Virus record (IMG/VR): IMGVR_UViG_3300017605_000446
Coordinates: 1 to 43,026 of that record
Length of the DNA stretch: 43,026 nt
Origin: a virus
Reading direction: 5' to 3' (one strand)
Shown here: in pieces, positions 1 to 43,026 of the stretch
Layout: every line of letters starts with the position of its first letter
Numbering within the stretch: position 1 is the stretch's first letter
The notes under the pieces: generated by a model
Databases searched by the model: none
What the model was told of the DNA's origin: nothing
Seen by the model: the letters and a program-made list of their open reading frames with translations, nothing else
Translations under genes and position numbers: made by a program

Positions 1-340
1 GTCCTGTCGTCTGGGCCGAGGGGGTATACCCGGTTCGGGCGTTCTTGCTTGCGTTGCACTTGGCGTGCGCGCGCTGAAGGTTCTCTCTCTCGTTCGTTCC
101 ACCTCGAGCGAGAGGGATGCGATGGTCTGCTGTGTCTGTGCTCAGCCCTGCCCTACCACACAGGGCACAGTGGGTCTCCTCACGCAGCACGATGGCCCTG
201 TTGCGCATGTACTCTGCGGTGTAGCCCCTTGCCTGCCTGCTGGGTACGGCGTGCGTCCAGGGCCTGCGTGCGTGGGCAGGGCAGGGCTGTACGTTGGGGC
301 AGTGAGGACGTGAGCAGGCACGACGGGCAGCACGGGGCAT
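1..340 (-). CDS. HNH endonuclease, 3' end cut by the window edge
   Basis: At least 113 codons are open, starting at the ATG at 340, which overlaps the previous stop as TGATG. Seen: an N-terminal Cys/His cluster (C9, C14, C20, H23), then a classic HNH core: CALCG (C58/C61), ADHRIPLARGG (D72, H73), N87 and a final HAKCNASK. These are the zinc-binding pairs and metal/phosphate ligands of small phage HNH nucleases, which in cos phages assist terminase in cutting genome ends. The frame has no stop before base 1. Joining base 1 to base 43026 in silico keeps it open for 28 more codons, ending inside the start of the small terminase gene. That would give about 141 aa, a normal size. The HNH core is complete in the window. 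The family call is firm; the packaging role is inferred from position. Confidence 0.88.
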   Translation of the reverse strand, partial: MPRAARRACSRPHCPNVQPCPAHARRPWTHAVPSRQARGYTAEYMRNRAIVLREETHCALCGRAGLSTDTADHRIPLARGGTNERENLQRAHAKCNASKNARTGYTPSAQTTG

Positions 341-639
341 CACCAGCTCCCCGCTGGATGGCGCCCGCAGTCGTAGCGTTCTGGTCCCGTGCGCTTCTTC
401 CACTCTTCGGTGGACATGAGCTCCATGTTGGAGGGCACGTCGCACCCACCGCACCGAAGGGGAACGATGTGGTTCACGGCCATGCCCTGCGGTACCTTGC
501 CGTCCTGGTGACCCGTCATTTTCAGGAAGAGCGTCCTGCGGCTGATGCTGCGAACGAGGTTGCCCTTCGTGTCCCTCACCCTGCACGTCAGATCGGGTGT
601 CGGCAGAGTGAGGGCACCGAACAGCAGGAGGGCAAGCAT
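340..639 (-). CDS. small HNH-like endonuclease with hydrophobic N-terminus
   Basis: 99 aa. Residues 1-13 are hydrophobic and end in a possible signal cleavage or membrane segment. The core VNHIVPLRCGGCDVPSNMEL carries N56/H57, the GG turn and N71, followed by a Lys/Arg-rich tail. This matches the short HNH fold in which H is the general base and N orients it; the last H is weak, so activity is uncertain. The start ATG at 639 overlaps the upstream stop (TGATG), and its own stop overlaps the next HNH gene in the same way, so two HNH genes are translationally coupled. Similar short HNH proteins with an export signal occur near phage lysis genes. It could degrade host DNA in the envelope or act in packaging; the sequence does not decide. 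Confidence 0.7.
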   Translation of the reverse strand: MLALLLFGALTLPTPDLTCRVRDTKGNLVRSISRRTLFLKMTGHQDGKVPQGMAVNHIVPLRCGGCDVPSNMELMSTEEWKKRTGPERYDCGRHPAGSW

Positions 640-794
640 CAGACCGCGGGCACCTCGGGGGCGACTTCCGCGGTGGGTGTGGTAGTGGGCGCTTCCGTGG
701 GCGGCGGTGCGACAGGGGCGGGGGCGGGCTTGCGGGCGCGCTTCCGAACGACCTTCTTCGCGGGGGCCTTGCTCGGCTTCTTCTTATTCGCCAT
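639..794 (-). CDS. Lys/Ala/Pro-rich small protein, histone-H1-tail-like
   Basis: 51 aa. The first 22 residues are Lys/Arg-rich (MANKKKPSKAPAKKVVRKRA), followed by a Pro/Ala/Thr-rich tail with acidic residues. It has no recognisable fold and is probably disordered. The basic half resembles nucleic-acid-binding tails of H1-like bacterial proteins. A good RBS (AAAGGAGA) lies 5 nt before the ATG at 794; a longer in-frame extension upstream has atypical composition and is not used. It lies between a two-TM gene and the HNH pair. Function unknown; DNA binding is only suggested by composition. Confidence 0.6.
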   Translation of the reverse strand: MANKKKPSKAPAKKVVRKRARKPAPAPVAPPPTEAPTTTPTAEVAPEVPAV

Positions 795-805
795 GACGTC
801 TCCTT

Positions 806-976
806 TTAGCGCGGCAGGTTCAACAGCGCGGGGGCGGCCTTGAGCAGGAACACCAGCAGCCCGAAGCCGAAGCAGATGCGGCCCACCTCGCAGATGCGTG
901 GGCTGGTGCTCGGGTTCGCAGCGAAGTACACGACCAGCCCCACCAGGCACACGGCCAAGGGCAGCACGATCGTCAT
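806..976 (-). CDS. small two-TM membrane protein, holin-like
   Basis: 56 aa with two hydrophobic segments, about residues 2-19 and 34-52, separated by a short loop containing two Cys (ICEVGRIC). The start at 976 is chosen for its strong RBS (GAGGAGGAAT immediately upstream); an upstream in-frame ATG at 1042 would add a very basic, atypical stretch. Size, topology and position in the lysis cluster fit a class II holin or holin antagonist, but such proteins have little sequence conservation. It sits downstream of the candidate promoter at 1060-1089. Confidence 0.65.
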   Translation of the reverse strand: MTIVLPLAVCLVGLVVYFAANPSTSPRICEVGRICFGFGLLVFLLKAAPALLNLPR

Positions 977-1059
977 GATTCCTCCTCTTCGGCTCTTCCG
1001 TGAACGTCTCGTCCCTGTCTTCGTCTTCGTACTCGTCGTCATCGTCGGGGTCTACCATC

Positions 1060-1089
1060 AACATGCGCCCGGATTGCCCGACGTGGCAA
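1060..1089 (-). promoter_or_regulatory. candidate promoter A (CATGTTG family)
   Basis: Minus-strand TTGCCA (1089-1084), an 18 nt spacer and CATGTT (1065-1060), with the conserved context CGGGCGCATGTTGA shared with sites near 3425 and 34388. It lies just after the stop at 1095 and upstream of the two-TM gene, with a leader of roughly 75 nt that includes an acidic, Asp/Glu-rich open stretch (about 1064-985). No experimental proof; the repeated context is the evidence. Confidence 0.5.
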
Positions 1090-1094
1090 CATGC

Positions 1095-1385
1095 TCAGGG
1101 CTTGGGCTGCTTCTTCTGCTCCTGCTCGCTCAGGAACTTGTCGAGCCGGTCCACCATGCCCGCGGGCATGAGCCGGTCCTCGATCTTGTCGAGCCGCTGA
1201 TCGTGCTCCGCGACTGCCTTCTCGATCGCGGCGTACGTCGTCTGAACGTGGTACTCGCTCACGGCGAGGTACATGAGGCCAGAGAACAGCGCCAAGGACG
1301 CGGGGATGGCGAGGCCCACGATCCAGCCCGAGATCGACTTGCTCAGTACCTCGGGCCAGATGTCACCCGTGCGCCTTCCAGCCAC
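1095..1385 (-). CDS. single-TM protein with C-terminal coiled coil (lysis region)
   Basis: 96 aa from a GTG at 1385, 2 nt after the previous stop. One TM helix spans about residues 19-42 (WIVGLAIPASLALFSGLMYL), followed by a charged helical region (about 46-92) with heptad-like spacing, ending in QEQKKQPKP. This layout is found in inner-membrane spanins and in small XhlA/holin-accessory proteins. Its place directly after a three-TM holin-like gene supports a lysis role. No signature distinguishes the two options. If it is an i-spanin, its partner could be the lipoprotein at 2670-3239. Confidence 0.6.
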   Translation of the reverse strand: MAGRRTGDIWPEVLSKSISGWIVGLAIPASLALFSGLMYLAVSEYHVQTTYAAIEKAVAEHDQRLDKIEDRLMPAGMVDRLDKFLSEQEQKKQPKP

Positions 1386-1387
1386 GG

Positions 1388-1702
1388 CTAAGACTTGAAC
1401 GTCGGGGAACCGCCAGCGGCACCAGAAGGGGGAGCCTTGATCGCCGTGATGCCTTCTCCGCTGGCGCGAGTGAACCCGAAGATGCCCGCGGCCGACGTCG
1501 ACACCGTGACCCAGCCCACGAAATACTCGAAGAGCCGCGCGCGCTCGAAGGTGCCCACGGAATAGCCCCAGAGGCACACCCCGACGAGTGACAGCGCGAG
1601 CACGGAGAACGGGCCGTACTTGTCGGGCAGCCCCGCCCACTTCACGAGCTGCGTGAGCGCGACCACGGCCGCCGAGACTGCGATGATCGCCTGACCGTCC
1701 AT
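1388..1702 (-). CDS. putative three-TM holin
   Basis: 104 aa with three predicted TM helices, about residues 3-21, 30-50 and 57-78, and a short soluble, Pro/Gly/Ser-rich C-terminus. Size and topology match class I holins, which make holes in the inner membrane so that a signal-less endolysin can reach peptidoglycan; the muramidase at 4152-4754 has no export signal. The start ATG at 1702 overlaps the end of the preceding gene (shared TGATG region), so it is co-translated with the exported protein upstream. No family-specific motif is visible, so holin is inferred from topology and context. Confidence 0.62.
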   Translation of the reverse strand: MDGQAIIAVSAAVVALTQLVKWAGLPDKYGPFSVLALSLVGVCLWGYSVGTFERARLFEYFVGWVTVSTSAAGIFGFTRASGEGITAIKAPPSGAAGGSPTFKS

Positions 1703-2673
1703 CAGTTCCCTCCCTTGAGCTTCTTCACTGCCTGGACTGGATCAACGACAAGGCCGAGCCTGAGCACGTCTCGCCTCTGGATGAGCCCCGGCACGCTGGC
1801 GGCGGCACTGAGCGTCGCGTCCGCGATGAACAGCACCGAGCCCGACACGATGGGCACCTGACCGTAGAGCATGAACGCGAAGCCGCTGTGCAGCCCCGTG
1901 CAGGTGATGGTCGAAGGGCAAGACGAGGACGCTTCGTCGTACCCCGCGAGCAGGGTCATGGATGCATTCGACTTGCGTGCATCGAACCGGACGCCAACAC
2001 CCACGGCGCGCGTCAGCCTATCGAGCGGCTGCTGATCCTTGCTGCCCCTCAAGCGCGATGAGAAGTCGCCCTCGACCACGACCGTGGTATCGACGTCGCG
2101 CAGGTGCCCCACTACGTAGCCGTACCAGATGCCCACGTCCGCGGACTTGAACGTCTCCACGCTCACGGGGTTGATGGCCTGGCCCGGTGAACTGGACAGG
2201 CCCAGACGCGCACCGATGCGGCCCAGGCTGTGGCCATTCCCGATGGCCAGCGGACCATCCGCGTTCACCCACAGCGTCGGCGTAACGGCGGTACCTGCTT
2301 CGGCGGTGACGGTGACGAGCCCGCCGAGCTGGGTGTCCACGTGAAAAGGGCGCGCGTTCTGCTTCTCCACCGCGGTCGGCTTCGGGGAAGGAACGGGTGC
2401 AGGGGGCACGGGAGACTCGGCCACGGCCTCGACGGTGGGCGGGTCGGTCTGCGCTCCCTCCACGAGGTCGAAGGGGACAGGCGTCGGGGAAGGTGACGGC
2501 TTCGCGTGCGGCTTCAGCTTCGGTGCCGGCGCATCGGCGTGCGCGGAGCCGGGCCAGAGGAACACGATCAGAGCCACGATGCCCAGCACGATGAGGCCGC
2601 GGAATGCCCACACGAAGAACTTCTCCTCGCGCTTCAACTCCACCATCAGGGTCTCCAATTCCTCGTGCGTCAC
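1702..2673 (-). CDS. exported Pro-rich protein with beta-rich C-terminal domain
   Basis: 323 aa, GTG start overlapping the upstream lipoprotein gene (GTGA). Residues 1-22 are charged, 23-41 are hydrophobic and are followed by GSAHADAPAP, a good signal-peptidase-like AHA site; alternatively the segment stays as a membrane anchor. Residues about 48-110 are Pro/Lys-rich, a typical extended periplasmic linker. Residues about 112-323 alternate polar and hydrophobic residues with many Gly, Ser and Thr, suggesting a beta barrel or beta sandwich. I do not recognise the family. Position between a lipoprotein and a holin candidate suggests an envelope-spanning lysis protein, or an outer-membrane protein changing the lysogen surface. 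Confidence 0.72.
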   Translation of the reverse strand: MTHEELETLMVELKREEKFFVWAFRGLIVLGIVALIVFLWPGSAHADAPAPKLKPHAKPSPSPTPVPFDLVEGAQTDPPTVEAVAESPVPPAPVPSPKPTAVEKQNARPFHVDTQLGGLVTVTAEAGTAVTPTLWVNADGPLAIGNGHSLGRIGARLGLSSSPGQAINPVSVETFKSADVGIWYGYVVGHLRDVDTTVVVEGDFSSRLRGSKDQQPLDRLTRAVGVGVRFDARKSNASMTLLAGYDEASSSCPSTITCTGLHSGFAFMLYGQVPIVSGSVLFIADATLSAAASVPGLIQRRDVLRLGLVVDPVQAVKKLKGGN

Positions 2674-3239
2674 TGGATGCTTCCGCCCTTGTCCGCGGTC
2701 CTGATGTTCCCCTGCGGGTCCTTGTAGATCGCTACCAGCGTGAAGTTCGCGGCCACACGAGGGCTCGCGGGGTTCACCTGCGCGTTGAAGCGGTTGTCCC
2801 CCTTGATGTCCAGCGTGGCCGCACCCGCCGGAGACACGCTGAAGCGCCAGTCGATGACGTCAGCACTCGTCTTGTCGCCGGGATTCGGAATGTCGACGCC
2901 CGCCTTGTTCTTGGGCGAGGCCGTGACCGCGATGTTGGGATAGCCCGGAGGCAGGGCACAGGCGTTGTGGTTCGGATCGGGCTGCGGAGGTACGGCTCCG
3001 AACCCGTAGCAGAAAATCGCGAAGGACTCGACCACGTTGTCCCCGCCCGGCGCCGAAGGGCTGGGCTGCGGGTTCGTGACGTTGCCGCTCCCATCTCCAA
3101 TCACGCAGGTGCCGCTCCCGGTTACGGTGCAGGTGTTGCTCGAGGTCGGAACCGCAGGGGGCTCCGGGGCGGTAGGTGAGCACGACACGAACACCACGCA
3201 CGCGATGAGGACGCACAGCACGACACCCGGTCTCAGCAT
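2670..3239 (-). CDS. phage-encoded lipoprotein
   Basis: 189 aa. The N-terminus MLRPGVVLCVLIACVVFVSC is a lipoprotein signal with the lipid-attached Cys at residue 20; Ser at +2 favours outer-membrane sorting by the Lol rule. After a Pro-rich stretch come a Gly/Ser-rich low-complexity region and an Ig-like looking beta domain (about 95-185, IAVTASPKNKAG...VNPASPRVAANFTLVAI). It could be the outer-membrane spanin of the lysis set (though large for one) or a lysogenic-conversion lipoprotein. It overlaps the next gene by 4 nt, implying coupled synthesis with the exported protein. Confidence 0.75.
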   Translation of the reverse strand: MLRPGVVLCVLIACVVFVSCSPTAPEPPAVPTSSNTCTVTGSGTCVIGDGSGNVTNPQPSPSAPGGDNVVESFAIFCYGFGAVPPQPDPNHNACALPPGYPNIAVTASPKNKAGVDIPNPGDKTSADVIDWRFSVSPAGAATLDIKGDNRFNAQVNPASPRVAANFTLVAIYKDPQGNIRTADKGGSIQ

Positions 3240-3251
3240 TCGATTTCCCTC

Positions 3252-3416
3252 TCAGCCATCCGGCGGCTGCTCCAGCATGACGGCACCTCGGAGCGCGAAC
3301 TCCCGGCATTCACGGCACTGAAAACGTAGATGTGCGGCGTGGCGCTTGAGCGTGCAGTGGCGCTCAAACCAGGCCAGCCAAGCGGCGACCAGAGGACTCG
3401 GCCGATCGTTGCCCAT
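3252..3416 (-). CDS. small Cys/His protein, first gene after promoter B
   Basis: 54 aa, shorter than a 60-codon cutoff. The ATG at 3416 lies only 5 nt after the -10-like CATGTT (3427-3422). It contains HCTLKRHAAHLRFQCRECRE: a Cys, several His and CxxC, plausibly a zinc-binding finger. Another frame over the same bases is longer (69 codons) but has shadow-like composition. The stop lies 13 nt before the lipoprotein start. Function unknown. Confidence 0.6.
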   Translation of the reverse strand: MGNDRPSPLVAAWLAWFERHCTLKRHAAHLRFQCRECREFALRGAVMLEQPPDG

Positions 3417-3421
3417 GCTTC

Positions 3422-3450
3422 AACATGCGCCCGCGGTTTCATCGACTCAA
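3422..3450 (-). promoter_or_regulatory. candidate promoter B (CATGTTG family), near-leaderless
   Basis: TTGAGT (3450-3445), a 17 nt spacer and CATGTT (3427-3422) in the context CGGGCGCATGTTGA. It overlaps the stop of the coiled-coil gene and fires into the small Cys/His gene and the lipoprotein operon. The ATG follows the -10 by 5 nt, so the transcript would have almost no leader. Confidence 0.55.
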
Positions 3451-4155
3451 CACCGCGAACACGATGCTGCCGATGGTGAGCAGGGTCAGGACGAACCCCG
3501 CGCCGCCGATCACGACGGTCGCGACGAGCCCGATACCAGCGCCCTTGCCGGCCCCTTGCGCGCTAGCCTCCGTCAGCTTCTCCACGGCCGCCGCGAGACG
3601 TGCCGTCTGCGGATCGGCCACCGCCTGCTTGCCTTGCCCCTCGTACTGGAACTTTTCCAGGGCAGCGACCCGCGTCGAGAGTTCCGTGAAGCTGCTGGCT
3701 GTCTGCTTCTGGAGCGCATCGGCCACGTCGGACACCTGCTTCGCCATCGTCGATGCCGTGGTGTTAAGCGCGTTGCGCAGGTTCTCGGCGTCCGTCTTGT
3801 TTGTCGCGGCGAGAGTGTTGATGGCCTGAAGGGCTCGCTCCGATTCCGTCTTGGACGCAGCGACATCGATGCCCCTGACCGCGTCGAGGCGCATCTGCTC
3901 GGCCTTGTGGATCTCTCGGTCGTGCTTCTGGTGCAGCTTCTGGGTGGCCCGCAGGAACTCGGAGCGCAGCCGACTCGATTCCCGTACCGTCTCCAGCTTC
4001 GCATCGATGAGCTTCGTCTGTAGATCCCGAAGGTCGTCCTGCCGCTTCATCGCCGCGGCGAGCTGGTCCCCGACGTTCTTCGTCGGGTCGATAACAGGCC
4101 CACCCGCGAAGTCGACGCCAAGGCCGGAACGTCCGGAAGGTCGCGTGGTTCTCAT
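3439..4155 (-). CDS. long coiled-coil protein with C-terminal membrane segment
   Basis: 238 aa; start ATG at 4155 overlapping the muramidase stop (ATGA). After a short N-terminus, residues about 30-190 are strongly helical and charged with heptad character (LRDLQTKLIDAKLETVRESS and onward), with few Gly or Pro. Residues about 203-236 are hydrophobic (GLVATVVIGGAGFVLTLLTI), enough for one long or two short TM helices, ending at Arg. Tail-anchored coiled-coil proteins beside phage endolysins are often holin- or spanin-like; this one could bring muramidase or lysis factors to the membrane. No family recognised. Confidence 0.72.
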   Translation of the reverse strand: MRTTRPSGRSGLGVDFAGGPVIDPTKNVGDQLAAAMKRQDDLRDLQTKLIDAKLETVRESSRLRSEFLRATQKLHQKHDREIHKAEQMRLDAVRGIDVAASKTESERALQAINTLAATNKTDAENLRNALNTTASTMAKQVSDVADALQKQTASSFTELSTRVAALEKFQYEGQGKQAVADPQTARLAAAVEKLTEASAQGAGKGAGIGLVATVVIGGAGFVLTLLTIGSIVFAVLSR

Positions 4156-4754
4156 GCGAGCTCCGCATAGGCGCGAGCCATGCGACGGTCGTACCCGCTG
4201 GCCGCGAAGTTCGGCCCGTTGTAGTACCTCGCGAACGCCGACCAGCTCAGAGAGCGGATCGCATCGACCAGGCGCCCATCGTTGCGGATGAACAGCACCA
4301 GCGCCCGGAGATGGTCGTCGGCGCTTCGATACATCGCGTTCACGAACCGCTGGAGCTCCGGATAGCCGGCGGCTGTGTGGTTGAGCCCGAGGATCTGGTA
4401 CAGGCCCCACGAGCACGCCTGGAGCGCCGCATCTCGGTCCAGCAGGGCCGCCCGCGCCAGCCGCTCATGCTGCTGCGGGCTCGAGCCGTACGTGCCAGGC
4501 GGCGAGGGCTGGGAGTTCGACAGGTCGGGGGCGTCGTGGTCGAAGCGGCCATCGGTCAGGCGGTGGAAGATGTGACGCTCGAAGAGAATCACCGGCCGGT
4601 CGTCGGGCAGAAAGGCACCCTGCGGGCCGGCCTCCACCTTGGCTATCGCCTTCAAGGCGCGAGGCTCGGCAATCAGGAGCCATGCCGCGGCGGCGTACCC
4701 CTCATCGGTCGGCTGTGCTGTCTTCACGAAGACCGCCCGCAGTAGCCGCACCAT
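4152..4754 (-). CDS. endolysin, N-acetylmuramidase domain (PF11860-type)
   Basis: 200 aa, a single-domain enzyme cutting the glycan MurNAc-GlcNAc bond of peptidoglycan at lysis. Seen: EAGPQGAFLPDD, then ILFERHIFHRLT (E59 is the likely catalytic acid), DLSNSQPSPPGTYG, RLARAALLDRDAALQACSWG with SWGLYQILG around residue 115-123, and RYYNGPNF near the C-terminus; these are the hallmark blocks of this family in the right order. There is no signal peptide, so a holin is needed. The start at 4754 (MVRLLRA) is chosen for its fit to the family; an upstream in-frame start would add 18 atypical residues. It overlaps the zinc-ribbon gene upstream by 31 nt and the coiled-coil gene downstream by 4. Confidence 0.92.
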   Translation of the reverse strand: MVRLLRAVFVKTAQPTDEGYAAAAWLLIAEPRALKAIAKVEAGPQGAFLPDDRPVILFERHIFHRLTDGRFDHDAPDLSNSQPSPPGTYGSSPQQHERLARAALLDRDAALQACSWGLYQILGLNHTAAGYPELQRFVNAMYRSADDHLRALVLFIRNDGRLVDAIRSLSWSAFARYYNGPNFAASGYDRRMARAYAELA

Positions 4755-4951
4755 CGCGAGCCCTCCGCGATGATCCTGTGGACCCAGCCCTTGGGGCATT
4801 TCGTGCACGGCACCGGCTTACATTGCGTGCAGAAGGAACCGCGTTCGTGGAGGAACGTCGGCTGGGAGAACGTGAGGGGCGGGGCATCGGGCTCGCTGCG
4901 TGCAGCGTCGGGAGGCGCACCATGGGGCCTGACGACGCGCGCGGGTGTCAA
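4724..4951 (-). CDS. zinc-ribbon miniprotein
   Basis: 75 aa from a TTG whose TTGA overlaps the preceding stop. The C-terminal half has FCTQCKPVPCTKCPKG followed by WCGYCG: six Cys as three CxxC pairs, which can bind one or two zinc ions. The N-terminal 30 residues are Pro/Ala-rich and probably disordered. The rare TTG start and 31 nt overlap with the muramidase suggest low, coupled expression. Function unknown. Confidence 0.6.
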   Translation of the reverse strand: MTPARVVRPHGAPPDAARSEPDAPPLTFSQPTFLHERGSFCTQCKPVPCTKCPKGWVHRIIAEGSRWCGYCGRSS

Positions 4952-5508
4952 CAGCTCTGCCCTGGCGGTTGCCCGTCATCAGCGATGAGAGTGCGCGCCA
5001 ACCCAATCGTGACCGGATACTCTTCTGGGTGATTGACGATATATCGGGCCCTAGCCAGCCTAATTCGCCGGATGCACACGAACTTCCGAGCACATGACCT
5101 TGAGCAAGTCCGAGCATTGCGTCGACCCACGGCAATCGCGTTGCCGCAGACGGCACACTCCTTCAGCAGCCGCAAGGCTTCCGCCACGGCATTGACCATC
5201 ACCGGACGCGCTGGCCGCTTGTTGTGAGGCCCGTGGCACTTCAGACACAGCCACTCGACGTCGAGAGGCTTTGAGTAGTCATGGTGGTGAGCCTCGATCG
5301 CCACATCCGAGCGGCGACACCGAAAGCACGTGTCCGGGCGTACCAAGACCCCAGCGACTATCGCACTTGCGACCGCCGCTCTGGCCCTGTGCTTGTCTGG
5401 GTTCAGGATCTGATGGATGCGCTGCCTGCTGAGGCCGCAACGCCGGCCGATCTCACTGAACGGAACCCCATGTCGATGCAGTCGGAGCAACTCCGCGCGC
5501 GGGAGCAT
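4948..5508 (-). CDS. HTH plus zinc-finger (HNH-like) DNA-binding protein
   Basis: 186 aa. Residues 1-45 form a helix-turn-helix (RHGVPFSEIGRRCGLSRQRI with the recognition helix SRQRIHQIL). Residues about 60-98 read CFRCRRSDVAIEAHHHDYSKPLDVEWLCLKCH: two CxxC pairs around AHHHDYSKPLDV, a pattern common in phage HNH-like/zinc proteins. A third cluster, CAVCGNAI...TCSRSCARKF, resembles a C-terminal zinc knuckle. It may be a homing-type nuclease or a transcription factor for the lysis genes it precedes. It has its own consensus-like promoter (5516-5545) with the ATG 7 nt after the -10, so it probably heads the lysis operon. Confidence 0.75.
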   Translation of the reverse strand: MLPRAELLRLHRHGVPFSEIGRRCGLSRQRIHQILNPDKHRARAAVASAIVAGVLVRPDTCFRCRRSDVAIEAHHHDYSKPLDVEWLCLKCHGPHNKRPARPVMVNAVAEALRLLKECAVCGNAIAVGRRNARTCSRSCARKFVCIRRIRLARARYIVNHPEEYPVTIGLARTLIADDGQPPGQSC

Positions 5509-5515
5509 CGCGAAG

Positions 5516-5545
5516 ATCGTAGGCGAAATGTGGACAAAGTGTCAA
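5516..5545 (-). promoter_or_regulatory. sigma70-like promoter of the lysis operon
   Basis: TTGACA (5545-5540), an 18 nt spacer and TACGAT (5521-5516), reading leftward into the gene starting at 5508. The -35 lies in the 8-mer CTTGACAC (5546-5539) shared with the control region at 16.9 kb and the capsid promoter. Only 7 nt separate the -10 and the ATG, so the mRNA would be leaderless or nearly so. Confidence 0.65.
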
Positions 5546-5575
5546 GGTCTTTCGGCTACAGGTTGCCGATCTGTC

Positions 5576-6130
5576 CTACGGCTTCTCCGCTCCCGACTCC
5601 GCTCCCCAGTAGGCAGCCCGAGCATTACGATCCGCTTGGATGGCTTCCAGCAGCGCGGCGCGAAGCTCCGGAAACGTCTTGAACTCGCCCACGTTCGGCG
5701 CACCGTCACGGCCACCGTACCGCAAGAAGGCGCCCCAGGCTCCGCCCTCGTCCGGCTCCTCTTCGATGCTCACCGCGAAGTAGGGACGTGTTCCCGGCTC
5801 GCCCGGCCCGAACAGCGTGAGCGAGGGATTGCCCTCCGCGTTCTCGCACAGCCGAGCGGTGTCATAGCGTTCGGCGTGTTCCCACCACGTCAGCTTCTCT
5901 TCAGCCTTCAACGCGCGGGCCTTCCATGCCGCCGTCTGCTTGTCCGACGTGTACAGCAAAGGCTCCTGGATCTCGCGGGCGAAGGCGCGGAGGCGTTTCG
6001 TAAGCGTTAACGTGCCGGGCCACACTACCTCGTCCGGCTCGCCAGGATCGCACATCACGCCCTCTAGCCAGTCCACCTCTGCCTTGATTCGCGCCTCCAG
6101 CTCCGGCGTAAGAGGAGTCTCGGAGGTCAT
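5576..6130 (-). CDS. hypothetical early protein
   Basis: 184 aa, start ATG at 6130 overlapping the upstream stop (ATGA). Acidic N-terminal half with helical character (TPELEARIKAEVDWLEGVM), then a mixed region with WWEHAERYDTARLC and a C-terminal ALLEAIQADRNARAAYWGAE helix. No metal-binding cluster, TM segment or known motif. It is the last gene before the lysis promoter and the end of the early operon. Confidence 0.7.
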   Translation of the reverse strand: MTSETPLTPELEARIKAEVDWLEGVMCDPGEPDEVVWPGTLTLTKRLRAFAREIQEPLLYTSDKQTAAWKARALKAEEKLTWWEHAERYDTARLCENAEGNPSLTLFGPGEPGTRPYFAVSIEEEPDEGGAWGAFLRYGGRDGAPNVGEFKTFPELRAALLEAIQADRNARAAYWGAESGAEKP

Positions 6131-7317
6131 CGGATCACCGTCCCGCACATGGAATGCGGTCCCTTGATTTCGCAGCCGTCAGATCCACGCGAGCATGCCT
6201 CGTTCGCGGGAGCGCAGGACAGGGGGACGCGGAGGGCGGCGAGCACTTCGACTGCATCGGCATGAACAAGACAGGGCGGGCAGCGATTGCCGTCCCTGCA
6301 TACTTCGTCGCCCCAACAATCCAGATGCCCCATAGCCCGTCGCAGCGCCTCCTCCAGCTTCTTCCGCTCCTGGCGGGCCGCCCCGAAGACTGCACGACAG
6401 ATCCTCTCGGGGGAGTCGCGCTTGAAGTCCATAGGGCCGGGCACGTCCCCGTGCTGATTCACCCGGCCGCATTGCATCTCGCCGTCGTCCCCATAGAGCC
6501 CGTCATGCCCGTGGCCGAGCCATAGCGCCTCGCGGAAGAATCTGCTCTCCTTCGTCAGGGACTCCAGCTTGGACTGCAATGCCATGATCCACGCCGCCGG
6601 GTCGTGCGTCTTGCAGTCCTCGCGATGGGCATAACTGTCGCACGCTTCGGTGCAGTCGTCGGCAGACGAGTTGACGGCTGCGCGCAGCAGTTCATGCTTT
6701 TTTGAGAGGGACTCCAGCTTGGACTCCGCAGCGCCGAGTTGCCTGCACGCGATGGCGTTCGATTCGCGCTCAGCAGCCACCGCCGACTCCGCAGCGCGCA
6801 ACCCTGCCTCCGCGTCGTGCATCCGCTTCGTCCAGCCTTCGGGCTGCAAAGCTCCCTTGATCTCGGCCTCCTCCAGGTTCTCGGGCGGGCAGTTGCACAT
6901 GAACTTGTAGCCGCAGCGAGGACATGGCTGGAATCGTCGCGGCTTCTCGCCCTCGGGCTCCCCGCTCACCGGCCCCGCAAGCCACGACACCGGCCCCTCG
7001 CGATGATCCCCACCGTGGCCCTTCAGCAACCGGCAGTGATAAGGAGCCTCAAGGCACGACCGTTCCGACCGCTCGCACATCGCCGAGCACCACTCCACCC
7101 ATTCTTCGGCTGCCGTGACTGGCGGCTCCGGCTCCGGGGTGGGAGGGGGCACCCGATGCTGCCGATCGTTGGCTACGGCAGCGCGGAGGACAGTCACGAT
7201 CCTGCGGGTGGCCTGCTCGCGCTGCTCCCCGCTGGTTGTGAACATGGCCGCGATCTCGTCCGCGAAGTTCTGAAGCGCCCGGTCGGCGGGCTCCGGGGGA
7301 CGCGGGCTATCCGGCAT
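6127..7317 (-). CDS. Cys-rich coiled-coil hypothetical protein
   Basis: 396 aa, start at MPDSPRPPEP (7317). Layout: a Pro-rich N-terminus; WVEWCSAMCERSERSCLEAPYHC; a zinc-ribbon-like FQPCPRCGYKFMCNC (about 138-152); a long coiled coil (about 170-290) with internal KLESLSKKHELL / KLESLTKESRFF repeats; and a C-terminal Cys cluster (CWGDEVCRDGNRCPPC). The KLESL repeat suggests internal duplication. No catalytic motif recognised. Overlaps the next gene by ATGA. A structural or nucleic-acid-binding role is possible but unproven. Confidence 0.72.
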   Translation of the reverse strand: MPDSPRPPEPADRALQNFADEIAAMFTTSGEQREQATRRIVTVLRAAVANDRQHRVPPPTPEPEPPVTAAEEWVEWCSAMCERSERSCLEAPYHCRLLKGHGGDHREGPVSWLAGPVSGEPEGEKPRRFQPCPRCGYKFMCNCPPENLEEAEIKGALQPEGWTKRMHDAEAGLRAAESAVAAERESNAIACRQLGAAESKLESLSKKHELLRAAVNSSADDCTEACDSYAHREDCKTHDPAAWIMALQSKLESLTKESRFFREALWLGHGHDGLYGDDGEMQCGRVNQHGDVPGPMDFKRDSPERICRAVFGAARQERKKLEEALRRAMGHLDCWGDEVCRDGNRCPPCLVHADAVEVLAALRVPLSCAPANEACSRGSDGCEIKGPHSMCGTVIR

Positions 7318-7528
7318 TCGCAAGCTCCTTCTCCCGCGCCTTCCAGCACGCGGCACAGTCGGCTCTGGCTTTGAATCTGCCCTGCTCCACCTCGAACGTG
7401 GAGCCGAGATAGCCCCAACGTCGGCAGAGCGAGCGGCCCTCGCGCATGTAGTGGAACTTGGGCGAGTTCGTCAGGTAGACCCAACCTTCGGTCCTCCCTC
7501 CCCCCGCCTTCTCGGTCAGACGCGCTCA
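7307..7528 (-). pseudogene. small Cys protein with apparent frame break at a C6 tract
   Basis: The ATG at 7528 overlaps the previous stop (ATGA), as expected for a real gene, but its frame soon becomes shadow-like. A frame one base away encodes a natural-looking sequence, GWVYLTNSPKFHYMREGRSL then RWGYLGSTFEVEQG and ADCAACWKAREKELANAG, ending at TAG 7307-7309, 10 nt inside the next gene start. Removing one G from the six-G run (C7500-7505 on the plus strand) joins the two into about 73 aa. This is a sequencing indel, a true frameshift mutation or programmed slippage. An internal ATG at 7447 would give an intact 46 aa product. Confidence 0.55.
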
Positions 7529-7849
7529 TCGGCCACCAGCCTTCTCGATCGCCACGCACGCAGAGCAAGGCGTCGGCGTGGCCGCGTGCGACGGGTGTAC
7601 CGCCTTGAGAGCGTCCAGCACTTCCTTTCCCAGCCCGTGCCGAAGGTTGCGACGCTGATCCGCCTCTCGCTCATCCTTCCAGCGCTTCGACGTCTCCGCG
7701 CTGATCTTTCGACGACGCTCTGCGACCAATGACGGCGCGTGCGTCCGGCACCAGTTCTTGCCTTCCTCCTGCACGCTGCCAGTCCGCGAGCACGGGTAGG
7801 CGTGGAAGCCGTCCATGACTTTCTTGGCGCAGCGTACCCACTCGCTCAT
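7526..7849 (-). CDS. hypothetical basic protein with Cys pairs
   Basis: 107 aa, start at MSEWVRCAKKV (7849), ATGA overlap upstream. N-terminal C-x-many-C-x-many-C pattern (RCAKK, YPCSRTG, WCRTHAP) that could form a metal site, a central basic helix (AERRRKISAETSKRWKDERE) and a C-terminal TPCSACVAIEKAGG with CxxC. Probably nucleic-acid binding; function unknown. Confidence 0.68.
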   Translation of the reverse strand: MSEWVRCAKKVMDGFHAYPCSRTGSVQEEGKNWCRTHAPSLVAERRRKISAETSKRWKDEREADQRRNLRHGLGKEVLDALKAVHPSHAATPTPCSACVAIEKAGGR

Positions 7850-8043
7850 TTGGCCTCCTGGCCTTCTGCGCGATCCCCCAGCAGGTCGTAGATCGTCCCC
7901 GCGTGGCAGCGGAGGGCGTTGTCGTGCCACCAATCGTCCCGCGCCTTGACCGCTTGTAACCGTCTCGCCTGAGCGAGGCTCACGGCCTGTCCGCTCTTGA
8001 CGTAATCCTCCGCCGTCGCGGGAGACTGGTCGCTACTCGACAT
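7846..8043 (-). CDS. hypothetical small protein
   Basis: 65 aa, ATG at 8043 inside the end of the previous gene (11 nt overlap). Helical, charged, with KARDDWWHDNALRCHAG in the middle. No recognised domain. It overlaps the next start by ATGA, so it is part of the coupled early operon. Confidence 0.62.
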   Translation of the reverse strand: MSSSDQSPATAEDYVKSGQAVSLAQARRLQAVKARDDWWHDNALRCHAGTIYDLLGDRAEGQEAK

Positions 8044-8485
8044 AGGGGACCCCGATCGTTCGCACCGCCGTCCATGAGGACTCGCGCAGCCGCTTGAGAT
8101 AGGCCACGTCCTCCAGGGTCCGGCAGGCCACGTTGCCGTAGGTCATGCCCACGATGCGCGGCTGGACAAGCAGAAACGTCACCTCGCGCGGATGATAGAC
8201 GTCGCTATCCTCCGGTTCCTCTGGTGGGACCGGGCCGTGCTTGCGAATGTCCGCCTCGACCTCTTCGATCGTGGTATACATGCCGTGGACGCCCGACGTA
8301 GAGAACAGCACGAAGTTAAGCCCGTTGGCGCTGCCGTCCGGGAAATACTGGCGAAGCATCTCCATCGCCAACTCCGGGCCGAGCGTGCCGAAGATGTTGT
8401 AGTGCCCGCCCTCTTTGCCGTAGCTGCTCCTGCGGTACTTGTCCCGCGAAGGATCGAACATCGGACCGCCCAGCATCGTCGTCAT
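8033..8485 (-). CDS. conserved-looking hypothetical early protein
   Basis: 150 aa, start MTTMLGGPMF at 8485, set by the strong RBS AGGAGG 8 nt upstream; a longer in-frame start is rejected. Well-structured composition with FVLFSTSGVHGMYTTIEEVE, PPEEPED and VTFLLVQPRIVGMTYGN, ending in a Trp-containing helix (LRESSWTAVRTI). I recall similar phage proteins of unknown function but cannot name a family. Soluble, probably monomeric alpha/beta. Confidence 0.72.
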   Translation of the reverse strand: MTTMLGGPMFDPSRDKYRRSSYGKEGGHYNIFGTLGPELAMEMLRQYFPDGSANGLNFVLFSTSGVHGMYTTIEEVEADIRKHGPVPPEEPEDSDVYHPREVTFLLVQPRIVGMTYGNVACRTLEDVAYLKRLRESSWTAVRTIGVPYVE

Positions 8486-8489
8486 CTCT

Positions 8490-8570
8490 CTACCTCCTGG
8501 CCTTTTTGTAGGCACGTCGATTTTTTAGCGTCACCGCCCGCGCAGCCAACCGCACGACGCCGTCAGCCAC
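8490..8570 (-). CDS. possible 26-aa basic peptide
   Basis: GTG at 8570 overlaps the preceding stop (GTGGCTGA). It encodes a basic helix-like peptide with VRLAARAVTLKNRRAYKKAR. It fills the only gap in this part of the operon, and its stop falls in the next RBS. No homology can be seen; it could be chance. Confidence 0.25.
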   Translation of the reverse strand: MADGVVRLAARAVTLKNRRAYKKARR

Positions 8571-8742
8571 GCATCACCATGACTCCGAAGAACGGGCCGC
8601 CGAAGTTGGCGAACATGTACCGCCGGGAGAAGAACGGACGCCAGTGAGGCAGGGGCCGATAGAACACCCGCACCACGAAGCCGGGAGGGTAGAACTCCAG
8701 CATCCGGCGCTCCGGATCCGGCCAGCCGTGCAGCAGCCTCAT
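8563..8742 (-). CDS. hypothetical aromatic-rich small protein
   Basis: 59 aa, start at MRLLHGWPDPERR (8742), ATGA overlap with the NinG-like gene. Very rich in Phe, Tyr, Pro and Arg (EFYPPGFVVRVFYRPLPHW), with a short hydrophobic C-terminus (FANFGGPFFGVMVM) that could insert in or lie on a membrane. Unknown function; shorter than 60 codons. Confidence 0.55.
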   Translation of the reverse strand: MRLLHGWPDPERRMLEFYPPGFVVRVFYRPLPHWRPFFSRRYMFANFGGPFFGVMVMRG

Positions 8743-9236
8743 AGCCCGTACTTCTCCGCGTAGAGCATTTCGTACTCCGCGCCGCCCACCTTCAGCGCCG
8801 CAATCAGTTCCTCCAGCTCCGGCGCTCTCCATTGCCGGAACTCCTTCGCCTTCGCATGGAGGCGGTTGAACTCCTCGATTCCATAGCGGTTAATGACCTC
8901 CAGGGCGTAGACCGCGCCATTGCCTCCTAGCCAGCAGTTACAGTGGCCGCACTGGCTGTGGACGTTCTTGGGGTCGTAGCGGACGCTTGGCCTACCATCG
9001 CTGGGGATCATGTGGCCCGCCTGCCAGTTCTTGCCTACAAGGCCAACGGCGGGGCAGGAGATGCAGGCGTCCCCGTCCCTCGCCTTGACGTAGGCGGCGA
9101 ACAGCTTCCACAGCTTCCGCTCCAGGGTCGGTACGCGGTTCTTGCTGGCCCGGCGTGGCCGCTTGGACCTACGCAGAGACCCGGAACGCTTCAGAGGCTT
9201 CGGCGCGCGCACTCGCTTGACGGGCTTGGGGATCAT
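8739..9236 (-). CDS. ninG: NinG/Rap-like recombination protein
   Basis: 165 aa. Basic N-terminus (about 1-40, RVRAPKPLKRSGSLRRSKRP), then LWKLFAAYVKARDGDACISC, WQAGHMIPSDGRPSVRYDPK, NVHSQCGHCNCWLGGNGAVY and LEVINRYGIEEFNRL: the NinG block order with its CxxC / GH / CxxCN metal site, a His-Me-finger-like arrangement. In lambda, NinG (Rap) is a junction-recognising nuclease that aids phage recombination. Here it joins a RecE/RecT pair at 13-14.7 kb, forming a complete phage recombination set. The start at 9236 overlaps the previous gene by 4 nt. Confidence 0.88.
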   Translation of the reverse strand: MIPKPVKRVRAPKPLKRSGSLRRSKRPRRASKNRVPTLERKLWKLFAAYVKARDGDACISCPAVGLVGKNWQAGHMIPSDGRPSVRYDPKNVHSQCGHCNCWLGGNGAVYALEVINRYGIEEFNRLHAKAKEFRQWRAPELEELIAALKVGGAEYEMLYAEKYGL

Positions 9237-9859
9237 GCCGTGGCCTCCAGTGCCAACGCTCGCTGCTTCGACAGACTCCGCAGAAGAGAGCCGTGCCGAT
9301 CCAACATCGCCCGCGGGAATCTTGACCAGCCCGAGCCGTCCACGGAATCACAGCCTAGCGCCGCCGCGTAGATCAGCCGTCGCTTCGTGTTCACCCGCCC
9401 CATGTGCAGCCACTTCCCGCGAAGCCGAGCCTCCTGGAGGATGTGGGCGGCGTCCGCGCCTAGCTTCCAGCGCGTCGTGCCGCCGATGAACACCGCGTCG
9501 ATGTCCGGCCAGGGTGTCGTGTCAGGCGTCAGGCCGTCCTGAGCTACGAGAGCCACGGGATAGCCGTACTCCCTGATCCGCGGTTCCCACTCACGGAAGA
9601 GTTCCGCCGTCGCCGCGTGGTCGCCCACCACGTCAGGTGCTGTCACGAAGAGACACCTATCCTTCGCCCACCAGTGCTTCGCCAGCATCGCCGTGAACTT
9701 GTCCTCCTCGAATCCGGAGAACGCCCCATTGTCCCCGGCCCATTTGCAGTATTCCGGCAGGGAGTTCCCGGCCTTCGGGACGGCTAGGACGCCGAAGATG
9801 TCCGGCCGTTCCTGTACGAGCGGGCCAAACTGCGCGGTCCCTCCCGAAACGAGCAACAT
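9233..9859 (-). CDS. TGT/DpdA-like transglycosylase (putative DNA 7-deazaguanine insertion)
   Basis: 208 aa, start ATG 9859 (TGATG overlap). Motifs: KWAGDNGAFSGF (D43), CLFVTAPDVVGDHAAT (D76, D80), PVALVAQDGL (D108), DAVFIGGTTRWKLG, GKWLHMGRVNTKRRL and GCDSVDGSGW (D171, D174). These match the tRNA-guanine transglycosylase TIM-barrel plan, with the two Asp positions used as general base and nucleophile. The compact length and VAQDGL / FIGG..WKLG signatures resemble the queuine-transferase-like/DpdA group, whose phage members exchange guanine in DNA for preQ0-type bases as restriction protection. Biosynthesis genes (folE, queD, queE, queC) are absent here, so the base would come from the host. 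A tRNA-directed or different role remains possible. Confidence 0.72.
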   Translation of the reverse strand: MLLVSGGTAQFGPLVQERPDIFGVLAVPKAGNSLPEYCKWAGDNGAFSGFEEDKFTAMLAKHWWAKDRCLFVTAPDVVGDHAATAELFREWEPRIREYGYPVALVAQDGLTPDTTPWPDIDAVFIGGTTRWKLGADAAHILQEARLRGKWLHMGRVNTKRRLIYAAALGCDSVDGSGWSRFPRAMLDRHGSLLRSLSKQRALALEATA

Positions 9860-10119
9860 CAAGCGGCCAACTTGAGCCGTGCAGCTCGCGCCCGAACCGT
9901 CGCACAGCGGGCTTCCGAGTGCCGCGCGTATGACTCTCGCGCCAGCCTCTTGGCCCGTTCCTTGAAAGTCTTGTCGCTGTGATAGAGCCGCATCGAACGG
10001 CGGCGCAAATACGGCCGGCGCTTCACGCGGATGCAGGCTCGACACTCAGAACGGTGCGGGCCGAACGCCTTCAGGGGCAGTTCCCGACCGCACAACCCCG
10101 CGCACCACTTCAGGCCCAC
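9859..10119 (-). CDS. zinc-ribbon, Arg-rich small protein
   Basis: 86 aa from GTG 10119, whose codon overlaps the preceding gene end. N-terminal WCAGLCGRELPLKAFGPH with SECRACI forms a four-Cys site typical of small phage zinc ribbons; the rest is a basic helix (RRRSMRLYHSDKTFKERAKR). Probably nucleic-acid binding. It lies between the deoxyribosyltransferase-like gene and the transglycosylase-like gene and is coupled to both. Confidence 0.68.
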   Translation of the reverse strand: MGLKWCAGLCGRELPLKAFGPHRSECRACIRVKRRPYLRRRSMRLYHSDKTFKERAKRLARESYARHSEARCATVRARAARLKLAA

Positions 10120-10505
10120 GCGCGCAGCCTTTCGATGGCCTCTCCGAGCGTCGGAACGAGCGCAGAGGCATGGAACCGGAGCCACGGAGAGACGCGGGCT
10201 TGACCGCAGATCACCAAGACCTGCTTGCCCTGGTAGTACGAGTAGAACGCCTCCATGCCAGTGCCCCAGCTCGGCTTATCCGCGGCCACGAGCACGATGT
10301 CCGAGTCCTGGATGTCCTTCAGGTCCCCCGCCACGATCTCGGCGTAACACTCGTCCTCTCGGCCCCGATAGTCCCGGCGCATCGGGTCCAGGAACTCGAA
10401 CGTTCCGGCCAGTTCCGATTTGACCGTCTCGCGCCAGTCCTTCGCTTCCGAGTCGGAACAGCCATTGATGGCTCCGCACAGATAGACCGTCCTCCGCTCG
10501 CTCAC
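10110..10505 (-). CDS. nucleoside 2-deoxyribosyltransferase-like protein
   Basis: 131 aa. VYLCGAINGCSDSEAKDW at the N-terminus, FEFLDPMRRDYRGRE, VAGDLKDIQDSDIVLV (D61, D67, D69) and SWGTGMEAFYSYYQGKQVL with E85 as the expected nucleophile: the layout of the NDT Rossmann-like family, which swaps bases between deoxynucleosides or hydrolyses them. Known members act in nucleotide salvage. Its closeness to a TGT/DpdA-like gene is notable, since both enzyme types exchange bases on (deoxy)ribose. Close relatives of the family include plain hydrolases, so the exact reaction is uncertain. Confidence 0.8.
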   Translation of the reverse strand: MSERRTVYLCGAINGCSDSEAKDWRETVKSELAGTFEFLDPMRRDYRGREDECYAEIVAGDLKDIQDSDIVLVAADKPSWGTGMEAFYSYYQGKQVLVICGQARVSPWLRFHASALVPTLGEAIERLRAWA

Positions 10506-10530
10506 TCCGCCTCCTCCCTCTCCCCCGAAC

Positions 10531-10743
10531 TCACTTGCGATTAAACCGACCGCGCCGAGGACGCGTCAGTCCGAGACCGAGAAACGTTGGCCGCATGGTC
10601 CGCGCCTCCTCGCTCGTCAGGTTCGCCAGCGCCGCGCGCGTATCTGCGTCTAGGCGAGACACCAGACCGCCCGGCTTTCTATGGCCGTCCAGCGCGCCCG
10701 CCATCAGGAGCGCGTAGTCCAATGCGTCAACCGGCGTTTTCAC
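10531..10743 (-). CDS. hypothetical small protein
   Basis: 70 aa from GTG 10743, preceded by GGGAGGAGG 4-5 nt upstream, which fixes this start over a longer open frame. Helical N-terminal half (TPVDALDYALLMAGALDGH), a central helix (DADTRAALANLTSEEARTM) and a basic C-terminus (TRPRRGRFNRK). No known family. Confidence 0.62.
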   Translation of the reverse strand: MKTPVDALDYALLMAGALDGHRKPGGLVSRLDADTRAALANLTSEEARTMRPTFLGLGLTRPRRGRFNRK

Positions 10744-10780
10744 CGGGCCTCCTCCCTCTCCCTGTAACCGCGCACCCGAA

Positions 10781-11788
10781 TCACGCCGCACCGTGCAGCG
10801 GGTGGTCCGAACGGTTCGAGCACCAGCACAGCGCCGCCCCCGTCTTGGCCCTCATCCGGGTGTCCGGCTCGAACTGGTGAGGCTTCGACGGGTCTGCCGC
10901 CGGCGCCTCGGGCTGCGCTACACGCGCGAGGATGGCCAGCGCTTCCTTCCGCACCACGTCCGCGACCGGCGCCGGGAGGGACGCAGCTTTCGGCCACGCC
11001 CCGAAGGCGACCCCGTGCATACCCGCCCTGCCCTCGTAGATGCCCGCCAGCGGGTTCCGCCGGTACCAGGCCAGGAACTCCTCGGCGAGCTCGTGGCGCT
11101 TCGCGTGGAGCTCGTCTCCGGCGGTGTCGCGCGGCTCGGGGGGCGGCAGCGCGGTCGGCTTGGCCACTGGGCCCAGCCGCTTCAGGATGGCCTCCTTCGC
11201 CCGCGGCGTGAGCTGCTCGAGCACCATGGGCTCCGCGATGTCGAACGTCTGCCCGCACCCGCCCAGCTTCGTCCCGCAGAAGAACCCGCGGCCTCCGCCG
11301 GCCATGCGGACGGTCCCTCGGTTGTCGCAGCCCGGACAGCGCGCCTCGTCCAACAGCACGCCGAACGCCGGGCGAGGGGGCGGCACCTCACCGGCCGGAG
11401 GCTCGGCCTCGACCTCCCCCGCGGGGGGTTGGGGGGGTTCTTCTCTTCTCTCTTCTTCTCTCCTCTCCTCTCCTCTAGGGACCACTTCTGCACCACACAC
11501 GGCCTGGGTAAATTCGATAAGTCCATGTCCCATAAACAGGTTCAAATCAGGAGTCGTACGCAACGAGCACCGCTTCTTTATGTAAGTCGCATCGAATGGG
11601 ACACGATTGGCACGCTTCGCACACAGGATCAGCACGCCAATGAACGCAAGTCGCTGTGAATCCGGCAGGCCGACGATGACGGGGTCGTCGAAGAAGTCCA
11701 GGGACAGCTTCATCCAATGGGCGCGCTTGCCCCTGAAGTTCTGGTACTTGTCGAAGTTCACCAACCGGAAGAAGCGGGGGTCGCTCAC
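10781..11788 (-). CDS. phage replication initiator / replisome-organiser-like protein
   Basis: 335 aa from GTG 11788 (GTGA overlap). Residues about 10-110 (HWMKLSLDFFDDPVIVGLPD, then RLAFIGVLILCAKRANRVPF, and SLRTTPDLNLFMGHGLIEFT) resemble the winged-helix N-terminal domain of phage replisome organisers. A low-complexity hinge follows (EERREEERREEPPQPP), then a zinc-ribbon-like CPGCDNRG...FFCGTKLGGCGQTF (about 167-200) and a helical C-terminus. No helicase or polymerase is encoded in the window, so this protein probably binds the origin and recruits host replication factors. Its hinge is written in a long purine tract (11435-11475). Confidence 0.68.
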   Translation of the reverse strand: MSDPRFFRLVNFDKYQNFRGKRAHWMKLSLDFFDDPVIVGLPDSQRLAFIGVLILCAKRANRVPFDATYIKKRCSLRTTPDLNLFMGHGLIEFTQAVCGAEVVPRGEERREEERREEPPQPPAGEVEAEPPAGEVPPPRPAFGVLLDEARCPGCDNRGTVRMAGGGRGFFCGTKLGGCGQTFDIAEPMVLEQLTPRAKEAILKRLGPVAKPTALPPPEPRDTAGDELHAKRHELAEEFLAWYRRNPLAGIYEGRAGMHGVAFGAWPKAASLPAPVADVVRKEALAILARVAQPEAPAADPSKPHQFEPDTRMRAKTGAALCWCSNRSDHPLHGAA

Positions 11789-11961
11789 GCCGCCGCCATC
11801 CATTCCGCAAGCCACTTGTCGGCGAGCCTGGACATCCACGTCCGTCGTACCTGCCGCGCCCGCACGGCCCGTCTTCGCGCGTAGCGGCGTGACCTGGCCC
11901 GGACCTCGGCGCGGTGGCGGCGGTAGTAGCGGCGGGTCCGCTCTGCGGCGGAGAGGGCCAT
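11785..11961 (-). CDS. Arg-rich small protein
   Basis: 58 aa, TGATG start overlap at 11961. Strongly basic N-terminal and middle part (AAERTRRYYRRHRAEVRARS) and an amphipathic C-terminus (SRLADKWLAEWMAAA). Probably nucleic-acid binding; too short for a family call. Confidence 0.58.
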   Translation of the reverse strand: MALSAAERTRRYYRRHRAEVRARSRRYARRRAVRARQVRRTWMSRLADKWLAEWMAAA

Positions 11962-12317
11962 CAGGCGAGCCCCCACGTGCTCTCCGTCGAGCCTCTGGGC
12001 CCGTCGCGGCGTTCGCGCGGGTAGTGGACGAGCAGGCCGCGCCGGGTCAGGTTCGTCAGCGCGCGCCTGATGGACGTCAGGAGCGGCGCAGGGGCCCCGC
12101 ACTCGTCGCACAGGTAGCCGTGGACCTGGGAAGGCGTCAGCGTGCGCCCAGGCCGGAACACGGCGAGCACGCGGGTGTCCTGGCGCATCGCCCTGGCCTC
12201 GAGCGCCAGCGCTTCAGCGGCCGGCACCGGCTGGGCCCGCAGGTAGGCGTGCCTCAGCACGGCCGCGCGCGGTGCCTTCGGCTGGGGCTCGAGGTCGAGG
12301 CCGAGCTGGTCAGCCAC
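11961..12317 (-). CDS. winged-helix-like DNA-binding protein
   Basis: 118 aa from GTG 12317, inside the previous gene's last codons. Residues about 45-105 (RVLAVFRPGRTLTPSQVHGY, then a CDEC pair, SIRRALTNLTRRGLLVHYP) look like a winged helix: a recognition helix followed by a wing. Proteins of this kind (replication or DNA-binding regulators) often sit before phage replication genes. Family not assigned. Confidence 0.62.
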   Translation of the reverse strand: MADQLGLDLEPQPKAPRAAVLRHAYLRAQPVPAAEALALEARAMRQDTRVLAVFRPGRTLTPSQVHGYLCDECGAPAPLLTSIRRALTNLTRRGLLVHYPRERRDGPRGSTESTWGLA

Positions 12318-12552
12318 CCACTAGCTCCAGCCAGGCCGTGTGCTCGTCCGCGTCCATGTCCTTGCCGTGGGCGATTTCCATGCAGATCACGAACTGCCAC
12401 TCCTTCAGCCTGGAGCGGCGCTCCGCCATCTCGTGGTCGACGTCCACGTGGGGCAGCATCGCGATGGCCTGGGCGATGCGGTCGGAGATGTCCGTGGCCC
12501 TCGGAGTGACGGACTCTCGGAGGCCGATGTCTCGGATTGAAAGGCTGCTCAT
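12310..12552 (-). CDS. hypothetical small protein
   Basis: 80 aa, start MSSLSIRD at 12552 (ATGA overlap). Contains VDVDHEMAERRSRLKEWQ and AHGKDMDADEHTAWLELVGG, acidic and helical. No metal or TM signature. Between RecT-side genes and the winged-helix gene. Confidence 0.62.
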   Translation of the reverse strand: MSSLSIRDIGLRESVTPRATDISDRIAQAIAMLPHVDVDHEMAERRSRLKEWQFVICMEIAHGKDMDADEHTAWLELVGG

Positions 12553-12782
12553 GACGCCAATACCTCCATCCACTGCTTCAGTTCGGCTTCGCAGATGTCC
12601 TCGTCGGGCCGGAGGTCCATGTCGAGGACACCCACCATCGTTTCGAGCTGCGTGCGACGGCGGCCAGGGGCCAGCGTCTCGATGACTTCCAGCATCCGGC
12701 CCGTGACCGCGGCGAGGTTCGGACGCGCCGCTATCTCCGCGGCGATCTGGCGCGCTTCCTGTTCGCTGCTTGGGGCGCCCAT
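12549..12782 (-). CDS. hypothetical small protein
   Basis: 77 aa, start MGAPSSEQEARQ at 12782 (TGATG overlap). Helical, with NLAAVTGRMLEVIETLAPGR and a C-terminal acidic region ending WMEVLAS. No known domain. It belongs to the tightly coupled recombination/replication operon. Confidence 0.62.
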   Translation of the reverse strand: MGAPSSEQEARQIAAEIAARPNLAAVTGRMLEVIETLAPGRRRTQLETMVGVLDMDLRPDEDICEAELKQWMEVLAS

Positions 12783-13006
12783 CAGAACGGGATGTCGTCC
12801 TCGCGGACGTCCTCCGTGTCGAACTCCTCGCATACCAGGGTCACGACGCTGCGCGAGGAAACCGTGCGCACGACGAGGAACCGCTGATCTGGCGTCGCGC
12901 GCGCGAGGCGCTCGGCCTCTTTCTCGGCGGCGTCCAGTGTCAGGTGTTTCGCCGTCGGGTGATTCGACGCCCCGTGCTCGCGGATCACGTAGTAAAAGGG
13001 CTGCAT
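12782..13006 (-). CDS. hypothetical small protein after RecT
   Basis: 74 aa, start MQPFYYVIREHG at 13006, overlapping the RecT-like stop (TGATG). Two-part fold suggested: a beta strand start (FYYVIRE), a helix (LDAAEKEAERLARATPDQRF) and strands (LVVRTVSSRSVVTLVCEEFD), ending acidic (EDVREDDIPF). The acidic DDIPF tail is like the C-terminal tips of SSB-type proteins, but the rest does not look like SSB. Function unknown. Confidence 0.62.
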   Translation of the reverse strand: MQPFYYVIREHGASNHPTAKHLTLDAAEKEAERLARATPDQRFLVVRTVSSRSVVTLVCEEFDTEDVREDDIPF

Positions 13007-13821
13007 CACGCGACCTTCGGGCACGGCTCGGACGGCTTGTGGTCGCCCCCGCACTCGGGGCACGCTGGCGCCACGTCGATAACGGCGGACGCCGCTGGCG
13101 GGGGCTCGGCCAGGAGCGGGTCGGGCGACGTCGGCGGAGGCAGGCTCGCGCGGACGGCCACGTCCTCCCGCGGCGGGTAGTCCTGCGCTTCCTCCGCGAT
13201 CGGGAATCCGCCAAGCACCTCGGACCAGTGGTCCTTCGCGTGGAAGCCCACGGCGCGCCACATGAGCTGCCGGTCGGGGTACGTCACCCACGGCGTCGGC
13301 TCGCCCTTCCGCCCCGTCTTCCCCCAGAGGCCGGCCGTCTTCGCCGCCGCGACGCCGAACTCCGTCCGCTCCTCGCGCGTGGCCCCGACACGGAGCGAGA
13401 CGCAGACGCCCTTCATGGCGTCGCCGGTCCCCTCGGACCAGTGGCGGATGTACTTGCACCGCGGGTCCGCGCGGATGAGGCCGACGGCCGCCTGCCCCCG
13501 CCACGACGTGTTGCCGTTGATGACCACGACGGACTGAAGCGAGTGCATCGGCGTGAGCCCGGCCTCCATGCCCGTCTGGATGGCTAGGGCGACTTGGCCG
13601 ACCGACGTCATCCCCTTCGGGGCCACGGCCCCGGCCAGCGCCGTCTGAGCGAACCGCCAGAGCTCGGCGAACGAGCGAAGCTGGACGCCCCGGTCGGACA
13701 TGACCATCGGCGACTTCCCCTTCGTCTCCACCAGAGCGGGCGGCTCCGCCTTCGCGGCCTCCACCATCGCCGCGGCGTTCGCCTCCTCGGTCACGGTCGC
13801 GTCCGAAACCTCTTCACTCAT
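13006..13821 (-). CDS. recT: RecT-like single-strand annealing protein
   Basis: 271 aa. Core blocks: RSFAELWRFAQTALAGAVAP, SVGQVALAIQTGMEAGLTPM, HSLQSVVVINGNTSWRGQAA, GLIRADPRCKYIRHWSEG, GVAAAKTAGLWGKTGR and PWVTYPDRQLMWRAVGF. These match the RecT family (paired helices, 'G..al.sl..i.vi.G', terminal 'W.typ..m...RA'). It anneals complementary single strands made by the partner exonuclease, driving phage recombination. The C-terminus is Pro-rich and ends in a four-Cys/His knuckle (CPECGGDHKPSEPCP), an optional add-on. Two ATGs overlap the exonuclease stop (13824 and 13821); the second has the better RBS distance. Confidence 0.85.
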   Translation of the reverse strand: MSEEVSDATVTEEANAAAMVEAAKAEPPALVETKGKSPMVMSDRGVQLRSFAELWRFAQTALAGAVAPKGMTSVGQVALAIQTGMEAGLTPMHSLQSVVVINGNTSWRGQAAVGLIRADPRCKYIRHWSEGTGDAMKGVCVSLRVGATREERTEFGVAAAKTAGLWGKTGRKGEPTPWVTYPDRQLMWRAVGFHAKDHWSEVLGGFPIAEEAQDYPPREDVAVRASLPPPTSPDPLLAEPPPAASAVIDVAPACPECGGDHKPSEPCPKVA

Positions 13822-14672
13822 CATTCCCCCTGTGTCGGACGGAAGGCCCACGGCGGCAGGCTCACGTAGTCGATGCCGTCCGGGTAGCCCGGCCAGCGGC
13901 CCGACTTCACGCACTCGGCGTACTCGGTCAGGTGCTTCTGGTAGTCGTCGCGCCCGAGCTGTAGCGCGTCCTCTTCCATCTCGTAGACCGCCGCGCAGTA
14001 CGGCGGCTCCTTCTCGATGGCGATGAAGATGAACTTGCGCTCGTGCGGCGCGAGGGCGTTGAGCCCGTCGAGATACAGCGCCGCCTGCTGGTGGTAATGG
14101 AAGGTGTGGACGTCCTTGGAGAAGGACGAGCGGGCCGCGTTCCGCGTCGTCTTCACGTCCACGATGCACGGCCAGCCCGCCATCGACGTCAGCCGGTCCA
14201 GCCGCGCCTTGACGCGGAGCCCGGTCCCCTCGTCCACCCAGAGCGCGGACACCTCGTTGAGCCCCTGGCCGCGCAGCAGTTCGGCCGCTGTCGGGTGCGC
14301 CCAGACGCCGGCACACATGGCGATGCAGAGGTCGTATTCGTCCTTCGTGATGATGGAGTGTCCGCCGTGCTCGGCCTGGAACTCCTGCCACTCCAGCTTC
14401 CCGGCCGTCGTCCGCTTGTCGATCTTCGGCGCCGCCACGAACTCGGCCTCGAACCGGGCGGGCTCGAGGATGGCGACGTGCGCGGCCCACCCGAGGGCCT
14501 GGGCCTCCGTCTGGTCGGCGGGGCTCACGATGGCCTCGCGCGCGTGGGCCGCTGTCCGGTTGAAGAACCGGAGCTTCGAGTGATTGATGGCGTCCCACCG
14601 CGCGTACGTGTCGTATGGCACGTTCCGGTGCAGGCCGACCGAAACGGAAGGCACGACCACTTCGGCGCTCAT
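13821..14672 (-). CDS. RecE/YqaJ-like exonuclease (PD-(D/E)XK)
   Basis: 283 aa. Motifs in order: GWAAHVAILEPARFEAEFV (G..H..ILEP with H65), E140, RVKARLDRL (D159), CIVDVKTTRNAA (D172, K174: DxK), and HTFHYHQQAALYLDGL (QxxxY around Q195-Y200). This is the catalytic order of RecE/exodeoxyribonuclease VIII, which resects double-strand ends 5' to 3' for the annealing partner RecT directly downstream. The start ATG at 14672 has GGGAGGG 7 nt upstream; the ATG at 14678 is too close to that RBS. Confidence 0.88.
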   Translation of the reverse strand: MSAEVVVPSVSVGLHRNVPYDTYARWDAINHSKLRFFNRTAAHAREAIVSPADQTEAQALGWAAHVAILEPARFEAEFVAAPKIDKRTTAGKLEWQEFQAEHGGHSIITKDEYDLCIAMCAGVWAHPTAAELLRGQGLNEVSALWVDEGTGLRVKARLDRLTSMAGWPCIVDVKTTRNAARSSFSKDVHTFHYHQQAALYLDGLNALAPHERKFIFIAIEKEPPYCAAVYEMEEDALQLGRDDYQKHLTEYAECVKSGRWPGYPDGIDYVSLPPWAFRPTQGE

Positions 14673-14842
14673 CGGCATCCCTCCCGGTTACACTGACCGT
14701 CCTCGTCCAGCGGCAGGCCGCAGCCGGGGCAGAGCTGCTTCGCGAGCCGCGCCATAGCCTCGTCCGTCTTGCGTACCGTCTCTCCCGTCACCGGGAAGTT
14801 GTGGAGGCCGGGCAGGCTGTAGAACCAGGCGCGCGCGTTCAC
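14669..14842 (-). CDS. zinc-ribbon miniprotein
   Basis: 57 aa from GTG 14842 (GTGA overlap), below common length cutoffs. C-terminal LCPGCGLPLDEDGQCNREGC has four Cys (CxxC...CxxxxC), a compact zinc knuckle; the N-terminal half is helical (FYSLPGLHNFPVTGETVRK). The stop overlaps the exonuclease start. Function unknown. Confidence 0.58.
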   Translation of the reverse strand: MNARAWFYSLPGLHNFPVTGETVRKTDEAMARLAKQLCPGCGLPLDEDGQCNREGCR

Positions 14843-15111
14843 GACTTGCCGCTCCTGACCATGTGGCGGTCCGCGCCACCGCGGGCCTGCATCCGCTCCC
14901 TCGTCTTCAACTCCGCCGCGTGGATTTCCTCGATGGTCGCGGGGCGCCTCGGCCAGGGCGAGCCCTTCGCGTGCCAGCAGTCCGAGCACAGCTTCCGGCC
15001 GCCGAAGTCCACGAACAGGAGGAACGCCTTGTGGCACCCGTCGCACGCGAACAGGTCCGCCATCGCGTACTCGCTGGCGGGGTCGTTGACGTATTCGGGC
15101 TCGGCGTTCAT
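14839..15111 (-). CDS. zinc-finger small protein
   Basis: 90 aa, start MNAEPEYVND at 15111 (ATGA overlap). ADLFACDGCHKAFLLF and GGRKLCSDCWHAKG form a C4 finger resembling DksA/TraR-type or ribbon fingers, followed by a helical region (ATIEEIHAAELKTRERMQ). It may act on transcription or DNA; not assignable. Confidence 0.65.
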   Translation of the reverse strand: MNAEPEYVNDPASEYAMADLFACDGCHKAFLLFVDFGGRKLCSDCWHAKGSPWPRRPATIEEIHAAELKTRERMQARGGADRHMVRSGKS

Positions 15112-15245
15112 CGGGTCCGGTCCTGCTTGGCGGGGCAGCGCACGCAGCGCCGCCGCTCGATGGGCCTCGGCGCGTCCCACCTCCAGAACACGCGCATCCA
15201 GTCGGACCACAGGTGTAGGCCCACGAGGCAGCGGAGGTCCCTCAC
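15108..15245 (-). CDS. small Trp/Cys-rich protein
   Basis: 45 aa from GTG 15245 (GTGA overlap). LVGLHLWSDWMRVFWRWDAP followed by RRRCVRCPAKQ. An amphipathic Trp-rich segment with a Cys pair. Supported mainly by the coupled start/stop pattern of the operon. Confidence 0.45.
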   Translation of the reverse strand: MRDLRCLVGLHLWSDWMRVFWRWDAPRPIERRRCVRCPAKQDRTR

Positions 15246-15496
15246 GCGACGTTCCCCGTGCCATCGCGCGAGAACTCCTGACGCCCGCCGGCCCCTTCGC
15301 GCGTGAAGATGGCGCGTCCAGGCCGCACGTAGCCGCTGCCCTGCTCGCCCGAATCGTCCAAGTCCGCGAAGGCCCTGCCGCACGTCTCGCACCTGTAGCC
15401 GCCCATCGGCCCGGCCCGGCGTACCCTGTGGCGGAGCAGTCCGACCCAGCAGAGGGCGGCGATGGTGACGAGCCCGACCTTGACCGCGCGCCTCAT
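15242..15496 (-). CDS. membrane-anchored zinc-ribbon-like protein
   Basis: 84 aa, start MRRAVKVGLVTIA at 15496 (ATGA overlap). One TM segment at about residues 5-22 (VKVGLVTIAALCWVGLLRHR), then a soluble part with YRCETCGRAFADLDD, one CxxC. The rest is Gly/Arg-rich. Short membrane proteins of the early region can act in exclusion or host takeover; not determined. Confidence 0.6.
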   Translation of the reverse strand: MRRAVKVGLVTIAALCWVGLLRHRVRRAGPMGGYRCETCGRAFADLDDSGEQGSGYVRPGRAIFTREGAGGRQEFSRDGTGNVA

Positions 15497-15777
15497 CGGA
15501 GCAGCCTTCCCGCGGCCCGCCTCTGCCGAGAGTTCGCCAGCACCCGCCTGTATTCCACGTCGCGCTCCTTCCGCCAGGCCAGGAAATCCCGGTACACCGT
15601 CCACAGGTCCAGCGCATCGCACAGGACCACGAGGGAGACGAGGAAGGCCACCGCACCCGTCAGGTAGATCCAGCCGGTGAGCGTCAGGGCGGGCGCGATG
15701 GACACGACGAGGGCGGTCAGGGCGAGCGCCGCCGTCTTGAACCGCTTGCGACCGCGTATGGCGATGAGCGTCTGCAT
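15493..15777 (-). CDS. small two-TM protein
   Basis: 94 aa, start MQTLIAIRGRKRF at 15777, with GGAGG 8 nt upstream; an in-frame GTG at 15786 is too near that RBS. Two TM helices (about 17-34 and 37-55: TAALALTALVVSIAPALTL and YLTGAVAFLVSLVVLC), then a basic helical tail. Unknown function. Confidence 0.65.
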   Translation of the reverse strand: MQTLIAIRGRKRFKTAALALTALVVSIAPALTLTGWIYLTGAVAFLVSLVVLCDALDLWTVYRDFLAWRKERDVEYRRVLANSRQRRAAGRLLR

Positions 15778-15823
15778 CGAAGACACCTCCGGTTCACGTC
15801 GGCACGGCTTCGCTGCGGCTGGT

Positions 15824-16063
15824 CTAGTGGGTTGCGGCTCGCTCCTCGGACACCGACTTCAACGTCACGCGACTACGGCTCGCCATCCACTCCATGACCT
15901 CGGACAGCCACCAGCCCACGCGCCCGTTCTTCACCTGGGTGTCCGTGAGCTTCACTCGACGGGGGAACTTCCCTTCACGCTCCAGGCGCCAGCAGGTGGT
16001 GCCGCTGATGCCGGTGAGCTGCCTGCGCTCGGGTTCGCGGACGAGGCGGTCGGGCTCGCTCAC
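15824..16063 (-). CDS. AlpA-family excisionase-like regulator
   Basis: 79 aa, GTG 16063 overlapping the previous stop. RRQLTGISGTTCWRLEREGK then FPRRVKLTDTQVKNGRVGWW and LSEVMEWMASRSRV: the winged MerR-like HTH of AlpA/excisionase proteins, including the typical 'G.s..t.wRle..G.FP..v.l......GW...ev..W' spacing. Members bind DNA to regulate integrase or early genes. The last gene of the regulator trio. Confidence 0.82.
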   Translation of the reverse strand: MSEPDRLVREPERRQLTGISGTTCWRLEREGKFPRRVKLTDTQVKNGRVGWWLSEVMEWMASRSRVTLKSVSEERAATH

Positions 16064-16641
16064 CGCTTCGGCTCCAGTGCCCGCCGCACGATGGCCCGCG
16101 TCGCGTCGATGCTGCGCTGCAGGTCTTCCAGTTCGGGCTGCACGGCGCGCGCCTCGTGCTCGTCCAGCACGCCGTCATTCGCAAGACCCGTGACGATCTT
16201 CGCGACGACTCGGCTGTGCTTCACCGACAGGTCCGCCACGTTTTCGTGGGCTTCCATGTCGTGCCCCTTGAGGGCGACGAGTTCGTAGCCCAGCACTGCT
16301 GCGAGTTCTGTGATGGCTGCCTTGGCCGCCTGCCGTCCCTCCCTGACGTGCGACGTGGAGAAGCGACACAGGTCCGCCAGCGTAATGTTCTTGTCGCCCA
16401 GGAGCGCCGCCCGGAAGCCCTGCGCCGAGCGGGTGCCGCGCATGTTGACGGCCTCTCCGTTGATGGCCTCGTGGATGCCGTGAAGGGCTCGCGCTTCCAC
16501 CTCGGCCGCATCCGGATACGCCGCCGCGAGTTCCGCATTTCGCACGGCGATGCGGCGGCGAAAGGGTGCGATCGGCGACTCCGGCGCATCTTCCGAGATG
16601 GCCACTCTGCGGCCGATACTCTGCGGCATGGTGACGCTCAC
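16060..16641 (-). CDS. phage regulatory protein, CII (CP76)-like
   Basis: 193 aa; GTG 16641 overlaps the previous stop (GTGA), with ATG 16629 (MPQSIGRR) as alternative. Central region (ALHGIHEAINGEAVNMRGTR, then ITLADLCRF, EGRQAAKAAITELAAVLG) and a C-terminal long helix (VVAKIVTGLANDGVLDEHEA through ELEDLQRSIDATRAIVRR) follow the general plan of P2-type CII regulators, with a terminal 'DG.l...E' helix. Assignment rests on layout, not on a clear signature. Position second after the repressor's divergent partner fits a lysis/lysogeny regulator. Confidence 0.5.
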   Translation of the reverse strand: MSVTMPQSIGRRVAISEDAPESPIAPFRRRIAVRNAELAAAYPDAAEVEARALHGIHEAINGEAVNMRGTRSAQGFRAALLGDKNITLADLCRFSTSHVREGRQAAKAAITELAAVLGYELVALKGHDMEAHENVADLSVKHSRVVAKIVTGLANDGVLDEHEARAVQPELEDLQRSIDATRAIVRRALEPKR

Positions 16642-16844
16642 TGCCGGGCCGCCTTCTTCGCACGGGCCTTCGCGAACCGCTCCACCTCAGCACGGAGGAA
16701 CAGGCGGATGGAGTTCGCGCCGGCCGTCCTGGCCGCCACCTTCAACCGCCCCTCGTCGGCCAAGTTCCGGACGTAGGACGGGCTGCACGCCAGCACCACC
16801 GCCACGTCCTGCGGGGTCAGAAACTCGGCTACTGCAGAACCCAT
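16638..16844 (-). CDS. excisionase-like HTH protein (first leftward early gene)
   Basis: 68 aa, start MGSAVAEFLTPQDVA at 16844 with GGGAGG 5 nt upstream. AEFLTPQDVAVVLACSPSYV then RNLADEGRLKVAARTAG and RLFLRAEVERFAKAR: a MerR-like/HTH_17 excisionase domain. It is the first gene transcribed leftward from the early promoter and is opposite the repressor, the position of cro/xis-like genes. It could be the Cro-equivalent or the excisionase. Confidence 0.78.
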   Translation of the reverse strand: MGSAVAEFLTPQDVAVVLACSPSYVRNLADEGRLKVAARTAGANSIRLFLRAEVERFAKARAKKAARQ

Positions 16845-16865
16845 TCGGCCTCCCGTGGAGCGTGT

Positions 16866-16894
16866 AACATGCTTGACACTCCGTCCACAGATAA
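16866..16894 (-). promoter_or_regulatory. weak second leftward -35/-10-like pair
   Basis: TTATCT (16894-16889), 17 nt, CATGTT (16871-16866). The -10 equals that of the CATGTTG family but lacks its GGGCG context. It overlaps the CTTGACAC repeat at 16872-16879, so a bound repressor would cover it. Confidence 0.3.
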
Positions 16895-16920
16895 TACGCA
16901 TCTCTCCCCCCCGTGTCAAG
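16872..16920. promoter_or_regulatory. inverted CTTGACAC pair, candidate repressor operators
   Basis: CTTGACAC at 16872-16879 and its exact complement GTGTCAAG at 16913-16920, 33 bp apart. The second copy carries the -35 of the leftward early promoter; the first can supply the -35 of a rightward promoter toward the repressor (TTGACA 16873-16878, no good -10). The pair lies between the repressor and the early genes, where operators are expected. Confidence 0.6.
16891..16919 (-). promoter_or_regulatory. leftward early promoter, near-consensus sigma70
   Basis: TTGACA (16919-16914), a 17 nt spacer containing a G7 run, and TATTAT (16896-16891). Predicted start around 16884, giving a 40 nt leader before the ATG at 16844. 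It is the best promoter in the window and drives the excisionase-like, CII-like and early genes. Its -35 lies in a CTTGACAC repeat. Confidence 0.8.
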
Positions 16921-16979
16921 TCTTTTCGCGTCACCATGGACGGATAGTCCAAATGCCTCCATCTCACCCGGTGAAATCG

Positions 16980-17396
16980 ATGTTTCCAGAACGTCTAGCG
17001 GCGCGACGCGAAGAACTCGAACTCACCCAGAAGGAGGTCGGGGAGCGGGTCGGAAAGTCGAACTCGGCCGTGTCGAAGTGGGAGGAAGGGAGCCGGGAAC
17101 CCGACTACACGACCCTGATCCGCCTGGCGGCGGTGCTGCACGTCTCGGTCGAATGGCTGATTGGGACAGACGGCGCCCCTTCACCGCCACGGCCGCATCT
17201 ACGTCTGGAGGAGGGAAAGCGCCTGATTAGATCGGCGCGGGAGATCGTCGAGGCGCTCGTCTCGCTGCTACCCGATGGCGACGAGCAGGACGAATGGATG
17301 AAGCAACTGGCGGAGGAGGCCGCACCGGACGCACCGCGTCGATCTGGCGGTCAATCTCCGCTTCGGCCAGCCTCAAGGCGTCGAGGGCGGCCATGA
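16980..17396 (+). CDS. Cro/CI-type HTH repressor
   Basis: 138 aa from ATG 16980, preceded by GGTGA at RBS distance. Residues about 4-64 (ERLAARREELELTQKEVGER, GKSNSAVSKWEEGSREPDYT, LIRLAAVLHVSVEWLIGTD) are a typical HTH_3 domain: LTQKEVGERVG is helix 2 and NSAVSKWEEG the recognition helix. The remaining 70 residues are helical then Pro/Arg-rich, with no S24 (LexA-like) peptidase, so induction by RecA cleavage is not expected. It is divergent to the early operon and surrounded by the CTTGACAC sites. The probable lysogeny repressor. Confidence 0.85.
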   Translation: MFPERLAARREELELTQKEVGERVGKSNSAVSKWEEGSREPDYTTLIRLAAVLHVSVEWLIGTDGAPSPPRPHLRLEEGKRLIRSAREIVEALVSLLPDGDEQDEWMKQLAEEAAPDAPRRSGGQSPLRPASRRRGRP

Positions 17397-17507
17397 GATG
17401 CGCTCTCACCGTTGGCTTCTGCAGGGCATCTTCCCCTTTTGTCGGTTGCGAGGTAGACGGGTTTTGTACACCTATCTAGGGCCTGAGTCCACAGGAAACT
17501 CGCCCGA

Positions 17508-17714
17508 ATGCCGATAGAGGAAAGGTCCGGCCTTTGCGGCTACTGCAGGCGCCCCGTTCTAGGTCGCCGGGAAGGGGTGAACCACGTACTGCACGCCATC
17601 ATCAGCATATTCTCATGCGGGCTCTGGTTGCTCGTGTGGCTGCTCATCGTGGTGACTTCGGGGAGCGCGGAGTATGCCTGTCCTACGTGCGGGGGGAAGG
17701 TGACGACGACATGA
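17508..17714 (+). CDS. small membrane protein with a zinc ribbon split by TM
   Basis: 68 aa; AGGAAA 8-9 nt before the ATG. LCGYCRRPVLGRREGVNH, a TM segment (about 29-52, AIISIFSCGLWLLVWLLIVV), then YACPTCGGKV. Two CxxC pairs flank the membrane helix, an arrangement I know from many small prokaryotic and phage proteins of unknown function. Same strand as the repressor and possibly expressed with it in the lysogen, a candidate superinfection-exclusion or conversion gene. It overlaps the 3' end of the opposite-strand gene by 32 nt. Confidence 0.78.
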   Translation: MPIEERSGLCGYCRRPVLGRREGVNHVLHAIISIFSCGLWLLVWLLIVVTSGSAEYACPTCGGKVTTT

Positions 17715-17955
17715 GCAGGGTGCGCGCCTCCAGCAGCAGGCCCTCCAGGTCCGCATCCAGTTGCGTGCCGTCGTGCCGCCGCTGGAATGCCACCCGCACG
17801 ACTTCGAGGGCGAACCTGCGCGCACTGAAGACTTCCTCGGCCAGCCGCAGCGCCGTCTCGGCTCTGACATAGGGACGCCCAGGCTCGCTTCGCACTTCGG
17901 CGCGGAGGTCCACGAGCAGCACGGCGAGTTCGTCGGACGTCAGCGGCACCGTCAT
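17683..17955 (-). CDS. hypothetical protein, third gene after the integrase
   Basis: 90 aa, start MTVPLTSDELAVLL at 17955, with GAGGGG 6 nt plus GAAGGC upstream, the same junction layout as the two genes before it. Helical (VLLVDLRAEVRSEPGRP, RLAEEVFSARRFALEVVRVA). No known domain. It ends over the tail of the plus-strand membrane gene. Confidence 0.65.
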   Translation of the reverse strand: MTVPLTSDELAVLLVDLRAEVRSEPGRPYVRAETALRLAEEVFSARRFALEVVRVAFQRRHDGTQLDADLEGLLLEARTLLMSSSPSPRT

Positions 17956-18131
17956 GCCTTCCCCCTCAGTACGTCCAGCTTCGACGGCGCCACCATCACC
18001 ATCGCCCAGACGATCACGCACACCTCACAAAGAGGTACGTCGATGCCGTGCGGCCGTTCCACCGTGACGGGTCGGCCGGAGCACTCGAAGGCCGGGTGCT
18101 CACACGTCCGCTCTGCGCAGCCGCAATTCAT
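17952..18131 (-). CDS. Cys-rich 59-aa protein with integrase-like tail
   Basis: 59 aa (just below a 60-codon cutoff), ATG 18131 (ATGA overlap). MNCGCAERTCEHPAFECSGR carries a Cys-rich start (four Cys before residue 20), then PLCEVCVIVWAMVMV, another CxxC at the start of a short hydrophobic stretch. The last residues SKLDVLRGKA repeat the tails of the two preceding genes (LTKLDSLRSKA and LTKLDSLRSKP). Reading frame, start and RBS all fit a real gene. Confidence 0.65.
   Translation of the reverse strand: MNCGCAERTCEHPAFECSGRPVTVERPHGIDVPLCEVCVIVWAMVMVAPSKLDVLRGKA
17957..17986 (-). repeat. degenerate third copy of the gene-junction repeat
   Basis: About 20 of 30 positions match the exact 30 bp pair at 18134 and 18469. 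It encodes the SKLDVLRGK tail, the SD-like GAGGGG and ends 6 nt before ATG 17955. Confidence 0.5.
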
Positions 18132-18466
18132 GCCTTGCTCCTCAAGCTATCCAGCTTCGTCAGGTCCGGCATCGTCTCCGTGACCGGGAATGGCGGCTCG
18201 GGCGGGTACAGAAAACGCCAGTGCGTGACGCGCTCATCGTCGGCATCGAGCCATAGGCCGTGTGCATCCATCCATCCCGGCGCGTGCATTTGTGGACCGA
18301 GTCCACGGTCCACGCTCGCCCCCGGGCCAATCCAGCGCGCTACGATCACCATGCCGTAACCGTCGTCGTCGTTCCCGAGCGCGGGTAGATAGGCCCACAC
18401 GGGCCCGTTGTGGTTCGGCGGCCGGTCATCCGGATATCGGTACCACTCGTCTCCTGACTCGATCAC
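18128..18466 (-). CDS. hypothetical protein, second gene of the integrase-tail series
   Basis: 112 aa from GTG 18466 (GTGA overlap with the integrase stop). WYRYPDDRPPNHNGPVWAYL, VIVARWIGPGASVDRGLG, GLWLDADDERVTHWRFLYPP: an aromatic-rich small beta/alpha protein of a type common as phage DUF proteins ('..VthW...p.PP'). The final ten residues, TKLDSLRSKA, are a copy of the integrase C-terminus, encoded by an exact 30 bp repeat. Function unknown. Confidence 0.7.
   Translation of the reverse strand: MIESGDEWYRYPDDRPPNHNGPVWAYLPALGNDDDGYGMVIVARWIGPGASVDRGLGPQMHAPGWMDAHGLWLDADDERVTHWRFLYPPEPPFPVTETMPDLTKLDSLRSKA
18134..18163 (-). repeat. 30 bp direct repeat, copy 1 (gene-junction cassette end)
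   Basis: Identical to 18469-18498. Read on the minus strand it encodes LTKLDSLRSK at the end of a gene and contains GAGGAG, placed 6 nt before the next start codon. Spacing between copies is 335 bp, exactly one gene. Confidence 0.9.
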
Positions 18467-19551
18467 GGCTTGCTCCTCAAGCTATCCAGCTTCGTCAGCC
18501 CCTCCGCGATCATCTTCTCGTCGACGATCGCGTACCGCTTGAACACGCTGGCCGTCTTCCATCCCCCGATGGCCATGGCCACCGACTGCGAGATCCCGGC
18601 CCGGATCATGTTCCTCGCCGCGCTCCGCCGCATGTCGTGGACGAGCCGCCCCGGCAGTCCAGCCCGCTTGCACGCCCCCGCCCAGGCCCCGAGGAACGCC
18701 AGCACGGGACGCCCGCCACGATGGAACACCCACGGCACGATCCGCCCCTCTCGCTTCTCCAGGCTGTCCGTGTTCGTGCGCTGCACCTCGATCACTTCCT
18801 TCAGCGCCGGCAGCGCCGCATACGGGATAGTACGCGCCTCGTCGTTCTTCGATTCCTCGATCCGGATGACACCCGCCCTCATGTCCACCATGCGCCACTG
18901 CAGCGACGTGGCCTCTGTCTTCCGCCAGCCCGTCCAGTACAGGAACGTCACCAGCGGCTGCAGGTCCGTGGGCAGCTTCAGCATGATGGCCCGGAACTGC
19001 TCCGGCTCGAGGAACCCGGCCCGCGGCCTGTCCTCCCTGAGCAGGGAGAACGACGGCAGCACGGACAGCCTACCAAGGGCCACGGCCAGCCTGAGCCCGC
19101 GGCGGAGCTGGGCAAGCTCCCGGTTGATGGTCCCGTTCCGCACGCCCTCACTTCTCCGCGCGGCCTTGTACGAGGCGATGGAGGAAGCCGACACCATGCG
19201 CGCGATGGGCCCATCCCCGAAATGCTGCTTCAGGTGCTGGAAGGCGCCCGTGACGTTGCGGCTGCTGCGCCGCTTGTTCTCCACGTAGTCGTTCGCCACC
19301 AGGTGCTCGAGGTCGTCGATGGTCGTCTTCTGCGTGGCTGGGTCACGGGCTTCGCCGCGGTCGGCCGCCGCCACGCGCGCGCGCAGCAGCTTCTCGGCCT
19401 CGCTCTTGATGGTCGTCTCGGAGGACTCGCGGATGCGCCGTCGTGCCCCGCGCGGGCCCACGCGGTAGGAGATCCACCACACGGCCTGCTCCACGCCGTT
19501 CGTCTTGGGGCGCCATACGGTGCCCGCTCCGTGCGGCCGTCGCTTCGTCAC
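18463..19551 (-). CDS. int: tyrosine recombinase integrase
   Basis: 362 aa. N-terminal AP2-like strand region (GAGTVWRPKTNGVEQAVWWI), core-binding helices (about 75-165), and a catalytic domain with TGWRKTEATSLQW (R210), EESKNDEARTIP (K235), VHDMRRSAARNM (H305, R308), GGWKTASVF (W331) and nucleophile Y340 in FKRYAIV. All six catalytic positions are present, so the enzyme should be active: it inserts the phage at a host tRNA 3' end and excises it. It starts at GTG 19551 (GTGA). It ends LTKLDSLRSKP, a tail copied on the next two genes. Confidence 0.95.
   Translation of the reverse strand: MTKRRPHGAGTVWRPKTNGVEQAVWWISYRVGPRGARRRIRESSETTIKSEAEKLLRARVAAADRGEARDPATQKTTIDDLEHLVANDYVENKRRSSRNVTGAFQHLKQHFGDGPIARMVSASSIASYKAARRSEGVRNGTINRELAQLRRGLRLAVALGRLSVLPSFSLLREDRPRAGFLEPEQFRAIMLKLPTDLQPLVTFLYWTGWRKTEATSLQWRMVDMRAGVIRIEESKNDEARTIPYAALPALKEVIEVQRTNTDSLEKREGRIVPWVFHRGGRPVLAFLGAWAGACKRAGLPGRLVHDMRRSAARNMIRAGISQSVAMAIGGWKTASVFKRYAIVDEKMIAEGLTKLDSLRSKP
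18469..18498 (-). repeat. 30 bp direct repeat, copy 2 (integrase 3' end)
   Basis: Exact copy of 18134-18163. It forms the last ten integrase codons and the RBS of the following gene, so it is probably the ancestral copy: the sequence fits the natural C-terminal helix of integrases. Confidence 0.9.
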
Positions 19552-19847
19552 GGCTTCTCGTTGAGTGTGCGCTCGACGGCGTCGAAGTTCTTCGTCGCTA
19601 CATCGACCGCCCGCGCCATTCCCGTGCGCGCTCGCTCGATGCGCTCCTGCGCGGCCGCGCGCACCTTCGGGTCTGCTGAGGCGAGCGCCTCCCAGATGTG
19701 CCGCGGGATTCCCAATGGGGCGCGGATGCGCCGCAACTCAGCCACAGCTTGGAGGATCAGGCCGCCGAAACCGCGCGCGGCGCCGCCCTTGGCGTGCTCT
19801 TCCAATTCGGCCAATTCCTCGTCCGTCAACGGCTTCTCGTAGTCCAT
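19548..19847 (-). CDS. hypothetical helical protein before the integrase
   Basis: 99 aa, ATG 19847 with GGAGG 6 nt upstream. Helical and charged (LTDEELAELEEHAKGGAARG, ILQAVAELRRIRAPLG, ADPKVRAAAQERIERARTGM). It may be a recombination directionality or integrase-accessory factor by position, but no motif supports this. It overlaps the integrase start by GTGA. Confidence 0.66.
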   Translation of the reverse strand: MDYEKPLTDEELAELEEHAKGGAARGFGGLILQAVAELRRIRAPLGIPRHIWEALASADPKVRAAAQERIERARTGMARAVDVATKNFDAVERTLNEKP

Positions 19848-19909
19848 CCGGCACCTCCGAAACGGAGCCTATCAAATGGCCACGGTTTGGTTCAAGCTAT
19901 TTCGTTAAG

Positions 19910-19954
19910 TGGTGCTGGTGGAAGGATTTGAACCTTCACTATGCCGATTTTAAG
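19910..19954 (-). other. attP: attP core: 3' half of a tRNA gene
   Basis: On the minus strand: CTTAAAA (anticodon-loop-like), TCGGC, ATAGT, then a T-arm GAAGG-TTCAAAT-CCTTC, an acceptor strand CACCAGC, A and CCA. There is no matching 5' half, so this is not a tRNA gene but a copy of the host tRNA 3' end that restores the gene on integration. It lies 63 nt before the gene preceding the integrase. The anticodon loop reads UAA (Leu), but the variable region looks short for Leu, so the identity is open. The rest of 19848-20138 has no gene. Confidence 0.85.
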
Positions 19955-20103
19955 CCTATCCAGTGCCTGCAACGTGGCGAAACAAAGCGGTTAGAGTCGA
20001 AACGGGCCGGTCGATGGCTGGCCACAGGTCACGAAATGACTTGCAAGGGGACGATTGGACATAGAATTAGCCATAGTGGGTGCGCCGTGAGGGTCGGCGC
20101 ATC

Positions 20104-20132
20104 TTCCGGACTGATCCCGCGGGGCGCATGTT
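20104..20132 (+). promoter_or_regulatory. candidate promoter D (CATGTTG family), near-leaderless
   Basis: GGGCGCATGTTG (20122-20133) has the same 12 nt as sites A-C but points rightward. -10 CATGTT 20127-20132; the -35 (TTCCGG 20104-20109, 17 nt spacer) is poor. The ATG at 20139 is 6 nt after the -10. It would drive the two secreted proteins. Confidence 0.5.
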
Positions 20133-20138
20133 GGGACC

Positions 20139-20570
20139 ATGAGGAACGCGATGACGGTGCCCGTGCTGTTCGCCCTGGCCGCCCTGATGGTATCGCCCGC
20201 GGCGGCCCAGGACGTGCCGACACAGCATGCGGTCTGCGGGCCCGGCCTCGTCCCCTGCCCAGATCGTCCGGACGCGCCCACGCGGCGCCTGGGCCCGCGG
20301 CTGGCATTCTACGGCGCGCTGGCCGTCGCCGACCTGGCCAGCACCGAGATGTTCCTGCACCGCAGGCGCGATGAGGGCAACCCGCTCATGCGCGACAGGG
20401 CCGTCCGCGTCATCAGCCGCACAGTCGCGACGGTCGGCATCGCGAAGCTGGACCAGTACCTCGAGCGCAAGGGCAAGCGCCGCGCGGCGTGGGCCGTCCG
20501 AGGCGTGCTGGCCCTCGGCACAGGCATCATCGTCGCGCGCAACATGCGCGCCCATGGGAGCATCGAATGA
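20139..20570 (+). CDS. exported/membrane protein, first gene of the plus-strand moron
   Basis: 143 aa. Signal peptide: MRNAMTVPVLFALAALMVSP then AAAQD (likely cut after AAA/AQ). The mature part has a Cys pair (CGPGLVPC) and a TM-like helix (about 54-69, LAFYGALAVADLASTEMF), a basic stretch with RRRDEGNPLMRDRAVR, and a second hydrophobic region (AAWAVRGVLALGTGIIV). ADxxST...GNP resembles a widespread exported family ('ADxxTT...E.NP') of unknown function. It is on the opposite strand to its neighbours, next to attP, with its own promoter: a typical lysogenic-conversion gene. Confidence 0.75.
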   Translation: MRNAMTVPVLFALAALMVSPAAAQDVPTQHAVCGPGLVPCPDRPDAPTRRLGPRLAFYGALAVADLASTEMFLHRRRDEGNPLMRDRAVRVISRTVATVGIAKLDQYLERKGKRRAAWAVRGVLALGTGIIVARNMRAHGSIE

Positions 20571-20887
20571 AGAAGACGACGGCCGCCCTCGCCCTGATGC
20601 TCGTCCTCGCCGCCACCAGCGCCTCGCCCCAGGCCCGGAACCCGAAGGCCAGCGGGTGCGCCTTCCAGCTCGTCGTGACGGTGCTCGACCTCCAGGACGA
20701 AGCCGGAACCGTGACCACGGAGCCGACGTACCTCGTGCGCCAGGTGCAGCCCCCAGGCTTCTTCACGGACGAGGCCGCGGCGTGGTTCAGCGCGCGGACG
20801 ATCGCAGCCGAAGGCGTGCGCGACGGCTCGACCTTCTACCCGGCGAACGTGATCCGCAAAATCTGGATGGCCCGCGCCTGCTCTTAG
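20567..20887 (+). CDS. secreted protein, second gene of the moron
   Basis: 106 aa, start MKKTTAALALMLVLAATSAS at 20567 (ATGA overlap): a textbook signal peptide cut around ASP. Mature part about 85 residues with two Cys (SGCAFQ and RACS), beta-rich middle (LVVTVLDLQDEAGTVTT), and no known domain; a disulfide is plausible. Its stop TAG overlaps the opposite gene's stop TAA, so transcription runs directly against the tail operon. Confidence 0.72.
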   Translation: MKKTTAALALMLVLAATSASPQARNPKASGCAFQLVVTVLDLQDEAGTVTTEPTYLVRQVQPPGFFTDEAAAWFSARTIAAEGVRDGSTFYPANVIRKIWMARACS

Positions 20888-22182
20888 GGCAGGAACGTCG
20901 GCAGCGGCAGCTCCGTCCAGACGAGGGTGGACCCGGTAAAGTAGGTGACGAGGGTCAGATCATAGCCCCAATCGTCCACGAGCCGCCCGTAGATGCAGAC
21001 CTCCGTGTCCGAGTCGTTGGGGATCACCACGGCCGCGTAGACGCCGCCGAGGGAACGCCTGTAGATTTCGTCTCGCGCCTGCTGGAACATCGCGAGGCTC
21101 GAGTAGCGGAAGCTGCAGCCCAGGATTCGCGTCGGGCCTGAGCTCCGCGCGTAGGCGATCCGATCCGCCGTGCTCCGGAGCTGCGGCTGCACGAACCGAT
21201 AACTGACGGGGGTATTCGGTTCCTTCGTCAGCGTGAACGTCTGGGCCAGCACCAGCTCGCCATACCAGAGCGGCTCGAATGGATTGTTAGCGTTGAACGC
21301 GCCCCGAGAGGTCGCCGGACTGGTCGTCGTGCCGCTGTACATGCGGATAGCCTGGCCGGCGCCACCGGCGGGCTCATACTGGAAAGCCCAGTATCGATCC
21401 GACTGCACCAAAGCGAACGCGGAGTAGAAGCTCGGCTGCTTCGCGCTGCCCGATGGCGTCGCTCCGCCGAGGTTGTGCCCGTGGATGCTCGCGAGGCTCA
21501 CCCCCGGCCAGATGTAGACATCGTCATAAATCGGGCCCGAGGCCGCGGCGCCGCCGCCATCGAGAATGATCCGCAGCATGATGGCGTGCTTGTCGCCGCA
21601 GGATGAGAAAGGCTCGATGGTGAAATCGGAGGCGGTGGTCACGAACGCAGTTCCGGTGATGTTCTGGAACGCCGTCTTCGTCAGCGTCCAGACGGCGGCG
21701 TTCGTGAGGTACTTTCCGTTTTGAAGGTTTTGAACATAGACGTTTGAGTTTTCGCCGACGTTCGTGCCCCTCCGCGACGACACCGTGAAGTGGCCGCCCT
21801 CGTCGGTCAGGAAAGGGGCGTCGAAGTAGATATAGTCGGTTCCGGCCGTACCGACGACGCGGCACCCGGCTGTCCCGCTGTTGAAGTTTCCGGCGCCCGT
21901 GACCCGCGTAACTGTGGGCGCGCCCTTCTTACCCCATGCCGACGTCGGCAGTGTCGTGGTCGCGTCGAAGACGGTTTCCATGTCCCCGTCCGTGATCTCG
22001 TTCAGATCGATCAGATAAGTCGCGGTTGTGGCGATCGAGCCGAACATGAAGGGCTGATCGGGATACCCGTCGTACGCGTTCGTGACCGGGAACCGGGCGT
22101 CCGCGGCAGGCGTCACAGTCGGGGCCGCCGCGCACCGCTCCAGCAGGTTGAACTTCCGGCCCGTCGCGATCTTGAATGCCAT
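20884..22182 (-). CDS. tail-tip / receptor-binding-like structural protein
   Basis: 432 aa, last gene of the tail operon. Gly, Ser, Thr and aromatic-rich beta composition throughout. Residues about 20-90 contain NAYDGYPDQPFMFGSIATTA and TYLIDL, similar to discoidin-like 'alteration of coordinates' segments in tail proteins; the middle is a jelly-roll-like region (TEPFSSCGDKH, IILDGGGAAASG). The C-terminal third (RILGCSFRYSSLAMFQQARD, VYAAVVIPNDSDT) looks like a phage tail-distal segment. Probably a tail-tip or fibre subunit. It starts 6 nt after the previous gene. Confidence 0.68.
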   Translation of the reverse strand: MAFKIATGRKFNLLERCAAAPTVTPAADARFPVTNAYDGYPDQPFMFGSIATTATYLIDLNEITDGDMETVFDATTTLPTSAWGKKGAPTVTRVTGAGNFNSGTAGCRVVGTAGTDYIYFDAPFLTDEGGHFTVSSRRGTNVGENSNVYVQNLQNGKYLTNAAVWTLTKTAFQNITGTAFVTTASDFTIEPFSSCGDKHAIMLRIILDGGGAAASGPIYDDVYIWPGVSLASIHGHNLGGATPSGSAKQPSFYSAFALVQSDRYWAFQYEPAGGAGQAIRMYSGTTTSPATSRGAFNANNPFEPLWYGELVLAQTFTLTKEPNTPVSYRFVQPQLRSTADRIAYARSSGPTRILGCSFRYSSLAMFQQARDEIYRRSLGGVYAAVVIPNDSDTEVCIYGRLVDDWGYDLTLVTYFTGSTLVWTELPLPTFLP

Positions 22183-22188
22183 GTCCCC

Positions 22189-25100
22189 TCAGCTCGGCTG
22201 GTCGTAGCCGATCTCGCCGTCCGTCAGCGTCCACGGCATAAAGCGGATGTCCCTGATTTCCCCGTTCCATTGCGAAGCTCCGGCGTTCGATCCCAGGTAG
22301 AACGTGGCGGCGGCCTCCGTTGGCGAAGCACCGAAAGTGGCATCGGTCCCCTTCGTGACGGCCCCGCCAGGCGCGCGGACAAAGATGCTGGCTGTCCCTG
22401 CAGCCAGGCCGAGATCGCCCACGCTCGATGTCCAGCGGCACCAAACCTCACGTGCCTGGCCCGGGTGCATGTTCGTGTCCGCCACGAAAGCGGTGGCCAC
22501 CCCACCGTTGCCGACGATGAGGCGCCAGCCCCAAGTACCAGTGCCACCGTCGCTATAGGTGAGGAGGAAACCGTGGGGCGCACTGTATACGATTGACCAT
22601 ACGACGAATGTCCTGACCGGCCCGGCCGGGCCCGTGCGCACGTCGAAGTTCGGAATGACAGTAGCCTTCATGGTCCCGCGCTTCACCGGCACGATCTTGA
22701 AGCCGCTGGACCCGTCGTTCGGCCAGGAGAGCACGTCGGCCGCACCCGCGAATGCGGCGCCACCGTTACTGATCTTCCGCGACGACCACCACGGCTCCGG
22801 AGATGCCGCCGCGGCCCGTTCGATCTGCATGTGACCGACGCGGTCGATTTGGTTATTGTTGGTGCTCCCCGCGATCTGCAGAAGGAAGAGACGGACCACG
22901 GAGGCCCCGGCGCCGAGTGCGATGGGCGCGCTCGGCGTGTCAGGCGAAGGCCCCCCGACCAGGGCCCGCCGCCATGCCGTCGACACCGACAGCGCGTTGT
23001 TGACGACGGCCGCGCCCCACACGTGGGTCGTGTCATTCCAAGTGAAGTTATCCACGAGCCGCTGAAGGCGCCAAAAGAGCGTCCCGCCAGTCGTGTTCTT
23101 GTAGTCGATCGAGACGCGGAGCTGGCTGTTAGCGGCAAGACTCGCGGTGTCCACCGACAGGCCCATGTTGGTCCCCTGCGCCGGGCTCGTCGCGAAAATC
23201 TTCGCACTGGTGACGGCGGCACCGTTCACGTCCTGGAAAAGGTAGTCGTCGGTCGTGAACGTCACCGTACCCTGCCCGCCGCCGCCCTGGTTGTAGAGCA
23301 CGGCGGATGAGACGCACGCCACCTCAATCACGACCTGTGTTTGAGCCGCGTTAGTCTTCGGAACCGTGTCTACCCGCCAGCCGGCGATGATCGCGTTCAC
23401 CTCCGCCACGGTCCACGCGATGCCTGTTGCCGGGCTCACCGCCCAGGTGTAGCTGTACTCGGAGAAGCCGTTCCCGGTCGTCGCCTGACCCGCTCCGTCA
23501 TAGGTGACGCCGCCGATCTTGACATGCGGGATGATGGTCGCCGCGCCCGCCCCTGTGTCTCCGGCGTCCCACTGCGTGCGGAGCTTGAGGCTCGATATGA
23601 TCGGCGTCCCGACGAGGTTCGTGAACGTGAACCGCACCCCGGCCGTAGCCGAGAGGGTGTAGTAGATGTAGCTGGCGTACCCGTCAGGCGAAAGGTTCGG
23701 ATCGTCGACGGCCTCCCACAGGCTGGCCGGGGTCGGGATCCCGAACGCCGTCACCGTGCCTGTCGAGGAATCGGTCGCATCCGGTGAGAGGAATTGCACC
23801 GACCCGCTCGACGAGGCAAACGAGGATTCCAGCAGCTCGTTCGTGATCGCGTCCTCGATCATTAGCCCGTTCTTGGTAACGGGCAACGTGCCGGCCGCCT
23901 GCTCCGCCACGTAGCCGCCGGGGTCGTCGCTCCACTTCTTCGACGCGCGCGTCATCGTCCGAGCCGTGCCGACGTCGACCACGAACAGCCCGTCCTCCGC
24001 CCCGGAGGCCACCGTCGTACGGGACCGGCCGCTGTGATGGAACGACGCCAGCGCCGGGCGCAGCGCCTCGAGACTCACGTCCACTTCGCCCGTGTCCAGA
24101 TTGATGCTCGTCTCGGTGAGCATGAAGAGCTGGCGCTCCCAGGGCTGCAGGCCCCACCCGACGCCGCCAGGGATCATGCCGCGGTCCCAGGACACGGGAC
24201 CGACCGTCAGGAGCTCGTTGTCGATCTGGTAGATCGGGCACCGGGCCTTCAGCCGTCCGATGGGGTTCCGATATCGGTTGATCCTGCGGCCGCCCACCGT
24301 GCGCGCGATGTTGTTGAACGTGTCCCCGTACGCCACGCCCCCATAGTTGGGGAGCCACGGCGCTTGCCGCGAGATGAGACCGCGATCCGTGGCACTCGCA
24401 TCCTGCGTAACATGCGTCTCGAAGTACTGCCCCTCGGCCGCGGAATAGGCGTGCTCGATGCGGAGATTCGACTGATACGCCTGGTCGTCGGGCGTCAGCG
24501 ACATGGTGTCGCCCTGACGGTGCTCGTCCCACCTGATCCAGCCCGTGGTGACGTGGATGCCGTCGTTCTGGTTTCGGTGGTCGAAGAAGGACGGGCAGAG
24601 CTTCCCCGCGTTCGTCCAGAACTGCATCGCTTCCCAAGACGACGCCCACTCGTCGAGCCACGACAGCCCCGTCTTCAGTTCTCCGATCCAGCGGGAGCCG
24701 GCATAGGAGTAAGCGTTCCCGAAGGCCAGCGCCGACGCCAGATACGTCGCGTCGATGCGGCTGTCCGTCGCTGCGTAGGCGCCCGCGCGGTAATCGCCCC
24801 ACACCCAATTGGTGAGGAAGTGCGCGTACTCGTCCGTGGGCGTGCTGATGAGCGTACCAGCGCCGGTCCCCACGTCCTCGATCCCATCGACGTCTGCCGT
24901 GATGGCCACGTCCTCGCCGGGGTCCAGCACGAAGTCGATGCACGTGTACTGGTTTCCGTTCCGCACAGGGTTCGTGATGGTGTAGTCCGTCGCCACCGTC
25001 TTGAGGACGTCGGCCGCATAGACCTTCGGCACGGCCTTGCAGAAGTGTCCGGCGAGGACGTACACGAACCCGACCCCATCGACGCGGTACGCCGGCACCA

Positions 25101-25671
25101 TCCCGCCGGGCCGGTCCCCCGCAAACCCCGTCCGCTCCTGGCGCCCGTAGATGATCGGCACCGGCTTTCCGATGTTCCTGCGGTCGATGTTGGGCCAGTC
25201 CCAGACCGTCAGGCGCCGCTTCGGGATGTCGCCATCGAGGGCGATGTCATCCTGTCGAAGGTCAAGACGCCACGTCTCCGGGCCCTGCTCGTAGGCGTAG
25301 ACCTTGCCCGTGAAGTAGGTGAAGAAGGTCGTCGCCGCCAGGCCCGCACTCTCGTGTACCGCGATCTTGATTCGCGCCGTCTGTCGCAGGATGTAGGGCG
25401 CCTTGCGCGTGACGGCGCGGTCCCGGTCGTCGAGCGTGATCGATGCCGTGGGGGCCACAAGCGACCCCTCCCGGCCCGAGACGCTGCGCCCGATGCTGCC
25501 CCACTGCTCGACTCGCCCCTCGTAGAGGCCGAGGCTCTTGCTCGCGATGGCCGCGTCCTTGCCCGTGTAGCGGAGTGTCGTCCCGTCCGAAGCGTCGATC
25601 TCGAGCAGCGGAAACCAGATCGCGTCCGGCCGCTTCAGGTACGCGAGCAGGGCAGGATCGAGTAGACCCAT
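22189..25671 (-). CDS. large tail-tip/fibre protein with C-terminal LamG-like domain
   Basis: 1160 aa, ATG 25671, 3 nt after the tape-measure stop. Residues about 1-550 have baseplate-hub style segments (LAYLKRPDAIWFPLLEIDAS, GREGSLVAPTASITLDDRDR, PETWRLDLRQDDIALDGDIP) and PVPIIYG, a motif common in distal tail proteins. About 560-900 is beta-rich carbohydrate-binding-like. Residues about 930-1160 (FKIVPVKRGTMKATVIPNFD, TWGWRLIVGN, AREVWCRWT, FYLGSNAGASQWNGEIRDIR) are a LamG/concanavalin-like sandwich with the 'F.g.i.d.r...l' ending. It probably binds the host surface. Confidence 0.8.
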   Translation of the reverse strand: MGLLDPALLAYLKRPDAIWFPLLEIDASDGTTLRYTGKDAAIASKSLGLYEGRVEQWGSIGRSVSGREGSLVAPTASITLDDRDRAVTRKAPYILRQTARIKIAVHESAGLAATTFFTYFTGKVYAYEQGPETWRLDLRQDDIALDGDIPKRRLTVWDWPNIDRRNIGKPVPIIYGRQERTGFAGDRPGGMVPAYRVDGVGFVYVLAGHFCKAVPKVYAADVLKTVATDYTITNPVRNGNQYTCIDFVLDPGEDVAITADVDGIEDVGTGAGTLISTPTDEYAHFLTNWVWGDYRAGAYAATDSRIDATYLASALAFGNAYSYAGSRWIGELKTGLSWLDEWASSWEAMQFWTNAGKLCPSFFDHRNQNDGIHVTTGWIRWDEHRQGDTMSLTPDDQAYQSNLRIEHAYSAAEGQYFETHVTQDASATDRGLISRQAPWLPNYGGVAYGDTFNNIARTVGGRRINRYRNPIGRLKARCPIYQIDNELLTVGPVSWDRGMIPGGVGWGLQPWERQLFMLTETSINLDTGEVDVSLEALRPALASFHHSGRSRTTVASGAEDGLFVVDVGTARTMTRASKKWSDDPGGYVAEQAAGTLPVTKNGLMIEDAITNELLESSFASSSGSVQFLSPDATDSSTGTVTAFGIPTPASLWEAVDDPNLSPDGYASYIYYTLSATAGVRFTFTNLVGTPIISSLKLRTQWDAGDTGAGAATIIPHVKIGGVTYDGAGQATTGNGFSEYSYTWAVSPATGIAWTVAEVNAIIAGWRVDTVPKTNAAQTQVVIEVACVSSAVLYNQGGGGQGTVTFTTDDYLFQDVNGAAVTSAKIFATSPAQGTNMGLSVDTASLAANSQLRVSIDYKNTTGGTLFWRLQRLVDNFTWNDTTHVWGAAVVNNALSVSTAWRRALVGGPSPDTPSAPIALGAGASVVRLFLLQIAGSTNNNQIDRVGHMQIERAAAASPEPWWSSRKISNGGAAFAGAADVLSWPNDGSSGFKIVPVKRGTMKATVIPNFDVRTGPAGPVRTFVVWSIVYSAPHGFLLTYSDGGTGTWGWRLIVGNGGVATAFVADTNMHPGQAREVWCRWTSSVGDLGLAAGTASIFVRAPGGAVTKGTDATFGASPTEAAATFYLGSNAGASQWNGEIRDIRFMPWTLTDGEIGYDQPS

Positions 25672-25674
25672 CCG

Positions 25675-28203
25675 TCAACCCCTGACGCGCTGGGCGGTCT
25701 CGGCCCGGAAGGCTCCATCATTCCGCAGCCCAGCGAGCACGGCTTTCTTGACCGCCGCCGCCGTCGCCGCCGGGTTCGTCGAGTGACGCGCGTCGATGTT
25801 GAACACGTGGCCGCCGCCGGAGGGCCCCACCCGCGTGTTCTGATTTCGACCCCCGCCGCCACCATCGCCGCCGTCGTCCGAACCACCATCGCCTCCACCG
25901 CCGCCCCCACGGTTGAGCAGGTTGTCGGGGTCGTTCTTCCGCACGTTCACCGTTACCGTCTTGTTGGGGATGCCCAGGAGCGCGGACACCAGCTCGTCGA
26001 CCTTCGCGATGAGGTCCTTGAACATCTCGGACATCGTCTGCGCGTAGGACAGCCCGTTATATTCGGCCTCGGTGTACGCCTCGCCGTTCTCGTGGATCAA
26101 CTTCCCGTGCGTGTAGAGGTCATCGATGATCGGCTTCATCGCGGAGGGGATCTCGACACCAGCCGCCGCGTACTGATCGACCATGGCCCCGACCGCCGGG
26201 CCGACCCGGTTCAAGATGGCCTCGTGATCGATGCCGGCCGCATTCAGGAGTTGCCAGTCCTGATAGAGCTGCATCGCCTGCTCGTCCAGCTTCTGCTTCG
26301 CCATCACCGGCCCGAGCTCTTCGACGGTGAACCCGTAGCGCTCCACGGCGTCGGCCAGTTTCGTCTGAGCCTCCGTCTGCGTGTCCAGCGCCTTCTTCAC
26401 TTCATCGATCGCGGCCTTGTACTGCTGCGCGTTCTTCGGGTCGAACATCTTTCCGAAGACGACCCCGGCTTTCTGCGCCTGGGCGAGCAGCCCGTCGAGC
26501 TCCTGACGGAGCGCCCGGAGTTCCGCGTCCTGGGCCTTCTTCCCGCCGAAGTACCCGATGACGCCACCGAGGGCCGCGCCGATAATCATTCCGTAGGGTC
26601 CGAAGGCGGCACCCGCGGCGGCACCCTTCCCGGCGCCGGCCAGCGCGCCCTTGCCGGGACTCCCGGCCGCCTTGCCCGCGTTGTAGGCGTCGATGGCGCC
26701 CTCAATCGCCATCGTCAACTTCTGCCAGATACTCGCCGCCTGCAGCGCCTCGTCGTTCAGGTTCGCGAGGGCGGAGAGTCCACCTGAAGCGAAGTGCAGG
26801 AGCGCGCCGCTTGCCCCGCCAAGTTCGTCCCCAAGTTCCCCGATGGCACTCGCGAGAGCGCGCATCCCCGCCACGCGCTCGGCGACCTTCTTCGCCTCCA
26901 TCTCCTTCCAGATGGCCTCGTTCTTCTCTCCGAGCTTCTGCAGCATGTCCGCATAGGCGTACTCGCGACGCAGTTCGTCATCCAGTTCCTTCGCCTGCGC
27001 CTTGCCGCGCTTGTCGAAGAGGTTCTGGATGCCGAGCATCTGCTTATAGGCGTTATCGCGTACTCCCTCCGTGAACTTGTCGTCGGCCTCGCGCGCCTTC
27101 TCCGCCGCGTCCTGCCACGCCTTTTGGGCATCAGCCGCCGCCTTGATAGCTGGATTACCCTTACCCAGGAACGAGAGGTTCGCCGGCGGCTGCACGAGCT
27201 GCGACGAGGATGACAGACCCGAGCCCTCGGTGTTCTTCATGCCCAGCCAGGCGTTCAGGTCCTTCACGGCCTTCAATGCATCACGCAGCCCCGGCACGAG
27301 GTCGACCATGTACTTCAGCTTCGAGGCCGCCGCGCCAGCCCACGACGTCAACTGTTTGAAGCCCTCCACAGCCGACTGGCCGGTGCCGATGAGGACGTCG
27401 ACCAGCGCCGCGATGGCGCCGCGGTTCTTTATGAGCCACTGCGACAGGTCCCCCATCGCGCGCACGAGACTCTCCAGCCCCTGCAACACGGCCGGGTTCT
27501 GCAGGATGGCCGCCGCGAACTGGTTTTTGACTCCCTCCCAGGCCGCGCCCAGCTTCGTGCCCGCGTCCCCGAGCGCATCCGCGGCAGCGACGTCCTTGTC
27601 CGAGAGGACGATCCCCAGCCGCTCCGCCTCCGCGGTGGCCGCGGCGATGTCCGACTTCATCAACGGCAGCAGGGTCGCGCCCGACTTCCCGAAGGCTTCC
27701 ATCGCGGCCGCCGCCTGGCCCGCAGGGTCCTTGATCTTCATGATCTGCGTGGCGATAGCCGCAAACGCTTCGTCCGGCTTCATGGCCCGCAGCTTCGCCA
27801 CGGACAGGCCCAGCTTCCCGAACACCGCGTCCCCGTTCGCTAGGGCGCGCTCCATCTTCACGGCAGCCCCGGTGATCTCGTCCTCGGATACCCCGACGAG
27901 GGAGCCCGCATAGGCCAGCTTCTGCAGCGCCTGCGTGCTGATGGCCGTCTTCGCGGCCACGTCCGCAAGATGCCCGCCGAGGGCCACGAAGCCCTGGATG
28001 GCGGTGGAGACGGCGCTCCCCACCGACTGCAGCATCCCGATGGTGACGTCCAGCGCCTTCGTGGCGAGGCCGAAGCCGACACCGATAGCGGCCCCGGCCT
28101 TCACACCCTCGGAGCCCATCATCTTGAGCTGGCCGCCAACGTTGCCGATGACCTGGGCGGAGCCCTTGTCGTTGACCTCGAGGTCGATCCTTACAACAGC
28201 CAT
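25675..28203 (-). CDS. tail tape measure protein
   Basis: 842 aa, the longest helical protein of the tail module. N-terminal region (MAVVRIDLEVNDKGSAQVIG, VGFGLATKALDVTIGMLQSV, SAVSTAIQGFVALGGHLADV, KTAISTQALQKLAYAG) follows the TMP N-terminal domain pattern ('...tgis...L..la...g.s'). Hydrophobic Ala/Gly segments occur at about 500-530. C-terminal Gly-rich RGGGGGGDGGSDDGGDGGGG hinge. The length suggests a tail of the order of 125 nm by the usual 1.5 A per residue rule. The start overlaps the preceding stop (TGATG). Confidence 0.93.
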   Translation of the reverse strand: MAVVRIDLEVNDKGSAQVIGNVGGQLKMMGSEGVKAGAAIGVGFGLATKALDVTIGMLQSVGSAVSTAIQGFVALGGHLADVAAKTAISTQALQKLAYAGSLVGVSEDEITGAAVKMERALANGDAVFGKLGLSVAKLRAMKPDEAFAAIATQIMKIKDPAGQAAAAMEAFGKSGATLLPLMKSDIAAATAEAERLGIVLSDKDVAAADALGDAGTKLGAAWEGVKNQFAAAILQNPAVLQGLESLVRAMGDLSQWLIKNRGAIAALVDVLIGTGQSAVEGFKQLTSWAGAAASKLKYMVDLVPGLRDALKAVKDLNAWLGMKNTEGSGLSSSSQLVQPPANLSFLGKGNPAIKAAADAQKAWQDAAEKAREADDKFTEGVRDNAYKQMLGIQNLFDKRGKAQAKELDDELRREYAYADMLQKLGEKNEAIWKEMEAKKVAERVAGMRALASAIGELGDELGGASGALLHFASGGLSALANLNDEALQAASIWQKLTMAIEGAIDAYNAGKAAGSPGKGALAGAGKGAAAGAAFGPYGMIIGAALGGVIGYFGGKKAQDAELRALRQELDGLLAQAQKAGVVFGKMFDPKNAQQYKAAIDEVKKALDTQTEAQTKLADAVERYGFTVEELGPVMAKQKLDEQAMQLYQDWQLLNAAGIDHEAILNRVGPAVGAMVDQYAAAGVEIPSAMKPIIDDLYTHGKLIHENGEAYTEAEYNGLSYAQTMSEMFKDLIAKVDELVSALLGIPNKTVTVNVRKNDPDNLLNRGGGGGGDGGSDDGGDGGGGGRNQNTRVGPSGGGHVFNIDARHSTNPAATAAAVKKAVLAGLRNDGAFRAETAQRVRG

Positions 28204-28553
28204 CAGTTCACCTCGGGCCAGTAGACGGACCTGATCGCCGGGTCCGCGTGCGCCGCGAGCATCCGGTCGAATAGCCGCGCCTGCTCATCACGCGGAAGGT
28301 CCCCGAACACGAGGTCCCACCGCTTCGAGAACAGGTGCCCGTGCTCCCGTGCGCCGAGACTCGTGAGCAGTCCGAGGTCCGGAGACTCACCGTCCGGCCA
28401 CTCCCGGCGAGGGCAGGCGTAGCCGTGCGGGTTCTGTTTCCGGTACTCCTTCGGCCAAGGGTGGCACCGCTTCTCCGGACCTCCCTTGACCACGCACGCC
28501 GCGCATCTCGCATCGAGGCTCCCGTACTTCTTCCCGCTCGGCGCCTTGAGCAT
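28203..28553 (-). CDS. tail assembly protein, possible frameshift partner of the chaperone
   Basis: 116 aa from ATG 28553 (MLKAPSGKKYGSLDARCAAC). The same frame is open upstream to 28760, overlapping the last 160 nt of the preceding gene in the -1 frame: the classic G/GT tail-chaperone arrangement just before a tape measure gene. It contains CAACVVKGGPEKRCHPWPKE and YACPRREWPDG, a Cys/His set that could bind metal. Either it is translated independently (GAGGGG before the ATG) or reached by a -1 slip. Confidence 0.66.
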   Translation of the reverse strand: MLKAPSGKKYGSLDARCAACVVKGGPEKRCHPWPKEYRKQNPHGYACPRREWPDGESPDLGLLTSLGAREHGHLFSKRWDLVFGDLPRDEQARLFDRMLAAHADPAIRSVYWPEVN

Positions 28554-28597
28554 CCCCTCGCCACGCTCCCCTCGGAACTCATCCGAGAGGCGGAACC

Positions 28598-29125
28598 TCA
28601 AGGCTGCGAGAAATCCTCCGTCGCCGCCGCCTCCTCGTCCGCCGACCGCTTCCCGACTTGACTGGCCAGGTTTGAAATGGCCGTCGCCTCGCTCGGGCTC
28701 GCCGCGAACAGCGTGAAGTAGGCGCGCTTGACCTCGGGCGTCCACTGCCCGTCGAAGCACACCTCGGACTCCCGCGCCGCCTTGTGCGTCGCCTTCGTGC
28801 GCGGGAACTTGCCGAAGAGTTCCTCGGCCTTCGCGTTCCCGGCCAGGTCTACGTTGAAGTTTTCGGTCTCTTCGAGCGCGGCGATCGCCGCCTCGCGCGT
28901 GTGCGCCTCGCCACGGTCGGCGGAGCGAACGAAGGTCTCGTTACCGACCTTGTTCGTCTTGCGCCCGCCCCATGCCGCAGTGCGGGCCTTACGCTCTTCG
29001 TCCTTCGGGAGCGCGTGAACCTTCACGCGGACGGGCTTCCCGTAGTCGAGGATCTTCTCCCCGTTCTCGTCCTTCCGGTCGAACCAAACCCCGACTCCGG
29101 CCTCGATTGAATAGGTGATCGCCAC
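28598..29125 (-). CDS. tail assembly chaperone (G-like)
   Basis: 175 aa. Between the tail tube and tape measure genes, where gpG-type chaperones are always found. Acidic and Ala-rich with FDRKDENGEKILDYGKPVRV at the start and VKRAYFTLFAASPSEATAIS near the end; the last 50 codons overlap an open -1 frame. A slip point is not canonical; GGATTTC (0-frame GAT TTC), about 28604-28614, is the best candidate. No sequence signature, so context-based. Confidence 0.62.
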   Translation of the reverse strand: MAITYSIEAGVGVWFDRKDENGEKILDYGKPVRVKVHALPKDEERKARTAAWGGRKTNKVGNETFVRSADRGEAHTREAAIAALEETENFNVDLAGNAKAEELFGKFPRTKATHKAARESEVCFDGQWTPEVKRAYFTLFAASPSEATAISNLASQVGKRSADEEAAATEDFSQP

Positions 29126-29140
29126 GGCTCTCTTCCTTTC

Positions 29141-29362
29141 TCACGGGTCGATGCCCGTATGCGCCATGAAACAAGCGATGGCGGCCTCGAGCGGCCCCAT
29201 CGGTAATTCCGGCACGTTCCCGAGCCGGTACTGCTCCGCCAGCCACGGCCAACACTCGATGAGCGTCTGCGCCGCCGCTTCGATCGCGGTGTCCTGATCG
29301 GAGCGCCGCCTGCGCGCGCGGAACCTCTCGTCCTCGCGTTGCAGGCGACGACCCGCGCCCAT
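29141..29362 (-). CDS. small tail-region protein
   Basis: 73 aa, ATG 29362 overlapping the tube-protein stop (TGATG). Basic start (RRLQREDERFRARRRRSDQD), then a helix with Trp (TLIECWPWLAEQYRLGNVPE) and an Ala-rich C-terminus. Between tube and chaperone genes. Unknown function. Confidence 0.68.
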   Translation of the reverse strand: MGAGRRLQREDERFRARRRRSDQDTAIEAAAQTLIECWPWLAEQYRLGNVPELPMGPLEAAIACFMAHTGIDP

Positions 29363-30447
29363 CAGGCAAGGAGGTCCGTAGTCAGCTTGTTGGTGTTCAT
29401 CCAGGTGCAGGCGTCCACGAACCCGGACGTGAATCCGGTCGGCGCCGTGGTGACGTGGTGCGACTCGAACGGCACCTGCCAGCCGAGCGCGCCCGCGGAC
29501 AGCTTCGGCTTGCCCGACCCGAACACGACCATGGGGAAATAGAGCTTGTGGCTGTACTTCTCCGTCGCCGCGCCCGCGAGCCCGTCTCCCACGAAGGACC
29601 AGTCCATCTTCTTCGTGGTCCGGTTGAGCTGCTCCATCACGTACGCGGTGTTGCCACCAGGCGAGCCCGTCTGGTACTGCGAGAACGTCAGGGAGCCCGT
29701 CACGGAGAGAAACGCCGCGTCCCCGACCGGCGGCTGAGGCTCGCTCGACAGGTAGCCCAGCGCCGTCGTGAAATCGCGCTCCAGGGGCCGCGCGATCGTG
29801 ACTTCGCCCGCCGTGCAGTCCACGGCATCGGTCGATCCGAGCGCACCGCCCGACTGCGCGTTGAGCCGGATCCCGCCGGCCAAGTGCCGCGCCTGGGCGA
29901 TCTCGGTATTCGCCGACTGCGTGATCGTGTCGATGGTGGTCGTGGTGTTGATGGCCGAGACGTCGGTGAAGTTGCTCCCGATGAACTCGACCTCCAGGAT
30001 CGCCTCTCCGGGGATCTGCCAGCTCAGCTTCACGCTGATGGGCTTCACCGTGTTGAACTCGAAGATGGTGGTGTCCTTCAAGACCTCATAGGCGAGGGTC
30101 CAGAAGATGCCGTCGATGTTGTCGTTGATCTTGAGGGTATGAGCGCGGGCGGACGTGTCCAGCGTGGCCGGGACTCCGGCCGTGCCGAACAGCCCAGCAA
30201 TGAGACGCCCCACGCCCTCGTAGCGCAGCGGAGCACGGACGGTCCCGCCCACCTCGATATTCCCAGCGTCACCTTCGATGCGTGACACGCGCCCGGTGAT
30301 CGTGGGGCGGGGGATGATGGTCCGGTTCGCTTCGAGGTCGACGGAGAGGACCTCGAGCCCGTCGAGGGCCGCGCACGCGACGGCCGTACCCCAGGTCGCC
30401 GCTTTCTTGAAGCCGACTATCCCCTGATAGCCCTTGCTCTTCGCCAC
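29362..30447 (-). CDS. major tail tube protein
   Basis: 361 aa. MAKSKGYQGIVGFKKAATWG then TAVACAALDGLEVLSVDLEA and IPRPTITGRVSRIEGDAGNI: the 'G....v...t.wG' opening found in HK97-/TP901-type tail tubes. Beta-rich and two-domain sized. It follows the tail-terminator gene in canonical order. Confidence 0.85.
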   Translation of the reverse strand: MAKSKGYQGIVGFKKAATWGTAVACAALDGLEVLSVDLEANRTIIPRPTITGRVSRIEGDAGNIEVGGTVRAPLRYEGVGRLIAGLFGTAGVPATLDTSARAHTLKINDNIDGIFWTLAYEVLKDTTIFEFNTVKPISVKLSWQIPGEAILEVEFIGSNFTDVSAINTTTTIDTITQSANTEIAQARHLAGGIRLNAQSGGALGSTDAVDCTAGEVTIARPLERDFTTALGYLSSEPQPPVGDAAFLSVTGSLTFSQYQTGSPGGNTAYVMEQLNRTTKKMDWSFVGDGLAGAATEKYSHKLYFPMVVFGSGKPKLSAGALGWQVPFESHHVTTAPTGFTSGFVDACTWMNTNKLTTDLLA

Positions 30448-30450
30448 GGG

Positions 30451-30624
30451 TTACTCCTTCCCCTTCTTCGTGTGGGCGTCTTCGTGAGAGCCCTTGACCT
30501 TGTGCAGGCCGGCTTCCAGGAGCTGCTCGACCCTCTCGTCGGGGTACTCGTGCTCGCCCGGAACGAGATCCAGCCCGGTTGTCGGGTGGTACTGACGCTG
30601 CTTGCCGTCGAACCTGAGCTTCAT
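30451..30624 (-). CDS. small hypothetical protein before the tube gene
   Basis: 57 aa, ATG 30624 (ATGA overlap), below a 60-codon cutoff. MKLRFDGKQRQYHPTTGLDL and PGEHEYPDERVEQLLEAGLH look like a compact fold, plus a Lys/His-rich tail (KVKGSHEDAHTKKGKE). 'F.G.....PT..........dlp.....L...G' is typical of short phage structural-region proteins of unknown role. Confidence 0.68.
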   Translation of the reverse strand: MKLRFDGKQRQYHPTTGLDLVPGEHEYPDERVEQLLEAGLHKVKGSHEDAHTKKGKE

Positions 30625-30821
30625 TCCGTCCTCCCCCTGCGCGCGCGTACACGTTCCTGAAGGGCCATGTGCTGCGCCTCGAGCCCCGCCGGCGCCTCGA
30701 CTCCGGGCTCCGTCAGTAGCACCTCGATCGCCTCGACGCGGGCCGTCAGGTCCTTCAACTCCGCTCGAATGGAGCGCGTGTTGCGGAGCGTGGCGTCCTG
30801 GGCGTTGCGCTTCTTCGTCAT
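30621..30821 (-). CDS. small helical protein
   Basis: 66 aa, ATG 30821 (ATGA overlap). One long charged helix (TRSIRAELKDLTARVEAIEV) and a basic C-terminus (QERVRARRGRTE). Probable coiled coil. Unknown function. Confidence 0.6.
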   Translation of the reverse strand: MTKKRNAQDATLRNTRSIRAELKDLTARVEAIEVLLTEPGVEAPAGLEAQHMALQERVRARRGRTE

Positions 30822-31321
30822 GGCGTGCTGTTCCGATAGGCATAGACGATCGTGAAGTGGATCTCCGCGATGGCCCATCCCTCGACGAAGCGGTCCCGAT
30901 CCACCGTCACCGGGTTCGCGAACACGTTCTCGACGGCGCCGCCAGCGCTCACGAGCTGCACATCGACCAGCATCTTCCGCAGGACGTCTCGGACCATCCG
31001 GTTGACCACCGTCCAGCGCATCACCGTGGCCGGGTTGTGGGGCGTGTCGCTGTCCGTGTAGGGCGTCGCCACGAGCACGAACAGGTCCATGAAGCCCTTC
31101 GAGCTCCCGGTCGTGCCTTCCTCGTGCGTCTCCTCGCCCGGCCGGATGGCGTAGATGGGCCCGCCCAGCCCCGGCTTCAGCACAGCCTCGTCCGGCGCGA
31201 ACCAGAGCGTCCGCACCACAGCCGCGGGCGTGTACCAGTACGTGGTACCGCCGTCGCTGGTGATGGCGGCCAGGCTCGACCGCAGGGCCACCACGATCTG
31301 CTCGTGGATGCTCTCGGCCAT
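30818..31321 (-). CDS. tail completion/terminator-like protein
   Basis: 167 aa, ATG 31321 directly after the previous TAG. Its slot between an HK97-gp10-like gene and the tube gene, its length and its beta/helix mix (VVALRSSLAAITSDGGTTYW at the start, FVLVATPYTDSDTPHNPATV, VEGWAIAEIHFTIVYAYRNS at the end) fit the tail-terminator fold that caps the finished tail. No specific motif. Confidence 0.62.
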   Translation of the reverse strand: MAESIHEQIVVALRSSLAAITSDGGTTYWYTPAAVVRTLWFAPDEAVLKPGLGGPIYAIRPGEETHEEGTTGSSKGFMDLFVLVATPYTDSDTPHNPATVMRWTVVNRMVRDVLRKMLVDVQLVSAGGAVENVFANPVTVDRDRFVEGWAIAEIHFTIVYAYRNSTP

Positions 31322-31846
31322 CTACGCCACCGCCGAGGACACGATGCGCACCCCGCCGGCCTCGAAGAGGGCGATCTCCCGCTCGATCGCGGCGGCGATC
31401 TTCGGCGCCGCGGTCACCATCGCACTGTTGGCCGCCGGGAAGACGTGGATGTTCGAGCCGGGATGAAGGACGGAGTCGCGGATCACGACCCCGATGGACG
31501 GCACCTTCAGCTTGAGCTTCCGCGGGCCGGGCCCGATCAGGTGCCCCTTCGTGCGCCCGCCGCTCTCCTGCATGGCCGCCAGGCCGCGGAGCTCGATCGA
31601 CAGGATGAAAGCGTTCCCCTTGTCCGTGACCTTCGTCTTGACCAGCCCGCCCAGCCCCTTCGGCTTCTTCCCGAAGATGGTCCGCACGATGCCGTGCTGG
31701 CGCGCCTTCGCCATGTAGATCGCGCGCGGGATCCTCGCGGAGCGCTTCATGCCTCGCACCACGGACGGCCGGATGGACGCTCCAAAGCGGTCCAGCACCT
31801 CCGCGAAGCCCTCGGGCGTGAAGATGCCGGAGGTCTGGGAGATCAT
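31322..31846 (-). CDS. HK97 gp10-like tail-completion protein
   Basis: 174 aa. GFAEVLDRFGASIRPSVVRG, RIPRAIYMAKARQHGIVRTI, GAGGGRTKGHLIGPGP-like glycine turns and a C-terminal EREIALFEAGGVRIVSSAVA. Layout and context match the head-tail joining proteins that follow connector genes. ATGA overlap with the connector. Confidence 0.65.
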   Translation of the reverse strand: MISQTSGIFTPEGFAEVLDRFGASIRPSVVRGMKRSARIPRAIYMAKARQHGIVRTIFGKKPKGLGGLVKTKVTDKGNAFILSIELRGLAAMQESGGRTKGHLIGPGPRKLKLKVPSIGVVIRDSVLHPGSNIHVFPAANSAMVTAAPKIAAAIEREIALFEAGGVRIVSSAVA

Positions 31847-32526
31847 GCGTCCCGCTCCCCGTAGACGCCCCGCAGAGTGGGCGACAGCGCCCCGATGGAG
31901 GCCAGGCGCGTCTTCATGCCCTCCGTCACCATCGGCGGCCCCTGCCAGAGCGTGCGCGTGCCCATGGCGTCGGTAGACGAGTCGGTGCCCACCTCGCCCT
32001 TCGTCCGGTGCCGGATAATCCAGGCCGTGAGGTCATCGAACACGTCGAGGATCACCGGATGTACGTCCTGCGCGGCGGACACGACCCCGGCCGTGTCCTT
32101 GAAGCCGAAGATGCCGACGACCTTCACCGCGCGCCAGCCCACCGTCCACGCCTGCGGGAGGCTGTTCGCGACGCGGATGATCTTGCCGTCCGCGCTCGAC
32201 GCCGGCTGGCTCACGATGTAGTCGGTATTGACCACCAGCAGCGTCGACCCACCGAAGACCCGCGTGGCGTCCTCGTTGATGCTCGTGATGCTCACGATGG
32301 GCCGCTGATTCGGATAGAGGACGTGGCAGGACGGATCCCGCGCGTAGAAGGTGTAGTACTCGGTCACGCTCCCGCGCGAGACGATCTCCGTCCCCCACGC
32401 GCCCTCCACGAGCTGCGACGCCTCGTTGACAGCCGCCTCCACCACGGAGTCGATGTTCGTGCCCGTGATGTTCAGCGCCGCCTTCGCCGCGACGACCGTG
32501 CGGAGCGCGTAGGCCCACAGCGCCAC
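31843..32526 (-). CDS. head-tail connector (gp6-like)
   Basis: 227 aa from GTG 32526, adjacent to the upstream TAG. Helical start (VVAAKAALNITGTNIDSVVE, AVNEASQLVEGAWGTEIVSR) then a beta part (FYARDPSCHVLYPNQRPIVS, ITSINEDATRVFGGSTLLV), with 'P..yP..PI.sItsv.d' as in phage connector proteins. Joins portal to tail. Confidence 0.76.
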   Translation of the reverse strand: MALWAYALRTVVAAKAALNITGTNIDSVVEAAVNEASQLVEGAWGTEIVSRGSVTEYYTFYARDPSCHVLYPNQRPIVSITSINEDATRVFGGSTLLVVNTDYIVSQPASSADGKIIRVANSLPQAWTVGWRAVKVVGIFGFKDTAGVVSAAQDVHPVILDVFDDLTAWIIRHRTKGEVGTDSSTDAMGTRTLWQGPPMVTEGMKTRLASIGALSPTLRGVYGERDA

Positions 32527-32727
32527 CTACCTCTTCCCCCTCCGCGATACGGTCGTCTCGGCCTTTTCGTGGTGCTTCGCCGTCGCCGTCTCGACCTTCT
32601 CGCCCGCAGGCTCGACCATGCCCGCCGCGATCCGCACTGCGGCCACGTCATCGGCCATCTCGAGGACGGCCCCCGCCTCGACCTGGCCCGACTCGCAGAC
32701 GAAGGACGTCAGCGCGCGGACCTTCAT
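32527..32727 (-). CDS. small head-tail region protein
   Basis: 66 aa, ATG 32727 (ATGA overlap). MKVRALTSFVCESGQVEAGA, then DVAAVRIAAGMVEPAGEK: the opening resembles short phage proteins of the connector region ('k.f.g......G.v........a..li..g..e'). Charged C-terminus. Unknown function. Confidence 0.65.
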   Translation of the reverse strand: MKVRALTSFVCESGQVEAGAVLEMADDVAAVRIAAGMVEPAGEKVETATAKHHEKAETTVSRRGKR

Positions 32728-32903
32728 CGCGGCCTCTTCATGAGCTGGTCGACCGCGTCTTCTCCCTTGCACACTCCGACCGCGACGACGATGTTGTTGG
32801 GCTTATCGGGAGGTGCGAGGGGCAAGTTCGGATAGCCGGGGTCGAAAGCCGGCTGCTTGTCCGTCAAGGTCCCGGTCGGCTCCGGATGAGGCTGTCTCGG
32901 CAT
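32724..32903 (-). CDS. Pro-rich small protein after the capsid
   Basis: 59 aa, ATG 32903, GGAGG 6 nt upstream. MPRQPHPEPTGTLTDKQPAF, DPGYPNLPLAPPDKPNNIVV and a C-terminal ...DAVDQLMKRP. Probably mostly extended. It lies just beyond the terminator-like hairpin. Unknown function. Confidence 0.6.
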   Translation of the reverse strand: MPRQPHPEPTGTLTDKQPAFDPGYPNLPLAPPDKPNNIVVAVGVCKGEDAVDQLMKRPR

Positions 32904-32916
32904 TCGATACCTCCGC

Positions 32917-32951
32917 TGAAAAGTGAGGCGGGCCCACGCGAGCGACCCGCC
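32917..32951 (-). terminator. hairpin with short U tract after the capsid gene
   Basis: GGCGGG (32946-32951 read on the minus strand) and CCCGCC (32927-32932) with a 13 nt loop, followed by TCACTTTT. It could trim capsid transcription, but the U tract is weak and the next RBS begins about 10 nt later, so partial termination is more likely. Confidence 0.45.
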
Positions 32952-32962
32952 CCACGAGGTTG

Positions 32963-34204
32963 TTACGCGGTTCGGAGGTAGCGAACGGCTGTGGCGTCGA
33001 CGAGGTTGCCGTCCGACCGCTGGAAGACCAGGAACACGACCTGGCCGTTGAGCAGGCGCAGCTCGTCGGCCCGGTAGAACTGCGGAGCCCCGGCGTCGCG
33101 GATCTTGTAGGCGTTGAAGTCGCCGTAGAGCACGAGCCGCTTGTTGGTGGAGAACGCGGAGTCCATGTCGTTGTTGATGATGACCGGCTGGCCGAACGCG
33201 GTGTCCGGCCGACCGACCTGCAGGGACATCTCCCACAGGTAGCGGTTCTGGCTGTCCTTCAGCTTCCGCAGGAAGGCGGCCGTCGTGTCGGCCATCATGA
33301 AGGCCGAGTTCGGACGGTTCCGGTACGCGATGTCGACCGAGTGGAACAGGTCGATCACCTCGTCCCAGATGAGGGCGTTGGTGGCCGCGGCCGTCTTGCC
33401 GAGGCCCGCCTGCACCTGGACACCGAACGGAAGCGTGGTCCCGGCCCCCGCCGTGAAGTCGGTGTTCTGCTTGCGCGCGATGCGGGTGCCGAGCGCGGTG
33501 CCGAGGTAGACGGGCAGGTTGATCGAGGAGTCCTGAAGCAGCTCGATCGGCACGATGACGGCCTTGGAGCTGTACTTGAAGGCCCCGAGGGTCACGACGC
33601 CGAACGTCGGGTCCGCGGTCGTGGTGACGGCGCCGCCGTCCGACACGATCTCTCCCGTGTTCGCCGTGTCGTCCACGGTCGGGAGGGGGAGCGGGGCGCC
33701 GGTCGACGTCGAGATGACGTCGGCCACGTTGCGGACGCGCCCGTACCACTTCTGGATCTCCCAGTACGCCTTCATCATCTCGTTGGGGATGCTGGCCTGG
33801 CCCTGCGTGGCCGTCACGCTGGACAGCGCGCGGACTTCGATCTCTCGCCGCATGTAGCGGAACCCGATCCGATTGGCGGCCTCGATCTGTTCCTCGGTCG
33901 CGTACTCGCCCGCGGCCCACGCGCGGAAGGCCAGGTCGTTGTCGCGCTCGCGGGTGGCATCGACGGAAACGATGGCCGTCTCCGTCTTGCGTCCGCGGGA
34001 CTCCGCGAGCATCCGCTCCTCGGACTCGTTCTTCGCGATGTTGTCGAGCATCTTGCGGATCTCGACGGTGCGGGCGTCCTTCTTGTCGAACTCGGCCTGC
34101 TCTTCTCCCGTCAGGGTCCGCTTCTCGGAGGCCGCCTTGTCGAGCGCGGCTTTGTTCTCCTCGTGCAGCTTGACCCGCTCGGCGATGAGTTCCTTTGTGT
34201 CCAT
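32963..34204 (-). CDS. HK97-fold major capsid protein
   Basis: 413 aa. Residues 1-75 form a helical scaffold-like delta domain (LIAERVKLHEENKAALDKAA) expected to be removed by the protease. The fold body shows MRREIEVRALSSVTATQGQA, then IPNEMMKAYWEIQKWYGRVR, NVADVISTSTGAPLPLPT, VVTLGAFKYSSKAVIVPIEL, LLQDSSINLPVYLGTALGTR, and GYFNA-like LYGDFNAYKIRD with VVFLVFQRSDGNLVD. All are HK97-type capsid blocks. It has its own promoter (C) and a structured leader. The ATG at 34204 has GGGAGG about 9 nt upstream. Confidence 0.95.
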   Translation of the reverse strand: MDTKELIAERVKLHEENKAALDKAASEKRTLTGEEQAEFDKKDARTVEIRKMLDNIAKNESEERMLAESRGRKTETAIVSVDATRERDNDLAFRAWAAGEYATEEQIEAANRIGFRYMRREIEVRALSSVTATQGQASIPNEMMKAYWEIQKWYGRVRNVADVISTSTGAPLPLPTVDDTANTGEIVSDGGAVTTTADPTFGVVTLGAFKYSSKAVIVPIELLQDSSINLPVYLGTALGTRIARKQNTDFTAGAGTTLPFGVQVQAGLGKTAAATNALIWDEVIDLFHSVDIAYRNRPNSAFMMADTTAAFLRKLKDSQNRYLWEMSLQVGRPDTAFGQPVIINNDMDSAFSTNKRLVLYGDFNAYKIRDAGAPQFYRADELRLLNGQVVFLVFQRSDGNLVDATAVRYLRTA

Positions 34205-34240
34205 ACTGAGCGCCTCCCAGCGCGGCCAGGTGGGCGCCCA

Positions 34241-34300
34241 AATGCAAAGCGGGCGCGAACCCTGGCGAAAGTGCTTCCTTTCGCTTAGGTCCGTGCCCGC
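34241..34300 (-). promoter_or_regulatory. nested hairpin in the capsid mRNA leader
   Basis: Outer stem GCGGGC (34300-34295) with GCCCGC (34254-34249); inner stem GCGAAAG (34284-34278) with CTTTCGC (34271-34265) and a 6 nt loop. Followed by TTTGCATTT. It occupies most of the leader between promoter C and the capsid ATG. It might be an attenuator, a processing site or an RNA stabiliser. Confidence 0.55.
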
Positions 34301-34384
34301 TTCAGCGCGCGACGGATCTTCTAGAACAGCCGCCCCGGATCGCTTCGGCGTCCGCTACGGCCGAGCTGCTACGTCTACACCTTC

Positions 34385-34414
34385 AACATGCGCCCGGCGG
34401 TTCTACCGTGTCAA
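34385..34414 (-). promoter_or_regulatory. promoter C upstream of the capsid (CATGTTG family)
   Basis: TTGACA (34414-34409), 18 nt, CATGTT (34390-34385) in CGGGCGCATGTTGA. The -35 lies in CTTGACAC (34415-34408) and covers the last codons of the methyltransferase gene. Predicted leader about 170 nt. It carries both repeated elements seen in this genome and is the strongest of the CATGTT set. Confidence 0.6.
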
Positions 34415-34939
34415 GCGCGACGGCTTCACCGCCTGGAGCACGAACGACAGCCCCTCCCCGTCCTGCTCGCCCTGCATGTCCACGAACACGGCCTGGAAAT
34501 CGCCCTGCCAGATGTACCTGAAGTCGGACATGGCGGTCACGCCCACCTGCTTCACGTACTGCTCCTGATCGAGGAACACGAGCGTCCCGCTGGTGATGAC
34601 GCGCGTGTGCGATGGGTCGCCCCAGGCCCACATGCTGCGGTAGCTTGGACACGTCGCCGCGAGATAGCCGCCCGGCTTCAGCACGCGGTAGATTTCCGCG
34701 AAGCACTCGAAGAAGGCGCGGTAGTCCCCCTGCTGGCCCAGGTGCTCCAGCACCTCGTAGGCGTGGACCTCGTCGAGGCTGTCGTCCTCGAAGGGCCAGG
34801 GGTAGACGTTGAGGTCGTGGACGAAGTCAGGCGCGTGGTCCGCGTTATTGTCCAGCGTGACGAGCTGCGTCCACGACTCCTTCCCGTCCACGAGCAGACG
34901 GCGGTCGCGAGACGAGCCCGAGCCGATCAGGAGCTCCAT
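34403..34939 (-). CDS. class I SAM methyltransferase
   Basis: 178 aa. Motif I-like MELLIGSGSSRDRR, VTLDNNADHAPDFVHDLNVY (acidic residues for SAM), YPWPFEDDSLDEVHAYEVLE (motif IV region), and EIYRVLKPGGYLAATCPSY (motif VI). This matches the methyltransferase-11 type. Its target (DNA, capsid or cell-surface glycan) cannot be read from sequence. Inserted between head genes upstream of the capsid promoter, it is an accessory gene of the late operon. Confidence 0.85.
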   Translation of the reverse strand: MELLIGSGSSRDRRLLVDGKESWTQLVTLDNNADHAPDFVHDLNVYPWPFEDDSLDEVHAYEVLEHLGQQGDYRAFFECFAEIYRVLKPGGYLAATCPSYRSMWAWGDPSHTRVITSGTLVFLDQEQYVKQVGVTAMSDFRYIWQGDFQAVFVDMQGEQDGEGLSFVLQAVKPSRLTR

Positions 34940-35530
34940 TTACTGGATGGCCGACGTCCAGCCCGCCCCGGCCCGCGCCTGGCCCGCCGTCACTTCCAGG
35001 TGCTGCACCTGAATCGTGCCGGCCGTGCCCGACTGCAGGGCCTGCACGGACACGATGTTCGCGGCCGTGAGGTCCAAGGCGGCCGACGCGGCGCCGCCAC
35101 CAGCCGGGAACACGATCGGCTGCAGCGTCGAGGCGACGATCGCCGGATCGAAGGTCGCGATGCCGACCGCCTGTAGCGTGCCCGTGGGGCCGGTCGTGAG
35201 GCAACGGACGATCAGGTCCAGGTACCCGCACTTCGTCACCGAACCCGTCAGCGCGACGGGCGTACCCGCCACGCACACCAGCGTCCCGTTCGCATCGGCC
35301 CCGGTGCCCCAATGGACGTTGAAGCTGATGTTTCCGGGCGTGCCGCCCAGCACCAGCTTCAGCCACGCCTGGATCCTCAGCGTCTTCCCAATGCGGTTCC
35401 AGAACCCCGTGAGGCTCGGAAAGTTCGACGCCGGGTACAGCGCCTTCGCCGTCGCGGCCATCGTGACGGGAGAGACGTCCCCGACGACGAAGGACTCGCG
35501 CGTGTCGTTGTAGAACAGTCCGTCAGCCAT
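34940..35530 (-). CDS. beta-rich putative decoration protein
   Basis: 196 aa. NFPSLTGFWNRIGKTLRIQA, WLKLVLGGTPGNISFNVHWG, VCVAGTPVALTGSVTKCGYL, DLIVRCLTTGPTGTLQAVGI and IQVQHLEVTAGQARAGAGWT form a Gly/Thr-rich beta sandwich of the kind seen in capsid decoration or spike proteins. Between protease and methyltransferase. ATG 35530. Confidence 0.65.
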   Translation of the reverse strand: MADGLFYNDTRESFVVGDVSPVTMAATAKALYPASNFPSLTGFWNRIGKTLRIQAWLKLVLGGTPGNISFNVHWGTGADANGTLVCVAGTPVALTGSVTKCGYLDLIVRCLTTGPTGTLQAVGIATFDPAIVASTLQPIVFPAGGGAASAALDLTAANIVSVQALQSGTAGTIQVQHLEVTAGQARAGAGWTSAIQ

Positions 35531-35681
35531 GACCGACCTCCGTTCGCAGACGTTTGTAGTCGGCCATCAGGAGGCCGAACTTCTCCATCACGGTCGACTT
35601 CTCCGTGTCCGACCAACGAATCGCGGCGCGGATGAGAGCCTCGATAGCCTCGACCTCTTCGTCGCTCAGAACTTCAGGCAC
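35523..35681 (-). CDS. 52-aa hypothetical protein
   Basis: GTG 35681 overlaps the end of the protease (8 nt), and the stop overlaps the next ATG (ATGGCTGA). VPEVLSDEEVEAIEALIRAA and EKFGLLMADYKRLRTEVG: an acidic-then-amphipathic helical protein. Too short for standard calls, but coupled on both sides. Confidence 0.58.
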   Translation of the reverse strand: MPEVLSDEEVEAIEALIRAAIRWSDTEKSTVMEKFGLLMADYKRLRTEVGHG

Positions 35682-36279
35682 CGGCCAGCCTCAGCCGCGC
35701 CTCGTTGACCTCGTTCGGAACGCCCGGCGCCGGGGGCGGAGGCTCGCTGGCCTTGCTCGCCTCTTCCAGCGTCCGCGCGGATACCTGCGTCGCCGGGTAC
35801 GCGGCCTGGTCGATGACGGGCGCCACGTCCACCAGCTCGACGTCGAGCAGTTCCCGCAGCGGCAGGCCGTCGCTCGACCGCTTCTCCCACGAGTCGCCCT
35901 TGACCCGCGTGATGAAGGCGAAGGACGACTCGCGGATGTCCCCGCGCTTCACGTACTCCTGCGTGTCGCGCCCGGCCGTGGTGTTCGGCACGTCGATCTC
36001 GTACCGGAGGCCGCGCTCGTCCACGGACAGGCGCAGCGTCCCGCTGGCGGTGCGGCCGAGCAGAAGGGAACTCTGATGGTTCGCGCGCGCGATGACGTCG
36101 TCGGCTTCCTTCAGGCTCCGGTCGAAGGCGCCGGGACGCACGACCTCGCGGAACCCACCGCGGCCGCCCAGGACGCGCGATTCCGTGTCGAACACGGCCG
36201 CGTACCCGGTGATGACGTGCCCCTCGCCCTGCGTCCGGATCTCGATCGGCTCGGCGAAGGTCAGGCGTTCGATGTCCAT
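35674..36279 (-). CDS. HK97-type prohead protease (S78)
   Basis: 201 aa, ATG 36279 with GGAGG 6 nt upstream and TAATG overlap. GYAAVFDTESRV, VRPGAFDRSLKE, ARANHQSSLLLGRTASGTL (H68), YVKRGDIRESSFAFITRVK (S119) and LLDVELVDVAPVIDQAAYPA with the D..PV..AYP block. These are the catalytic His and Ser and the third acidic region of the S78 family. It cuts the capsid delta domain during maturation. Confidence 0.93.
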   Translation of the reverse strand: MDIERLTFAEPIEIRTQGEGHVITGYAAVFDTESRVLGGRGGFREVVRPGAFDRSLKEADDVIARANHQSSLLLGRTASGTLRLSVDERGLRYEIDVPNTTAGRDTQEYVKRGDIRESSFAFITRVKGDSWEKRSSDGLPLRELLDVELVDVAPVIDQAAYPATQVSARTLEEASKASEPPPPAPGVPNEVNEARLRLAGA

Positions 36280-36455
36280 TACTTCCTCCACGGCGACATA
36301 ACCGCCGCCAGCAGCAGCACCGTCTCGTCGTCATCCGCCGCGAGCTTCTTCCGCCGCTCACGATCGGGATGCCAGAATAGCCCCACGCCTTCACCCACCG
36401 CGACCACGGGCGGGGTTCCTCCGGCCGGACGTGTCGCAATCAGCGCGGCCAGCAC
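36279..36455 (-). CDS. 58-aa hypothetical protein
   Basis: GTG 36455, 3 nt after the previous stop; its TAA overlaps the protease ATG (TAATG). LAALIATRPAGGTPPVVAVG and a charged middle (HPDRERRKKLAADDDETVLL) with an Ala/Leu stretch. Not recognised; coding composition and coupling support it. Confidence 0.6.
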   Translation of the reverse strand: MLAALIATRPAGGTPPVVAVGEGVGLFWHPDRERRKKLAADDDETVLLLAAVMSPWRK

Positions 36456-36458
36456 GTT

Positions 36459-36758
36459 TTACACTCCCAACGAGGCGACCAGCGTCCCCTGAATGTCCCC
36501 GCGGGCGATGAAGTAGTCCGACCACACCTTGAGCATGTCCTCCCGTCGCGACAGTATCCCGTCCGGAATGCCCACCATGATCGTGTTCACGTCCGCCACC
36601 GGAACCTGAGTGCTCTTGGACCCTACCTCTACCCACGTCAGCGGAGGCGTGCCAGGAAGGTAGTAACCCGAGGAAATGATGAACGTCGCCCCGTCCGGAG
36701 AGATGTGAACGTCCCGGATCTTGAACTTGAGGTCAATCCCGGAGTCTACGTCGCTCAT
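36459..36758 (-). CDS. small hypothetical protein of the head operon
   Basis: 99 aa. MSDVDSGIDLKFKIRDVHIS, GATFIISSGYYLPGTPPLTW, SKSTQVPVADVNTIMVGIPD. Beta-type composition; looks like a structural accessory. Unknown function. Confidence 0.66.
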   Translation of the reverse strand: MSDVDSGIDLKFKIRDVHISPDGATFIISSGYYLPGTPPLTWVEVGSKSTQVPVADVNTIMVGIPDGILSRREDMLKVWSDYFIARGDIQGTLVASLGV

Positions 36759-36776
36759 GCCCTACCTCCGACGCCT

Positions 36777-37991
36777 CTAATACTCGAACGCCGTAATGGT
36801 CACTTTCGCGCGCCCCGTCTGCGTTGTCACGACCCAATCAGGGCTTTCCAGCGTGAACCCGATCTGCTTGGTCCCGTCCCCCAGGTACTCGATTCCGTCA
36901 GGGAAACTCCACGCCTCCCAGCCCGCCGTCTTCAGGATCGCAGGCGGCTGAGCCCCAACGCCGCCCACGAACTGCAGCGGCGAGGATGCCGTCACGGCGC
37001 CGGCCGTGTTGAACCGCATTCGGAGATAGCAGCGCTGCGGGACCGTGGTCCCGGTCCCGAGGGTCTCCACCTCGAGCAGCATTGAAGTAATGCGCAGACG
37101 CTTCCCGCTCGTGACCACCTTCGTCGTAAACGTCGTCGTGGCCGCCCCGTCCCGAGACTCAGTGATGGTGAGCAGCGTCTCGGCCGTCTGAGCGAAGGCG
37201 AACTCAGCCGTCCAGCAGATGTTGACTCGCCCTGCGTCCTTCAGTTCCTGGACGGAGAACCCCGTCGCGCCCTGCGTGCCCTTCGTCAGCGTGGGAGGCG
37301 TCACGATCACGTTCGAGTCGTTCGACACCGTCACGCGCGGGATGCCAGCCCCGCCCGCTCCGGTGCCCGTCACGACGTTTGTCCCTCCGAACTGCGCCGC
37401 GTTCACGGACTGGTTCGCGGGGAGGGCCACGCTGTCGGGAGTCACCAGCAGCTTGTTCGTCAGCGCCGGCTGATCGGTAGCCAGGACCACGCGGAGCGTC
37501 CCCGCGCTCTTCAGACCGGAGTTCACGTCGGCCGCCGTGCCGACGACTTGCGCGAGGTTCGTCGAGGCGTTCGCGGGCGGCGAGGTCGTCACCGTACCTG
37601 ACACCGGGACGGCGCTCTGATTCGAGGCGACCACGACGGGCAGGGACTGCGCCATCGTCCCCTGGCCCAACGCGGCCGGCATCCGCTCAAACGCCCACTT
37701 CACCAGCCCGCGGAGCTTGCCCGACAACGTCCCGGCGACATCGGTGATGACGGCCGCGTCCGTGGTGAGGCCCTCGACGACGTTGTGCCCGTCCCCGAGA
37801 CGCACCGCGGCGCCGTAGTCGGCAGCCACGGGCGCAGCGTTCGTGACGCGCTGGCGAGCAGCCGGCGTCTCGGGATCTCCGAGGAAGGTCCCCTCACGAT
37901 GGACCGCACCGACGCCGGTCGTGACGATCGCGGTATCGAGGAGCTTGCCAGCCCCTTCAGTTACTGCGATCGAGCCTTCGGTGACGGCCAT
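36777..37991 (-). CDS. large beta-rich virion protein after the portal
   Basis: 404 aa. The N-terminus has internal AVTEGSIAVTEGA repeats, a GVGAVHREGTFLGDPETPAA-type opening and many Val/Thr/Gly/Ser strands with ASNQSAVPVSGTVTTSPP, ALPANQSVNAAQFGGTNV and TPPTLTKGTQGATGFSVQEL; the C-terminal 140 residues (NICWTAEFAFAQTAETLLTI through GRAKVTITAFEY) form a second beta domain. 'SNQS.vpVsgtV' is common in virion structural proteins of phages and I read it as decoration- or spike-like. It lies between portal and protease, which is unusual. Confidence 0.66.
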   Translation of the reverse strand: MAVTEGSIAVTEGAGKLLDTAIVTTGVGAVHREGTFLGDPETPAARQRVTNAAPVAADYGAAVRLGDGHNVVEGLTTDAAVITDVAGTLSGKLRGLVKWAFERMPAALGQGTMAQSLPVVVASNQSAVPVSGTVTTSPPANASTNLAQVVGTAADVNSGLKSAGTLRVVLATDQPALTNKLLVTPDSVALPANQSVNAAQFGGTNVVTGTGAGGAGIPRVTVSNDSNVIVTPPTLTKGTQGATGFSVQELKDAGRVNICWTAEFAFAQTAETLLTITESRDGAATTTFTTKVVTSGKRLRITSMLLEVETLGTGTTVPQRCYLRMRFNTAGAVTASSPLQFVGGVGAQPPAILKTAGWEAWSFPDGIEYLGDGTKQIGFTLESPDWVVTTQTGRAKVTITAFEY

Positions 37992-37994
37992 TCG

Positions 37995-39911
37995 CTACGC
38001 CTTCCGGATGCCGGTGATGGCCCCGTTCGCGTCCCGCTCCACCTTCAGCGGGGCAGGCGACGGCACGTTGACCGTGACCGGAGCATCGACGCGCACGAGG
38101 GGCGTGGGGACGTTCACGTTGATGTCGGGCGTCATCTGCGGCGGCACGTTCACGTCCCCGCCTCGGAAGGTGATCGCCGCCGGAGGCACGGGCGGGACGT
38201 GATTGTGCGTCTCCACGGTGACGTTCGGCGGGGCCTGCTCGGGCACGTTAACGGTCACGTTCACGGTGGCCGGGGCCGTCCTCGCCCTCAACTCCTCCGG
38301 CTGCAGGGCCAGAATCTGCTCGGCCAAGTCCCCGCCGCGGGTCGTCTCCCACCGCGACACCAGGGCGTCCGCGCGCGTCTCCAGATCCTTCGCTGGCAGG
38401 GCCAGAAGATCATCCTTGGACCGCTCCACGTACCGCGTCGCAAGGCCCGCCGACACCTCTTCAGCGTCCCCGTCAAGGCCACGGCACGCCAGGCTCAGCC
38501 TCACCGCAGGCACCAGGAACCCGCGCAGCACCACGACCTCGTCCCGGTAGAACTCGTCGGCCCAGGTCGAGAAGGCGGCCGGGCCCTTCTTCGCCGCCCG
38601 CCGCGCCGCGCTGGCCTCGCGCCGGACGAACCGAGACACCACGTCGACGAGGTTGGCACGGTCGGCGGCCAAGGTCCGCGCGTTAGCAGGCGGCGGCCCC
38701 GGCGGCTTCGGGTCGGACACGGGCGGCATCGGCTCCTTCGGCTTCGGCTTGGGCAGGTTCTCCTTCTTCGCGATCTGCTCCGCATCCAGCACGCCCATGT
38801 CGAAGTACGTCTTGTACGACGTACCGCGGGCGGCCCAGAACATCCTGAGCAGGGCGTTGCGATCGTGCTCCACGTACTGCGTGGCCCGCATCGGCTTCGC
38901 GATGAGTTTCCGCCGGCACTCCTGCTCGATCCGGATGAGCCACACGTCGAGCGTGCTCGAAAGGTAGTCCTGCTCGGACTCGGTCAGGTTCCCGCCCGGC
39001 CGCTCCCCCATCTTGTGCTTCAGCTTGTGGGGCGGGATGTTCCACCAGCGGGCAACCTCGAGGATCTGGTCCTCGCGGCTCTCCGTCATCTGCGACTTCT
39101 GGGGCTCGGTCCCCATGACCGACGCCTTCATCCCCTCTTCGAGGACGGCCGTGGAATGCGCGCGGTCGGGCCCCTGCTTGAGGCGATCCCATCCGACCTT
39201 CAGCCGCTCCGCCGCGCCAGGGCTCAGCGTCTTCGGGTGCTCGAGCAGAACCCCCGGCCACGCCCCGTTCCCGAAGAAGCTGGCGGCGAACTTCTCCAGG
39301 GCCAGCGACAGTCCCAGCGACTGCTTCGCCTTCTCCACCACGGGGTAGCCGCTCATCCCGTCCCCGCCCATGCCGTGGATGTCGAAGATGTCGTCCGGAT
39401 GAATCGACACCTGCCCGCGCCAGAGGTAGTACCGGCCGGCGTACGGGTTCCCGTCGATGACGGTCGGCCCGTACTTCGGCACGCACTGCCCCGGCAGGAG
39501 CGGCCACAGCCGGATCGGACGGAGCGCCTTGTCGTACTCGATCTCGGCGTACCCGCCGCCGAACAGCGCCGCGGCCACGATCGTCTTCCAGAAGTCCAGC
39601 TCGTTGATGCGCGCCTCGTCGTTCGGGTCGTCGAGGATTCGCGCCGTGGGCCCCGTGTCGATGCGCTCCCGAGAATCGTCCTCGAGACGCCGGTACAGGT
39701 GCCGCGGCAGGCGGGCCACGTCGGACGAGATGAGGTCGACCGCGTTCCACACCGCCGACACCTGGAAGGCCGTGTCCGCGTTGACGGTCGGGCCCGCGGC
39801 CGACGACCCATTCAGGAGCACGCCGGGGAAGTCGGCCCAGGTGATCTGCCGCACCTCCGGCTCCCGCCGCCGCCAGGAATAGTCCGCGTCCAGGCCGAGC
39901 GAGAGCATCAT
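37995..39911 (-). CDS. HK97-type portal protein with Val/Asn/Pro tail
   Basis: 638 aa. Core: VSAVWNAVDLISSDVARLPR, HLYRRLEDDSRERIDTGPTA, ILDDPNDEARINELDFWKTI, AAALFGGGYAEIEYDKALRP, IRLWPLLPGQ, DIFDIHGMGGDGMSGYPVVE and the long clip/wing region with IPPHKLKHKMGERPGGNLTE and SEQDYLSSTLDVWLIRIEQE: an intact HK97 portal, a dodecameric DNA-entry ring. Residues about 410-540 are an Ala/Arg-rich helical extension. The last ~85 residues repeat VNVP/VNV units (ATVNVTVNVPEQAPP, VNVPPQMTPDINVNVP, VTVNVPSPAPLKVERDANG). It overlaps the glycosyltransferase stop. Confidence 0.92.
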   Translation of the reverse strand: MMLSLGLDADYSWRRREPEVRQITWADFPGVLLNGSSAAGPTVNADTAFQVSAVWNAVDLISSDVARLPRHLYRRLEDDSRERIDTGPTARILDDPNDEARINELDFWKTIVAAALFGGGYAEIEYDKALRPIRLWPLLPGQCVPKYGPTVIDGNPYAGRYYLWRGQVSIHPDDIFDIHGMGGDGMSGYPVVEKAKQSLGLSLALEKFAASFFGNGAWPGVLLEHPKTLSPGAAERLKVGWDRLKQGPDRAHSTAVLEEGMKASVMGTEPQKSQMTESREDQILEVARWWNIPPHKLKHKMGERPGGNLTESEQDYLSSTLDVWLIRIEQECRRKLIAKPMRATQYVEHDRNALLRMFWAARGTSYKTYFDMGVLDAEQIAKKENLPKPKPKEPMPPVSDPKPPGPPPANARTLAADRANLVDVVSRFVRREASAARRAAKKGPAAFSTWADEFYRDEVVVLRGFLVPAVRLSLACRGLDGDAEEVSAGLATRYVERSKDDLLALPAKDLETRADALVSRWETTRGGDLAEQILALQPEELRARTAPATVNVTVNVPEQAPPNVTVETHNHVPPVPPAAITFRGGDVNVPPQMTPDINVNVPTPLVRVDAPVTVNVPSPAPLKVERDANGAITGIRKA

Positions 39912-40687
39912 CCCTCCTGCACGATCTCACCGACGCCGTCGTCCTGAGCCGCCAGCACGCGCGCGAGGTCGTTGTCGTGAGACAGGCGCTGCGTCTTGTA
40001 GTGCCCGACGTTCGGCACGTGGACACACCAGATCGCGTACCCGGCTTCGCGCGCACGGTGACAGAACGAGAAGTCCTCGCCCTGAGACGTGAACTCGAAG
40101 TCCCGCGGCACGGTGCCGGCGCCACTCTTCGGGAAGTAGATGTGGTGAAACCAGCTCTGGCCGTTCATGTCCGCGATGCGCTCGAAGACTTCGCGATGGA
40201 CGAGGCATGCCGCCGTCGCAACCCCGTCCACTTGGATCGGGCGCAGCGGCACGCTCTCGATTTCATCGAAGATGCCGGGCTTGTCCGTCAGCCGGTAGGC
40301 GCAGGTCGGAATCGAACTGCCGAGAGGTACGCTGGCCGCCAGCACCTTCTTGTCCGTGCCGGCCAGGTCGATCAGTGTCTCCAGGATCGTCTTCGGGAAC
40401 TCAATGTCGGTGTCGATCTGCAGCAGCCAATCCGCGGGCGTCTGGAGGAACCGCTGCACGAGCATGGTGCGGTTGTCGGCCACGTAGAGCCCCTGCGTGT
40501 GCTCGATCCCAGCGAGTAGGCGGCTGTCGCCCTTCGCCATCTCGTAGCCCAACAGCCGCAGCATGGAAGCGTGGAAGGGCAGCGTGACGGACCCGCCCAC
40601 GGGATAGCCCACGTACACCTTCGGGCCACGCTTCGCCGGACGCTCGGGGCGGATCAGGCCGAACCGCGCGCGCGCTTCACGCCCCAT
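39908..40687 (-). CDS. GT-A fold glycosyltransferase
   Basis: 259 aa, ATG 40687 (MGREARARFG), chosen because the longer frame's first 47 residues are atypical. Motifs: KVYVGYPVGGSVTLPFHASM, DWLLQIDTDIEFPKTILETL (DTD at 92-94, metal/nucleotide-sugar binding), AASVPLGSSIPTCAYRL, and FTSQGEDFSFCHRAREAGYA (E/D catalytic region). It fits the GT2-like DxD family. In a phage head module it might glucosylate DNA, decorate the virion, or alter host glycans. Which of these it does cannot be told from sequence. Confidence 0.85.
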   Translation of the reverse strand: MGREARARFGLIRPERPAKRGPKVYVGYPVGGSVTLPFHASMLRLLGYEMAKGDSRLLAGIEHTQGLYVADNRTMLVQRFLQTPADWLLQIDTDIEFPKTILETLIDLAGTDKKVLAASVPLGSSIPTCAYRLTDKPGIFDEIESVPLRPIQVDGVATAACLVHREVFERIADMNGQSWFHHIYFPKSGAGTVPRDFEFTSQGEDFSFCHRAREAGYAIWCVHVPNVGHYKTQRLSHDNDLARVLAAQDDGVGEIVQEG

Positions 40688-40883
40688 CGGTTTTTCTCTC
40701 CCGACGATTTTCCGGAGCCGAGTATAGGAGCCGGATCGCCTCCTCCGAACTGACGGCCCTCGGATCCCACATGACGGACCCTTCGGGCGTTTTGATGAAC
40801 GCCGCAATCCCGACCCATCCGGGCGCATTCCGCCGCGCCGCCTTGCGCTTCCCGCGGGCCCGCTGCGCGCTGCGCTTGCTCAC
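40677..40883 (-). CDS. small basic protein after the large terminase
   Basis: 68 aa from GTG 40883 (GTGA overlap). Basic start (KRSAQRARGKRKAARRNAPG), then WVGIAAFIKTPEGSVMWDPR. Probably DNA- or protein-binding; unknown. It overlaps the glycosyltransferase start by 11 nt. Confidence 0.62.
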   Translation of the reverse strand: MSKRSAQRARGKRKAARRNAPGWVGIAAFIKTPEGSVMWDPRAVSSEEAIRLLYSAPENRRERKTDGA

Positions 40884-42559
40884 AGCACCACCATGTCGCG
40901 CGAGTCGTAGACCGAGGGCCCCTCGTCGCGATGCACGATGGACCGCGCGAGAGCCGTGATCGTCGCCACCGGGCCGTCGATCTTCTCCGCGCTCCGTTTC
41001 TTGTCCGGCTTCATGTTCCCCGCCGCGTCCTGCTCCAGCGCCAGGTTCGACGCCATCCACCGCATGACCGGGTTCCCACCGTGCCGGATCTTCCGAGACG
41101 CAATCAACTTCAGCAGCTCCTTCGTGGGCGTGCTCATCGACGCGAACCCCTGCCCCACTCCAATCACCCGCTCTTCGCCCAGCTTGTCGACAAGGTGCGT
41201 CGTCAACTGCGAGATGCCCCAGCGGTCAAAGGCCACCTCACGCACCGCGAACTTCTCCGCGTCTTCGAGCACCGTGGCCTCGATGAAGTCGTAGTCCGTC
41301 ACGTTGCCGGGCGTCAGGCGGATGTGCCCCTCGTCCGCCCACTGTCTGAGCTTCAGCCGGTACTCTTCCGCGTGGAGACGGCACGCCGCGTCGAGGCTCT
41401 CCGCCGGCATCCAGAACCGCGCGATGAGGTCGTACACCCCGTCAGGGTCCGGCCCAAACAGCAGCGCCTCCGCGGACAGGTCCGACGTGCTGCCCGCGTC
41501 CAGGCCGATCATGCAGGACTGGCCCGCGAGCGCCGCCTCGTCGACGGGCTCCCCGCAGGCGTCCCAGAGCTCCATGTCGATCGCGCGCTCACTCTGCTCC
41601 GTCCATTCGCAAAAGTTCAACCGCCGCACGATGTTCTGCTTCGACGGCATCCCAGCCGCCTCCGCCACCTGCTCTTCGAGGTAGCGCCGCGGCAGGATCG
41701 TCCCCAGGCCGGGGTTCGCCTTCAGCCACACCTTCTGGTCCCGGTAGTCGTCCCCCTGATCGAGGGCGCACACGTAGGCGAACCATGCGTCGTTCTCCAC
41801 CGTCCCCTCGAGCACCCGCACGCTGTACTCGTGATGCGCCCAGCAGACGGACGTCCGGTCGAACCCGCTGTTCGTGATCTCGAAGATGAGGGCGTTGCGC
41901 CGCGCCTTCGTGCCCGCCCTGATCTTGTCGACCACCATCGCGGTCGGGTGCTCGTGGAGCTCATCGATCAGCCCGATGTGGACGCGCTTCCCGTCCAGGC
42001 CCCTGTGCTCCGAAGACACGGGCCGGAAGACGGAATGCGTCGAGACCACCGACAAGCTCCCCACCTGCACGTCGACCAGCGCCGCCAGCTCGGGTGCCGA
42101 CTCGACCATCCGCTGCGCGTCCTTCCACACGATGCGCGCCTGGTCCTGCGTCGTGGCCGCGGAGTACACCTCCGCCGCCGGCTCCCCGTCCGCCACCATG
42201 CCGTAGATGCCGATGGCCGCCGCCAGGGGCGACTTCCCGTTCCCCTTCCCGATCTCGTTGTACGCCGTGCGGAACCTGCGGAACCCCTCCGGCCCGAACC
42301 ACCCGAACACGGAGCCCACGATGAACTTCTGGAACGGCTGGAGCAGAAACTCCCGCCCGTCCTCGAGCGGCAGCATCGTCTCGATGAACTCGATAGCGCG
42401 GATGGCCTTGTCGAGGTCCCACACCAGCCCCGTCTTCTTCCGGTTCTTCAAGTCCTTCAGGTGCCGCTTGCCGGCCAGGCGCACGTACGGCCCCGCAACA
42501 GCCTTCCGGCCCGCCACGGAGCGCGCATACTTCTCGACCGGGTCAGCCCTTCGCGCCAC
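40880..42559 (-). CDS. terminase large subunit
   Basis: 559 aa from GTG 42559. ATPase: a Q-motif-like LQPFQKFIVGSVFGW, Walker A EIGKGNGKSPLAA (104-111), AEVYSAATTQDQARIVWKDA, Walker B HIGLIDEL (D199/E200), and coupling motif FEITNSG. Nuclease: CMIGLDAGSTSDLSA (first Asp), AFDRWGISQLTTHL and KIDGPVATITALARS. It packages DNA into the procapsid. It overlaps TerS and the following small gene. Confidence 0.95.
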   Translation of the reverse strand: MARRADPVEKYARSVAGRKAVAGPYVRLAGKRHLKDLKNRKKTGLVWDLDKAIRAIEFIETMLPLEDGREFLLQPFQKFIVGSVFGWFGPEGFRRFRTAYNEIGKGNGKSPLAAAIGIYGMVADGEPAAEVYSAATTQDQARIVWKDAQRMVESAPELAALVDVQVGSLSVVSTHSVFRPVSSEHRGLDGKRVHIGLIDELHEHPTAMVVDKIRAGTKARRNALIFEITNSGFDRTSVCWAHHEYSVRVLEGTVENDAWFAYVCALDQGDDYRDQKVWLKANPGLGTILPRRYLEEQVAEAAGMPSKQNIVRRLNFCEWTEQSERAIDMELWDACGEPVDEAALAGQSCMIGLDAGSTSDLSAEALLFGPDPDGVYDLIARFWMPAESLDAACRLHAEEYRLKLRQWADEGHIRLTPGNVTDYDFIEATVLEDAEKFAVREVAFDRWGISQLTTHLVDKLGEERVIGVGQGFASMSTPTKELLKLIASRKIRHGGNPVMRWMASNLALEQDAAGNMKPDKKRSAEKIDGPVATITALARSIVHRDEGPSVYDSRDMVVL

Positions 42560-42974
42560 TCGTGAACCTTTCGAGCTTCGACTCCGGCTTCGGCTTCTCC
42601 ACCTTCACCCGCGACCGATCCGCGGGCGTCATCCCGAACCGCGCCCAGAGCATCCGGAGCTCCTTCGACAGGTCGAGGATTGAGGACGTGCCCAGCACCG
42701 TCTCGGCGGCCGTCGCGACCAGCAGCCCGCGCAGCCGGACGTTGAGGAGGCAGAGCATCCCCAGCGCCTCGTCGTCGATCTCCGTCAGCAGCCCCAGCTT
42801 CGTCAGACGCCCCGCGTGCCGGTGCCACTCCACGAGCAACACCGGATCAGCCTTGACGTAATCCGGCGGCTGGGCACCCGCGGGTGGCGTAGGCTCACCG
42901 ACAGGCAGCGGACGGCGGCCAGGATTGCCCTGCAGAATCTTCAGCGCGGTCGGCTTCGGCGGCGGGCCGGGCAC
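42543..42974 (-). CDS. terminase small subunit, P27 family
   Basis: 143 aa, GTG 42974, GGAAGGG 6-7 nt upstream. The signature opening PGPPPKPTALKILQGNPGRR is the P27 hallmark; followed by LVEWHRHAGRLTKLGLLTEI, DDEALGMLCLLNVRLRGLL and SILDLSKELRMLWARFGMTP. It binds the packaging site and hands DNA to the large subunit. It is the first gene at the right end, next to the HNH genes if the genome is joined. Confidence 0.93.
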   Translation of the reverse strand: MPGPPPKPTALKILQGNPGRRPLPVGEPTPPAGAQPPDYVKADPVLLVEWHRHAGRLTKLGLLTEIDDEALGMLCLLNVRLRGLLVATAAETVLGTSSILDLSKELRMLWARFGMTPADRSRVKVEKPKPESKLERFTSGAKG

Positions 42975-43026
42975 TTATCCCTTCCAACCTGCGCGGGATT
43001 CCATCTTGCGCCCGCACGGGCGTGAA

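Follow-up and report, generated by a model that had tools for sequence, protein, structure and literature searches.

What is the role of a short word that stands, always in the same orientation, ahead of several separate genes of an uncultivated phage? The word lies in the IMG/VR virus record IMGVR_UViG_3300017605_000446, all 43,026 bases of which were analyzed and are called the window here. The minus strand is the coding strand for most window genes, among them late genes for the large terminase, the head protease, and the major capsid protein (32963-34204, minus strand; PF05065 and phrog_10), along with putative portal and tail genes assigned from position and size. The window also encodes early genes, an integrase, an AlpA-type regulator, a NinG-like protein, an endolysin, a holin-like protein, and, on the plus strand, a gene labeled repressor from its HTH_3 match (16869-17396). 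With this gene content, the phage is temperate and tailed. L206, a 5.4-kb contig with sequence from both window ends, has these ends 33 bp apart, so the record is nearly a complete genome. As to the host, the tRNA 3′ end beside the integrase had no match in 3 MAG genomes (up to 3 mismatches) or in 396 plus 68 genomes of two phyla (up to 1 mismatch).

Copies of the word and their placement

The 14-mer CGGGCGCATGTTGA occurs three times on the minus strand, at 1058-1071 (S1, ahead of membrane-protein and HNH-like genes), 3420-3433 (S2, in a short gap), and 34383-34396 (S3, preceding the capsid gene), and the 12-mer GGGCGCATGTTG occurs on the plus strand at 20122-20133 (S4, before a secreted-protein-like, or moron, open reading frame [ORF]). 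All four are exact matches, as an earlier sequence-only reading had claimed, with positions shifted by 1. That reading was also right that the copies are intergenic and face the gene that follows: S1 to S4 occupy four separate gaps, and 4 out of 4 are co-oriented with the downstream gene. A small Cys-rich ORF (3252-3416) starts with its ATG at 3416, 3 nt past the end of S2, and is followed by the lipoprotein-like gene; the secreted-protein-like ORF has its ATG at 20139, 5 nt past the end of S4. HNH-like, lipoprotein, and moron are putative labels given by eye, and Pfam and PHROG searches gave no family match for these ORFs.

The weight of the evidence lies in the placement and direction of the copies and not in how often the word is repeated. 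A 14-mer present three times had a mean of 0.05 in 20 whole-window Markov-4 sets. However, the window has a second 14-mer with three copies and two other 12-mers with four, all in coding sequence, so the case does not rest on copy number. Gene gaps make up ∼6% of the window according to a hand-made gene list, and their true share is smaller because some listed gaps contain unlisted coding sequence; when the gaps were resampled 200 times under a Markov-2 model, no 12-mer appeared in more than 2 of them.

Parts of the word are more frequent still. The sequence GCATGTTG has 7 copies in the window compared to 0.76 expected, five of which lie between genes; the fifth gap copy, absent from the earlier reading, is at 1087-1094 (minus strand), 28 bp upstream of S1. 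GCATGTT has 10 copies compared to 2.4 expected. Two copies of GCGCATGT (203 and 7442) were scored as intergenic by the script and were rejected; they are actually antisense within unlisted coding sequence. Beyond the word itself, free local alignment of the S1 to S4 flanks showed no similarity (six pairs; lowest P, 0.05). When the flanks were anchored on the word, one of the six pairs, S2-S3 upstream, gave a P of 0.015, and all pairs taken jointly gave a P of 0.037 upstream and 0.26 downstream.

Promoter elements at the word sites and in relatives

The sigma70 consensus consists of TTGACA at −35 and TATAAT at −10. The CATGTT within the word matches TATAAT at 3 of 6 positions, keeping the A at position 2 and the T at position 6. 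In S3, CATGTT (34385-34390) lies in the −10 slot of a perfect −35 box, TTGACA (34409-34414, minus strand; 6/6), at a spacer of 18. A −35-like TTGAGT (3445-3450, minus strand; 4/6) lies at a spacer of 17 in S2, and a −35-like TTGCCA (1084-1089, minus strand; 5/6), overlapping the extra GCATGTTG copy, lies at a spacer of 18 in S1. S4 has no −35 match and carries CTTCCG at that position. These are the three hexamers, 17 to 18 nt upstream, that the sequence-only reading had reported. With random positions, TTG at a spacer of 17 or 18 in at least three of four sites has a chance of ∼1e-5, in a test that is not fully blind because both spacers came from that reading. None of the four word sites reached the threshold in a consensus promoter scan of the window apart from bases 39001-43026, and the scan totals, 3 and 1 sites compared to 1.7 and 1.4 in shuffles, are within chance. 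Sigma54 and ECF promoter boxes, compared by eye against their consensus, did not fit.

Two near-consensus promoters on the minus strand serve for comparison: TTGACA-17-TATTAT (16891-16919), beside the repressor gene and from a scan with 3 sites overall compared to 1.7 expected, and TTGACA-18-TACGAT (5516-5545), 7 nt ahead of an ATG. The sequence CTTGACAC forms the −35 of both and of the capsid promoter. It has 4 copies in the window compared to 0.87 expected, the fourth being in the early-promoter site beside the repressor gene.

Relatives of the capsid gene allowed the S3 promoter slot to be compared. The 260 nt ahead of each capsid start were read in 14 sequences, namely, the window and 13 relatives with ∼50 to 79% capsid identity, a set from which near-copies and more distant relatives were left out; the nearest capsid relative has 79% identity. 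TTGAC was present 160 to 235 nt upstream of the capsid start in 11 of the 14 (L125, L138, and L141 do not have it in the slot) compared to 3.2% of random 80-nt slices. Scored with one-base tolerance over spacers 8 to 39, likeness to TATAAT peaks at spacers 17 to 19, with means of 4.1 to 4.5, and the means for the remaining 29 spacers do not exceed 3.6. The −10 letters themselves differ between phages (CATGTT, GAGCAT, TACCGT, TCCAAT, CACACT, TACAGT, and TAGTAT), and L126, L131, and L139 offer no hexamer better than 2/6 at spacers 16 to 19. Coding does not explain the slot since the gene upstream of the capsid gene ends in a varying frame and at a varying length among the relatives. The comparison thus supports S3 as a sigma70-type promoter. 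From the placement of their −35-like hexamers, S1 and S2 would be promoters as well, and S4 is a putative promoter by virtue of the common word.

The word itself did not follow the slot. The 12-mer had no exact copy in 18 capsid-relative records, several of them near-duplicates and many of them fragments, or in 7 other related records. Copies with up to 2 mismatches were not above those of the reversed pattern (45 compared to 46 in the capsid relatives and 30 compared to 40 in the others). Seven 1-mismatch copies were found across the 25 records, and the one at a gene junction of the closest relative (L206, 889-900) was not counted as a word copy because the sequence reads as coding Gly-Ala-Trp-stop. 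Likewise, none of 11 capsid-promoter strings of the relatives recurred at 12 nt in its own record, many of these records being fragments; one 11-nt recurrence was found in each of G008, G007, and G014, and a 10-nt recurrence in L123 was dismissed as a ribosome-binding site plus start codon. At least 118 stretches in IMG/VR hold the exact 14-mer. Among the matches listed, one or more open frames of 314 nt exist at 90 of 117 usable sites, which, in GC-rich DNA, is weak evidence for coding. These sites show no excess of TTG at spacers 16 to 18 (one each) and no −35 beyond background.

For the S1, S2, and S4 regions, no useful relatives were found. The S1 region yielded one relative of the HNH-like gene, with a different upstream gene, and five relatives of the holin-like gene with no word copy in their loci. 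For S2, there were four distant relatives of the preceding gene. For S4, no relatives of the moron were found, and the neighboring gene (20884-22182) had no pattern match. As the −10 letters differ and the 25 related records hold no exact copy, the word is not a conserved class, and within the range of these records it is specific to this phage. Of the "phage promoter class" proposed from the sequence, the promoters are supported (S3 by its relatives and S1 and S2 by −35 placement), and a class kept among relatives is not: conservation of the motif in relatives had been named beforehand as the check that could refute the proposal, and the word is absent there, though the capsid promoter slot is kept.

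The capsid leader RNA

The S3 promoter is separated from the capsid start by a leader of ∼175 nt (34205-34381, minus strand) that folds better than shuffled sequences (z score of −3.79) and for which covariation indicates four helices. In an alignment of 13 sequences, from which the structure was itself predicted, 89.9% of cells pair, and 28 double-side changes were counted compared to a shuffled mean of 11.8. Shared ancestry may inflate this shuffle test; a control with slid partners, which retains ancestry, gave at most 13. One helix includes GGAGG, the ribosome-binding site, and a long GC-rich hairpin followed by T-rich sequence is visible by eye. An alternative helix, GCCAGG:CCTGGC, was not retained, as 16 of 2,000 cross-pairings equaled its score, which is suggestive only.

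The leader model was searched against 85 sources (the window and L123-L206, with L001-L122 and L207-L229 left out), among which the leader was found solely before this capsid type. The search gives no independent support because its 18 strong matches are the 13 training sequences and 5 near-copies; the 10 weaker matches (up to E of 1) fall on those stretches again, on the other strand. In Rfam, the leader stretch of the window had no match up to an E of 5, and that of a relative had one match, at 16.6 bits compared to a threshold of 63.6. As a candidate cis-acting RNA, the leader may restrain capsid translation or read-through until it is opened. The comparisons indicate that the capsid gene of this phage group has its own promoter and a folded leader that is conserved, an arrangement that could make capsid output differ from that of the other late genes. 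Among the titles and abstract openings returned by a literature search, none describes the word or the capsid leader.

Competing readings and known systems

The explanation that we consider probable is that the word covers positions −17 to −5 of promoters for the host housekeeping (sigma70-type) RNA polymerase. CATGTT would be a weak −10 box, with a TTG-type −35 box 17 to 18 nt upstream in three of the four sites, and the promoters would provide extra starts for the capsid genes, the small-protein/lipoprotein genes, the HNH/terminase end of the late region, and a moron. In this uncultivated temperate phage, the word marks where internal promoters of the late half probably lie. An ATG follows CATGTT after 5 nt in S2 and 6 nt in S4 and follows TACGAT after 7 nt in that promoter, so leaderless or near-leaderless messages are possible there; such messages were compared with a published account (PMC3616915). 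Several features count against the sigma70 explanation: relatives do not conserve the word, the −10 match is weak, S4 has no −35, none of the four sites passed the consensus scan, and the capsid slot is incomplete or poor in the −10 in six of the sequences compared. In addition, the GGGCG ahead of the −10 is uniform in the word copies while the −35 varies between sites, and this invariant block outside the two hexamers is not explained by sigma70. The uniformity may reflect one promoter core that has spread among gene borders, to which the anchored flank alignment points weakly, or an extra protein that reads the core.

That an invariant block extends beyond the −10 box while the −35 varies is also what would be expected if the word were an asymmetric binding site of a phage regulator, a lysogen repressor or a late activator, overlapping the −10s and coupling the promoters. 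This is rather unlikely. A weak hint in its favor is a GCATGTT that, as part of GTGTCAAGCATGTTACAC, closely follows the early promoter beside the HTH_3 repressor gene, but this site has only 7 letters in common with the word and lies at a different promoter distance, and GTGTCAAGCATGTTACAC occurs only once even with 3 mismatches allowed. Moreover, the word has no dyad, and no regulator is tied to it. In its specific form, in which a dedicated regulator reads the −17 to −5 block and switches the capsid, packaging-end, small-protein/lipoprotein, and moron genes together, we regard the idea as unlikely; if true, it would mean a small phage-specific regulon whose site differs by phage while the capsid promoter slot and structured leader stay. 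The short distances between the word and the ATG in S2 and S4 could also mean that it acts in RNA as a start-associated sequence, helping or blocking translation of the next gene. This is very improbable: the S3 copy is 178 nt before the capsid start, the word holds no Shine-Dalgarno sequence, the stretches past S1, S2, and S4 fold normally (z scores of 2.4, 0.04, and 0.8), and −35 placement is a feature of DNA. Chance repetition in a GC-rich genome, in favor of which the other multicopy 12-mers and 14-mer may be cited, can be given hardly any credence, since those repeats are coding whereas the word copies are all in gaps and co-oriented, with TTG at 17 to 18 in three.

Compared to known sigma70-type phage promoters, the sites are alike in the TTGACA-like −35 in three of four, the 17- to 18-nt spacer, the A and T at key −10 positions, and, for the capsid site only, a slot kept in relatives; they are unlike them in the weak −10 and the invariant block before it. 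T4-like late promoters also have a fixed −10-region word at late genes. However, −35 boxes are present here at three sites, and a Pfam scan of 30 ORFs found no phage sigma factor, the only Sigma70_r4 matches being below the curated cutoff, in two helix-turn-helix proteins. The stoperators of cluster A mycobacteriophages number more than twenty copies per genome and are bound by a monomeric two-domain repressor (PMC9283540). They too are short asymmetric gap words in one orientation relative to transcription (4 out of 4 here), whereas this phage has 4 full copies, placed on a promoter slot, with no binding protein known. The start-associated sequences of cluster K mycobacteriophages occur in 11 to 19 copies 3 to 7 bp before start codons, have a Shine-Dalgarno core, and are common to related phages (PMC3203893). 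They resemble the word as 13-bp asymmetric sequences repeated near start codons within a genome; the word differs in having no such copy number, Shine-Dalgarno core, or sharing, and its distance to the start codon fits theirs in S2 and S4 only.

Ends of the record

Both ends of the window are represented in the related 5.4-kb contig L206 (positions 610-3417), where they are separated by 33 bp. Because this contig joins the two ends so closely, the record is a nearly whole genome, cut near the packaging genes. Reading by eye of the stretch without a listed gene at 1-339 (minus strand) pointed to a putative second HNH-like nuclease, adjoining the HNH-like gene at 340-639.

A repeated -35-type word, the repressor region, and the integrase gap

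The word CTTGACAC/GTGTCAAG occurs four times in the window (5539-5546, 16872-16879, 16913-16920, and 34408-34415) compared to 0.87 expected, and three of these copies are predicted -35 boxes. Immediately 3′ of the near-consensus early promoter and adjoining the HTH_3 repressor gene lies GTGTCAAGCATGTTACAC (16862-16879, minus strand), which may be an operator. In the gap adjoining the integrase gene, a piece resembling a tRNA 3′ end (19910-19939, minus strand) comprises a T-arm, acceptor strand, and CCA. No complete tRNA was found there by ARAGORN, and a search for the piece in 464 genomes from two phyla gave 0 matches. This piece is probably attP.

The capsid-gene leader and the gene upstream

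Four helices were predicted in the leader between the capsid promoter and the capsid gene start (34205-34381, minus strand), one of which is predicted to include the ribosome-binding site. Covariation in an alignment of 13 sequences supports all four; comparison of the leader with Rfam yielded nothing close to threshold. A methyltransferase-like gene (34403-34939, minus strand) lies immediately upstream of the capsid promoter, and many records with a related capsid gene carry DNA similar to this gene region directly upstream of that capsid gene.

What the first reader, a model, noticed from the sequence alone, without database searches (positions are those of the whole stretch)
9233..10505. 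TGT/DpdA-like and deoxyribosyltransferase-like genes in one coupled set
Genes 9233-9859, 9859-10119 and 10110-10505 overlap each other. One resembles enzymes that swap guanine in nucleic acid, another swaps bases on deoxynucleosides, and a zinc ribbon lies between. This could be a small DNA-modification set that uses host preQ0-type bases and protects phage DNA from restriction. No base-synthesis genes are in the window.
Basis: partly seen in the sequence, partly recalled or inferred. Interest (0 to 1): 0.72.

Follow-up and report, generated by a model that had tools for sequence, protein, structure and literature searches.

The report
Phage mini-DpdA with nucleotide glycosylase
This temperate phage carries a compact enzyme of the family that swaps guanine in nucleic acids for a queuosine-type base, next to an enzyme that cuts or moves bases on DNA building blocks; the same pairing recurs in many other phages, so it is probably a small kit for modifying phage DNA with a base taken from the host rather than made by the phage.

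Summary
Three overlapping minus-strand genes encode P0003 (10110-10505), a small Cys-containing protein (9859-10119) and P0001 (9233-9859). P0001 is a compact (208 aa) TGT/DpdA-superfamily protein: confident model (pLDDT 92.6), 200/208 residues aligned on solved TGTs (Z about 14), TGT active-site motifs in order. P0003 has the nucleoside-deoxyribosyltransferase fold; its profile is nearest to the dNMP N-hydrolase DNPH1, and key residues match DmtZ, a phage dNMP hydrolase/phosphodeoxyribosyltransferase.

The pairing is not chance. In IMG/VR, 38 of 54 non-redundant P0003 relatives have a TGT/DpdA-like gene in the locus, 37 within 460 nt, all same strand. P0001's close relatives lie instead beside a queuosine-precursor-type transporter (31 of 61 clusters) or queC/queE (9 of 61). 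The window lacks a transporter and QueC/QueD/QueE/FolE, so the base would come from the host.

Best reading: a salvage-type 7-deazaguanine cassette; P0001 swaps guanine in DNA, P0003 acts on the same base at dNMP level. Substrate, polymer (DNA or tRNA) and restriction protection are untested. The zinc ribbon is not a conserved part. New variant of a known kind.

The parts
10110..10505 (-). P0003, 131 aa, nucleoside-deoxyribosyltransferase-superfamily enzyme of DNPH1/DmtZ type (predicted dNMP N-glycosidase or phosphodeoxyribosyltransferase); Y8, D61, E85 catalytic, S79 and S106 at phosphate-site positions, W108 lid
   Evidence: Pfam PF15891/PF05014 over cut-off; model pLDDT 96; profile nearest to DNPH1; fold matches; DmtZ comparison
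9859..10119 (-). Small basic protein with Cys pairs (zinc-ribbon-like), 86 aa; lies between the two enzymes, no evidence that it belongs to the system
   Evidence: ORF and sequence; weak PHROG endonuclease match 0.004; no counterpart in related loci
9233..9859 (-). P0001, 208 aa, compact TGT/DpdA-superfamily protein; invariant D43, D76, Q107, G126-G127, H152, D174
   Evidence: phrog_15826 2e-51; model pLDDT 92.6; TGT Z about 14 over 200 residues; phage queuine tRNA-ribosyltransferases among viral models; family alignments; iterated DpdA HMM 1.5e-16

Best explanation
A salvage-type 7-deazaguanine modification cassette of a temperate phage. P0001 is a stripped-down TGT/DpdA barrel that most likely uses its aspartates (D174 as nucleophile) to exchange guanine in phage DNA for a 7-deazaguanine base such as preQ0 (class and motifs shown; reaction and polymer inferred). 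The phage has no genes to make such a base, so the base comes from the host. P0003 is a DNPH1/DmtZ-type enzyme that breaks, and perhaps re-forms, the glycosidic bond of a purine deoxynucleoside monophosphate; most likely it feeds the exchange by freeing 7-deazaguanine base from nucleotides, or by moving it on and off deoxyribose phosphate (fold, catalytic residues and recurrent pairing shown; substrate and direction inferred). In relatives of P0001 the partner gene is instead a queuosine-precursor-type transporter or QueC, which would also supply the base.
For: P0001 fold and motifs and HMM link to DpdA. P0003 fold, profile and residues. P0001 family beside a Vut_1/queuosine-precursor-type transporter in 31 and queC/queE in 9 of 61 clusters, nearly all adjacent and same strand. 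P0003 family: 38 of 54 clusters with a TGT/DpdA-like gene, 37 within 460 nt, all same strand; P0003 homologues inside or next to preQ0/DpdA gene clusters in phages Erebus, RHph_X3_2 and ZHS. At least six label changes for each of the QUE and NDT partner types forced by starred branches of a quick tree.
Against: No activity has been measured for any member of either subfamily used here. 23 of 80 P0003-type loci have no TGT-like gene, and 21 of 61 P0001-type clusters have no recognised partner, including the window's nearest relatives. PDB Foldseek ranks generic TIM barrels above TGT, and pyruvate kinase ties with TGT in the second aligner. Phage Orion with a lone DpdA has unmodified DNA (PMC6884629). 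The host, and whether it makes preQ0, is unknown.
Confidence: 0.55

Rival explanations
1. Nucleotide-pool route: P0003, like DmtZ, transfers deoxyribose 5-phosphate from a normal dNMP to a free 7-deazaguanine base, making 7-deaza-dGMP that is phosphorylated and used by the polymerase; P0001 completes or edits the modification.
For: DmtZ precedent in phages (PMC12884076); P0003 shares the triad positions, a Pro 20 residues before the catalytic Asp/Asn (called transferase-type in that paper) and the lid Trp; Asn14 in place of DmtZ Asp12 could suit a 6-oxo purine.
Against: A base-exchange enzyme next door makes a polymerase route redundant; P0003 keeps Asp61 as in hydrolases where DmtZ has Asn; profile nearest to the hydrolase DNPH1.
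Confidence: 0.2
2. P0001 modifies tRNA rather than DNA, changing host or phage translation.
For: It is a TGT-superfamily protein with TGT-like motifs; relatives are annotated as tRNA-guanine transglycosylase.
Against: It is 208 aa, much shorter than tRNA TGT (375 aa), and has no CxC..C zinc-site segment like the C-terminal part of E. coli TGT; the nearest characterised relatives by HMM are phage DpdAs.
Confidence: 0.12
3. P0003 is a general nucleotide-pool enzyme (sanitiser or purine salvage) and lies beside P0001 without working on the same base.
For: DNPH1 acts as a pool sanitiser (PMC10603095); 23 of 80 P0003-type loci have no TGT-like gene, and in four of these an IMPDH/GMP-reductase-like ORF lies within 1.8 kb.
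Against: Pairing with TGT/DpdA-like genes in 38 of 54 clusters, both gene orders, same strand; location inside que operons.
Confidence: 0.15
4. Chance neighbours in a packed early operon.
For: The whole operon is tightly packed; a third gene lies between the two; the window's nearest P0001 relatives (L014, L015, L026) have no recognised partner.
Against: Adjacency of the two families recurs in many unrelated loci in both gene orders, and the tree requires at least six changes of the NDT label on starred branches.
Confidence: 0.1

Closest known systems
Phage DpdA (7-deazaguanine DNA transglycosylase; CAjan, 9g, Rosebush; PMC6884629)
   Same: TGT-superfamily relation, conserved Asp motifs, recurrent linkage to 7-deazaguanine genes; lone-DpdA phages without preQ0 genes are a known group
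   Different: P0001 is about 200 aa against about 300 aa, only remotely similar in sequence; three phages carry both a canonical DpdA and a P0001-type gene (Sonali, phiG7, R29Z)
Bacterial tRNA-guanine transglycosylase (TGT)
   Same: Barrel fold and order of active-site motifs
   Different: P0001 lacks the zinc-binding C-terminal segment; no direct sequence match
DmtZ of Gordonia phage Ghobes (PMC12884076)
   Same: NDT-superfamily phage enzyme with DNPH1-like fold; same positions for catalytic Tyr and Glu, Pro and lid Trp
   Different: About 13% identity to P0003; Asn77 versus Asp61, Asp12 versus Asn14; lies in a 2-aminoadenine phage, not a 7-deazaguanine one
DNPH1/Rcl dNMP N-hydrolase
   Same: Best profile match of the P0003 family (1e-5), catalytic triad and first phosphate serine
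   Different: P0003 has Pro41 and Trp108, and Asn14 where rat DNPH1 has Arg19
Halorubrum virus HRTV-29 (DpdA plus NDT-type gene, no preQ0 genes; PMC8651126)
   Same: Same pair of functions without base-synthesis genes, in an archaeal virus
   Different: Its two genes lie about 9 kb apart and its DpdA is longer (243 aa)

Membership tests
TGT/DpdA superfamily | TGT-type barrel fold | tested here: met
   Model pLDDT 92.6; TGT Z about 14 with 200/208 aligned, tied with pyruvate kinase; phage queuine tRNA-ribosyltransferases among viral models
TGT/DpdA superfamily | Conserved active-site aspartates in the order DxGxF, D, GG, nucleophile D | tested here: met
   D43, D76, G126 and D174 invariant across P0001 relatives and canonical DpdAs
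TGT/DpdA superfamily | Sequence homology to DpdA by profile | tested here: met
   Iterated HMM from six DpdAs reaches P0001 at 1.5e-16; hhalign 1.3e-4
Phage DpdA as a DNA-modifying enzyme | Inserts 7-deazaguanine into DNA | not testable with these tools
   Needs mass spectrometry or an enzyme assay
Named DpdA subfamilies (DpdA1-4, bDpdA) | Clustering with one named subfamily | not tested
   The defining 2023 paper is not held; subfamily names are from memory
tRNA TGT | C-terminal zinc-binding segment | tested here: not met
   P0001 has no such Cys cluster; the E. coli TGT sequence has one
NDT superfamily | Fold plus catalytic Tyr, Asp/Asn and Glu | tested here: met
   Pfam over cut-off, model and matches, Y8/D61/E85 invariant in A7
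dNMP-acting branch (DNPH1/DmtZ) | Phosphate-binding serine residues and acceptance of dNMP | tested here: inconclusive
   S79 aligns with the DNPH1 serine and S106 is invariant near the second one; substrate not tested
preQ0-synthesising phage group (FolE, QueD, QueE, QueC) | Presence of the synthesis genes | tested here: not met
   None found in the 43 kb record; the record may be a fragment

The most novel reading that the evidence does not exclude
P0003 and its relatives are enzymes that attach or detach 7-deazaguanine bases at the deoxynucleoside-monophosphate level (a 7-deazaguanine counterpart of DmtZ), and together with the mini-DpdA they form a synthesis-free route by which phages recycle host-derived 7-deazaguanine into their genomes.
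Probability: 0.3. Interest if true: 0.82.

Novelty: new variant of a known kind. Interest (0 to 1): 0.63.

Why it matters
Hutinet et al. (PMC6884629) left open how phages with a lone DpdA obtain their base, saw no correlation of YhhQ with any phage group, and could not rule out undetected 2'-deoxyribosyltransferases. The recurrent cassettes found here (mini-DpdA with a transporter, with QueC, or with a DNPH1/DmtZ-type enzyme) make that question testable. They mark a large family (at least 584 matching stretches in IMG/VR) as a likely salvage branch of 7-deazaguanine modification, and point to a candidate new enzyme activity on modified nucleotides.

Tried and rejected
Zinc ribbon as a conserved third component: no counterpart in related loci. 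P0003 as a classical nucleoside 2'-deoxyribosyltransferase: the profile prefers dNMP enzymes, although the fold search ranks a 2'-deoxyribosyltransferase first. Known defence system: no PADLOC hit for the three proteins. A hidden transporter, QueC, QueD, QueE or FolE in the window: none found. Direct sequence link of P0001 to solved TGTs or to E. coli TGT: none, so the link rests on the model, the motifs and DpdA intermediates. A scan with P0003 alone found no relatives and a seven-sequence alignment was too divergent to search with; four closer sequences worked. Bacterial genomes: 12 relatives of P0003, one beside a DpdA-like gene. The paper defining the later DpdA subfamilies is not held. 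A portal-protein search gave no clear host.

Full report
OBSERVATION. The next gene (8739-9236, NinG/Rap-type HNH nuclease) overlaps too, so the overlaps are a feature of the operon. The record is a 43 kb linear IMG/VR virus with an integrase at 18463-19551, exonuclease VIII- and RecT-type genes at 13006-14678 and a portal protein at 37995-39911, so it is most likely a temperate tailed phage.

WHAT P0001 IS. Pfam gives no significant match. PHROG 15826 (unknown function) matches at 2e-51, and actinophage homologues at 44-48% identity are annotated 'DpdA-like tRNA-guanine transglycosylase'. Invariant residues are D43 (DNGxF), D76 (PDxVGD), Q107 and G109, G126-G127, H152, GRVN and D174. They follow the order of the TDSGGF, FDE, IQG, VGG, LMG and MFDC motifs of E. 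coli TGT; this is a correspondence of motif order, not a residue superposition. With canonical DpdAs added, D43, D76, G126, H152, S172 and D174 stay invariant. An HMM from six phage DpdAs, iterated through intermediates, reaches P0001 at 1.5e-16; hhalign of the two families gives 1.3e-4. The AlphaFold model is confident (pLDDT 92.6). Foldseek against PDB lists generic TIM barrels first, with TGT at rank 50. The second aligner places TGT entries in most of the top 50 rows (about 200/208 residues, Z about 14, 3.6 A), tied with pyruvate kinase. Among viral models several named hits are phage queuine tRNA-ribosyltransferases. P0001 lacks the zinc-binding tail of tRNA TGT. I conclude that P0001 is a compact TGT/DpdA-superfamily enzyme (about 0.9).

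WHAT P0003 IS. It passes two NDT Pfam cut-offs. Its model (pLDDT 96) matches deoxyribosyltransferases, YtoQ, MilB and DNPH1. A 23-sequence profile prefers DNPH1, a dNMP N-hydrolase (1e-5), to NDTs (0.03). Y8, D61 and E85, invariant in the family, match the DNPH1 triad (human Y24, D80, E104; PMC10603095). S79 aligns with a phosphate-binding serine; S106 lies where the second is expected, but that part of DNPH1 was not in the alignment. [quoted passage not shown] residues checked). P0003 shares its Tyr and Glu positions, a Pro 20 residues before the catalytic Asp/Asn, and the lid Trp (W108/W124). The Pro match rests on spacing; the automatic alignment pairs a different Pro of DmtZ. P0003 has Asn14 at the place of DmtZ Asp12, which might suit a guanine-type base (inference).

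THE LINK IS NOT CHANCE. (a) P0001 relatives: in ReqiPine5, Aoka and GreaseLightnin the neighbouring membrane protein is Vut_1, which also matches the queuosine-precursor transporter models, below their equivalog cut-offs. Over 61 clusters (80% identity), 31 have this transporter, overlapping or within 340 nt on the same strand; 8 have QueC and 1 QueE. (b) P0003 relatives: the nearest named phages carry it inside 7-deazaguanine operons (Erebus: QueE-x-QueC-QueD-P0003-FolE...DpdA; RHph_X3_2: QueE-x-P0003-QueC-QueD-FolE) or close to one (ZHS: QueC-FolE-DpdA...P0003). HRTV-29 has DpdA and the P0003-type gene but no preQ0 genes (PMC8651126). Of 54 IMG/VR clusters, 38 have a TGT/DpdA-like gene in the locus, 37 of them within 460 nt, all same strand, in both gene orders. 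(c) On a quick tree of 74 P0001-type proteins, partner types change repeatedly; starred branches force at least six changes for each of the QUE and NDT labels. A change may be a gain or a loss. None of the nine NDT-linked rows also has the transporter (0.003 under independence, ignoring relatedness), although both occur together beside DpdA-like genes in seven P0003 loci. The partners look like alternative ways to supply or handle the base. The sets are the best-scoring 80 loci of each scan, not random samples.

WHAT THE WINDOW LACKS. No transporter, QueC, QueD, QueE or FolE. If the system works, the base must come from the host, which is unknown.

MECHANISM. Shown: superfamily membership of both proteins, catalytic residues, recurrent pairing. 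Inferred: P0001 swaps guanine for a 7-deazaguanine base in DNA; P0003 cleaves or re-forms the glycosidic bond of the related dNMP to provide the base. Not known: the base, whether P0003 hydrolyses or transfers, whether tRNA is a target, whether restriction is blocked. Phages 7-11 and MED16, with DpdA but no preQ0 genes, have low-level dADG (PMC6884629, PMC8306585); Orion has none, and MED16 DNA is still cut by most enzymes tested, so protection is not a given.

NOVELTY. DpdA-type modification is known, and the P0001 family has been called DpdA-like in actinophages. In the papers I could search, systematic pairing with a queuosine-precursor transporter or with a DNPH1/DmtZ-type enzyme is not described: the 2019 survey saw no correlation for YhhQ (PMC6884629) and the DmtZ paper does not mention 7-deazaguanine. 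The 2023 paper on DpdA subfamilies could not be read. I rate it a new variant of a known kind.

Noticed in passing
window 8739-9236 (-): NinG/Rap-type HNH nuclease directly downstream, overlapping P0001 by 4 nt; weak PtuB resemblance in PADLOC.
   Followed up: no
window 13006-14678 (-) and 18463-19551 (-): Exonuclease VIII-type and RecT-type recombination genes and a phage integrase.
   Followed up: no
L009 8001-8425 (Escherichia phage phiG7; SHIN8 likewise): The P0001-type gene is split over two frames in both Seuratvirus-like genomes, beside an intact canonical DpdA: decay or a programmed frameshift.
   Followed up: no
L108, L109, L129, L130: P0003-type genes without a TGT-like neighbour have an IMPDH/GMP-reductase-like ORF within 1.8 kb (identified by eye).
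   Followed up: no
L010 (Erythrobacter phage R6L), L011 (ReqiPine5), L093, L043: A PAPS-reductase-family gene lies near the P0001-type gene in four loci.
   Followed up: no
L173, and HRTV-29 gp32-gp33 (L180 14251-15376): A YaaA-annotated gene sits directly before dpdA in HRTV-29; in L173 the DpdA-like domain is the C-terminal part of a 719-residue open frame.
   Followed up: no

Follow-up and report, generated by a model that had tools for sequence, protein, structure and literature searches.

The last 36 bp of the integrase gene in the phage genome analyzed here recur at the ends of the two genes that follow it, and these two small genes were probably added behind the integrase through homologous recombination at a boundary sequence, located at gene ends, that brings its own coupling signal. 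The locus is most likely a new and clean example of a process already known (the Island3 type, described below), with an ordinary mechanism that is unusually clear here and with three copies of the junction. The window is the whole of IMG/VR record IMGVR_UViG_3300017605_000446 (43,026 bp), a single metagenomic record, and its ORFs were called mechanically. Five genes on the minus strand lie in the order 99 aa, int (362 aa), 112 aa, 59 aa and 90 aa. NTGA stop/start overlaps are found at the four successive junctions of this run, and a clear Shine-Dalgarno (SD) sequence is present at the three repeat junctions. The features of the locus are as follows.

19548..19847, minus strand: 99-aa gene upstream of int; its end has only AAGCCGTGA in common with copy 1
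18463..19551, minus strand: tyrosine integrase gene int, 362 aa, GTG start, tail LTKLDSLRSKP
18463..18498, minus strand: junction copy 1, int tail with GAGGAG and GTGA overlap
18128..18466, minus strand: 112-aa gene, orphan, ends LTKLDSLRSKA
18128..18163, minus strand: junction copy 2, 30 bp identical to copy 1, ATGA overlap
17952..18131, minus strand: 59-aa gene, orphan, Cys-rich N-terminal part, ends SKLDVLRGKA
17952..17987, minus strand: junction copy 3, diverged (27/36 to copy 2), GAGGGG and ATGA overlap
17683..17955, minus strand: 90-aa gene, started by copy 3, itself without the tail

The int product matches the profiles of Pfam Phage_integrase (2.8e-19) and the PHROG integrase (1.1e-42). 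Neither the 112-aa nor the 59-aa gene matches an integrase family, and the tail is the only thing that they have in common with int; the 112-aa product shows at most a faint, non-significant resemblance to DUF551 (Pfam, E 0.61). The nine bases AAGCCGTGA end both the 99-aa gene (19548–19556) and int (18463–18471), a match that may be due to chance or may be a trace of the same process. A small plus-strand gene at 17508–17714, which converges on the last gene of the int operon, encodes a LITAF-like zinc ribbon according to a weak Pfam match (6e-4) below the cut-off.

The segments 18134–18163 and 18469–18498 are identical over 30 bp on the minus strand. With the four-base overlaps included, the 36-mers at 18128–18163 and 18463–18498 agree at 34/36 positions, and the third copy (17952–17987) agrees with copies 2 and 1 at 27/36 and 25/36, respectively, which confirms the exact repeat with a diverged third copy that had been described in the first-pass annotation. 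The ORF translations bear out the three related protein ends, with all copies in the same reading frame, and GAGGAG, GAGGAG and GAGGGG lie six bases upstream of the next start in copies 1, 2 and 3, as had also been described. Copies 1 and 2 differ in the last two codons before the stop/start (CCGTGA versus GGCATGA). No exact direct repeat in the window is longer than this 30-bp one, and the runner-up is 19 bp; the longest in 20 simulated sequences did not exceed 19 bp, and shuffled controls gave no match to the repeat with three mismatches allowed. The two copies of the 19-bp repeat (AGGGACTCCAGCTTGGACT; 6557–6575 and 6707–6725, 150 bp apart) both lie within the minus-strand ORF 6127–7356. Misassembly is an unlikely cause of the 30-bp repeat, which is shorter than usual reads.

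Since an SD sequence and a stop/start overlap make all such junctions somewhat alike, control pairs were restricted to those with both features. The control set comprises 1,974 same-strand ORF-end pairs with SD and NTGA from fetched loci, which lie near related integrases and terminases or in a few reference phages and are not a random phage sample. The three pairs of the locus (34, 27 and 25 of 36) rank 1, 2 and 4 among the 1,974 pairs, for which the mode is 14, and only one non-locus pair reaches at least 25 (26/36, in contig L141). Adjacent, unrelated genes thus have a common 3′ end at the DNA level above chance (34/36 and 27/36, controls at most 26). The ranks also indicate that SD and stop/start alone are insufficient even for copy 3, and the third, diverged copy is probably real too. 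A high-scoring pair in another contig (L049) was set aside, as its two ORF ends lie ~1.7 kb apart and do not belong to successive genes. A mirror case, in which gene starts and not ends are shared, is found upstream of another integrase at positions 4130–4937 of IMGVR_UViG_3300036861_000887 (L096), where three successive small genes begin with VETPQQV, MDTPQQQV and MDTPQQQV and the last two match over 25 bp at 96%.

The origin of the tail was traced in ~120 fetched loci with related integrases, among which 81 C-termini were readable. In 38 of the 81, [KR][LIVM] is spaced from the catalytic Tyr as KL is in int. Close matches among the homologue tails include LREAAGKLDSYL, and YAIVDEAMLREGAEKLAAFHSLRK (L005) and YNIVSESDLREAAGKLDSYLNQRY (L045) are also near the tail of int. 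Because homologous integrases carry equivalent tails, int is the likely source and native owner of the tail, of which the 112-aa and 59-aa genes would carry copies; the earlier suggestion of the integrase as the source is thereby strengthened. None of the ~100 homologous integrases with enough downstream sequence repeats its own tail downstream; the best downstream match to the own end is 22/30, and the upstream and reverse-strand controls reach 23 and 21. As judged from these homologues, the tail duplication is therefore a lineage-specific gain, particular to this phage lineage.

The window also contains three genes with profile matches to recombination functions.

13821..14678, minus strand: RecE/exonuclease VIII-like gene (PHROG 2e-78)
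13006..13824, minus strand: RecT-like annealing protein gene (PHROG RecT-like 6.3e-18)
8739..9236, minus strand: NinG/Rap-like gene (Pfam NinG 4.9e-22, PHROG 2.3e-23)

The RecE-like product also matches the NCBIfam exodeoxyribonuclease VIII model (1.6e-39, under the model's cut-off), and the RecT assignment of 13006..13824 follows from profile scores. Rad52-like recombinases of phages promote exchange between short homologous stretches, and the minimal pairing length is 23–27 bp for Red-beta and 31–34 bp for RecA (PMC3945230). A repeat of 30 bp exceeds the former range and fits the predicted RecE-like and RecT-like system of this phage. A virtual exchange that joins copy 1 to copy 2 removes exactly the 112-aa gene and brings int next to the 59-aa gene, whose SD and ATGA start are retained.

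We propose that the last 36 bp of int may function as a portable gene junction, which combines the int C-terminus, the SD sequence of the next gene and the four-base stop/start overlap. The two small genes would have been added behind int at this junction, each bringing or gaining a copy at its own 3′ end. Insertion of a gene that carries one copy, the reverse of the virtual exchange, would produce the present structure. After each insertion, int would remain whole, the new gene would have a ribosome site and the gene behind would keep its own. Translation along the run may be coupled. The diverged copy 3 would represent an older event and the identical copy 2 a younger one. The likely enzymes would be the phage's own RecE/RecT-type exonuclease and annealing protein, which may have acted between phage genomes or on a short circle.

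This arrangement has a precedent in mycobacteriophage subcluster I1. Gene 68 of Island3 is an orphan, the C-terminal 18 residues and DNA of which repeat those of gene 67, while Brujita has no gene 68 and carries a single, recombinant copy; the published interpretation is recombination between the copies, which is compared there with the boundary sequences of lambdoid phages (PMC3029335). From the sequence records, we reproduced both the agreement of the last 36 bp of Island3 genes 67 and 68 (34/36) and the hybrid make-up of Brujita gene 66, the left part of which matches gene 67 and the right part gene 68. As in the present locus, an orphan small gene repeats the 3′ end of the preceding gene in frame, start and stop codons overlap, and gene gain or loss is explained by recombination between copies. 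Island3 and Brujita differ from this locus in that they offer two copies and a known plus/minus pair, whereas three copies lie behind int here and no such pair is known.

Lambdoid phages provide a looser parallel. Their boundary sequences, according to the works that PMC3029335 cites for them (Clark et al. 2001; Susskind and Botstein 1978), and the chain of ATGA-linked nin genes in lambda (PMC8022706) resemble this locus in the tightly packed small genes, the ATGA links, the ribosome site inside the preceding gene and the proposal that junction sequences are points of recombination. Overlapping stop and start codons with the SD sequence inside the preceding gene are likewise found here. However, what the lambda nin junctions have in common is limited to a short SD/GCATGA stretch (at most 17/36) and includes no protein tail, in contrast to 34/36 here. 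No comparable ORF-end pair was found in the lambda nin region, P22, HK97, TM4, Mx8 or phiC31, where the maxima are 19–24/36, apart from one phiC31 pair at 26 that lies on the strand opposite to the annotated genes there. The start-associated sequences of cluster K mycobacteriophages reportedly precede gene starts and are thought to be regulatory. They are similar to this repeat in that a short sequence recurs ahead of several genes, but the repeat here is coding and forms the tail of the preceding gene.

The first-pass annotation had read the unit of start, gene and tail as a cassette inserted repeatedly by recombination at a junction sequence, with the newest copy identical. Insertion at the junction is favored by the small genes, which share only the tail, and by the Island3/Brujita precedent, but no relative was seen to have gained or lost one gene together with one repeat copy, as queries with int and with the 112-aa and 59-aa genes returned no relative carrying this region. 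The int relatives are at most 44% identical, the tail protein as a query returned no relatives, and the repeat core is absent from all other viral contigs searched. A close relative of this phage does exist, as judged by a 93% identical TerL match in IMGVR_UViG_3300036853_000045 (L124), a 5.4-kb viral contig without int. The direction of the earlier interpretation is largely right and, with no relative carrying the 112-aa, 59-aa and int region, it is unproven for this phage, as are the direction and timing of insertion with no relative found to have fewer or more units. That insertion occurred repeatedly and that the identical copy is the newest are points that we infer; gene conversion could also hold two copies identical. 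The different last two codons of copies 1 and 2 also count against insertion. Insertion of a gene with one copy would itself leave such different ends, since the start of the 112-aa gene accounts for CCGTGA and the start of the 59-aa gene for GGCATGA. Such boundary sequences are missing from most phage mosaic joints (PMC3029335), and an illegitimate join with later gene conversion is therefore a possibility.

A rival explanation places the whole process within this genome, where the int 3′ end would have been partly duplicated, or copied by replication slippage or template switching, and so added as a tail to genes already present and gene conversion would have kept copies 1 and 2 alike. No donor phage is required, conversion can maintain equal DNA, and nothing marks the 112-aa and 59-aa genes, both orphans, as recent. 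The exact stop/start joint must nevertheless be struck twice, and the Island3/Brujita pair shows instead that a whole gene with its tail is gained or lost; we consider this origin unlikely.

The similar peptide in the same frame of all three proteins could also represent a functional tag, such as a binding or turnover signal, under selection in three proteins of one operon. Protein selection alone does not need the identity of copies 1 and 2 at all 30 bases, including third positions, and in copy 3 one S has become V and another G. This integrase family, moreover, ordinarily ends in such a tail, and selection for a tag is a very unlikely source of the repeats.

Integron cassette arrays contain a tyrosine recombinase gene beside small genes that are separated by repeats, and this locus is alike in that a tyrosine recombinase gene adjoins small genes with repeats between. 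The repeat, which borders int and holds a small inverted repeat (AAGCT-GGAT-AGCTT) in copies 1 and 2, might thus be an integrase recombination site and the 335-bp unit an integron-like gene cassette. A typical attachment core is located on the other side of the operon.

19910–19954, minus strand: probable attP core, 3′ half of tRNA-Leu(UAA), CTTAAAATCGGCATAGTGAAGGTTCAAATCCTTCCACCAGCACCA, from alignment with tRNA-Leu(taa) genes

This segment aligns with the tRNA-Leu(taa) 3′ halves of genomes from the phylum of a Rokubacteria MAG (L006). It lies outside the repeated units, past the int end that faces away from them and 5′ of the operon. The alignment places a tRNA 3′ end near int, as in tRNA-targeting temperate phages, and the segment is probably the attP core. 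A search for attB with the core found none in 19 genomes and none in viral contigs. The closest tRNAs seen are from this phylum, in which 5 of 95 genomes have similar tRNA-Leu 3′ ends with two mismatches in 25 bp; this gives only a hint of a host from the group. Given the tRNA-Leu(UAA) fragment beyond the other end, the 30-bp repeat is unlikely to be the phage attachment site. Copy 3 no longer has the inverted repeat, which is therefore not conserved across all copies, and the three junction copies have no common RNA fold (folding z-scores -1.3, -0.3 and -2.2, with different structures). Unlike integron arrays, the locus shows no attC-like structure and its repeat lies within coding tails. No such repeats occur at homologous integrases, and the weak matches to integron integrase models are far below the cut-offs. 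The tRNA core outside the units, the loss of the inverted repeat and the absence of a common fold render an integron-like role highly improbable, and the term cassette, with the likely attachment site elsewhere, is unlikely to apply in that sense. Chance combined with the SD and NTGA that every junction needs has a negligible probability, as the 1,974 matched controls reach 26/36 at best against 34/36 and 27/36, and for copies 1 and 2 it is refuted.

The proposed addition of genes by homologous recombination at the int junction bears on how phages gain single small genes without breaking packed operons, which has so far mostly been inferred. Three junction copies, two alike and one diverged, beside int in a phage with its own predicted annealing recombinase provide a tidy, testable case, in which the repeat is predicted to have barely the length that the phage enzyme requires and the expected recombination product is detectable in principle by PCR or in metagenome reads. 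As every insertion would regenerate the junction, the int tail might, tentatively and with rather low probability, even be a reusable landing pad at which genes are taken in serially through the RecET-type system of the phage. If so, an array could grow in an integron-like manner by short-homology annealing, with no site-specific recombinase.
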